Positions 1 through 33,410 of a stretch of DNA of 33,410 bases are shown here, piece by piece (the first letter of the stretch is position 1; each line of letters begins with the position of its first letter). The position numbers and the translations under genes were made by a program. The notes beneath the pieces were generated by a model. It ran no database searches and had not been told where the DNA came from. It saw only the letters and a program-made list of their open reading frames with translations. The stretch comes from Bacteroidales bacterium (GTDB lineage Bacteria > Bacteroidota > Bacteroidia > Bacteroidales > UBA932), in NCBI GenBank assembly GCA_017550025.1, contig JAFYLU010000075.1, positions 1 to 33,410 on the forward strand, given 5' to 3'.

Positions 1-161
1 AAATGTTCTTATATTTCCAGTCTGTCCTGACACTTATAATTCCATAAGGAATTAACGCTTCTCGATAAATTGTATTTTTTCTCGGTACTTGCTTCTTGTA
101 CTTTCCTTCAATCTTTTCAATGAACTTTTTATGCCCTTTGAGTTACCGTTGTTTCTCAAAT
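1..161 (-). other. Probable rRNA operon leader (genes off left edge)
   Basis: Read on the minus strand, this stretch follows a strong promoter and has no credible reading frame. It contains a boxA-like block (AAAGTTCATTGAAAAGATTG) followed by GGAAAGTACAAGAAGCAAGTACCGAG, broken here as GGAAAGTACAAG and AAGCAAGTACCGAG, which is the style of leader found ahead of 16S rRNA in Bacteroidales. A small hairpin (AATTCC, ATAA, GGAATT) lies at 38-53. The window ends before any 16S sequence, so this is an inference from leader resemblance and promoter strength. The alternative is the 5' untranslated region of an unseen leftward gene. Confidence 0.5.
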
Positions 162-167
162 GGGCTG

Positions 168-198
168 CAAAGATACGGACATTTTTTTAATCTCCAAA
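168..198 (-). promoter_or_regulatory. Strong leftward promoter (rRNA-leader type)
   Basis: On the minus strand a TTTG -33 element (195-198) is separated by 19 bases from a perfect TATCTTTG -7 element (168-175). The spacer is A-rich. This matches the Bacteroidetes primary-sigma consensus exactly and drives transcription off the left edge of the window. Confidence 0.75.
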
Positions 199-228
199 TA
201 TTTTCACAACTTTTTTCAATATTTTTTC

Positions 229-236
229 TATTTTTG
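229..236 (+). promoter_or_regulatory. Putative -7 element for the chromate transporter genes
   Basis: TATTTTTG fits TAnnTTTG and lies 38 bases before the chosen ATG at 275. No clear TTTG is present at the right distance upstream; the region is only T-rich. It is back to back with the leftward promoter at 168-198. Because it overlaps the GTG at 236, that GTG is unlikely to be a start codon. Confidence 0.4.
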
Positions 237-274
237 TGCTCGAAAAGCGGTTTTTTGGCCAAAAACAGAGAAAA

Positions 275-853
275 ATGGTGAATTTGTGGCAAATATTTCT
301 TGTCTTCGCGAAGATCGGAGCCTTCACTATCGGAGGCGGAATTCCGATGATTGCAGCTATAAAAAGTGAGCTTGTCGAAAGAAAATGGCTGAATGACGAA
401 GATTTCATCGACATCATCACGCTCGCGCAGACAGCTCCGGGACTTTTTGCCGTGAACATTTCCATCCTGACAGGACACAGGCTGCGCGGAACAAAGGGAA
501 GCATCGTGGCAACAATAGCCAGCTGCCTTCCCCCTTTTCTGATCATTCTTGCAGTGGCGATGTTTTTTACGGAATTCAAGGACAACGAATATGTGATGAA
601 GGCATTCAAGGGAATCCGTCCCGTAGTCGTAGCTCTGATCGGCGTTCCTATGATAGATATGATAAAGGCGACCAGAATGAGATGGTGGTCATGGCTCATC
701 GTGATATCTTCAATGATCCTGGTCTGCTTCCTGAAGGTTTCTCCTATATATATATTGATTTGTGTAATGGTCTTCGCAGCATTCGTCAGCTGGTACAGGA
801 ACAGAGAGATTCCCGATCAGGTCGGGAATGACGACAAAGAAAGTCAGGAATGA
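275..853 (+). CDS. Chromate transporter, N-terminal-type half (ChrA family)
   Basis: This 192-residue hydrophobic protein is a short-chain chromate/anion transporter subunit of the CHR family. These work as pairs of homologous half-length membrane proteins, and the second half follows directly. The hallmark near the N-terminus is visible: a FAKIGAFTIGGGIPM segment, then LAQTAPGLFAVN, and a later GIRPVVVALIG that mirrors the GLRP motif of the partner. About five or six membrane segments are expected. The ATG at 275 is preferred to the longer frame from GTG at 236, which would overlap the promoter. The C-terminal tail (REIPDQVGNDD) is polar and is encoded by a palindromic repeat at 809-829, so the tail may have been added by repeat insertion. 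The family exports chromate or imports sulfate-like anions; the actual substrate is unknown. Confidence 0.85.
   Translation: MVNLWQIFLVFAKIGAFTIGGGIPMIAAIKSELVERKWLNDEDFIDIITLAQTAPGLFAVNISILTGHRLRGTKGSIVATIASCLPPFLIILAVAMFFTEFKDNEYVMKAFKGIRPVVVALIGVPMIDMIKATRMRWWSWLIVISSMILVCFLKVSPIYILICVMVFAAFVSWYRNREIPDQVGNDDKESQE
809..829. repeat. Palindromic element inside the end of the chromate transporter gene
   Basis: ATTCCCGA, TCAGG, TCGGGAAT: an 8-base inverted repeat with a 5-base loop. It is followed by a second, weaker match (GTCAGGAATGACGG, 842-855). The sequence resembles dispersed GGGAATGACG palindromes seen in many bacterial genomes. It is read in frame as the last residues of the upstream transporter. 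Confidence 0.5.
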
Positions 854-877
854 CGGAAGATAAAGAAAACAAAGGAT

Positions 878-1438
878 ATGACGGAGGCTATGATATATAT
901 TGAACTGTTCAGCACTTTCTTTATAATAGGCATGTTCACAATCGGCGGCGGATATGCAATGCTGTCGCTCATACAGAACAAGGTAGTGACGGTGCACGGA
1001 TGGATCGACGACGTCATGTTTACAGACATTGTCGCCATTTCCCAGATGACACCTGGACCGATCGGCATCAACTCCGCCACATATATAGGATATGAAGTAC
1101 TGGCAGAGTCCGGAGCATCGGAGTTCTTCTGCATCCTCGGCTCGTTCACAGCCACATTCGCAGTAGTGCTGCCATCATTCATAATTGTCCTGTCAATATG
1201 CAAGGTGTATGACAGATGGAAGGACCATTATATGTTCAAGGGAGTCATGACAGGCTTGAGGCCGGCCGTATTGGGACTGATCGGAACCGCAGCTCTCGGT
1301 CTTGCCACCAAAGAGAATTTCATAGACTGGAAAAGCTATGCGATATGCCTTGCGGCATTTGCAGCACTATACTTCAAGAAGGCCGGCCCGTTCACCATAA
1401 TCGGACTTGGAGCGCTTGCAGGACTTATGATATATTAG
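878..1438 (+). CDS. Chromate transporter, C-terminal-type half (ChrA family)
   Basis: This 186-residue membrane protein is the second half of the split CHR transporter. It repeats the diagnostic layout of its partner: FIIGMFTIGGGYAML near residues 15-29, then ISQMTPGPIGINSATYIGY around 54-72, and GLRPAVLGLIGTAAL near 126-140. The PGPIGIN motif is characteristic of the CHR family. The gene begins 24 bases after the first half ends, and both are likely on one transcript from the promoter near 229. The start at 878 is chosen over the ATG at 890 because the GGAGG before the latter is too close (2 bases) to serve it. The two subunits probably form a heteromeric transporter in the inner membrane. 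Confidence 0.88.
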   Translation: MTEAMIYIELFSTFFIIGMFTIGGGYAMLSLIQNKVVTVHGWIDDVMFTDIVAISQMTPGPIGINSATYIGYEVLAESGASEFFCILGSFTATFAVVLPSFIIVLSICKVYDRWKDHYMFKGVMTGLRPAVLGLIGTAALGLATKENFIDWKSYAICLAAFAALYFKKAGPFTIIGLGALAGLMIY

Positions 1439-1462
1439 GAAACATTCTGACCTTTCATTTAA

Positions 1463-3130
1463 ATGGATTGGCTAATCGAAATATTTACTGAACATACATT
1501 CATCCAGACAATAATTGTTCTTTCCCTGATATGTGCCGCAGGTCTTCTGCTTGGCAACATCAGGATATTCGGGGTTTCGCTCGGCGTCACCTTCGTATTC
1601 TTTGCTGGCATCATTGCCGGACATTTCGGAATCACTGTCAATCCGGACATGCTCACCCTTGCCCAGAACTTCGGTCTGATACTGTTCATATATGGCCTCG
1701 GAGTACAGGTGGGCCCGGGCTTCTTCTCGTCTTTCAAGAAAGGAGGCATCAGGCTTAATCTCCTCGCCGTCCTTCTGCTTCTTGTCGGCACGATGACCAT
1801 GATGGCTGTACACTGGACCACAAAGATGCCTGTAGGCGAAGTAATGGGCCTGTTTTCCGGAGCAGTGACCAACACTCCTATGCTCGGAGCGGCGCAGCAG
1901 GCACTTCTGCAGATACATCCGGAAGACACTGAAGGAGCAAACACCATGGCCATGGCCTGTGCCGTAGGTTATCCTTTCGGAATAATCGGCATGATCCTCT
2001 GCGTTGTCATCATGCGCAAGATCTTCGGAGGAAAAGACAAGGCCTCAAGGGATACTTCTTCTGACAACACGTTCGTGGCTGAATATAATGTGAGCAATCC
2101 GGCTATATTCGGCAAAACCGTCATGGAGATAAGAAAGAACGCTTCATGCCAGTTTGTGATTTCAAGAATATGGAAAGACGGGAAAGTTATCATCCCGACT
2201 TCAGAGACCATAATAGAGGAAAACGAACACCTGCTTGTAATATCAAGCAAGGAAGATGTGGAAAAGGTCAAGACTCTGTTCGGATATAAAGAGAATGTGG
2301 ACTGGAACAAGAAGGACATCGACTGGAACGCAATCGACAATCAGCTCGTTTCACGAAAGATTCTTATCACCAAGCCTGAGATCAACGGCGTGAAGCTCGG
2401 CTCGCTGAAGCTGCGCAATTCTTATGGAATCAACATCACAAGAGTGAACAGAGCCGGCATAGACCTTCTTCCGAACCGCTCGCTCCATCTTCAGCTCGGC
2501 GACAAGCTCACTGTAGTAGGAGAGGCAAGGGCAATCGAAAATGTCTGCGCAATACTCGGCAACCAGGGCAAGGAACTCAGCAATCCTAACCTTTTTGCAA
2601 TATTCGTCGGCATAGTCCTCGGGCTTGTAGTGGGAAGCATCCCGATCATGATTCCGGGCATGGGCATGCCTGTGAAGCTCGGCATTGCCGGAGGACCGAT
2701 AATCGTGGGACTGCTGATGGGAGCATTCGGACCACGCATGCACCTTTCAACATATATGAGCCGAAGCGCAAACCTCATGCTCCGACAACTCGGACTCACC
2801 ATCTATCTGGCCGGACTGGGCCTGAGCGCCGGTGCCGGATTCTTTGAGACGGTCTTGAGTGCAGAAGGTGCAAGATGGATACTTATAAGCCTTGTGCTCG
2901 CAATGGTTCCGGTACTTATAACAGCCTTCATAGCGGCGAAGATATTCAAGACAAGATACGCCGACAATGTGGGCATGCTCTGCGGAAGTATGGCAAACCC
3001 CTTCGCCCTCGAGTACGCAGACCCTGATGGCGAAGGGGATGATCCTGCCGTAGCCTATGCCACGGTATATCCGGCAAGCATTTTCCTGAGGGTGATTTCC
3101 GCCCAGATCGTAATGCTTATCTTGTTATAG
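1463..3130 (+). CDS. AspT/YidE-type putative antiporter with two RCK-C domains
   Basis: A 555-residue protein of the aspartate:alanine exchanger (AAE) family, the length of E. coli YidE and YbjL. The layout is typical: an N-terminal set of membrane segments with IYGLGVQVGPGFF (about 70-85), two soluble TrkA-C/RCK-C domains (about 208-275 and 295-365) carrying the usual hydrophobic beta pattern with GDKLTVVG, then a second membrane set with IYLAGLGLSAGAGFF, which is an internal duplication of the first. The last segment contains MANPFALEYA. The gene follows the chromate transporter genes by 24 bases. Its 3' end overlaps the end of the convergent WG-repeat gene by 14 bases, so no terminator separates them. 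The substrate is not predictable from sequence. Confidence 0.85.
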   Translation: MDWLIEIFTEHTFIQTIIVLSLICAAGLLLGNIRIFGVSLGVTFVFFAGIIAGHFGITVNPDMLTLAQNFGLILFIYGLGVQVGPGFFSSFKKGGIRLNLLAVLLLLVGTMTMMAVHWTTKMPVGEVMGLFSGAVTNTPMLGAAQQALLQIHPEDTEGANTMAMACAVGYPFGIIGMILCVVIMRKIFGGKDKASRDTSSDNTFVAEYNVSNPAIFGKTVMEIRKNASCQFVISRIWKDGKVIIPTSETIIEENEHLLVISSKEDVEKVKTLFGYKENVDWNKKDIDWNAIDNQLVSRKILITKPEINGVKLGSLKLRNSYGINITRVNRAGIDLLPNRSLHLQLGDKLTVVGEARAIENVCAILGNQGKELSNPNLFAIFVGIVLGLVVGSIPIMIPGMGMPVKLGIAGGPIIVGLLMGAFGPRMHLSTYMSRSANLMLRQLGLTIYLAGLGLSAGAGFFETVLSAEGARWILISLVLAMVPVLITAFIAAKIFKTRYADNVGMLCGSMANPFALEYADPDGEGDDPAVAYATVYPASIFLRVISAQIVMLILL

Positions 3131-6100
3131 GGTATTTCCAGACGACATGGCCGAGTTCGTCGATACGCACTCGTTCGCCCTTATACATGGCACCGGCCGC
3201 TCCGTAACGGAACATCGACCCGTCTTCATAAAGCTCTACAGAATCACATTCTGCAGGGAAAAGCACAGTTCCATCCGGTCTGAAGATACCATACTTGCCT
3301 TCATTTTCCACAAGGATGAAACGGTCTGAAGCGATCTCGGTCTTGTCAAATTCAAACGGAACGATGACATTTCCTTCCTTATCGATCACTCCCCATCTTC
3401 CGTCCATAGCTACGCAGGCCATTCCCTTGCGGAAATCCGTCGCATGGCTATATTTCTGCGGTAAGACAAATTCACCGGATTTGTTGATATAACCGAATTT
3501 TCCCTGGCTGCCCATATATGCCAGTCCTTCAGACATAGAGCCGCCGGCGTCAAATGCAAAAGGCACGACCCAGCCACCCAAGCCTCCGCCTTGCTTCAGA
3601 CGCACCATTCCTACCTTGCCCCAGGTTGTGACCAGGGCGCAGCTGTCAACAAAGTTCTCGACCTCGTCACTGAAGGCACCGATAACCCATTTACCATCTT
3701 TATCAATGAATCCGAATCTCTTGTCCTGCGGATTACGCGCTCTGGCCATTCCACCCGCATACTCCCTGATTTCATCACGTTCGATCGGAACAATCATCTT
3801 TCCTGTCTTGTCAAAACATCCGTACAGACCATCCCTTGTAACTATGATCACATCCTCACTCATCCTGCCGACATAATCATATTCCAAAGGTACGACCACC
3901 TTACCGTTGACATCTATGACTCCTGACTGCCTGTCAAGGGTAACCCTCGCATACATAGGATTCTCCAGAAGCTCGAGGAGATCGTATTTCGGTTCTATCA
4001 CAATCCTGCCTTCCTTATCCATCAGGCCATATTTTCCATGATGTCTGAACACAAGATGATCCTCGCCAAAGCCTCCGAATTCCCAGTCATAATATGGGTC
4101 CTCCGGTATAGACTCCCACTGCAGCACCGGACGCTTCAGCCATTTTCCTTCTTCGGAAACGATTCCGCATCCTCCCAGCAGACCTTCTCCCCACTGCTCC
4201 CAAACACATTTATGACGTACTCCGAAATTATCACCCACACTCTCAAGAAGGAAATGAGGATAGTAGTCAGAGCCGAAGAGCCTTTCGCCAAGGAATTCCG
4301 TCTTTGCATATAGGAGATGATCCCTGCATATGATGCCGGTAAAACGGGCATTGCTGGCTGCAATTTTCATTTCATTGTTCTTCTCGCCTCGCTTGGTAAG
4401 CTGGACAACGAAAGGAACCTCTACGCCATATTCTTCTGTATTTATGGTTGAACCGCAAAGATATATGAAGTTCTCCGTCTCATCCATGCTATAGAAAGTC
4501 TCTCCTGTGCGAGGACGATACTCCCAGTCAAACATTCCGTTCCTGTCATATTTCTTCAGTGTATTGTCAGGATCGGCAAGGACGCTTCCGCCTGCATGCA
4601 GATAAAAACCGCCGAAAGACGAACCTGAAACCTGATATTCAACAGGAGAAGGCAGCTGTACAAATGAAGTGGCTGCACGGGTATTCCAGTCAAATGTAAT
4701 GATGGCCTGGCACTCGTTGGCAGGGCTGGCAGTGCCCTTGTGCAGGAGAATATGGTAGTGAGGCAGAGGAAGATTCAGATGATCTGTCTCCACAAGGCTT
4801 GAAGAAGGATCTTCAGCAGTCCTTATAAATGCGAAGCGGACCATAAGGCGATCATCCGGAAGCAATGCGAAATCTACAGGATATATGCCGTCAAACTCCT
4901 TGACATTGAAACCGGTCAATGCATTCCTCACCGGGAACTGATCATCATCCACAGTAATAAGGTACTCGTTGCTGTCCTGAATCTGCACAAGATTAACAAC
5001 ATGTCCGGCAGGAGATTCCGCCCTATAATGAAGATTATGATATCCCGACTCATTGTCAGGAACTATGCCGGATGCCACGAAAAATGTTCCGCAATCCATG
5101 ATGCCGTATTTTTCTCCGGCGACAGCCCCCGGTATCATAGTCTCTATTCCTTTCGGCATTGAATCGTCCTGACCGGCTCCATATGCATCATAGCCATATC
5201 TGACAAGCAGGTCGACTGCTGTCTGGGCTGCTGAAATCTTCTCTTCATGCTCACTGACATTGCTGCTTATGACATCTGCCTTGGCCCAATCCGGAAGAGA
5301 CTTGGCCGCTGTTACTATCTCATCTTCCATTCCGGAATCGTGGAACATCTCATATATCGACATGTATTCATCAAACGGATATACACCGTCTTTATTACCG
5401 GCATAATAGACCCCGTCATAAAACAATTTGATCAGACGTTCTCCGATAACAGGTTTCTTATCCTCTACCGGATGAAGCATGTCCCTCATCTTGAAAGAAA
5501 GGGCTCCATACTTGTTTCCTACCCTCGTGACGAAATAATCTCCTGATATCGACATCACAATCTCATCATACACGCAAGGAGCCACAAACTGACCATATGG
5601 AGTTATCACACCCTGCTTTCCGTCCTTCATCACGATATACAGTTCCCTCTTCTGCAGCTTATAGTAACGGGTATCATCCGGATTGGCATCGTATGGAGTA
5701 GTATCGTAATCAAGAGCCAGAATCTCCTTGCCATCCTTCAGGATTCCCCATTTGTCACCCTTTCTGATGAACTCAAGGCCCAGCGACTTGTCCATTTCAA
5801 ACATATCGTCGAACTGAAGATCAAGGCAGACTTCACCCTTTTTATTTATAGTACCATATTTGCCATCCTTCCTTACCTTATAGCCATAATCTGCATACTC
5901 TATCGCATCGAATGTATTCGGATGGGCCATACGTCCCCTGGCATCTATAAGACAATAAATGCCGGAAAACGCAACGACAGCGAGGCTGTCTGCAGAATAC
6001 GGATCAAAACGGTCATATATGGGCTCCACCACATATAATCCACGATTGTTGATGGTACCCCATTTCATGTTCCAGTTTATTCGGGCTACATTACCCTCAT

Positions 6101-6323
6101 ATTCATATGCCGCATTGAACACAGGCTTGACAACAAACTTGCCTTCAGAGTCGGCATATCCCCACAATCCGCTCTTATGTTTCTGCGGAACTATCTTTTC
6201 AGCAAGCTTGCTTGCCTTTATTTCCTTCAGCCTCGGCATCTCTTCCTGCATCTGCGCATAGGTATTGAACGACATACCGAAGAAGACTGTCATGGCAAGA
6301 AATGTATATGCAAGATTCCTCAT
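3117..6323 (-). CDS. Exported WG-repeat protein
   Basis: A 1068-residue protein with an N-terminal signal peptide ending near NTYAQ. About six WG-type repeats occupy residues 30-290 (GLWGYADSEGKFVVKP, KYGTINKKGEV, KWGILKDGKEI and similar). A second block of about eight repeats fills roughly 760-1068 (KYGLMDKEGRIVIEPKYD, RFGFIDKDGKWV, KFGYINKSGEFVLPQKY, RWGVIDKEGNVIVPFEF). The roughly 450 residues between them have no WG repeat and I do not recognise them; they are rich in Asp and aromatic residues. The ATG at 6323 is used; the longer frame starts at a TTG. It is the last gene of the leftward signalling block, 39 bases after the permease. WG repeats are generally taken as binding surfaces, so an extracytoplasmic ligand-binding or scaffold role is inferred, not shown. 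Confidence 0.8.
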   Translation of the reverse strand: MRNLAYTFLAMTVFFGMSFNTYAQMQEEMPRLKEIKASKLAEKIVPQKHKSGLWGYADSEGKFVVKPVFNAAYEYEGNVARINWNMKWGTINNRGLYVVEPIYDRFDPYSADSLAVVAFSGIYCLIDARGRMAHPNTFDAIEYADYGYKVRKDGKYGTINKKGEVCLDLQFDDMFEMDKSLGLEFIRKGDKWGILKDGKEILALDYDTTPYDANPDDTRYYKLQKRELYIVMKDGKQGVITPYGQFVAPCVYDEIVMSISGDYFVTRVGNKYGALSFKMRDMLHPVEDKKPVIGERLIKLFYDGVYYAGNKDGVYPFDEYMSIYEMFHDSGMEDEIVTAAKSLPDWAKADVISSNVSEHEEKISAAQTAVDLLVRYGYDAYGAGQDDSMPKGIETMIPGAVAGEKYGIMDCGTFFVASGIVPDNESGYHNLHYRAESPAGHVVNLVQIQDSNEYLITVDDDQFPVRNALTGFNVKEFDGIYPVDFALLPDDRLMVRFAFIRTAEDPSSSLVETDHLNLPLPHYHILLHKGTASPANECQAIITFDWNTRAATSFVQLPSPVEYQVSGSSFGGFYLHAGGSVLADPDNTLKKYDRNGMFDWEYRPRTGETFYSMDETENFIYLCGSTINTEEYGVEVPFVVQLTKRGEKNNEMKIAASNARFTGIICRDHLLYAKTEFLGERLFGSDYYPHFLLESVGDNFGVRHKCVWEQWGEGLLGGCGIVSEEGKWLKRPVLQWESIPEDPYYDWEFGGFGEDHLVFRHHGKYGLMDKEGRIVIEPKYDLLELLENPMYARVTLDRQSGVIDVNGKVVVPLEYDYVGRMSEDVIIVTRDGLYGCFDKTGKMIVPIERDEIREYAGGMARARNPQDKRFGFIDKDGKWVIGAFSDEVENFVDSCALVTTWGKVGMVRLKQGGGLGGWVVPFAFDAGGSMSEGLAYMGSQGKFGYINKSGEFVLPQKYSHATDFRKGMACVAMDGRWGVIDKEGNVIVPFEFDKTEIASDRFILVENEGKYGIFRPDGTVLFPAECDSVELYEDGSMFRYGAAGAMYKGERVRIDELGHVVWKYPITR

Positions 6324-6362
6324 AACTGAAATGTATTTTATATTAACCCTTGACAAAGGTAA

Positions 6363-7964
6363 TTATTGTCTGTCATATATCAAATCTCCGGGAGTAGCCT
6401 TAAGAAGGCCTGTCATGACCGCATAAACAGTGAATAGTGCCGAAGATATGATTATTATAATGGCGATTGCCGTCTTCAGGCTCCAGAGTGAAAGATAGTC
6501 ATAAACTCCGTCTTTCAGTATTCCGCATATATGCATCAGGCCCTGAAGCATCCATGTAAAGGACAGGGACATCAGAAGCGCACATATGACGATGGCCGCC
6601 ATGATAAGGAGATACACGCTTATAAGCTTTGCGCTGCTGATGCCGAACGCCTTGAATGTACCGAGATTCCTCCTGACTTTCTGGAAATAAGACTGCAGAA
6701 GGTTAACGATGAAAAGAATGATGCAGACAATGGCAAAGATTATTATGCCCCATGAAAGAATATTTCCCATTATGCTGACTGCATTGAAATTCTCCTTGGC
6801 ATTGATCTGTGCCATCTCTATCTTTACCTCAAACTCATCGTAAACATATTTTTCAAAATCCCGGAGCATGTCAAGGTCTTCAAAATGCACCGAAATAAAG
6901 GATGTGTGAGGCAGAGGGTCGTCGCTGAATTCATATTCATATACACGGTGTACATCTCTGCCGCGATATGACTCCATCACTTCCCTGTCGATGTCATGCC
7001 ATGCCTGATACCCGGTCCAGTCGTAAGATCTGAACGTAACAAAGTCACCCTTCCTGAAAGGTACGATCTGCGGGAAATAAAAGCTGCCTTCGTCCGCCTC
7101 TATCTCATCAGCCATATATTTTCCCGCGATTGTCATCACATCTGAAATGAAGCTCTCCATGCCGATCTCTTCCGGAACGAAATAGCAGAGAGTCTCCGCA
7201 TATACTGATCTTGCAAGATCGAAAGGCCATGTAATGCCGTTCCTCATCTGCTCATGCAGATATGAATCTGCAATGAAGTCTACATTTCCGGGAAGCTTGC
7301 TGACAACAGCGAGAACAGGTATGGGAGCTCTCGCGAAAACGGCTCTCGAGGTTTCCTCAACGACAGCAACTCCATATTCATAAGCACCCGCTATATCCGG
7401 GATGCCGCTCTTGTAGGAGATATATGCAGGGGCACGGTCATACCCGAGTTTTGCCAAGGCCTCGCCGGTAATGATCATACCTATCGTATTTGTATCGACT
7501 TCTGAAATATCATCGACCTTCCAGTCTCTCACAACATTGGCATCCTTCAGGATTTCCCTGACAAGATCAGTGTCAAGATCTTCAAAGAAGCGGCCCTTCA
7601 GATATACAGACACATCATCATCCTTACCATAGAAGTCATAGGCTGAATAAAAATCCATCTGATAATCATGATAATGGAAGCGCTCCTTGTTTTCGTCAGA
7701 CCTGAGTGCCTCTCCCAAAGCCCTGAAGTCACCGGTATGTTCATTCTTTATATCCACCCAGTTGATGAAAGGGTCATCCATCTTATATGAGAGATAATCC
7801 AGGCTGGCATTACTGAAAGCTATGGCAAGAAATGTAGCCGTCAGGACAGCTGTCAGCAGCCACAGATTAGAAAGATTCTTTCCAAGCACGACCTTTCCTT
7901 CCCTCTTGACAAAAAGACGGAAATAGTCGTTTCGCAGCATATCGAAGATTTTCATAGAGATCAT
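6363..7964 (-). CDS. FtsX/MacB-type ABC transporter permease
   Basis: A 533-residue permease with the four-segment topology of the FtsX/MacB group: one membrane helix near 33-52, a large extracytoplasmic domain (about 55-395), then three helices near 400-423, 447-470 and 495-517. The link between helices 2 and 3 (YFQKVRRNLGTFKAFGIS) is the cytoplasmic coupling region typical of FtsX. Its start codon overlaps the stop of the ATPase gene as ATGA, a sign of translational coupling, and this supports the first ATG. Permeases of this type move or mechanically act on envelope substrates or regulate hydrolases; they seldom import. Next to kinases and a phosphatase it recalls TagS, which together with TagT works upstream of PpkA in Pseudomonas type VI secretion control. 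That parallel is an inference from context. Confidence 0.85.
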   Translation of the reverse strand: MISMKIFDMLRNDYFRLFVKREGKVVLGKNLSNLWLLTAVLTATFLAIAFSNASLDYLSYKMDDPFINWVDIKNEHTGDFRALGEALRSDENKERFHYHDYQMDFYSAYDFYGKDDDVSVYLKGRFFEDLDTDLVREILKDANVVRDWKVDDISEVDTNTIGMIITGEALAKLGYDRAPAYISYKSGIPDIAGAYEYGVAVVEETSRAVFARAPIPVLAVVSKLPGNVDFIADSYLHEQMRNGITWPFDLARSVYAETLCYFVPEEIGMESFISDVMTIAGKYMADEIEADEGSFYFPQIVPFRKGDFVTFRSYDWTGYQAWHDIDREVMESYRGRDVHRVYEYEFSDDPLPHTSFISVHFEDLDMLRDFEKYVYDEFEVKIEMAQINAKENFNAVSIMGNILSWGIIIFAIVCIILFIVNLLQSYFQKVRRNLGTFKAFGISSAKLISVYLLIMAAIVICALLMSLSFTWMLQGLMHICGILKDGVYDYLSLWSLKTAIAIIIIISSALFTVYAVMTGLLKATPGDLIYDRQ

Positions 7965-8833
7965 ATCCGTTTAAGATACGACTCGAAGTCGCATGTCCTG
8001 TAAATATCCTTGCCATTAGTCCACTGTTCCCTGTCGGAAGAAGGCACATAGAGGCAGTCTTCATCAACCACACCATAGCTCACGACCTCATCCTTCGCTG
8101 CAGGAGAAGCATACTCCTCTTTGCGGATCTTGATTATCACATCGGCAAAGGTCACCGCGAGATGCATGTCATGAGATACTATTACGGCAGAGCTGCCCTC
8201 AAGTTCACCAAGTTTAGCAGAGAGAAGTTCCATCGCCTTCACGGCATTGTCACTGTCAAGGTTTCCTGTCGGCTCGTCACCGAAAAGAACCGTGAAATCA
8301 GGAAGGATCGCACGGGCAAAAGCGAGCCTCTGCTGCTGGCCTCCTGACAGTTCATGGGCCATACGGTCTTCCGTCATATTCCCCAGTCCGAGATCGGAAA
8401 GCACCTTTCTGGCCTTCTCGAACGCCTCCGTCCTCGGATATCCCTGAAGCATGCGGGTCAATGCAATGTTTTCATAAGCAGTGAAGTTCTTCATGAGATT
8501 GGTGCTCTGAAAGATGAAATCGAAATGCTCCAGCCTGAAACCGGATAGCTCGTCATCATCATTGCGTTCCCACATTGCAAGCAGGTCCACCGGTGAACCG
8601 TCATTGTCATAAAAGACAAACTTCGTGTCCGCACATGGAACCATGGTATTGTTCATCAGGCCGAGAACCTCAAGTATCGTACTCTTGCCTATACCCGACT
8701 CGCCCACAACAAACACCTTCTTTCCTTTGGGCAGAACCAGCTTTCTGATATCCAGTACAATCTTCGGTTCTCCCTCGCGGAAATCCTTGTCATAAGAACA
8801 TTTGAGTGATGATATTTCAAATAACCTCTCCAT
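7961..8833 (-). CDS. ABC transporter ATP-binding protein (LolD/MacB group)
   Basis: A 290-residue ATPase. All core motifs are intact: Walker A GESGIGKST at 44-52, Q-loop near FIFQSTNLMKNFT (107-117), signature ELSGGQQQR (161-169), Walker B VLFGDEPTGNLDSD (182-195) with the catalytic Glu, and the switch His in VSHDMH (219-224). The wording EPTGNLDS is typical of LolD/MacB/FtsE-type ATPases that partner with FtsX-like permeases. A C-terminal extension of about 55 residues beyond the usual fold ends in ESYLKRI. The ATG at 8833 is preferred over a TTG at 8845; an AAAAGG sequence precedes it. Translation is coupled to the permease by a 4-base overlap. Energises the partner permease at the inner membrane. 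Confidence 0.9.
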   Translation of the reverse strand: MERLFEISSLKCSYDKDFREGEPKIVLDIRKLVLPKGKKVFVVGESGIGKSTILEVLGLMNNTMVPCADTKFVFYDNDGSPVDLLAMWERNDDDELSGFRLEHFDFIFQSTNLMKNFTAYENIALTRMLQGYPRTEAFEKARKVLSDLGLGNMTEDRMAHELSGGQQQRLAFARAILPDFTVLFGDEPTGNLDSDNAVKAMELLSAKLGELEGSSAVIVSHDMHLAVTFADVIIKIRKEEYASPAAKDEVVSYGVVDEDCLYVPSSDREQWTNGKDIYRTCDFESYLKRI

Positions 8834-8853
8834 CTGCCTTTTCAATTTTCTCT

Positions 8854-11220
8854 TTATGGAAGATCTTCCACAGGAAGCCAGTAGTATTTAAGACCGTTGG
8901 ATGTAAGCGTATATCTGTAAGGTCTTGACTTAATGCCGACAAGCTCCTTATATTTCTTGGTAAACCTACCCACAAGTGCACGATATTCCTGACTGGAAAC
9001 TATTCGAGGGGAAGCCACTTCCGCAATCGTATATGACTTCAGGGCACCTGCAGCCTCATTAAGTCCGTTCACCATCCTCATGATTTCCTCAACAGTCATC
9101 TGATTGAGCTGGGCATCGGTCAGATCTTCCGGAATCATAGACTGCGCGAGGGCCTTCATCGCATTTACATAAGGCTCTCTGTTGTCTTCCAGGACAGCGG
9201 CAGCATTAACTGCAGAAAGGCGGTCAATCAAAGAGTTGAGTTCGTCAGAAGATATGAAGACGACAGGCTTGAAGAATCCTCGTCCTGACTTATGAATCTT
9301 TGGAGCATAACCTCTGAATGCAAGAAGCGAATTGCTCTTCTTGATCTGATAGTAATGTTCGCCGAGCTCATGCTTGAGCCATTCCTCATTCAGGTCGACA
9401 TCAGTACCGACCGATTCCTTGTTCACGGCAAATCCACCTACGTTGAAAGCGGCAAGAAGATCGATCTGATAATTTACCTTTTCAGAAGATGACAGGATAG
9501 CGCCCTCCATGAGGTGGGTCAGCTTTGCTGTCGGCATCTGCATTCCCACTTCAGGGTAGCTGTGCGAACCGATATAGAGAATACTCTTGTCATCGTTCAC
9601 CAGTTCATAACCATCTCTTGTTCCCTTTATTTCAACTTTAAGATCATTTTTCAGTTTTGCATATCGCTGCCTAAGGCTCGTACTCATGATATTGAGCATC
9701 TGCCTGTTAAACAATTCAAAAGCTTCACTGTCGGAACGACGCACCTGGAATCCCATAACGTCTATATCCTTTTCCACAATCTTATTGATGATCTCCTCAC
9801 TGGTATATCTCGTATCATTGACATCATTACCACAGTCACCTACCACAAGAAGAATATTGATCTGGTCCTGTCTGAAGCCTATCTTGTCAAGGGCTTCATT
9901 GATTCCTGCATACAAGGCCTCTTCATTTGTCCTGTCAGCTGCCGAGTTCCTGATTCCGTATCTTCCTCCTTCATCAAGGAACTGGTCGAATTTAGGATTG
10001 TCTGGAGATGTGAGGGAAAGTCTCTCTGTACAGAACTCACCTTCCGTATAATCACGATAAATGACCACACCAACCTTCACCTTGTATTTCTTTCCGTAAT
10101 ATCTGCAGCCTTTCTTGATGGCCTCCTTCACGGCAGGATAATATTCCGCCATTGAATTCGTACCGTCAATCACGACTCCGATGTTGATGTTTGTCTTTTC
10201 TCTCAACACCCTTTCAGAAAATCCTCTTGAACTTACGGTGGCATCCGCATCTGTCCTCTCTACTTCTGCCGGAGCTCCTTTCGGAGGACTGAATGTAGAA
10301 CAGCTGTAAAGCTCATCTGTTCCGTCATCAAGTATCGGATACCTGAGGTCATCCGGATTCATCCTGTAAAGATGCTTGTCATACTGCTGGGAGGCCCTTC
10401 TCCTGAACGGCTTGGTAAGCACGCAGTTATCCTGGTCCTTTTCCTTATATACATTTCCGTTGATGCTCTCCTCGGCAAAGAACTCCACATCCTTATGATC
10501 CCAAGTCCATTCCAGACAAGACCTCTGGTTCCACGCCACATATGACTGGTCAGCCACCCATCCTGTCAGCATCTGGTCTGAATGACCGTCAAGGCTATGG
10601 GCGCTCGCCAGCAGGGAGAGATTACCCTCACGCTTCATGACGAAGTAGAAGTTCATATCTGTAACAAGCGATTCAAATTTACGCTTGTCAGTCGGATTCT
10701 TATAAAGCTTGCCCAGATCAGAATCCGTCTTTTCATCCAGGTTGACACACAAAAGAGCCTTATTATAGATTCCTGCCTTATTTGTAGGACATGTATGCCA
10801 CAGCAGAAGCTTCTTCATGGAAATCCAGCCCTTGTTCGTTGCGTCCTGCGAAATCATAGGATAAGCTATATGCTCCTGTGGCTCTGAATACACCTGGGCA
10901 TATCCGTTTCTTATCTGCGCTATGCGAAGCCTTTCATTAAAATTCAACGAACCATACACGACTGAACCGCCCGGCTCCGTATACGTAGTATTATCTGCCC
11001 TGTCGCTGAATACGACCCAGAAAGTCTTGTTTGCATGGACCTTGGTCTGGCCGAAGTCAGAAGAATTCTCAAGAAGCGATGCACTTTCCTCCGAAATGAC
11101 AGCAGAAGACTGAAGGATCTCCGGATAGAAGACAGTCGTTCTGCCCGGAAGGGCGGACTGCGCCGACGCAATTGAGAACGCACAGGAAATCAAGAAAAAC
11201 AACACGCAAATTCTTTTCAT
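8854..11220 (-). CDS. Exported SH3-like and von Willebrand A domain protein, TssR-like
   Basis: A 788-residue protein with a signal peptide ending near ASAQS (21). Residues about 65-140 and 170-230 look like two bacterial SH3-type modules: each ends in a GW[IV] stretch (GWISMKKL and GWVADQSYV). A vWA domain follows at about 345-510 with a MIDAS-like DGTNS (352-356), where the usual first Ser is Thr, and a GDCGND strand (461-466). The rest is helical and ends in YWLPVEDLP. The order signal-SH3-vWA-helical tail resembles TssR of the Bacteroidetes type VI secretion systems, and the WVVFSDRADN..TY stretch also feels TssR-like, but I could not run the profile. It probably sits in the periplasm and binds partners through a metal-dependent site. 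In Pseudomonas the kinase PpkA carries a periplasmic vWA domain itself; here it is a separate protein. Confidence 0.75.
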   Translation of the reverse strand: MKRICVLFFLISCAFSIASAQSALPGRTTVFYPEILQSSAVISEESASLLENSSDFGQTKVHANKTFWVVFSDRADNTTYTEPGGSVVYGSLNFNERLRIAQIRNGYAQVYSEPQEHIAYPMISQDATNKGWISMKKLLLWHTCPTNKAGIYNKALLCVNLDEKTDSDLGKLYKNPTDKRKFESLVTDMNFYFVMKREGNLSLLASAHSLDGHSDQMLTGWVADQSYVAWNQRSCLEWTWDHKDVEFFAEESINGNVYKEKDQDNCVLTKPFRRRASQQYDKHLYRMNPDDLRYPILDDGTDELYSCSTFSPPKGAPAEVERTDADATVSSRGFSERVLREKTNINIGVVIDGTNSMAEYYPAVKEAIKKGCRYYGKKYKVKVGVVIYRDYTEGEFCTERLSLTSPDNPKFDQFLDEGGRYGIRNSAADRTNEEALYAGINEALDKIGFRQDQINILLVVGDCGNDVNDTRYTSEEIINKIVEKDIDVMGFQVRRSDSEAFELFNRQMLNIMSTSLRQRYAKLKNDLKVEIKGTRDGYELVNDDKSILYIGSHSYPEVGMQMPTAKLTHLMEGAILSSSEKVNYQIDLLAAFNVGGFAVNKESVGTDVDLNEEWLKHELGEHYYQIKKSNSLLAFRGYAPKIHKSGRGFFKPVVFISSDELNSLIDRLSAVNAAAVLEDNREPYVNAMKALAQSMIPEDLTDAQLNQMTVEEIMRMVNGLNEAAGALKSYTIAEVASPRIVSSQEYRALVGRFTKKYKELVGIKSRPYRYTLTSNGLKYYWLPVEDLP

Positions 11221-11239
11221 ATCTAACTCACTTTTAATC

Positions 11240-11845
11240 TTAATATTGCATGAACTTCACACTTGAACCACGACTGAAATTCATGGTTCCGAAAGGAAAT
11301 TCCCTATCTATGACAAGCCCGTCTCCGGCCGCGTGAAGTACTCTTGTCTTCACATAGTCAGGATACATGTTAAGCTCAAGCTCGAAACAAAGGGAAGCTA
11401 TAAGCTCCTCATTATATCTGTATTTCCAGAAAGACGGATTGACATACCAGCTGAATTCCACCGAAGAATATTCCGGAGTACCGTCTTCAGTGATGAAGTC
11501 ATGAGTGTTGAAAAGGTCAATGATGCCGGCATAATCAGTATCCGCATAAGTATCATGAGCCGGCTTCAGCCTCAATTCCCTGATGATGGTCCTGAAATCA
11601 TCCCTGTTATCACCCTGAAGGTTGATTTTCACAATGATGGGCCTGTCATAATTCGCCATATAGAAGATAACGGCACGACTGTCACTGCTGACAGCATCAT
11701 CATATATCTGCTCAAGCACTTCGCACAGCCTCGCAACCGGAGTTGTCCTGTCATGAGCGATATAATGAAACTCCAGAGACTGCGTCTGCGCCCTTGCTGA
11801 AATAAAGACCAAAAGGACCAGGATTACACATATTATTTTTTTCAT
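11240..11845 (-). CDS. Small exported protein of unknown function
   Basis: A 201-residue protein with a clear cleavable signal peptide (MKKIICVILVLLVFISARAQ). The mature part is mixed alpha/beta. A stretch near 55-95 reads like a Rossmann-type or nucleotide-hydrolase strand-helix pattern (SRAVIFYMANYDRPIIVKI) but has no catalytic motif I recognise. It ends with a strand-rich segment (TMNFSRGSSVKFMQY). It lies 2 bases after the membrane protein gene and 19 bases before the vWA gene, so it should be co-transcribed and probably works in the periplasm with them. No function is assigned. Confidence 0.7.
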   Translation of the reverse strand: MKKIICVILVLLVFISARAQTQSLEFHYIAHDRTTPVARLCEVLEQIYDDAVSSDSRAVIFYMANYDRPIIVKINLQGDNRDDFRTIIRELRLKPAHDTYADTDYAGIIDLFNTHDFITEDGTPEYSSVEFSWYVNPSFWKYRYNEELIASLCFELELNMYPDYVKTRVLHAAGDGLVIDREFPFGTMNFSRGSSVKFMQY

Positions 11846-11847
11846 TT

Positions 11848-12564
11848 TTATTCCTTTTCCGTTATTGTAAGACGATAGCCTTTAAGTTTACCGTCAGCAT
11901 CATACTCGATATCTGAAACATCGGCATGTAAATTAGTGTGTGCTGCCATATAGTTAGCAATGGATCTTAGATCTGTTCGCTTTTCCAATTGGGAGAGATG
12001 CCCAATAGTAAAGGCATCTGCCTTAAGTTGAACAATACTACACTGCTTGTCTTGCCAACCTCGATCTAATTTTGCTTTGCCATTGAAAAAGTCCTCAAGT
12101 TTTTTTTCTGTCAGACGTGCGTCCATACTGAGCTTTGCTCGAAACCCGCTGACCTCTATAACTTCAGACAACTCCTCCGTCCTCTTATTCTTTACCACCA
12201 GATAATAAGTCTCATCGGCCTTGCCTGGTATAGAGATAAATTTACCGCCTTTACCTTCATAACATTTGCCATTGCATTCCTTATTCTCAAACAGAAAATA
12301 AGACAACGTGTCGTCAGACTCTACAAAAGCATTGGCAGTCAAGGAATATCTTGTTCCGTTCGATACCGGTTTAAGCTCAACAGTCGTATCCACTACAGGT
12401 ATGGTAGATAGTTCCGGCAAGACTACAGCTGCAGCCTCATCTGCGACTTCATCAGCTGTCTTATATTCTTCTCCAATAATCGCACTTTCCAAAAACCATC
12501 CGCACACCCCGCTTATAACAAACACGAGGGCAAGCATAATTATCTGTTTGTTTTTCATAATCAT
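11848..12564 (-). CDS. Single-pass membrane protein of unknown function
   Basis: A 238-residue protein with one N-terminal membrane segment (about 8-25, ending in CGWFLESAI), an acidic stalk (EEYKTADEVADEAAAVV) and an extracytoplasmic domain. A CNGKC pair occurs near residues 95-99 and could bind metal or form a disulfide. The C-terminal half contains a KLEDFFNGKAKLDRGWQ stretch and ends in TITEKE. The start overlaps the stop of the barrel gene (TAATG). The gene is noticeably more AT-rich and uses rarer-looking codons than its neighbours on both sides, so it may be a later addition to the block. Topologically it could be a periplasm-facing adaptor; T6SS proteins TssO and TssP have a similar topology, but I see no sequence basis for equating them. 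Confidence 0.65.
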   Translation of the reverse strand: MIMKNKQIIMLALVFVISGVCGWFLESAIIGEEYKTADEVADEAAAVVLPELSTIPVVDTTVELKPVSNGTRYSLTANAFVESDDTLSYFLFENKECNGKCYEGKGGKFISIPGKADETYYLVVKNKRTEELSEVIEVSGFRAKLSMDARLTEKKLEDFFNGKAKLDRGWQDKQCSIVQLKADAFTIGHLSQLEKRTDLRSIANYMAAHTNLHADVSDIEYDADGKLKGYRLTITEKE

Positions 12565-13883
12565 TACAATTTAAATTTGATTCCTGCTGAAAGCCATACG
12601 GTTCCCCTGCGGAGCGACACTCCGTTCATCAGGGAATAAGGATCGACATTTCCATATCCATGGCTGAAAAATCCAAATTCATATCCGCATCTTATCATGC
12701 CATATATCTTGTTCTGAAGCAGATTGAGATCAATTCCAAGATTGGCTGTGAGAGCCAGATCATATGGATTCTCCCTTGAATATCCCTGCGATGTCTTGAC
12801 CTCATAATATCCCTTCAGACCGACATTCCACACAAATGAAGCAGGTCTGCAGAATCTGTGTTCGAATTCCGCATACACAGGAACGGAAAGATCAAGATAC
12901 CTTACCCTCTGATATCTGTCCTGCCCGTTAAGATGCAGAGTACTCAAGGCCATGCCGACACCACTGTTGATGCTGAATTTCGACTTGCTGCCCATAGGAT
13001 ATGCCACACCATATTCCAGACCGAGCTCAAGGGATTTCGAGCGTGTACTGATATCATCCGGTGCCTCGACAAGATATACAAAAGGGGAATAAGAGGCACG
13101 AAGTCTGAAGCGGGCATTCTTCATATGGAACCAATATGCCATCACATCATAATCGGAAGCCGGCGAGACTACAGAGCTTTTCACCTCTACGTCAGGGTCC
13201 TCGACCATAGCCTCACCTGACGGAAGTATCGCCTGCCCGTACCTGTTGTAAACCGGAGCTTCTCCTCCTACGGTAAGAGAAGAATAATATTCCTGCTCGG
13301 CTGCCGACGCATATTCGTCACGGTTGAGAATTATGTATCTGCCTTCCGGGAACTGTCTGTCAGATGTGATTTCTCCGTTGATCGAGCGGATATGGCATCG
13401 GTCAGTCTCCTTGTCATAGACAACCTTCATGGTCATCCTGGCAGGAGTACCATGGTATCCCTCAACCGAGAAGAAATATCCTGACTCATTCATATATGAC
13501 AATTCTTTCCAGAAATATACAGGAATGACCCACTTGCCGTCTGAAAAATAAGGCTTTCCCTTGCTGACATCCTTTATCACGACAGATGTATTCCTGGCAT
13601 GATTCTTCAGGATATCCATATATTGAAGCAAGCTCGTCTTCATCTGATAGTATGGTATTCCGGGAACATCGCAGAATACACAAGCATCGTTTCCTTCAAA
13701 CAATTCAAAGAAAAGGTGTTCAGCTTCCTCATCATGCAGAGCCGCATATCTCTCGTAATCCTTGACCAAAGCCAGGACAGTGGAGTTCATCTCACGCCTC
13801 TCCTTGTTGGTAAGCGTCTGTGCACCAAGGATGAAAGGTAAGAACAACAGAAAGAATGACGCTATGATGCCTGATCTTTTCAT
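12564..13883 (-). CDS. Probable outer-membrane beta-barrel protein with N-terminal periplasmic domain
   Basis: A 439-residue protein with a signal peptide (ending about LGAQT). Residues about 25-200 form a soluble region with an NTF2- or SnoaL-like feel (KDYERYAALHDEEAEHLFFELF, where each helix is amphipathic), including a Cys pair CVFC. From about residue 240 to the end the protein has alternating hydrophobic strands rich in Tyr and Gly, and it finishes in VWLSAGIKFKL, as expected of a barrel with a C-terminal amphipathic strand. The barrel part is short, about 8-10 strands. It starts 4 bases after the kinase gene stop. As the likely outer-membrane component, it extends the block from cytoplasm to cell surface. 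Confidence 0.65.
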   Translation of the reverse strand: MKRSGIIASFFLLFLPFILGAQTLTNKERREMNSTVLALVKDYERYAALHDEEAEHLFFELFEGNDACVFCDVPGIPYYQMKTSLLQYMDILKNHARNTSVVIKDVSKGKPYFSDGKWVIPVYFWKELSYMNESGYFFSVEGYHGTPARMTMKVVYDKETDRCHIRSINGEITSDRQFPEGRYIILNRDEYASAAEQEYYSSLTVGGEAPVYNRYGQAILPSGEAMVEDPDVEVKSSVVSPASDYDVMAYWFHMKNARFRLRASYSPFVYLVEAPDDISTRSKSLELGLEYGVAYPMGSKSKFSINSGVGMALSTLHLNGQDRYQRVRYLDLSVPVYAEFEHRFCRPASFVWNVGLKGYYEVKTSQGYSRENPYDLALTANLGIDLNLLQNKIYGMIRCGYEFGFFSHGYGNVDPYSLMNGVSLRRGTVWLSAGIKFKL

Positions 13884-13887
13884 AGCC

Positions 13888-14997
13888 CTATATGAAATAA
13901 TTCAACAGAAATCCAATTGCAAGACCAGCAGCTGCTGCAATCGCCCAGACTGCAGGACTGACCTTGCTTCCTGCCTCCTTCTCCGGATAACCGCTGCCGA
14001 ACACATTGGCTGGGGCAGGACTTGCATTGTCTGCACCAGCGATATTATGTCCCTGGGCCACAACGGTTCCCTTCACATTACGCGAAGACGGCTTCCCCCC
14101 CTGCTGAACGTTCTCCGCCGCGGGAGTCTGTCCGGCCTCCTGAGTACTGTCTGCCGTCCCTGCCGCCTTCCATGTAGGCTGCGGAGAATCCCCATTCACC
14201 ATCTTGCCTGCAAATTCAGCAAGTTGCTGTGCAGTAGGGCGTTCCCAAGGCTGCTTCGCCATACATGACTGACATACGAAGTCGAGCGCCTGCGAGAATT
14301 CTTCCGGAAGTTCAGGCATATCGGCTCCCTGCTTCTGCAGACTTCCACCCATACCGCAGAATGGCAGCTCACCTGTAGCAAGTTCAAAGATAGAAGCACC
14401 CAAAGACCAGATGTCGCTTGCCTTGACGGCATGATACTGCTTGCTGAATCGCTCCGGTCCCATATACGAAATGGCTCCTGCAGAATTGAGTGAACGCGCA
14501 CTCTTCTTCATGGTCGCACGAAGCTGCTTGCTGATGCCGAAGTCAGTGATGACGAAATCACCGTTCTTGAGAATCAATATATTGTCCGGCTTGATGTCCT
14601 GATGAATGATAGGAGGCTGCTGCGAATGAAGATATGCCAGTCCGGAAGCCACATCACGGATGAAACGCCAGAGATCCTCCTCACTCATCTGTCCCATGAA
14701 CTTGTTTACAGATCCTTCCGGACAGAAAGGCATTACAAGATATGGCCTCTTGTCATCGGAGTTGACACCAAGATAATTGGCATGGAGAAGGTTGGTGTGA
14801 TTCAGTTCAAAGGAAATCTGAAATTCCTTCTTGAAATCTTCAAGACCCTTCTCGTCCATCGAGACATATACCTTTATGGCAACCTCGATGTCAGTAGCCT
14901 TATCAACGGCCACCCAGACCTCTCCAAAGGTTCCGCTGCCGACATATCGTTTGAACTCATATCGGCCGTCAAGTATGTATCCTTCTGAATATTGCAT
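13888..14997 (-). CDS. Tail-anchored Ser/Thr protein kinase, HQD type
   Basis: A 369-residue eukaryotic-type kinase. Residues 12-265 hold the catalytic domain: Gly loop GSGTFG (20-25), Lys42 in AIKVY, catalytic loop IIHQDIKPDN (130-139), DFG (152-154), and MGPERF in place of the usual APE region (179-184). The HRD Arg is Gln, so this is a non-RD kinase that may not depend on activation-loop phosphorylation. A Pro/Gln/Ala-rich linker (268-345) leads to a single C-terminal membrane helix (about 347-368) with almost nothing beyond it. There are no PASTA or other outside domains. The gene starts 1 base after the phosphatase gene ends, so kinase and phosphatase are made together. The place of the kinase corresponds to PpkA in the threonine-phosphorylation pathway. 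Confidence 0.9.
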   Translation of the reverse strand: MQYSEGYILDGRYEFKRYVGSGTFGEVWVAVDKATDIEVAIKVYVSMDEKGLEDFKKEFQISFELNHTNLLHANYLGVNSDDKRPYLVMPFCPEGSVNKFMGQMSEEDLWRFIRDVASGLAYLHSQQPPIIHQDIKPDNILILKNGDFVITDFGISKQLRATMKKSARSLNSAGAISYMGPERFSKQYHAVKASDIWSLGASIFELATGELPFCGMGGSLQKQGADMPELPEEFSQALDFVCQSCMAKQPWERPTAQQLAEFAGKMVNGDSPQPTWKAAGTADSTQEAGQTPAAENVQQGGKPSSRNVKGTVVAQGHNIAGADNASPAPANVFGSGYPEKEAGSKVSPAVWAIAAAAGLAIGFLLNYFI

Positions 14998-14998
14998 A

Positions 14999-16168
14999 TT
15001 ATTGTGCTGTTGAATCTATGTGTTCTGTAATGACTGTTGCAGTATCCTCGATCACGGTCTTGTTCTCCAACTTCTCCACACTGCTGCGTATCAGCGAATC
15101 CACACCGCTGACATTGATCTGGATATTTTTGTTTGCGTCTACCGTAATGAAGCCGAAATGGCATGCTGCCGCAACGATTCCGGCCAGCACGAGCACCACG
15201 ATCAGGAATGAAAGGAACTTCTTCCCTGCAGATTTCGGCTTGCTGACTTTTGTTCCGGTTTCAGTTTCTTCTCGTTTTTCATTTTTCTTCTTCCTGCCTG
15301 ATTCGGTAGGAGAAACAGTACTCGCAAGGTTCTGCTCCTTGACGCTCATGCACTCGAACAATGCAATGGTCACATTGTCATATGCACCTTCCTCGAAGGA
15401 AGCATTGAAAAGTGCCTCCTTATAATCTGCAAGTCTTCCACGCTCCTGCATCATAATATTTAAAATCTGCTCATCTCTTACAAGACCGCAAAGACCGTCT
15501 GTACAGAGAATCACATAATCGCCCGCTGAAAGACGCCTGCACACATAATCAGGCTGAGCCTTGACAGGAGAATCTCCGAGGCTGCGGGTGATGATATTGC
15601 TGTTAGGGTGATCAAACGCGAGTTCCGGGTCAAGCTTACCAGAGTCGACCAATTCCTGAACATACGAATGATCGTTGCTCAACCTGCTCAAGCCGGACTG
15701 TCGGTTGAACAGATAGGCACGGGAGTCGCCGCACCATGCCACATGCACGACTTCTCCGATAATCCAAGCCATCACGATGGTTGTACCCATTCCGGCTGTG
15801 GACGGGTCTTCCTTTACCCTCTTCTTGATAGCCGCATCAGCCTCAACGATTATCTTTTTAAGGAAAGCCTCGACATGGTTGCTGCAATCTGCAATCTTTG
15901 AAAAATCCGAAACTTTCGAAAAGGCATTCTGCACATGCGTCACCGCTATTTCAGATGCAACTTCTCCGGCATTCATACCGCCCATTCCGTCAGCCACGAC
16001 CATGACGCAGCCATTCTCACCGAGTGAAAGAACTTCATCGGCATTTGCAGGAACTATCCATCTTCCCGGTTGAGTCAGATCCGGATTGACGATGAAATTG
16101 TCCTCATTATTGCTGCGCACCAGACCCACATTGGTCGCAACCGTCATTTTGAAGGTAATATCAGACAT
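14999..16168 (-). CDS. Membrane-anchored PP2C-type Ser/Thr phosphatase
   Basis: A 389-residue protein. The PP2C fold covers about 1-275 with all metal-binding signatures: NNEDNF (20-25), ADGMGGMNAGEVAS (59-72), GTTIVMAWI (128-136), GDSRAYLF (147-154), LCTDGL (221-226) and DNVTIALF (264-271). A charged linker of about 40 residues precedes a membrane helix (about 317-338), and 50 residues extend beyond it. With the catalytic domain in the cytoplasm this tail would be periplasmic. Typical PppA-like phosphatases lack the helix. It presumably reverses phosphorylation by one or both kinases of the block. A strong 13-base hairpin (16194-16226) lies upstream between this gene and the preceding one. 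Confidence 0.92.
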   Translation of the reverse strand: MSDITFKMTVATNVGLVRSNNEDNFIVNPDLTQPGRWIVPANADEVLSLGENGCVMVVADGMGGMNAGEVASEIAVTHVQNAFSKVSDFSKIADCSNHVEAFLKKIIVEADAAIKKRVKEDPSTAGMGTTIVMAWIIGEVVHVAWCGDSRAYLFNRQSGLSRLSNDHSYVQELVDSGKLDPELAFDHPNSNIITRSLGDSPVKAQPDYVCRRLSAGDYVILCTDGLCGLVRDEQILNIMMQERGRLADYKEALFNASFEEGAYDNVTIALFECMSVKEQNLASTVSPTESGRKKKNEKREETETGTKVSKPKSAGKKFLSFLIVVLVLAGIVAAACHFGFITVDANKNIQINVSGVDSLIRSSVEKLENKTVIEDTATVITEHIDSTAQ

Positions 16169-16193
16169 AATTTAAGTAAAAGCGATTAAACAT

Positions 16194-16226
16194 AGTATGG
16201 TGGCAGCCTGAAACTGCCACCATACT
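16194..16226 (-). other. Strong intercistronic hairpin
   Basis: AGTATGGTGGCAG (16194-16206), 7-base loop, CTGCCACCATACT (16214-16226): a perfect 13-base stem. It lies in the 91-base gap between the small exported protein gene and the phosphatase gene. On the transcribed (minus) strand no U-run follows directly, so it is not a clear terminator; an mRNA processing or stabilising element, or partial attenuation, is more likely. On the plus strand a T-run follows after 10 bases, but nothing is known to be transcribed that way here. Confidence 0.6.
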
Positions 16227-16259
16227 TAACGGTATTTTTTTAAAAAATCAGCTGCAAGA

Positions 16260-16685
16260 TTAGTCAACCTCCTGACCGAAATCATAGAATCCGCCTGTCT
16301 CGTTGTAAACAGTTGTACCGCCTTCGTACTCACGGATAGTCTTGTTGATCTTGTTGTAAAGGATGTTGTAATCCTTCTGTGCAGACATGAAGCTCTGCTT
16401 TCCGGAAGCAAGGTAACGGTTGATAAGAACAACATTCTCACGGAGGTCGCGTACTTCTTCGATAGTATCACACTTCGCATACTCGTCATTTGCCTGACGG
16501 ATGAACTCTGTGATGATCTCAAGCTGGTTCATCTTTGTTGCCTTCTTGAACTGCTTGAAAGAAGCGTCAAGGTGAATCATGTCGAGCGGAATAGCCACAT
16601 CCTTACGACCCATCTGGGCAGCGCACTCGATCGATGCAGCAAGAACAGTGATAACTGCTGCAAGTGTCAATAAAATCTTTTTCAT
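16260..16685 (-). CDS. Small exported helical protein
   Basis: A 141-residue protein with a signal peptide (MKKILLTLAAVITVLAASIECAAQ). The mature chain of about 117 residues looks almost entirely helical, with heptad-like spacing (FKQFKKATKMNQLEIITEF, and VRDLRENVVLINRYLASGK), and ends in an acidic tail (GFYDFGQEVD). It has no recognised domain. Its codon choice is unusually uniform and resembles that of the phosphoglycerate kinase gene in this window, suggesting it is abundant. It follows the membrane FHA gene by 29 bases, so a periplasmic partner of that protein is plausible. Confidence 0.75.
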   Translation of the reverse strand: MKKILLTLAAVITVLAASIECAAQMGRKDVAIPLDMIHLDASFKQFKKATKMNQLEIITEFIRQANDEYAKCDTIEEVRDLRENVVLINRYLASGKQSFMSAQKDYNILYNKINKTIREYEGGTTVYNETGGFYDFGQEVD

Positions 16686-16714
16686 AATCTTAATAGTTTT
16701 ATAGTTGTGATTGT

Positions 16715-17734
16715 TTAGAATTTCTTAAGGGTCTTCTTTGCACCTTCTTCTTTCTTGTCGAGAGCAGGCTCTTCATTCACACCCTCTTTCTTGAGTACTG
16801 GAGCCTTCTCTTCCTTGGTATAGATCTTAACCTCTTTCTCCTTTACTGCCTTTACCTCCTCAGCCACAGGAGCTGCCTTTGCTGCCTCCTCAAGCTTCTG
16901 GTTGAGCTCCTCAAGCTTTGTATTTGCAGAATTTGCATCCTTGCCAGCCTGCTCTGCTGCCTCTGCAGCTACCTGAAGTTCGTCACGGAGAACCTGTGCA
17001 TCCTGGATAAGGGCCTCACGCTCTGCCTGTGCAGCCTCAAGACTCTTGATAAGAGCCTCACGCTCTTCTGCAGACTTGTTCTTGCTGTTGTCAAGCTCAC
17101 GATTGAGTTCATTGATCTCCTTTTCGTTTCTCAAGAGCTCATAAGTAACATCCTCGATCTGCTGCTCCTTCTTCTTGAGGTCGTCATGGAGAAGATAAGT
17201 CCATGTAAGGAGACCACCTACTGCAAGTACAAGAACGATTGCCATAACCCAAAGCGCACGCTTGTATGGACGAAGAGCCTGCTGACGGAAGAGGCTAAGA
17301 CGCTCTGTCATTCCGATGCTGCTTACAAGGCTCTGCTTGCCCTGAGGGATGATGAAGCCCATGAGCGGACCCTTTGACGAAAGACGGATCTCATCTCCGG
17401 AATTGAGGACCTGCTCTCCCTGGATAGGTGTTCCGTTCACGATTGTAGAGTTTGTCTGTGAAAGCGGAATGATCTTCCAGTTCTCACCGTCCTTCACGAT
17501 TGCCGCATGGCGACGGCTTACAGTCTCGAAAGCCTCGTCAAAACGTACCTGACATGCTGAATCACGACCGAGTTCCACCTGATCAACGATGATCTTCTGT
17601 GACTCGCCTGCATGGTGATACAAAGACTCTGTCTTATGCTCCAGGATATAATACTGGCGTCCTGAACCATTGAAGACCGCTGCCACACCGGCACCGACTG
17701 AACCGGCTACGGTTCTTTTGTAGTTTGCCTCCAT
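16715..17734 (-). CDS. FHA-domain membrane protein with coiled coil
   Basis: A 339-residue protein. The FHA domain at about 47-130 keeps the phospho-threonine-binding residues: GRD (56-58), SRRH (73-76) and NG (100-101) in IVNGTPI. A membrane helix follows (about 159-182). The remainder is a long predicted coiled coil (about 183-288; Glu/Lys/Ala heptads such as EINELNRELDNSKNK), then a charged Lys/Glu tail. With the FHA in the cytoplasm the coiled coil would lie in the periplasm, where it could contact the small exported helical protein encoded next. The extreme N-terminus contains YKRTVAG, a Thr-Val motif like those repeated in the zinc-ribbon protein, so it may itself be phosphorylated. The protein takes the position of Fha in the threonine-phosphorylation pathway. 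Codon bias suggests high expression. Confidence 0.88.
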   Translation of the reverse strand: MEANYKRTVAGSVGAGVAAVFNGSGRQYYILEHKTESLYHHAGESQKIIVDQVELGRDSACQVRFDEAFETVSRRHAAIVKDGENWKIIPLSQTNSTIVNGTPIQGEQVLNSGDEIRLSSKGPLMGFIIPQGKQSLVSSIGMTERLSLFRQQALRPYKRALWVMAIVLVLAVGGLLTWTYLLHDDLKKKEQQIEDVTYELLRNEKEINELNRELDNSKNKSAEEREALIKSLEAAQAEREALIQDAQVLRDELQVAAEAAEQAGKDANSANTKLEELNQKLEEAAKAAPVAEEVKAVKEKEVKIYTKEEKAPVLKKEGVNEEPALDKKEEGAKKTLKKF

Positions 17735-17775
17735 AATTTTGATTTAGTTTAGTTAATTATAAATAGTTATTGAAT

Positions 17776-19089
17776 TCAGACATCATATTTGAGCTTCACA
17801 TCTCCTACAGTGATCACATCTCCTTCCTTCAGCACTCTTCCCGACTGGCCGACAGAATGAGAATTCACATATGTACCGTTCATCGAATTCTTCCACACCG
17901 AATTCTCAAAGTCCCACTGTCCGTCGCGGATCTGCCACACCGCAGTTCCAACCTTCTCAAAAGTGCAGTGCCTGCGCGACATGTAGGATTCATCATAATC
18001 ATTTATGCAGATATTGTTGGAGCCTTCCCTTCCCATCGTAAGCATCCTTCTTCCAAGGTTTTCAGCAAGAGCATCAAGGTCATATGACTTTCCGAACTCC
18101 TTGCCCTGCATGATTTTCAGACTTCTGCGGCCCGTAACCTTCACTACAGCCTCCTTTGAGGTCGAAGTAAACGTCTGTGACACCGGTTGCGCTTCACCAC
18201 GAGGAAGATATGACATCGCCTCTTCGGCAGAGCTTATCCTGTCCTTAAGATCAGGCATCAGACATTTCGATATAAGGTTCTGCCAGACCATTCCGTCGGG
18301 AGCCGAAAGCAGCTTCATCCTGTCCCACTCACCGGCCTTGCCGCGCTTCTGGTAATGCACAAGGTCATTCTGGTCCTCAAGCTTTCCGAAAGGAAGCTCT
18401 CCGGTAATGAGCTGATACATCATCACGCCAAAAGAGAACATATCCGTCGTCGGAAGAACCGTACTGTTTCCACGGGCACGATTGACCTGTTCAGGCGGCA
18501 TATATGCATATGTTCCGAATATCTGCTGCGGTTTTCCGAATATATTCCTCTCCGTCATTCTCTTGTTACGGTCACCGCTGATGCCGAAATCCGTCAGCAC
18601 AGCTGTTCCGTCAGACTTGAAAAGCACATTTTCAGGCTTCAGATCCCTATGGACCTTTCCGTTCGCATGAAGGTCACGAAGTCCGTTAAGCACATCGTAG
18701 GCAATCTTTACAAGTGGTGTTCCGGTCTTGCCGACATATTTCGAGAGGTCTCCTCCGTCACAGAACTCCATTATTATATAAGGGTTGCCTTTCAGGAATC
18801 CTGCATCAACCGAATGAACAAGATTGCGGCTTGCAATGCAGCTGGTCTTGTATTCCATCTCAAATCGGCTCACAAGAGGCTGTCTGATAGTAGAAGGCAC
18901 ATCCCAAAGCCTCAAAAGCTTCATGGCCCAAAGCTTGCCGGCAGTGTCACTTACCTTATAGACAACACCGAAAGATCCCTGACCAAGCTCCGATTCCACA
19001 CGATACTTCATTCCGACCATTTCTCCTGGACGAAAATCGCATCTTTCCGGAATGACGACATTACCCGAATATGTATTATTCAGACTCAT
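17776..19089 (-). CDS. Cytoplasmic Ser/Thr protein kinase with C-terminal FHA domain
   Basis: A 437-residue protein. The kinase domain at about 25-298 has a Gly loop GQGSFG (36-41), Lys57, a standard HRD catalytic loop (VHRDLKPEN, 146-154), DFG (167-169) and MPPEQ (197-201). The FHA domain at about 348-437 has GRE (353-355), SRRH (371-374) and NGTYVN (404-409). No membrane helix is visible, so it is probably soluble or recruited through the FHA. This differs from the second kinase of the block, which is HQD-type and tail-anchored. Its start overlaps the stop of the zinc-ribbon gene as ATGA, indicating translational coupling. Self-recruitment to its own phosphorylated product through the FHA domain is the usual logic of such fusions. 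Confidence 0.92.
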   Translation of the reverse strand: MSLNNTYSGNVVIPERCDFRPGEMVGMKYRVESELGQGSFGVVYKVSDTAGKLWAMKLLRLWDVPSTIRQPLVSRFEMEYKTSCIASRNLVHSVDAGFLKGNPYIIMEFCDGGDLSKYVGKTGTPLVKIAYDVLNGLRDLHANGKVHRDLKPENVLFKSDGTAVLTDFGISGDRNKRMTERNIFGKPQQIFGTYAYMPPEQVNRARGNSTVLPTTDMFSFGVMMYQLITGELPFGKLEDQNDLVHYQKRGKAGEWDRMKLLSAPDGMVWQNLISKCLMPDLKDRISSAEEAMSYLPRGEAQPVSQTFTSTSKEAVVKVTGRRSLKIMQGKEFGKSYDLDALAENLGRRMLTMGREGSNNICINDYDESYMSRRHCTFEKVGTAVWQIRDGQWDFENSVWKNSMNGTYVNSHSVGQSGRVLKEGDVITVGDVKLKYDV

Positions 19090-19745
19090 TTCTGAAACTT
19101 ATAACGAATTCCCGAGATGACAACGACCTCATCAAGATGCATTTCAATAGGAGCTTCACCCACTCCGTCGACAGGAACAAGTCTGAAGACTTCCTTATCC
19201 TCGACAATAAGTTCCTCCGGAATATCACGGACAGTAGCCTTAAGGAATTTAGGCTTGATGCCTTTTCCTAACATCACGGTCTTCTGGGACACAGAACCAG
19301 ACGCACTTTCACCCAATCTTACTGTAGCCATTCCTGAAGAAGCTTCTTTCTGAACAGGAGCCGGCTTCTGCGCTCCAGGCTTCTGCACGGTAGCCCCACA
19401 GTTAGGGCAGAACTCCACCTCTGCAGTAACAGGATAATGACATTTAGGACATTGACCTGCCACGGTCTCATCCCCCATGACCGCATTCACGTCCATGATA
19501 GTCGCAGTCATGGCCTTGCGAGGCAAAGCCGAAGGCTGCTCCGCACCAAATGCTACCGTCGCCATCATGGATTTCTTTTTTTCTGCCACTATGGTTTCTG
19601 GCTGGGCAACGGATTCCTTAACCGGCTCTGGTTCAGCATTCACTGAAGGCTGAACAGCGACAGGCTCGAGGCCTTCATCATCGCACATTTCACAACGAAC
19701 AGCGGTATCAAGATTGAACCAACCGCAATTATTACATCTTTTCAT
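19086..19745 (-). CDS. Double zinc-ribbon protein with repeated Thr-Val motifs and FHA-like end
   Basis: A 219-residue protein, first gene of the leftward block. Two zinc-ribbon Cys sets are visible: C4, C7, C18, C21 and C99, C102, C113, C116. Low-complexity linkers rich in Pro, Val and Ala separate them. Six short motifs of the form x-Thr-[Val/Ile] recur: MATVAFG (T63), TATIMDV (T82), ETVAG (T94), MATVRLG (T141), KTVMLG (T156) and KATVRDI (T171). The C-terminal 45 residues (VFRLVP...VVVISGIRYKF) are strand-like and could be the last part of an FHA-type fold. I infer a substrate or adaptor whose Thr motifs are phosphorylated and then bound by FHA domains; this is not shown. It is translationally coupled to the kinase downstream and has its own promoter at 19767-19798. 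Confidence 0.8.
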   Translation of the reverse strand: MKRCNNCGWFNLDTAVRCEMCDDEGLEPVAVQPSVNAEPEPVKESVAQPETIVAEKKKSMMATVAFGAEQPSALPRKAMTATIMDVNAVMGDETVAGQCPKCHYPVTAEVEFCPNCGATVQKPGAQKPAPVQKEASSGMATVRLGESASGSVSQKTVMLGKGIKPKFLKATVRDIPEELIVEDKEVFRLVPVDGVGEAPIEMHLDEVVVISGIRYKFQK

Positions 19746-19766
19746 AGGGGATAGGTAAATATGTCG

Positions 19767-19798
19767 TAAAAATACTTTTTATTTACAGAACAAACAAA
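19767..19798 (-). promoter_or_regulatory. Promoter of the 13-gene leftward block
   Basis: On the minus strand TTTG (19795-19798) is followed after 20 bases by TATTTTTA (19767-19774), seven of eight matches to TAnnTTTG. The start codon lies about 22 bases downstream of the -7 element. The intergenic region 19746-19986 is divergent and otherwise AT-rich with no further gene. Confidence 0.65.
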
Positions 19799-19924
19799 TT
19801 TTCATGCATTTTTCAGCAACCTTGATTACCGGCACATAAAAACCTATTGATAATCATGATGATTTATAGATTTTCGGAAAAGATTGACATATATACTCAA
19901 AAGTTTTCAAATCAGCACTTTCTC

Positions 19925-19956
19925 TTTGACAAAACGGAAGCCTTTTTCTATCTTCG
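19925..19956 (+). promoter_or_regulatory. Promoter of the hexosaminidase gene
   Basis: TTTG (19925-19928), 20-base spacer, TATCTTCG (19949-19956; seven of eight matches to TAnnTTTG). It sits 30 bases before the ATG at 19987 and fits the Bacteroidetes primary-sigma layout. Confidence 0.7.
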
Positions 19957-19986
19957 CGGGATATTACAAAACTAACCATATTTTAC

Positions 19987-22314
19987 ATGAAAAGAATACT
20001 TATTCTGTCGGCTATTGCCGCTGCCCTGTTGTCATGTTCCCCTGCAGGACAGAGCAACATCACCGTAGTCCCTTATCCTAATGAAGTCGAAGTAAAGGCC
20101 GGAACCTTCAACGCCGCAGGCGCGGGATTCCACTGCTCCGAGGACATCGACGAAGCTTCAAAGAACATCATCAGCGGATTTGCCGCACAACTTTCTCTGA
20201 CAAGCGGCAAGGAAAGCACTGTGGACGGAAACCTCTCGTCAGAGGGCTTCAACTTCACAGTTGACAGCGCACTTCCCGCAGAGGCTTATACACTGAAAAT
20301 AAGCAGGAAAGGAGTGGAGGTAAAGGCATCATCACTCAACGGATTCAACTATGCCGTGCAGACTCTCAAGCAGATGCTTCCAGTGGAAATCTTCGGAAAG
20401 GCTGTGGCAGAAGGCAAGGAATGGACACTCCAGTGCGCAGAGATCAATGACGCCCCACGTTTCGGCTACAGAGGAATGCATCTCGATGTTTCGAGACATT
20501 TCTTCGACATGGACATGGTGAAGAAGTACATCGACGTGATGGAGATCCACAAGCTCAACACACTCCACTGGCACCTCACTGACGACCAGGGCTGGAGAAT
20601 CGAGATAAAGAAATATCCAAAACTCACAGAGTTCGGATCGATAAGGAAAGAGACTCTTGTCGGCCATCTTTCCGAGAGTGAGACTTATGACGGCACACCA
20701 TATGGAGAAGGAATGTGGTACACACAGGACCAGATCCGTGAGATCATTGCATATGCAGCTGCAAAGGGAATCGAGGTGATTCCTGAAATCGACCTTCCGG
20801 GCCACATGCTCGCAGCGCTTGCTTCATATCCGGAGCTCGGATGCAGCGGCGGACCATATGACGTATGGGGAAAATGGGGCGTGGCAGATGACGTGCTCTG
20901 CGCCGGCAGAGAAGAGACAATGGTCTTCCTTGAGGATGTCCTCAACGAGGTTGCCGACCTTTTCCCTTCTGAATATTTCCACATCGGCGGAGACGAGTGT
21001 CCGAAGGTATGTTGGGAAAAATGCCCTCGCTGCCAGGCGAAGATCAAGGAGCTCGGACTCAAGGATGATGAGGAGTTCAAGGCAGAGCACTATCTGCAGA
21101 GCTATGTGATGACCCGCATGACCAACTTCCTCGAGAAGAAGGGCAAGAAGATCATCGGATGGGACGAGATTCTCGAGGGCGAACTTGCTGAAAACGCCAT
21201 CGTGATGTCCTGGAGAGGCACAGAAGGCGGAATCAAGGCGGCACAGATGGGCCACGACGTGATAATGACGCCTAACTCGTTCTTCTATCTTGACTACTAT
21301 CAGAGCGAAGACAAGGACAACGAGCCTCTTGCAATCGGCGGTTATCTCCCTGTAGAGAAATGCTATTCTTACGAACCATGCACAGACGAGATGACTCCGG
21401 AGCAGCAGAAGCATATCCTCGGAGTGCAGGCAAACCTCTGGACAGAATATATCGGCACAAACGAATATCTCGAGTACATGCTCCTTCCGCGCATGACAGC
21501 ACTCAGCGAAGTGCAGTGGTGCCAGCCTGAAAACAAGAACTGGGAAAGATTCCTCGACAGCGCCGACGAGTTCTGCGCTATCTACGACATGGCAGGCTAC
21601 AACTACGGAGAGCACATCTTCAATGTGAGAGGTTCCGTAAGCGCTGAAAACGGCAACATTCTCGTTACCCTCGAAGCACAGGGAGAGACACCTGTCAGAT
21701 ACACCCTTGACGGAAGCGAACCTTGTGAAGAATCAGCACTTTACGAAGGTCCTGTGGTCATCCGCGAGACATGCGTCCTCAAGGCAAAGGCCATGAGACC
21801 AAACACAGCCACAAGGATATATCAGAAGGAATTCAAGACCCACAAGGCTATGGCGAAGAACATAACCCTCAACACAGAGGCTCACAGAAATTACAACGTA
21901 GGACTTCCTTATATCCTTGCTGACGGTATCAGGGGAACAGAAAACTTCCGCAGCGGGGACTGGGCAGGCTGGAGAACAGAGCCGTTCGACATCACCATCG
22001 ACATGAACGGCGAGACTTACAGCAATGTGACCGTAAGCACCGTAGTCATCAAATACGACGACATCTTCAACCTTGCCGCCCTCACCATCCTCACATCTGA
22101 CAACGGAACAGACTTCACAGAAGTCGCAAAGGCAGAATATGAGACTGAAGGAAAGGGTGATCCTAACGGACTCAAGCAGTGCGGAATCTCATTCCCTGAA
22201 ACATCAGCAAAATACATCAGGATCGTGGCTGACCCTGTCAAGGAAATGCCTTCATGGCACGAAAGGGCAGGCAGCAACGGATTCCTCTTCATCGACGAAG
22301 TCGAAGTAGAGTAA
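19987..22314 (+). CDS. Beta-N-acetylhexosaminidase lipoprotein (GH20)
   Basis: A 775-residue exo-glycosidase. A lipoprotein signal ends at Cys17 (ALLSC). A GH20b-type N-domain (about 25-145) precedes the GH20 barrel (about 148-515), which shows GMHLDVSRHFF, LHWHLTDDQGWR and the catalytic pair Asp336-Glu337 in HIGGDECPK. After the barrel come a short chitobiase-type C-terminal segment (about 560-610, with YTLDGSEP) and an F5/8C-like domain (about 625-775) that is likely to bind sugar. This is the usual length and order for Bacteroidales GH20 enzymes. It releases terminal GlcNAc or GalNAc from glycoproteins or glycans at the surface or in the periplasm. It is a single-gene unit with its own promoter and terminator, divergent from the kinase block. 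Confidence 0.95.
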   Translation: MKRILILSAIAAALLSCSPAGQSNITVVPYPNEVEVKAGTFNAAGAGFHCSEDIDEASKNIISGFAAQLSLTSGKESTVDGNLSSEGFNFTVDSALPAEAYTLKISRKGVEVKASSLNGFNYAVQTLKQMLPVEIFGKAVAEGKEWTLQCAEINDAPRFGYRGMHLDVSRHFFDMDMVKKYIDVMEIHKLNTLHWHLTDDQGWRIEIKKYPKLTEFGSIRKETLVGHLSESETYDGTPYGEGMWYTQDQIREIIAYAAAKGIEVIPEIDLPGHMLAALASYPELGCSGGPYDVWGKWGVADDVLCAGREETMVFLEDVLNEVADLFPSEYFHIGGDECPKVCWEKCPRCQAKIKELGLKDDEEFKAEHYLQSYVMTRMTNFLEKKGKKIIGWDEILEGELAENAIVMSWRGTEGGIKAAQMGHDVIMTPNSFFYLDYYQSEDKDNEPLAIGGYLPVEKCYSYEPCTDEMTPEQQKHILGVQANLWTEYIGTNEYLEYMLLPRMTALSEVQWCQPENKNWERFLDSADEFCAIYDMAGYNYGEHIFNVRGSVSAENGNILVTLEAQGETPVRYTLDGSEPCEESALYEGPVVIRETCVLKAKAMRPNTATRIYQKEFKTHKAMAKNITLNTEAHRNYNVGLPYILADGIRGTENFRSGDWAGWRTEPFDITIDMNGETYSNVTVSTVVIKYDDIFNLAALTILTSDNGTDFTEVAKAEYETEGKGDPNGLKQCGISFPETSAKYIRIVADPVKEMPSWHERAGSNGFLFIDEVEVE

Positions 22315-22324
22315 AGCTTCAAGG

Positions 22325-22354
22325 GAGATGGCTGACAAGTCATCTCTTTTTTTT
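22325..22354 (+). terminator. Intrinsic terminator after the hexosaminidase gene
   Basis: GAGATG (22325-22330) pairs with CATCTC (22341-22346) and is followed by eight T residues (22347-22354). It lies 10 bases after the stop codon and just before the end of the convergent flippase gene. Confidence 0.7.
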
Positions 22355-22371
22355 ATGAAAGAATCACACTA

Positions 22372-23862
22372 TCAGGACCTTCTGACCGCACGCCAGACTG
22401 CTGCCGCATAGAGAGCGATCAGGACAGTATGAAGAGAAAGCTTTGCGATGACAAGACCGGCAGGTGACTGGCCGAAAACCACATCAGCAAAAAGCATCCT
22501 GTCAAGAAGGAGCGAAAGTCCGTATGCCGCTCCCATGAAAACGAAGATGGCCGCCAGACGCTTCCATCTGTAAGGAATCGGATAATATCTGGCTCCGAGA
22601 ACCGAGCTGATGACGAACATCACGATATAGCTGGCAAGGTGTCCGAAAGCAGCCGCCCAATATGAATATTGCGGCATGAAAAGGATTATCACCACCGCCG
22701 TCACAGCCAGTCCGGAGAGGGTGATCCATATTGCCATATCTGTCTTTCCGGAAAGCTTGTACCACATCGACACATTGAAAAGCATTCCCAAGATCATGTA
22801 CGAAAGCAGCATGACCGGGACGATTCCCACTGCCGAACGGAACTGCGGGCCGAGAATCAGTGCAATGACATCGATATAGAGTATCACCCCGAGGAACACA
22901 AGTCCGCAGAATGCCGTAAAATATTCCTGCACAGAGGCATACAGTTCGCGGGAATCCTTCTCGCGCGCCCTTCTGAAGAAGAAAGGCTCCGCCGCATAAC
23001 GGAACATCTGGATGAATAGATTCATTATGACCGCAAGCTTTACCGCAGCCTGATACAGACCGAGGCTGGACCTCCATGCATCGGCATTGGTATCGAAGAA
23101 TCTGAACAGGATCCTGTCAAGGAAATCATTGATGACTCCCGGAAGGGCAGCAATCATCAAAGGAAGCGAATAAGCAAGCATCTGCCTCATAAGTTTCCTG
23201 TCAAGTCTGAAGCTCAGCTTGAGGAAATCCGGGATGAACAGGAGTCCGCAGACCACGCAGCTTATGAATATCGAGAATATCACATAGCTGAAATCCGGAG
23301 TCTCCGGTATGAAATGAAGAAGCCATCCGGCAGAAGCCACATGCTTTGGAAACCAAAGGAAGAGCACAAGATTGGCCGCTGTCTCGGTGATTATCTTTAT
23401 GGTCTTGAAAATGGCGAACTTCAAGGCCCTGTTTTCCTGACGGAGCTTTGCGAACAATATGGCTGTTATCGCATCAAGAGCGAGAACGCCTCCCATGTAC
23501 ATTATGCACGACTCGTATCCGGCATAGCCAAGAAGGTCAGCTATCGGCCCTGCAAATGCTATCATCAACGCAAGGAAGGCCGCGCTGACACCAAACACGG
23601 TGACAAAGGCACTGGAATAGACCTTCTTCGGATCCACACCCTCCTTATTTGCAAAACGGAAGCATCCCGTCTCAAGACCGAGAACAAGAACTACCTGAAG
23701 GACAGCGATATACGCCATGAATTCCGTTACCACTCCATAGCTTTCCGGTGTCAGAAGCCTGGTGTATACGGGAACAAAAAGAAAATTTATGATGCGGGCA
23801 AGAATAGTGCTCAGGCCATAAATGACGGTCTGTCCTGCCAATTGTTTCAAGGGATTTGCCAT
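22372..23862 (-). CDS. Polysaccharide flippase (Wzx/MATE superfamily)
   Basis: A 496-residue integral membrane protein with about twelve to fourteen hydrophobic helices. The N-terminus (LAGQTVIYGLSTILARIINF and FVPVYTRLLTPESYG) has the standard opening of the polysaccharide-biosynthesis export family, in which TR.L.P..YG is the diagnostic loop. The ATG at 23862 is used because the longer frame lacks any signal or conserved start and would overlap the divergent cyclophilin gene. The family flips lipid-linked oligosaccharides across the inner membrane. No glycosyltransferase genes are nearby, so the substrate cannot be judged. It is convergent with the hexosaminidase and divergent from the cyclophilin gene. 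Confidence 0.88.
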   Translation of the reverse strand: MANPLKQLAGQTVIYGLSTILARIINFLFVPVYTRLLTPESYGVVTEFMAYIAVLQVVLVLGLETGCFRFANKEGVDPKKVYSSAFVTVFGVSAAFLALMIAFAGPIADLLGYAGYESCIMYMGGVLALDAITAILFAKLRQENRALKFAIFKTIKIITETAANLVLFLWFPKHVASAGWLLHFIPETPDFSYVIFSIFISCVVCGLLFIPDFLKLSFRLDRKLMRQMLAYSLPLMIAALPGVINDFLDRILFRFFDTNADAWRSSLGLYQAAVKLAVIMNLFIQMFRYAAEPFFFRRAREKDSRELYASVQEYFTAFCGLVFLGVILYIDVIALILGPQFRSAVGIVPVMLLSYMILGMLFNVSMWYKLSGKTDMAIWITLSGLAVTAVVIILFMPQYSYWAAAFGHLASYIVMFVISSVLGARYYPIPYRWKRLAAIFVFMGAAYGLSLLLDRMLFADVVFGQSPAGLVIAKLSLHTVLIALYAAAVWRAVRRS

Positions 23863-23888
23863 AATGAACGCAAAATTAGTTATTTTTG
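23855..23888 (+). promoter_or_regulatory. Promoter of the cyclophilin-HAD operon
   Basis: TTTG (23855-23858) and TATTTTTG (23881-23888) with a 22-base spacer, slightly longer than usual. The ATG follows 20 bases after the -7 element. The -33 element lies inside the start of the divergent flippase gene. Confidence 0.55.
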
Positions 23889-23908
23889 TCGGGTTAAAGC
23901 AAAAGGTC

Positions 23909-24607
23909 ATGAAAAGAATAATACTGACATCAATAATTTCAGCAGTCATGTTACTCGCCTTCGCATCCTGCGGCCAGCATGGCAGAAGGGGTGCGGCAGA
24001 CGCGCAGACAGACAGCACATCAATTACAGACAGCATGGTAAACAAACTGATTGAAGAGCCTGAATTCGACATCATCACGAATATGGGCACAATGAGAGTG
24101 AAGCTCTACAGCAAGACTCCGAAGCACAGAGACAACTTCGTCAAACTCGTAAAGGAGAGATATTATGACGGAATCCGCTTCCACAGAGTGATCGAGGGCT
24201 TCATGATCCAGGCAGGAGATCCGTTCTCAAGGGACACTGCAAAGATCGACATGTGGGGCCAGGGCGGACCGGACTACACCGTTCCTGCTGAATTCGTCAA
24301 CGAATACTGGCACAAGAAAGGCGCCCTCGCTGCTGCAAGAAAAGGCGACATGGCCAATCCGAAGAAAGCATCTTCAGGATCACAGTTCTACATCGTACAT
24401 GACGAAAACGCATGTCTCCACCTCGACGGACAGTACACGATCTTCGGAGAAGTGATCGAGGGACTCAATGTGATCGACAGAATCGCACGCGTGGATGTGG
24501 ACAGATACGACCGTCCTATGGAGGATGTGATCATCACTGCAGTGAAGGCTGTAGAACCTGAGCCGCTTCCGGAGCCCGTAAAGTCTGACAGCACAAAAAC
24601 AGAATAG
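23909..24607 (+). CDS. Cyclophilin-type peptidyl-prolyl isomerase lipoprotein
   Basis: A 232-residue protein with a lipoprotein signal (MKRIILTSIISAVMLLAFAS then Cys21). The cyclophilin domain spans about 50-218 and shows the core residues: HRDNFVKLV, FHRVIEGFMIQAGDP, GSQFYIVHD and LDGQYTIFGEVIEG. An insertion relative to short cyclophilins includes RDTAKIDMWGQGGPDYTVPAEF. It likely assists protein folding in the periplasm or at the envelope. The C-terminal tail is Pro- and Glu-rich. The ATG at 23909 is chosen because it directly begins the lipoprotein signal; a longer frame from upstream lacks one. The next gene begins 3 bases after its stop, so the two form an operon. Confidence 0.93.
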   Translation: MKRIILTSIISAVMLLAFASCGQHGRRGAADAQTDSTSITDSMVNKLIEEPEFDIITNMGTMRVKLYSKTPKHRDNFVKLVKERYYDGIRFHRVIEGFMIQAGDPFSRDTAKIDMWGQGGPDYTVPAEFVNEYWHKKGALAAARKGDMANPKKASSGSQFYIVHDENACLHLDGQYTIFGEVIEGLNVIDRIARVDVDRYDRPMEDVIITAVKAVEPEPLPEPVKSDSTKTE

Positions 24608-24610
24608 CAG

Positions 24611-25306
24611 ATGGACCTGAAAGGCAGATTCAGATACATATTCTTTGATGCCGACGACACCCTCTGGGAAAACGAAAGATATTTCAGGGCCGCTGAAGCA
24701 AAATTCACGGCCCTTCTTTCCGCATACGCATCAAAAGAAAGGACTCAGGAGGTCCTGGCCCTGAAGCAGGAGGACAATATCCCCCTCTTCGGATATGGTT
24801 CGAAGACATATATGACCGGAATGACCGATGCCGCGATAGAGATATGCGGAGGAAGCATCACAGAGGAGATCTACTACGGCATCAAGGAGATAATCACCAC
24901 TCTTGCCTTCCACGAGCTGCAGATCATCGATGGTGTGGAAGAAGTCCTGCAGAAGCTTCAGGGACATTACATCCTCGTGGCCGCGACCAAGGGAGACCTT
25001 ACAGAACAGATGGGCAAGTTCAGGAAATCCGGCCTTGCAAAATATTTCCACCACTGCGAGGTGATGGAAAACAAGGATGAGAAGAATTATCTCGAACTTA
25101 CAGCAAAGCACGACATCCGTCCGGAAGAACTCCTGATGATAGGCAATTCGGTGAAGTCGGACATAGCACCGGTCGTGAATATCGGAGGACATGCAATCCA
25201 TGTCCCGCACGAGGTAGTATGGGTGCATGAAATGATGGACATGCCTGAATCAGACAGGATAATCGAAGTGAAATCCATCCGCGACATCCTCGAAATCCTC
25301 CTGTAA
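24611..25306 (+). CDS. HAD-superfamily hydrolase (YfnB/YjjG-like)
   Basis: A 231-residue hydrolase. Motif I is FFDADDTLWEN (11-21) with the nucleophile Asp13; motif II is ATKGD (about 128-132); a conserved Lys lies near 149; motif IV is IGNSVKSDI (about 177-185), where the usual DxxxD Asp is replaced in part by Asn. A helical cap follows motif I, placing it in subfamily I. Such enzymes remove phosphate from small metabolites; the substrate is not predictable. It is the second gene of the cyclophilin operon, which ends at the terminator at 25322. Confidence 0.88.
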   Translation: MDLKGRFRYIFFDADDTLWENERYFRAAEAKFTALLSAYASKERTQEVLALKQEDNIPLFGYGSKTYMTGMTDAAIEICGGSITEEIYYGIKEIITTLAFHELQIIDGVEEVLQKLQGHYILVAATKGDLTEQMGKFRKSGLAKYFHHCEVMENKDEKNYLELTAKHDIRPEELLMIGNSVKSDIAPVVNIGGHAIHVPHEVVWVHEMMDMPESDRIIEVKSIRDILEILL

Positions 25307-25321
25307 ACATAGTGTCGGAAT

Positions 25322-25351
25322 CACTTTCTCATGTTAAAAGTGTACTTTTTT
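25322..25351 (+). terminator. Terminator after the HAD gene
   Basis: CACTTT (25322-25327) and AAAGTG (25337-25342) form a short stem followed by T-rich sequence (TACTTTTTTG). It is nested within a longer inverted pair, GTGTCGGAAT (25312-25321) and ATTCCGGACAC (25355-25365), with one bulged base. Confidence 0.6.
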
Positions 25352-25431
25352 GCAATTCCGGACACAATTCAGGCATTTCTGGCACAGAATTAGCAATAAA
25401 CTTAAACCGAATAGTTTTTTCATAGGTTAAG

Positions 25432-25490
25432 TTTTAGGTTAGAATTGCGGCGGCCCCTCGATGTGAATCGAGAGGCCGCTATCTTTTGCT
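25432..25490 (+). repeat. 59-base direct repeat, copy 1 (contains hairpin)
   Basis: Identical over 59 bases to 26279-26337, 847 bases away. It contains a hairpin: GCGGCC (25450-25455) with one mismatch, then CTCGAT (25457-25462), loop GTGA, then ATCGAG and GGCCGC (25467-25479). A TATCTTTTG follows, which may make it terminator-like. The two copies bracket the toxin-antitoxin pair. Confidence 0.9.
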
Positions 25491-25503
25491 TGCACCAACA
25501 AAG

Positions 25504-25881
25504 CTATTTCTTATCGCCATACGGCGCCCGCTCCGGTTCGCTTAAGTATTTTGCCTGCGGTCTATATTCATATCCGCAAACTGTTGGTCTGACGATTTCC
25601 ACCGCCATACCAAGGGCCGCAACCATCCGATAGAAAACAGCTACGCTAGGTATTATCACTCCGTTCTCAATGCGTGAAATATATGACTTGGTGGTCTGCG
25701 TACGCTTCGCCAACTCAGCCTGCGAGATTTTTGCATCCTTTCGTGCATCCCTGAGGATCAGTCCTGTGTAATATGCATATGCCTCATCCTCAAACTTGAT
25801 ACGTTCTGGAGTTCCTTCCTTTCCATACCGTGCATCAAGGACCGCATCATAGTCCTGAATCATTGTTTCGCTTGTATTCAT
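25504..25881 (-). CDS. Antitoxin, XRE-type helix-turn-helix (HigA-like)
   Basis: A 125-residue protein with an XRE helix-turn-helix at about 38-97 (ARKDAKISQAELAKRTQTTK, SYISRIENGV). Its N-terminal region of about 35 residues has no signal or membrane segment. It lies downstream of the toxin gene and overlaps its 3' end by 35 bases, the toxin-first order of HigBA-type modules. It would bind toxin and repress its own operon. It ends in EPERAPYGDKK; a similar peptide is encoded outside the second direct repeat (26377-26436), which suggests duplication of this end. The module is lower in GC than the surrounding genes. Confidence 0.9.
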   Translation of the reverse strand: MNTSETMIQDYDAVLDARYGKEGTPERIKFEDEAYAYYTGLILRDARKDAKISQAELAKRTQTTKSYISRIENGVIIPSVAVFYRMVAALGMAVEIVRPTVCGYEYRPQAKYLSEPERAPYGDKK

Positions 25882-26194
25882 AATATTCCTCCTTGATCTT
25901 CAATGCCTTTGCTATCTGGCTCGTTGGTGTTTTCTGTGTCTTCTTCTGAAATCCATTAAACAGCACAACAATCTTTTCCTCATCAAATATAAAGAAGACC
26001 CGATATATGTTTCCGTTATACTCTGTTCTTAGTTCATATAATCCTTCGCGAATATGCTTGACAAACTTTGTCGGTAAACGTTCCTGAGTCTTAAGCAGAA
26101 CCAATCCATAATCCACCTTCTCCCGCTCCTTGATGGTCAAACCATCCATGAACTCGCCAAAATATCTGCCAAAGGTTATAATCCGCCGTTTCAT
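25847..26194 (-). CDS. Toxin of the RelE/HigB superfamily (Gp49-like)
   Basis: A 115-residue small basic protein. It contains the compact RelE/Gp49 pattern: KFVKHIREGLYELRTEYNGNIYRVFFIFDEEKIVVLF, here seen as HIREGLYELRTEYNGNIYRV followed by FFIFDEEKIVVLFNGFQKK, then TPTSQIAKALKIKEEY. The family cleaves mRNA on the ribosome and is held in check by the antitoxin made from the overlapping gene. The start at 26194 directly follows a TATATTTG sequence (26199-26206), which would give a near-leaderless transcript if it is the -7 element. Low GC and the flanking repeats point to acquisition as a unit. Confidence 0.92.
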   Translation of the reverse strand: MKRRIITFGRYFGEFMDGLTIKEREKVDYGLVLLKTQERLPTKFVKHIREGLYELRTEYNGNIYRVFFIFDEEKIVVLFNGFQKKTQKTPTSQIAKALKIKEEYYEYKRNNDSGL

Positions 26195-26278
26195 GCTGCA
26201 AATATATAAAAGGTTTCAATATATTGTAACCATATTAACAAAATATTTATACACTTTTTACCTTTTTAGGATTCTAAA

Positions 26279-26337
26279 TTTTAGGTTAGAATTGCGGCGG
26301 CCCCTCGATGTGAATCGAGAGGCCGCTATCTTTTGCT
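26279..26337 (+). repeat. 59-base direct repeat, copy 2 (contains hairpin)
   Basis: Identical to 25432-25490, same orientation; hairpin at 26297-26326. It lies just upstream (toxin-start side) of the module. Divergence begins immediately outside both ends of the 59 bases. Such exact copies 847 bases apart could recombine and delete the toxin-antitoxin pair. Confidence 0.9.
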
Positions 26338-26376
26338 GATATCTTAGCTTATTAGGCTGTCTTTACGGACAGACAT

Positions 26377-26436
26377 TTATTTCTTTTGCAATTTGCCGCC
26401 ATATGGGGCCGGCTCCGGCCTGCCGAGATTTTTTCC
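26377..26436 (-). pseudogene. Possible remnant of an antitoxin C-terminus
   Basis: On the minus strand this stretch reads LGRPEPAPYGGKLQKK followed by a stop, resembling the end of the intact antitoxin (LSEPERAPYGDKK). The nucleotide match is partial, roughly GCTCCGG and CGCCATA blocks in the same order. It lies 40 bases outside repeat copy 2, as the true antitoxin end lies just outside copy 1. It has no start or domain of its own. It may be coincidental. Confidence 0.35.
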
Positions 26437-26455
26437 GTATGTCTCTACTTTTTCA

Positions 26456-26463
26456 TATCTTTG
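26456..26463 (+). promoter_or_regulatory. -7 element for menA
   Basis: A perfect TATCTTTG, 16 bases before the ATG at 26479. A T-rich tract (26430-26434) sits at the -33 position but lacks a clear TTTG. Confidence 0.6.
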
Positions 26464-26478
26464 CAAAAATTTAGATTT

Positions 26479-27369
26479 ATGAAGAAACATTCTTTCGGTG
26501 AATGGATGATTGCAGTAAGACCTTGGTCCATTCCTGCTTCGGCAATGCCGATAATCGTTACACTTGCATTCCTTTTCTATAAGGGGGCTGACATCAACTG
26601 GCTGTACGGAATCTGGGCTCTTGTCGGCATGATTCTTTTCCATCTGGCAGGCAACACCTGGAGCGATTATTTCGATTATAGAAAAAAGGTTGATGCGGAC
26701 GACACATTCGGCGCAAAGACCCTCACCACCGGCATGTTCGAGCCGAAGGAAATCAAGCGTCTTGCAATAGGACTGCTTGCTGCGGCAATCGTATGCGGTC
26801 TCGGTCTTTTTGCCGTCACCGGACTTCCGTTGCTGTTGATCGGCGTGGCAGGAGCAGCATGTACACTCCTCTACCCTGTTCTGAAATATAATGCCTTGGG
26901 AGACCTTGACATTCTTGCGACATTCGCATTCCTTCCTACACTGGGAACCTCATATGCCGCTACCGGAGCCATCGACTGGACCGTGCTTTTCATCGCCCTT
27001 CCTGTCGGACTGATCACAGACGGCATCCTCCACTCGAACAACACACGCGACATGCATACAGACAAGCGCGCCGGCATCACCACCATGGCGATGGGATTAG
27101 GATCGAAATTCTCTGCATGGCTGTACGGATTTGAGGTTATATTCCCGTATGTATGGATCGGAGTCTGCTCGATAACCGGTCTCATGCCACTCACCACAAT
27201 AGTCATATTCCTCACTGTTCCGGTTGCCATCGGATGTGCCAAGACTATGATTTCTTATATAGAAGGCGGAATAGGACTCATTGCAGACCTTGATGTGCGT
27301 ACGGCAAACCTGCAGCTCATGTTCTCCGCACTGCTGACAATTGCCCTCGTTATCGGAAAATTCATTTAG
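26479..27369 (+). CDS. menA: 1,4-dihydroxy-2-naphthoate prenyltransferase (MenA, UbiA family)
   Basis: A 296-residue membrane prenyltransferase with about nine helices. The first Asp-rich motif is NTWSDYFDYRKKVDADD (59-75) and the second is NNTRDMHTDKRAG (187-199), both needed for Mg-dependent binding of the polyprenyl diphosphate. The FRPWS-type opening (VRPWSIPAS) is MenA-like. It attaches the polyprenyl tail to dihydroxynaphthoate in menaquinone synthesis, the respiratory quinone of anaerobic Bacteroidetes. The ATG at 26479 follows a -7 element and replaces a longer frame from upstream. No other men genes are in this window. The next gene starts 2 bases after its stop, so they are likely one operon. 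Confidence 0.92.
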   Translation: MKKHSFGEWMIAVRPWSIPASAMPIIVTLAFLFYKGADINWLYGIWALVGMILFHLAGNTWSDYFDYRKKVDADDTFGAKTLTTGMFEPKEIKRLAIGLLAAAIVCGLGLFAVTGLPLLLIGVAGAACTLLYPVLKYNALGDLDILATFAFLPTLGTSYAATGAIDWTVLFIALPVGLITDGILHSNNTRDMHTDKRAGITTMAMGLGSKFSAWLYGFEVIFPYVWIGVCSITGLMPLTTIVIFLTVPVAIGCAKTMISYIEGGIGLIADLDVRTANLQLMFSALLTIALVIGKFI

Positions 27370-27371
27370 GC

Positions 27372-28007
27372 ATGAATACGGACATATCAATCAAGAAACC
27401 GGTCGTCGGCATCTGCCTGGCGGCCGTTCTTTGGACTATAATGTTCTCCCCATGGACAGCTCCCCATGTCAATTTCTGGATCATGATGACATGCTCGGGA
27501 GCCACACTCACCCTTTTCACCTGCTGGGCACGCCCGGGATGGTGGAAGGATGTACGCATTGACATCTCCAACATTGTGCTCGGAACGGTCCTTGCCGCAG
27601 TGCTGTGGGGAGTGTTCTGGCTCGGAGAATATCTGTCTACGATACTTTTCGATTTCGCCCGCCCGCAGGTTGATTCCATCTACGGGATGAAGGAGGGCGA
27701 AAACCCTTGGGTACTGTCGATCCTTATGCTCCTGATCATAGGCCCTGCAGAAGAGATATTCTGGCGCGGATGCATCCAGAACAGGCTTTCAGCAAGGTGG
27801 AATCCCAACATCGGCTTCATAGTCACCACCCTTGTCTATGGCCTGGTTCATATTTCGAAATTCAATTTCATGCTTATAATGGCTGCCATTGTAGCCGGAT
27901 TCGTATGGGGTCTGGCCTACCGTTTCTTCCCTGAAAAGATAGGAGCCATCATCATCTCGCACGCTCTCTGGGACTGTGCAGTATTCATCTGGTTCCCGAT
28001 AATGTAG
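27372..28007 (+). CDS. CPBP family intramembrane protease homologue
   Basis: A 211-residue protein with several membrane helices. The family motifs are all present: Glu-Glu-x-x-x-Arg as EEIFWR (127-132), His160 in LVHIS, and the third motif HALWD (197-201). The family (CPBP, related to Rce1 and Abi proteins) includes prenyl-protein-type proteases and bacteriocin immunity proteins. It begins 2 bases after menA, so it is probably co-transcribed. The job of the protein here cannot be deduced; linkage to a prenyl-chain enzyme is suggestive but also found by chance. Confidence 0.88.
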   Translation: MNTDISIKKPVVGICLAAVLWTIMFSPWTAPHVNFWIMMTCSGATLTLFTCWARPGWWKDVRIDISNIVLGTVLAAVLWGVFWLGEYLSTILFDFARPQVDSIYGMKEGENPWVLSILMLLIIGPAEEIFWRGCIQNRLSARWNPNIGFIVTTLVYGLVHISKFNFMLIMAAIVAGFVWGLAYRFFPEKIGAIIISHALWDCAVFIWFPIM

Positions 28008-28062
28008 GCTCCTCTGTAGTTTTCCGGACATATTGCCGTCTAATGGATAAAGCTTATTGGAA

Positions 28063-28545
28063 ATGGACTCTTTGGAACTCGATTTTGCGCGGGCTGTCAG
28101 AGAACATAAAAGCACGATATACACTGTCTGCTACATGTTCTCCAAGGATGAGGATGAGGTTGCAGACCTCTTCCAGGACATCCTCGTGAATCTATGGAAA
28201 GGATTTGCGAAATTCCGCGGAGAGAGCAGTGCGAAGACATGGATATACCGTGTCAGCCTCAACACATGTATCTCCGCAGAGCGCAAGAAGAAGCGCAGAG
28301 GTGAGACAGTGCCTCTTGACATGAACATCAACCTCTTCGATGATTCAGCCGAAGACCTGAAGCAGATCCGAATGCTCCAGAACAGGGTAAGCCGCCTCGG
28401 CCCCTTTGACAGAGCCATAGTCCTTCTATGGCTTGAAAACATGAGCTACGATGAAATCGGAGCCATAGTGGGCATTACGGCAAAGAATGTGTCAGTGCGT
28501 CTTTTCAGAATAAAGGAACAGTTAAGAAGGATGTCAGACGAATAA
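28063..28545 (+). CDS. ECF-type RNA polymerase sigma factor
   Basis: A 160-residue ECF sigma factor. Region 2 is at about 20-85 with ADLFQDILVNLWKG and KTWIYRVSLNTCIS; region 4 is at about 108-158 with LWLENMSYDEIGAIVGITAKNV. The length is typical. The ATG at 28063 is used; the longer frame begins at a TTG two codons earlier. The downstream gene begins 10 bases after its stop and encodes a membrane protein, the usual place of a partner. ECF factors in this phylum answer to envelope or nutrient signals; no classic FecR-type anti-sigma is present here. Confidence 0.93.
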   Translation: MDSLELDFARAVREHKSTIYTVCYMFSKDEDEVADLFQDILVNLWKGFAKFRGESSAKTWIYRVSLNTCISAERKKKRRGETVPLDMNINLFDDSAEDLKQIRMLQNRVSRLGPFDRAIVLLWLENMSYDEIGAIVGITAKNVSVRLFRIKEQLRRMSDE

Positions 28546-28555
28546 ACGAAAGAGT

Positions 28556-29155
28556 ATGGAACAGAACAGATTGATATCACAGGAACTCGAGGACATGCGC
28601 TCGCAGATAACCTCCTTCAGGAACAAGCTTGAAGAGCAGGCCATCATAAACGAGGCTCACATCCGCAATTCGATGAGGTCGAAGATGTCGGACATCAGCA
28701 GGACCATTGCAGGAACAATCATTGCCGGAGCGATTGCTCTGCCATACTGTATATGGTTCTTCTGGTCACAGGGCCTTTCGACCACCTTTGTCATCTCCAC
28801 AGGCATCATGCTTACATTATGTCTCGGACTGACAATCCTGCAACAGGTAAGGCTCCGGAGCCTCGATTTTTCAAAGGGTAATCTTGTAGAAACCGCCGCG
28901 AAACTGAGCCGCATCAAGAAGCACTACAGAGAGTGGCAATGGGTTGCAGTCCCTATGCTTATCGCATGGTTCGGCTGGCTGATGTATGAAATCATCAACA
29001 AATTGGGAAATGAGCCTTATGTGATCGGGTTCTGCTGCGGTGCAGGCATGGGAGGAATCATCGGAGGAATCATCGGATTCCGTATAAACCGGAAGGTCAT
29101 CCGCAAGACAAGCGAAATTCTTTCTCAGATCGAAGAACTTCACAAAGGAGAATAG
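28556..29155 (+). CDS. Membrane protein encoded with the ECF sigma factor
   Basis: A 199-residue protein. An N-terminal helical cytoplasmic segment (LISQELEDMRSQITSFRNKL, then about 20 residues) precedes four probable membrane helices (about 50-72, 76-96, 128-146, 156-175), the last rich in glycine (GCGAGMGGIIGGIIGF shortened as GMGGIIGGIIGF). A charged helix closes the chain (SEILSQIEELHKGE). I do not recognise a named family. Its position 10 bases after the sigma factor suggests a regulator, possibly a non-canonical anti-sigma that sequesters it through the N-terminal helix. The end lies 1 base from the end of the convergent sulfatase gene. Confidence 0.75.
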   Translation: MEQNRLISQELEDMRSQITSFRNKLEEQAIINEAHIRNSMRSKMSDISRTIAGTIIAGAIALPYCIWFFWSQGLSTTFVISTGIMLTLCLGLTILQQVRLRSLDFSKGNLVETAAKLSRIKKHYREWQWVAVPMLIAWFGWLMYEIINKLGNEPYVIGFCCGAGMGGIIGGIIGFRINRKVIRKTSEILSQIEELHKGE

Positions 29156-29156
29156 C

Positions 29157-30674
29157 CTATGAACCGGCAGGCTTCAACTCATTGCCTGCATCATCGACAG
29201 GATAAAGTGCCTTCTCTGCGTCCAGCCTCCTGCTCATGGCCCGAATCATTCTCCTTACCTTTCCTCTCCTGACCATTGACAGGTCAGTCGTCTCATACGG
29301 GTCTTTCTTCAGATCATAGAGCCTGAAGGACGGCACGCCAGTAGTCTCCGGGTTATAGAAATATATGAGTTTCCATGCTCCCTTGCGGTAAGTCGTAAAA
29401 TAATTCGCACGATGCTCGCCATGAGGGAAATGCATCAGGAAATCATTTCTATGACGAAGGTCTCTCTTTCCATCCAGCATCCTTTTGAGGTCAGAACCGT
29501 CCAGTTCCACATCTTCCGGCAGCGCAACTCCCGCGACAGAGAGCACTGTAGGATATATGTCCATGATCGTACCCATCTGATTATGGATCAAGCCCTGCCT
29601 TACCGGATATTCCTTCTGGAACCTGTTGTCCTCATCAGGCTTTGCCCAGGCAACGATGCATGGCACACGTACTCCTCCCTCATACTCCGATCCCTTCTTT
29701 CCCCTGAATGGCGCTGAAGAGCCATAATCGGCAGGACCTCCGAGAGGCGCATCACCTCCGTTATCTCCCATGAAGATAATGAACGTATTCTCGGCTACTC
29801 CAAGCTCATCCAGCTTGTCAAGAAGATCTCCCAACGACTTGTCCATACCTTCGACGAGAGTAGCGAATGCCTCTGCCTGCTCTCCCTTTCCAGAACCGGC
29901 ATATCTGTCTATGAAACGCTTGTCAGCCTCAAAAGGGGCGTGAACGGCATAATGGGACATGTTGAGATAAAACGGGCGGCCCTCACCCACGGCAGTCTCG
30001 ATTTCCTTTACAGCCTCCATAGTGAGGGCATCCGTAAGGAATACATCGCTTCCATGATATTCCTCCAGCCCAGGCACAGCCCTGGACCTGTTTCCGCGTA
30101 TCCAGCCATATCCCCATTCGCCATAATAGCTGCCGGGCTGTCCGATGGAATTTCCACCTATATTGACATCAAAACCGATGTTGAGAGGATCCTCACCCTC
30201 GCTTCCGATACATCCGAAATGCGCTTTACCCACATGAATTGTACGATATCCCGCTTCCTGAAGCAGCTTCGGATAGGTACGGTCATCGCTGCCCAGACCT
30301 TCCCAGTTCCATTCCGCCGGACCATAAGTCGTCCTGTTGTTGCTTTCCGAATTTATCCAGTTGGTAGTCCTGTGGCGGGCTGCATTCTGACCTGTCATCA
30401 GGGAAATCCTTGATGGAGAGCTCACACTCTGTGCATAGAATGCAGAGAATCTGACACCCTGCTCCGCAAGTCTTTCCATTCCAGGAGTATTGTACCACTG
30501 GTTCAACGGATGTACAACAGGATTGCCGCGTCGGTCGGTATCAAATGGAACCGATGTATCCATGAGTCCCATATCGTCAACCAGAAAGACGACAATATTA
30601 GGCCTGTCCTGGGCTATGGAACCTACCGGCAGAAGCATGCCCGTGGCAATCAACGGAAGGTGTATCTTCTTCAT
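29157..30674 (-). CDS. Exported sulfatase, Ser-type
   Basis: A 505-residue arylsulfatase-family enzyme with a signal peptide (MKKIHLPLIATGMLLPVGSI, cut near AQ). Metal ligands appear as DD (33-34) in FLVDDMG. The maturation motif is SSPSR (85-89): a Ser replaces the Cys that becomes formylglycine, so an anaerobic sulfatase-maturating radical-SAM enzyme is needed. Further signatures are GKAHFG, MSHYAVHAPFE and IFMGDNGGD. The ATG at 30674 begins the signal peptide, and a good promoter lies just upstream. The substrate is likely a sulfated host glycan, consistent with the GH20 hexosaminidase elsewhere in the window, but no linkage of the two genes is shown. Confidence 0.93.
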   Translation of the reverse strand: MKKIHLPLIATGMLLPVGSIAQDRPNIVVFLVDDMGLMDTSVPFDTDRRGNPVVHPLNQWYNTPGMERLAEQGVRFSAFYAQSVSSPSRISLMTGQNAARHRTTNWINSESNNRTTYGPAEWNWEGLGSDDRTYPKLLQEAGYRTIHVGKAHFGCIGSEGEDPLNIGFDVNIGGNSIGQPGSYYGEWGYGWIRGNRSRAVPGLEEYHGSDVFLTDALTMEAVKEIETAVGEGRPFYLNMSHYAVHAPFEADKRFIDRYAGSGKGEQAEAFATLVEGMDKSLGDLLDKLDELGVAENTFIIFMGDNGGDAPLGGPADYGSSAPFRGKKGSEYEGGVRVPCIVAWAKPDEDNRFQKEYPVRQGLIHNQMGTIMDIYPTVLSVAGVALPEDVELDGSDLKRMLDGKRDLRHRNDFLMHFPHGEHRANYFTTYRKGAWKLIYFYNPETTGVPSFRLYDLKKDPYETTDLSMVRRGKVRRMIRAMSRRLDAEKALYPVDDAGNELKPAGS

Positions 30675-30700
30675 ATATAAATAGAGGTTATGCTCAATAG

Positions 30701-30731
30701 CAAATTTAAGATAATTTTCATTAACTTCGAA
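30701..30731 (-). promoter_or_regulatory. Promoter of the sulfatase gene
   Basis: On the minus strand TTCG (30728-30731, three of four matches to TTTG), a 19-base spacer, and TAAATTTG (30701-30708, perfect TAnnTTTG). The ATG lies 26 bases further downstream. Confidence 0.65.
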
Positions 30732-30742
30732 GACCGGCAAAC

Positions 30743-30780
30743 AAAAAGCGGCAGTCCGTCATTTAACGAACCACCGCTTT
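30743..30780 (-). terminator. Intrinsic terminator of pgk
   Basis: On the minus strand AAGCGG, TG, GTTCGT, loop TAAATG, ACGGAC, TG, CCGCTT followed by TTTTG. The two stems are separated by a symmetric TG/TG internal loop and contain one G:U pair. It lies 46 bases after the pgk stop codon. Confidence 0.7.
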
Positions 30781-30825
30781 ATCTTTATCAATCGTCAATA
30801 CTTTCCTATGAAAGCAAGATTCTGA

Positions 30826-32073
30826 TTACTTGCGGATAGCAGCGATACCTGGGAGCTCCTTACCCTCAAGGTACTCAAGCATTGCACCACCACCTGTAGA
30901 AACGTAGCTTACCTTGTTGGCATAGCCCATCTGTGTCACAGCAGCAACCGAGTCACCACCACCAACGAGTGTGAATGCGCCGTTCTCTGTAGCCTTTGCA
31001 AGGATCTCGGCGATGCGGTTTGTACCCTTAGCGAATGCAGGGATCTCAAATACGCCTACAGGACCGTTCCAAAGGATAGTCTTTGAGTTCATAAGAACCT
31101 CCTCCCACATAGCGAGAGTGCTTGGAGCTGCGTCCATACCTTCCCAACCGTCAGGAATCTCTGAGTTGAGGCAGATCTTTGTGTTAGCGTCGTTAGAGAA
31201 ATCGTCAGCGATCACAACCTCCTTAGAGAGATAGATCTTAACGCCCTTCTCCTCTGCCTTCTTGAGAGTATCGAGAGCAAGCTGCATCTGATCGTCCTCG
31301 CAGAGTGAGCGGCCGATCTGGCCACCCTGTGCCTTCTTGAATGTATAAACCATACCGCCGCCGATAATCATGTTGTCAACAGCGTCGAAAAGCTTCTCGA
31401 TGATAGTGATCTTTGAAGATACCTTCGCACCACCTACGATAGCTGTTACAGGGTGCTCCGGAGTCTTGAGAACGTGGTCGATAGCCTTGATCTCGCCTTC
31501 CATCACATAACCGAACATCTTGTCGTTAGGGAAGTACTCTGCGATGAGAGCTGTAGAAGCGTGAGCACGGTGAGCTGTTCCGAATGCATCGTTGATGTAG
31601 CAGTCTGCATAAGAAGCGAGCTTCTTCACGAACTCCTTCTGGTTCTCCTTAACTACAGCCTTTGCAGCCTTCTTCTCCTCGTCAGTAGCGAACTCGCCTC
31701 TTGGCTTGCCCTCCTCCTCTGCATAGAAACGGAGGTTCTCGAGAACGAGGCACTCGCCTGGCTTGAGAGCAGCAACCTTCTCATCTGCTGCCTGGCAGTC
31801 ATCAGCAAACTTTACAGGTGCGCCGAGGAGCTCCTCTACGCGGCCGAGGATATGCTTGAGAGAGAACTTCTCTGTAACGCCCTTCGGACGGCCGAGGTGA
31901 GACATAACGATCACAGCACCACCCTTCTCAAGTACCTTCTTGAGGGTAGGGATAGCAGCACGGATACGAGTGTCATCAGTAATCTCCATCTTCTCATTGA
32001 GTGGAACATTGAAGTCAACGCGGACAATAGCTTTCTTGCCGGCGAAATCGTAAGTGTCAATAAACTGTTGCAT
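30826..32073 (-). CDS. pgk: Phosphoglycerate kinase
   Basis: A 415-residue glycolytic enzyme converting 1,3-bisphosphoglycerate and ADP to 3-phosphoglycerate and ATP. Diagnostic stretches are [12 protein letters not shown] near the N-terminus, [57 protein letters not shown] and [12 protein letters not shown] near the C-terminus. The length matches Bacteroidales homologues, which carry a short insertion (about [12 protein letters not shown]) relative to E. coli. Codon use is strongly biased, as expected for an abundant protein. The ATG at 32073 starts the conserved sequence. It is a single-gene unit with its own promoter and terminator. Confidence 0.98.
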
Positions 32074-32109
32074 AATTGTATAGTATGTTTGTTGTTTTCT
32101 AAATCCGAG

Positions 32110-32139
32110 CAAATTTAACAATTTTCGGGGAAATTCAAA
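32110..32139 (-). promoter_or_regulatory. pgk: Promoter of pgk
   Basis: On the minus strand TTTG (32136-32139), an 18-base spacer and TAAATTTG (32110-32117, perfect TAnnTTTG). The leader to the ATG is about 30 bases. An inverted repeat lies just upstream at 32146-32176. Confidence 0.7.
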
Positions 32140-32145
32140 TTAACT

Positions 32146-32210
32146 ATGTCCGTAAAAACGTTCCTTTCACGGACATGATATACAAAACACCTGCTTCATC
32201 CGTAAAAACG
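32146..32210. repeat. Inverted and direct repeats upstream of pgk
   Basis: ATGTCCGT (32146-32153) and ACGGACAT (32169-32176) form an 8-base inverted repeat. TCCGTAAAAACG occurs twice, at 32149-32160 and 32199-32210, exactly 50 bases apart. The set lies between the divergent promoters of pgk and the methyltransferase gene and could be an operator. Nothing else is seen in this gene-free region. Confidence 0.5.
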
Positions 32211-32290
32211 CCCTGTTTATGTGGGGAGCAGAAGCATCTGCAGATAGAGAAATAATTTCCAAAGATGATTATGGAGACCGAAAGAAAGTG

Positions 32291-32298
32291 TATCTTTG
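32291..32298 (+). promoter_or_regulatory. -7 element for the methyltransferase gene
   Basis: A perfect TATCTTTG, 21 bases before the ATG at 32320. No clear TTTG is seen at -33. Because the longer frame's TTG start (32296) falls inside this element, that start is rejected. Confidence 0.6.
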
Positions 32299-32319
32299 CG
32301 GAGCAAAACAGAGACAATT

Positions 32320-33255
32320 ATGATGACAATTGAAAGCCCAGGCGCATTCTGGAAGGATTACGAACTCATTGATTCCGGCAATTTCGAAAAACTCGAAAGA
32401 TTCGGCCCGTTCATCATGGCACGCCCCGAGCCAAAGGCTCTCTGGGACAAGACCTTGTCCGAGGGCGAATGGAACAAGATGATCCACACCCGCTTCAAGA
32501 CCGGCGCAGGATTCGGCAAGGCAGGAAAGGAAGACAGCGGCACATGGGAAAGGAAGAAAAAGATGGATGACCAGTGGTATATCCGCTACAACGGAGCACA
32601 GGAAGGTCTGGACTTCTCTCTCCGACTCGGCCTCACCTCATTCAAGCATGTGGGTGTCTTTCCGGAGCAGTCTTCCAACTGGGAATACATATACAGACAG
32701 ACCAGATCCCTTGTGGAAAAGGCAGAAGCCGAAGGAAAGCCGAAGCCGAAGGTCCTCAACCTCTTCGCATATACAGGAGCAGCTTCACTTGCAGCAAAGG
32801 CAGCGGGAGCAGACGTGACCCATCTTGACTCTGTGCGTCAGGTAGTCACATGGGCAAGAGGCAATATGGAGGCAAGCCGTCTGGACAACATCAGATGGAT
32901 AGTTGAAGACGCGCTCAAATTCGCCCGCAGGGAAGCAAAGAGAGGCAACACATATCAGGGCATCATTCTCGATCCGCCGGCATATGGTCACGGTCCGGAC
33001 GGAGAAAAATGGAAACTCGACGAATGCCTCAACGAGATGCTTCAGTGCGTTGCGGCAATCCTCGCCCCACAGGACAGCTTCATGGTCCTCAACCTCTACT
33101 CGAACGGATATTCGGCAGTGCTTGGCGAGACCATCGTAAAACAGGCATTCTGCCTCAAGAACGCCTACAAGTCTCTTGATTTCGGCGAACTCGTACTCAG
33201 GGACAGCTATGGCAAGAACCTCCCGCTCAGCGTCTTCGTCCGACTTGCAAGATAA
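32320..33255 (+). CDS. SAM-dependent RNA methyltransferase (RlmI-like)
   Basis: A 311-residue class I methyltransferase of the type that modifies 23S rRNA cytosine. The N-terminal part (1-115) is a substrate-facing region; the Rossmann core starts at about 140 with LNLFAYTGAASLAAKAAGA (motif I), THLDSVRQVVTWARGN (motif II), and LDPPAYGHGPDGEKW (motif IV, DPPAYG), ending with SLDFGELVLRDSYG. It lacks the N-terminal PUA domain of E. coli RlmI. The ATG at 32320 (or the adjacent one at 32323) is chosen since the TTG start overlaps a promoter element. The exact target base is inferred from family only. A mobile intron end begins about 15 bases after its stop. Confidence 0.88.
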   Translation: MMTIESPGAFWKDYELIDSGNFEKLERFGPFIMARPEPKALWDKTLSEGEWNKMIHTRFKTGAGFGKAGKEDSGTWERKKKMDDQWYIRYNGAQEGLDFSLRLGLTSFKHVGVFPEQSSNWEYIYRQTRSLVEKAEAEGKPKPKVLNLFAYTGAASLAAKAAGADVTHLDSVRQVVTWARGNMEASRLDNIRWIVEDALKFARREAKRGNTYQGIILDPPAYGHGPDGEKWKLDECLNEMLQCVAAILAPQDSFMVLNLYSNGYSAVLGETIVKQAFCLKNAYKSLDFGELVLRDSYGKNLPLSVFVRLAR

Positions 33256-33277
33256 ATCAGACATATCATAAAATCGA

Positions 33278-33319
33278 GTAGGAGGAAAACAAAGTAGGTT
33301 TTCCTCCTACTTTTGTTTT
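33278..33319. terminator. Hairpin with T-run after the methyltransferase gene (also intron 3' hairpin)
   Basis: GTAGGAGGAAAAC (33278-33290), loop AAAGTAG, GTTTTCCTCCTAC (33298-33310): a perfect 13-base stem followed by TTTTGTTTT on the plus strand. It could end transcription of the methyltransferase gene. On the minus strand the same sequence belongs to the group II intron end and can pair differently. Confidence 0.65.
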
Positions 33320-33331
33320 CCGACCTCTCAC

Positions 33332-33363
33332 ACCACCGTACATGCGGGTCCGCATACGGCGGT
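33332..33363 (-). ncRNA. Group II intron domain V
   Basis: Minus-strand ACCGCCGTA pairs with TACGGTGGT (nine pairs, one G:U); an upper stem TGCG/CGCA closes a GACC loop, and TG is left as a two-base bulge on the 3' side. This is the domain V layout with a CGC catalytic triad (as in group IIC introns) in the lower 5' strand. Confidence 0.7.
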
Positions 33364-33410
33364 TCCTTATCTGCAATAATACTTTTCGTAGTATCCCACC
33401 AGCGACGGGT

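Follow-up and report, generated by a model that had tools for sequence, protein, structure and literature searches.

A conserved Bacteroidales gene block that encodes a full-length TssR homologue beside an ABC-FtsX pair, with no detectable type VI secretion system

We describe a block of 13 genes that, judged by sequence comparison, is a real and conserved envelope system with TssR at its core, with no detectable type VI secretion system (T6SS) and with a function that is predicted. The block lies in the window, the whole 33,410-nucleotide stretch of Bacteroidales DNA that was analysed. With about an even chance of being right, in our estimate, it encodes a stand-alone, phospho-threonine-controlled trans-envelope machine, in which a TssR-family protein would be the periplasmic scaffold, an ABC-FtsX pair the motor and the last-coded repeat protein the client.

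Layout and conservation of the block

Mapping of the open reading frames of the window placed 13 minus-strand genes in one contiguous block at positions 3117-19745. The coordinates agree exactly with those of the preliminary description, which had reported thirteen leftward genes with overlaps and gaps of at most 91 nt: the largest intergenic gap is 91 nt (16169-16259), and the genes overlap twice by 4 nt and once by 1 nt. The Pfam searches on the 13 proteins likewise upheld the assignments made earlier from the letters, with matches to WG, FtsX, ABC ATPase, TssR-type vWA, two Ser/Thr kinases (one with FHA), PP2C, FHA and zinc ribbons. The host assembly (2.62 Mb, with the block on contig C82) is 83.5% complete with 6.4% contamination. 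The GC content of the block (0.467) against its flanks (0.474 and 0.488) gives no island signal.

The first gene encodes a zinc-ribbon protein of 219 residues (19086-19745, Pfam zinc ribbon above cut-off), followed by a Ser/Thr kinase with a C-terminal FHA domain and no transmembrane segment found (17776-19089; Pfam, HRDLKPEN and DFG motifs) and by a protein, FHA-TM, made of a Pfam FHA domain with an SRRH motif, one transmembrane segment by hydropathy (160-178) and a charged, helical-looking tail (16715-17734). The next product, p141, is a small exported protein of 141 residues with an N-terminal hydrophobic signal (16260-16685) and has no Pfam or NCBIfam family above cut-off. An identification of p141 or FHA-TM as TssO or TssQ was considered and is unsupported, with profile probabilities of at most 0.7%. 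Downstream lie a PP2C phosphatase with a DGMGG motif, a transmembrane segment (318-336) and a short tail (14999-16168; Pfam, hydropathy), and a second Ser/Thr kinase, tail-anchored by a segment at 346-364 (13888-14997; Pfam, HQDIKPDN and DFG motifs). A motif scan thus finds HRD-type and DFG motifs intact in both kinases of the window.

The remaining genes encode an exported candidate outer-membrane beta-barrel (12564-13883), a TssP-like protein with a transmembrane anchor, an Ig/FN3-like sandwich and an alpha/beta C-terminal domain (11848-12564), p200, a secreted vWA-fold protein of 201 residues without a canonical MIDAS (11240-11845), the stand-alone TssR homologue of 788 residues (8854-11220), an ABC ATPase of the LolD/MacB/FtsE kind (7961-8845, Pfam ABC_tran), an FtsX-domain permease (6363-7964) and, last, a secreted WG-repeat protein with ten Pfam WG stretches (3117-6356). 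The WG gene probably starts at an in-frame ATG at 6323 rather than at the listed TTG at 6356, which would leave a 39-nt gap to the permease gene.

Scanning species genomes yielded 18 named loci, hence 19 for comparison when the window is included. The 18 loci are titled Bacteroidales, Alistipes, Rikenellaceae or Coprenecus, and seven of these titles refer to gut samples from ruminants or deer. Six genes form a core: those for the barrel candidate, the anchored Ig-like protein, the secreted vWA-fold protein, TssR, the ABC ATPase and the FtsX permease. All 19 loci have the first four, and the last two occur in all 16 whose contig extends that far (L088, L097 and L101 end earlier); wherever the contig reaches all six genes, their order and strand are kept (16/16), which rules out accidental adjacency and confirms the earlier proposal that the block is a unit.

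Upstream of the core, manual reading of the loci distinguished two exchangeable types of kinase/PP2C/FHA cassette. Type A occurs in eight loci (the window, L088, L090, L100, L101, L102, L103 and L104, of which L100 is without p141), and type B, with FHA, PP2C, FHA-TM, a double-FHA-TM-trypsin protein, p324 and a kinase in varying completeness, in nine (L091-L096, L098, L099 and L105). L089 has kinase and zinc-ribbon matches and no PP2C or FHA match, and L097 is too short to type. The p141 profile matched in 7 of the 19 loci. Type A kinases match the HRD/DFG pattern throughout the family; type B kinases gave no match to the HRD pattern used, the L017 kinase reading HRDLDPSN, and neither kinase motif was seen in the five second kinase-like proteins of type B cassettes. 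The PP2C profile matches 16 of 19 loci (absent in L089, L097 and L098, the latter two cut by contig ends), and the DGMGG motif is kept in all 16 PP2Cs of the family.

The gap between the p141 and PP2C genes carries a 15-bp hairpin on the minus strand of the window (16194-16226), and a hairpin was found in all six loci with this gap (window, L088, L090, L101, L102 and L104), with stems of 12-15 bp, z between -2.9 and -7.3 and stem sequences that differ between loci. In L103 the two genes abut. Among the other block gaps of at least 25 nt, the longest stem has 12 bp (a 328-nt gap in L103), and otherwise stems have at most 9 bp. These data suggest an element under selection, for attenuation or processing, where the cytoplasmic part of the block borders the envelope part; it may divide or tune the transcript. 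Given this conserved hairpin, expression from a single promoter is not established, and the one promoter assumed at first for the 13 genes was not borne out by a promoter scan, which stayed at chance level (26 sites against 25.9 in shuffles).

In the survey of the order, 15 of 393 genomes matched. Four of these (G090, G216, G311 and G380) have TssC, with TssR inside T6SS loci, one is the window's own genome, and another nine have 10 loci with 11 long TssR genes between them; G336 (19.4 bits, a partial, short vWA match) was not counted as a carrier. An ATPase and a permease, separate or fused and in places following a shorter TssR-like paralogue, share a gene run with TssR in nine of the 10 loci, the exception being contig 1 of G228. 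Signalling genes were recognised as kinase, PP2C and FHA in G186 and G420 and as kinase and PP2C in G454; the stretches read in G128, G228, G275, G410, G248 and G436 gave no kinase, PP2C or FHA match.

Across the phylum, 31 of 395 genomes matched at 1e-6. Apart from the own genome, the 13 with long or high-scoring matches were searched for TssC, which was present in 10 (neighbourhoods read in seven of them, plus G933) and absent from three. Among three weaker matches searched in the same way, G933 has TssC and G896 and G945 lack it; these two and 14 others were left out of the follow-up. In each of the three TssC-free genomes (G754, G848 and G729), TssR is followed by ATPase and permease. In contrast, TssP adjoins TssR in all 12 T6SS TssR loci that were read, and an ABC/FtsX match was seen in none of them (0/12, some stretches being 8-12 kb). 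All together, the earlier picture of a phospho-Thr signalling system shifts: conservation is highest in the envelope machine (barrel, Ig-like protein, vWA proteins and ABC-FtsX), and the profiles used did not find the cassette in several relatives at order and phylum level.

The TssR homologue and its partners, without a T6SS

All three Pfam TssR models (PF17643, PF20782 and PF20781) score above cut-off in the 788-residue protein: the N-terminal barrel, vWA and C-terminal domains reach 48.8, 46.5 and 31.1 bits, each against a cut-off of 25.7. A profile built from 15 relatives aligned with a profile of three T6SS TssR proteins over 652 columns with a probability of 99.7%. By these comparisons the protein is a full-length TssR homologue, and the guess that the vWA protein was TssR-like was right. 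Against PDB sequences its profile gave weak integrin I-domain matches (best E 0.0069).

In a tree of 45 TssR rows, a single branch separates 33 stand-alone from 12 T6SS proteins (SH-aLRT 99); the tree comes from a quick search, is drawn with midpoint rooting and without an outgroup, and has five long branches. Rows are longer than 600 residues, which leaves out L097 and the shorter TssR paralogues. The TssR sequences of L088, L096, L100, L102 and L103, identical to those of G656, G041, G647, G027 and G552, were entered once. L091/L092 and L093/L094 are near-copies, some near-copies were omitted from alignments A5-A10, and one row of alignment A12 and one order-level locus protein are fragments cut at the slice end. 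The stand-alone proteins did not group among the T6SS TssR but stood on their own side of the branch; on this sequence tree, the stand-alone and T6SS-iii TssR are sister families. It follows from this relationship that TssR would be common to the T6SS-iii membrane complex and to an ABC-driven envelope system within Bacteroidota. The proposal that the block is an ancestor of T6SS control found no such backing, the tree giving two sister groups without an outgroup.

The vWA metal site also distinguishes the two families. The protein of the window has the DxTxS motif and the distal Asp, and all 30 Bacteroidales stand-alone rows retain both segments (DxTxS/DxSxS and the distal Asp), versus 0/12 T6SS rows in which they occur together. 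Outside Bacteroidales, the stand-alone rows have the motifs in part (L139) or have lost them (L137 and L138); counted by TssC-free genome, they are lost in G754 and G848 and partly lost in G729. The pattern fits an older role of TssR that is the stand-alone one, and does not prove it.

Among the other core proteins, the product of 12564-13883 would be an outer-membrane barrel by its sequence. Its profile recognised order-level proteins with probabilities of 99.9, 99.1 and 99.3%; it was weaker in G186, G454 and L137 (80, 89, 89 and 65%), found no match among the two G128 and three L139 proteins tried, and gave a single match against PDB sequences (E 0.86). The AlphaFold2 model of p200 (pLDDT 86.9) returned vWA-fold matches in a structure search; it has an invariant His31, and the p200 profile had no match among PDB sequences. 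The AlphaFold2 model of the TssP-like protein has a pLDDT of 81.4 and a pTM of 0.47. In fold searches of the PDB, only its Ig/FN3 part (53-143) was well covered, and no TssP entry was among the matches listed; the best match of its profile to PDB sequences was a muscle Ig protein (E 0.0074). Compared with T6SS TssP by profile, the protein reached 2.0% in one run and, as a whole protein, 7.1% in another, and its C-terminal domain 20.5% against at most 0.5% for controls. The homology of this Ig-like protein to TssP is thus not significant by sequence, and a relationship is unproven.

Genome scans agreed with the claim that no T6SS stands beside the block. Nineteen genomes were counted as carriers of stand-alone TssR, and 12 of these have a completeness of 90% or more. 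TssN was found in 0/19 (controls 2/2 positive) and TssC in none; for TssC, 15 carriers were tested directly (12 + 3, own genome included), and for G552, G637, G647 and G656 absence is deduced from a TssC scan of 300 congeners whose 13 matches include none of the four, the draw being taken as the same one in which the block was surveyed. In the window's own assembly, 83.5% complete, neither a TssC sheath nor TssE/gp25 was found, and TssE/gp25 was found in 0/7 carriers of the genus; a gp25-domain protein occurs elsewhere in three of the 19 carriers (G248, G754 and G848). These TssN, TssC and gp25 searches rule out an ordinary T6SS regulator locus. Within the genus, TssC was found in 13/300 and the block in 7/300 genomes with no overlap; since only about 0.3 overlaps are expected by chance, the non-overlap does not show exclusion. 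The TssR_VWA model matched 12 of 120 congeners, four of them above cut-off, and the weaker matches were not counted as TssR.

Predicted function and rival explanations

How might such a machine work? The tail-anchored kinase and PP2C would set the phosphorylation state and the FHA proteins would read it, one of them spanning the inner membrane and conveying an on/off signal. The ABC-FtsX pair would then perform mechanical or conformational work, rather than pump a solute, on a complex of the TssR, vWA and Ig-like proteins across the periplasm. This complex may dock to the outer-membrane barrel and assemble, display or gate the last-coded repeat protein (WG or BACON). In our best reading, the machine would serve this dedicated secreted or surface repeat protein. 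In favour of it are the TssR membership, the constant core order, ABC-FtsX beside TssR in the stand-alone loci and not in the T6SS loci, the split of the tree on one branch, the missing TssN and TssC, the four-segment permease and the membrane anchors, the vWA fold of p200 and the lipobox-like pattern of BACON last genes.

Several observations count against it. The last gene is inconstant: among 19 loci, the BACON profile matches in 11 and the WG profile in four, L090 and L100 matching both, and in L093, L094 and L103 the position is held by other proteins. The TssP homology is not significant, no TssO or TssQ counterparts were found, the vWA motifs are lost or partial in the TssC-free genomes outside the order, kinase motifs went unmatched in type B cassettes, and the tree is a quick one with long branches.

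An unlikely rival, the best placed of three, is that the block is an envelope-damage sensor of the TagQRST/PpkA kind, whose ABC-FtsX, TssR and vWA proteins sense outer-membrane injury and fire the kinases, with an output encoded outside the block. The set of functions is shared (kinase, PP2C, FHA and ABC-FtsX), and PMC11881912 reports that the TagQRST-PpkA pathway answers outer-membrane damage. Against this, no TagQ- or TagR-like gene is recognised in the block. In most relatives the gene after the permease encodes a large protein that is secreted or on the surface, so that the client would seem to be local, and the machine is also retained where no kinase cassette was recognised.

More doubtful still is a dedicated system for exporting the lipoprotein or repeat protein encoded last, or for displaying it on the surface; a Lol-like ABC pair would be the releasing motor and signalling only an accessory. 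LolD is the best NCBIfam model for the ATPase, but at 127.6 bits, far under its cut-off of 307.75, and the best 25 NCBIfam rows are all below their own cut-offs; a candidate identity as LolD equivalog, the LolCDE lipoprotein releaser, was rejected on this score. Ten of the 11 BACON last genes have a lipobox-like pattern and some order-level loci encode proteins with T9SS sorting tails, as an exporter would predict; the WG protein of the window, however, has no lipobox by pattern, and lipoprotein export leaves two vWA proteins unexplained. Finally, it is very improbable that the block is left over from a T6SS, or a regulator separated from one, with the T6SS itself either lost or encoded in sequence that the assembly lacks: the TssR homology, the limited completeness of the own assembly and the scattering of T6SS-iii genes over several loci, which is known to occur (PMC10781749), would allow it, but neither TssN nor TssC was found in the 19 carriers, most of them of high completeness, block- and TssC-positive congeners are disjoint (for what so small an expected overlap is worth) and the stand-alone TssR have their own side of the tree.

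Returning to the trans-envelope machine, a broader version of it seems to us possible, at somewhat less than an even chance: an undescribed, T6SS-independent, ABC-driven trans-envelope machine found throughout Bacteroidota, built on TssR and, in Bacteroidales, also on a second vWA protein and the barrel. From this machine, or from its ancestor, the T6SS-iii membrane complex would have received TssR and perhaps also TssP; gut Bacteroidales would control it with a full phospho-threonine circuit such as has so far been tied to T6SS. A full-length TssR in a conserved system without a detectable T6SS, as a sister family across the phylum, makes the question of origin testable, in the form of what TssR does apart from the weapon. 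It also means that a T6SS cannot be deduced from a Pfam TssR match by itself. The block offers a T6SS-free kinase/phosphatase/FHA and ABC-FtsX circuit for study.

Comparison with known systems

Type VII ABC systems include MacB, LolCDE and FtsEX. The pair of the block resembles them in its ATPase, which is of that kind, and in its permease, which has the defining features of the type: an FtsX domain (26.5 bits against a Pfam cut-off of 25.5), four transmembrane segments by hydropathy and a large loop of about 350 residues between the first and the second. The permease profile had no match among PDB sequences. The pair differs in being linked to TssR and in an ATPase that stays under the NCBIfam cut-offs mentioned above.

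With the T6SS-iii membrane complex TssNQOPR, the block shares a full-length TssR and, encoded close by, a membrane-anchored periplasmic Ig-like protein comparable to TssP in layout. It differs in having no TssN, sheath or baseplate genes and no TssO or TssQ that could be found, and its TssR lies beside ABC-FtsX, has no lipobox by eye and keeps the vWA motifs. A study of Bacteroidota T6SS detected no homologues of the membrane complex outside T6SS loci and found the origin of the complex hard to identify, no T6SS-independent locus encoding the set (PMC10781749). The block has one clear member of that set, TssR, and not the whole. No report of TssR outside a T6SS was found in the open-licence papers covered by our literature search.

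The TagQRST-PpkA-PppA-Fha pathway of the P. aeruginosa H1-T6SS is the known cascade closest to the presumed working of the block. Shared with it is a set of kinase, PP2C, FHA, ABC ATPase and FtsX-type permease encoded together, along with vWA proteins. PpkA has a periplasmic vWA domain and TagR an FGE-sulfatase fold. The claim that all functions of PpkA, PppA, Fha1, TagT and TagS have counterparts here stands for the kinase, PP2C, FHA and ABC-FtsX functions found by Pfam, but does not extend to TagQ and TagR: the 13 proteins gave no FGE-sulfatase match, and no TagQ counterpart was recognised with a model set that has none for TagQ. The likeness of the ABC pair to TagT/TagS is at the level of the ABC/FtsX families only, the vWA domains of the block are on separate secreted proteins, and there is no T6SS to switch. 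By analogy, the best reading is that the block works like the TagQRST/PpkA pathway and yet is not a T6SS.

TssR copies and their neighbours

The TssR homologue of the 13-gene block is of the stand-alone kind, carried by genomes without a detected type VI secretion system (T6SS). Shorter TssR-like paralogues adjoin the long gene in four slices (L047, 13421-16248; L049, 8654-10120; L050, 19-1056; L051, 17647 to the slice end). The paralogue at 14863-16248 of L047 matched the N- and C-terminal domains of TssR, and a match to the vWA domain was absent from it. A tandem pair of full-length TssR genes was found in G656 (L082, 159-4892; the same locus as L088). The order-level carrier G228 has one long stand-alone TssR on contig 1 (L064, 16495-18981) without the adjoining ABC-FtsX genes (ATPase and permease), and a second TssR with ABC-FtsX beside it. 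In G128, another order-level carrier, SrfB and SrfC (Virul_Fac) family genes (L051, 5825-12682) share a gene run with stand-alone TssR and ABC-FtsX; the same locus (L052) also encodes one FGE-sulfatase protein and one PKD protein.

Hairpins, second barrel genes and the contig end

A 15-bp intercistronic hairpin (16194-16226 of the window) lies between the genes for the small exported protein p141 and the membrane-anchored PP2C phosphatase, and five relatives have hairpins of 12-15 bp, differing in sequence, at this same position. A second gene for a candidate outer-membrane beta-barrel is present in two loci, either as a tandem copy or at a position upstream of the 13-gene block (L101, 5492-8616; L103, 3-1097 and 7076-8611). 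At the contig end, window positions 33273-33364 matched a Group II intron above the Rfam threshold.

T6SS markers in congeners and carriers

The sheath protein TssC was detected at 337-434 bits in 13 of 300 congeners (L148-L151 among them), and none of these 13 matched the stand-alone TssR profile, which is not of the T6SS type. Three carriers, G248, G754 and G848, have genes with a gp25 (TssE-type baseplate) domain (L152, L153 and L154, respectively), in two of the three on one contig with TssR. Neither TssC nor the membrane-complex core protein TssN was found in these three genomes, and their gp25-domain genes possibly belong to another contractile system or to a phage.
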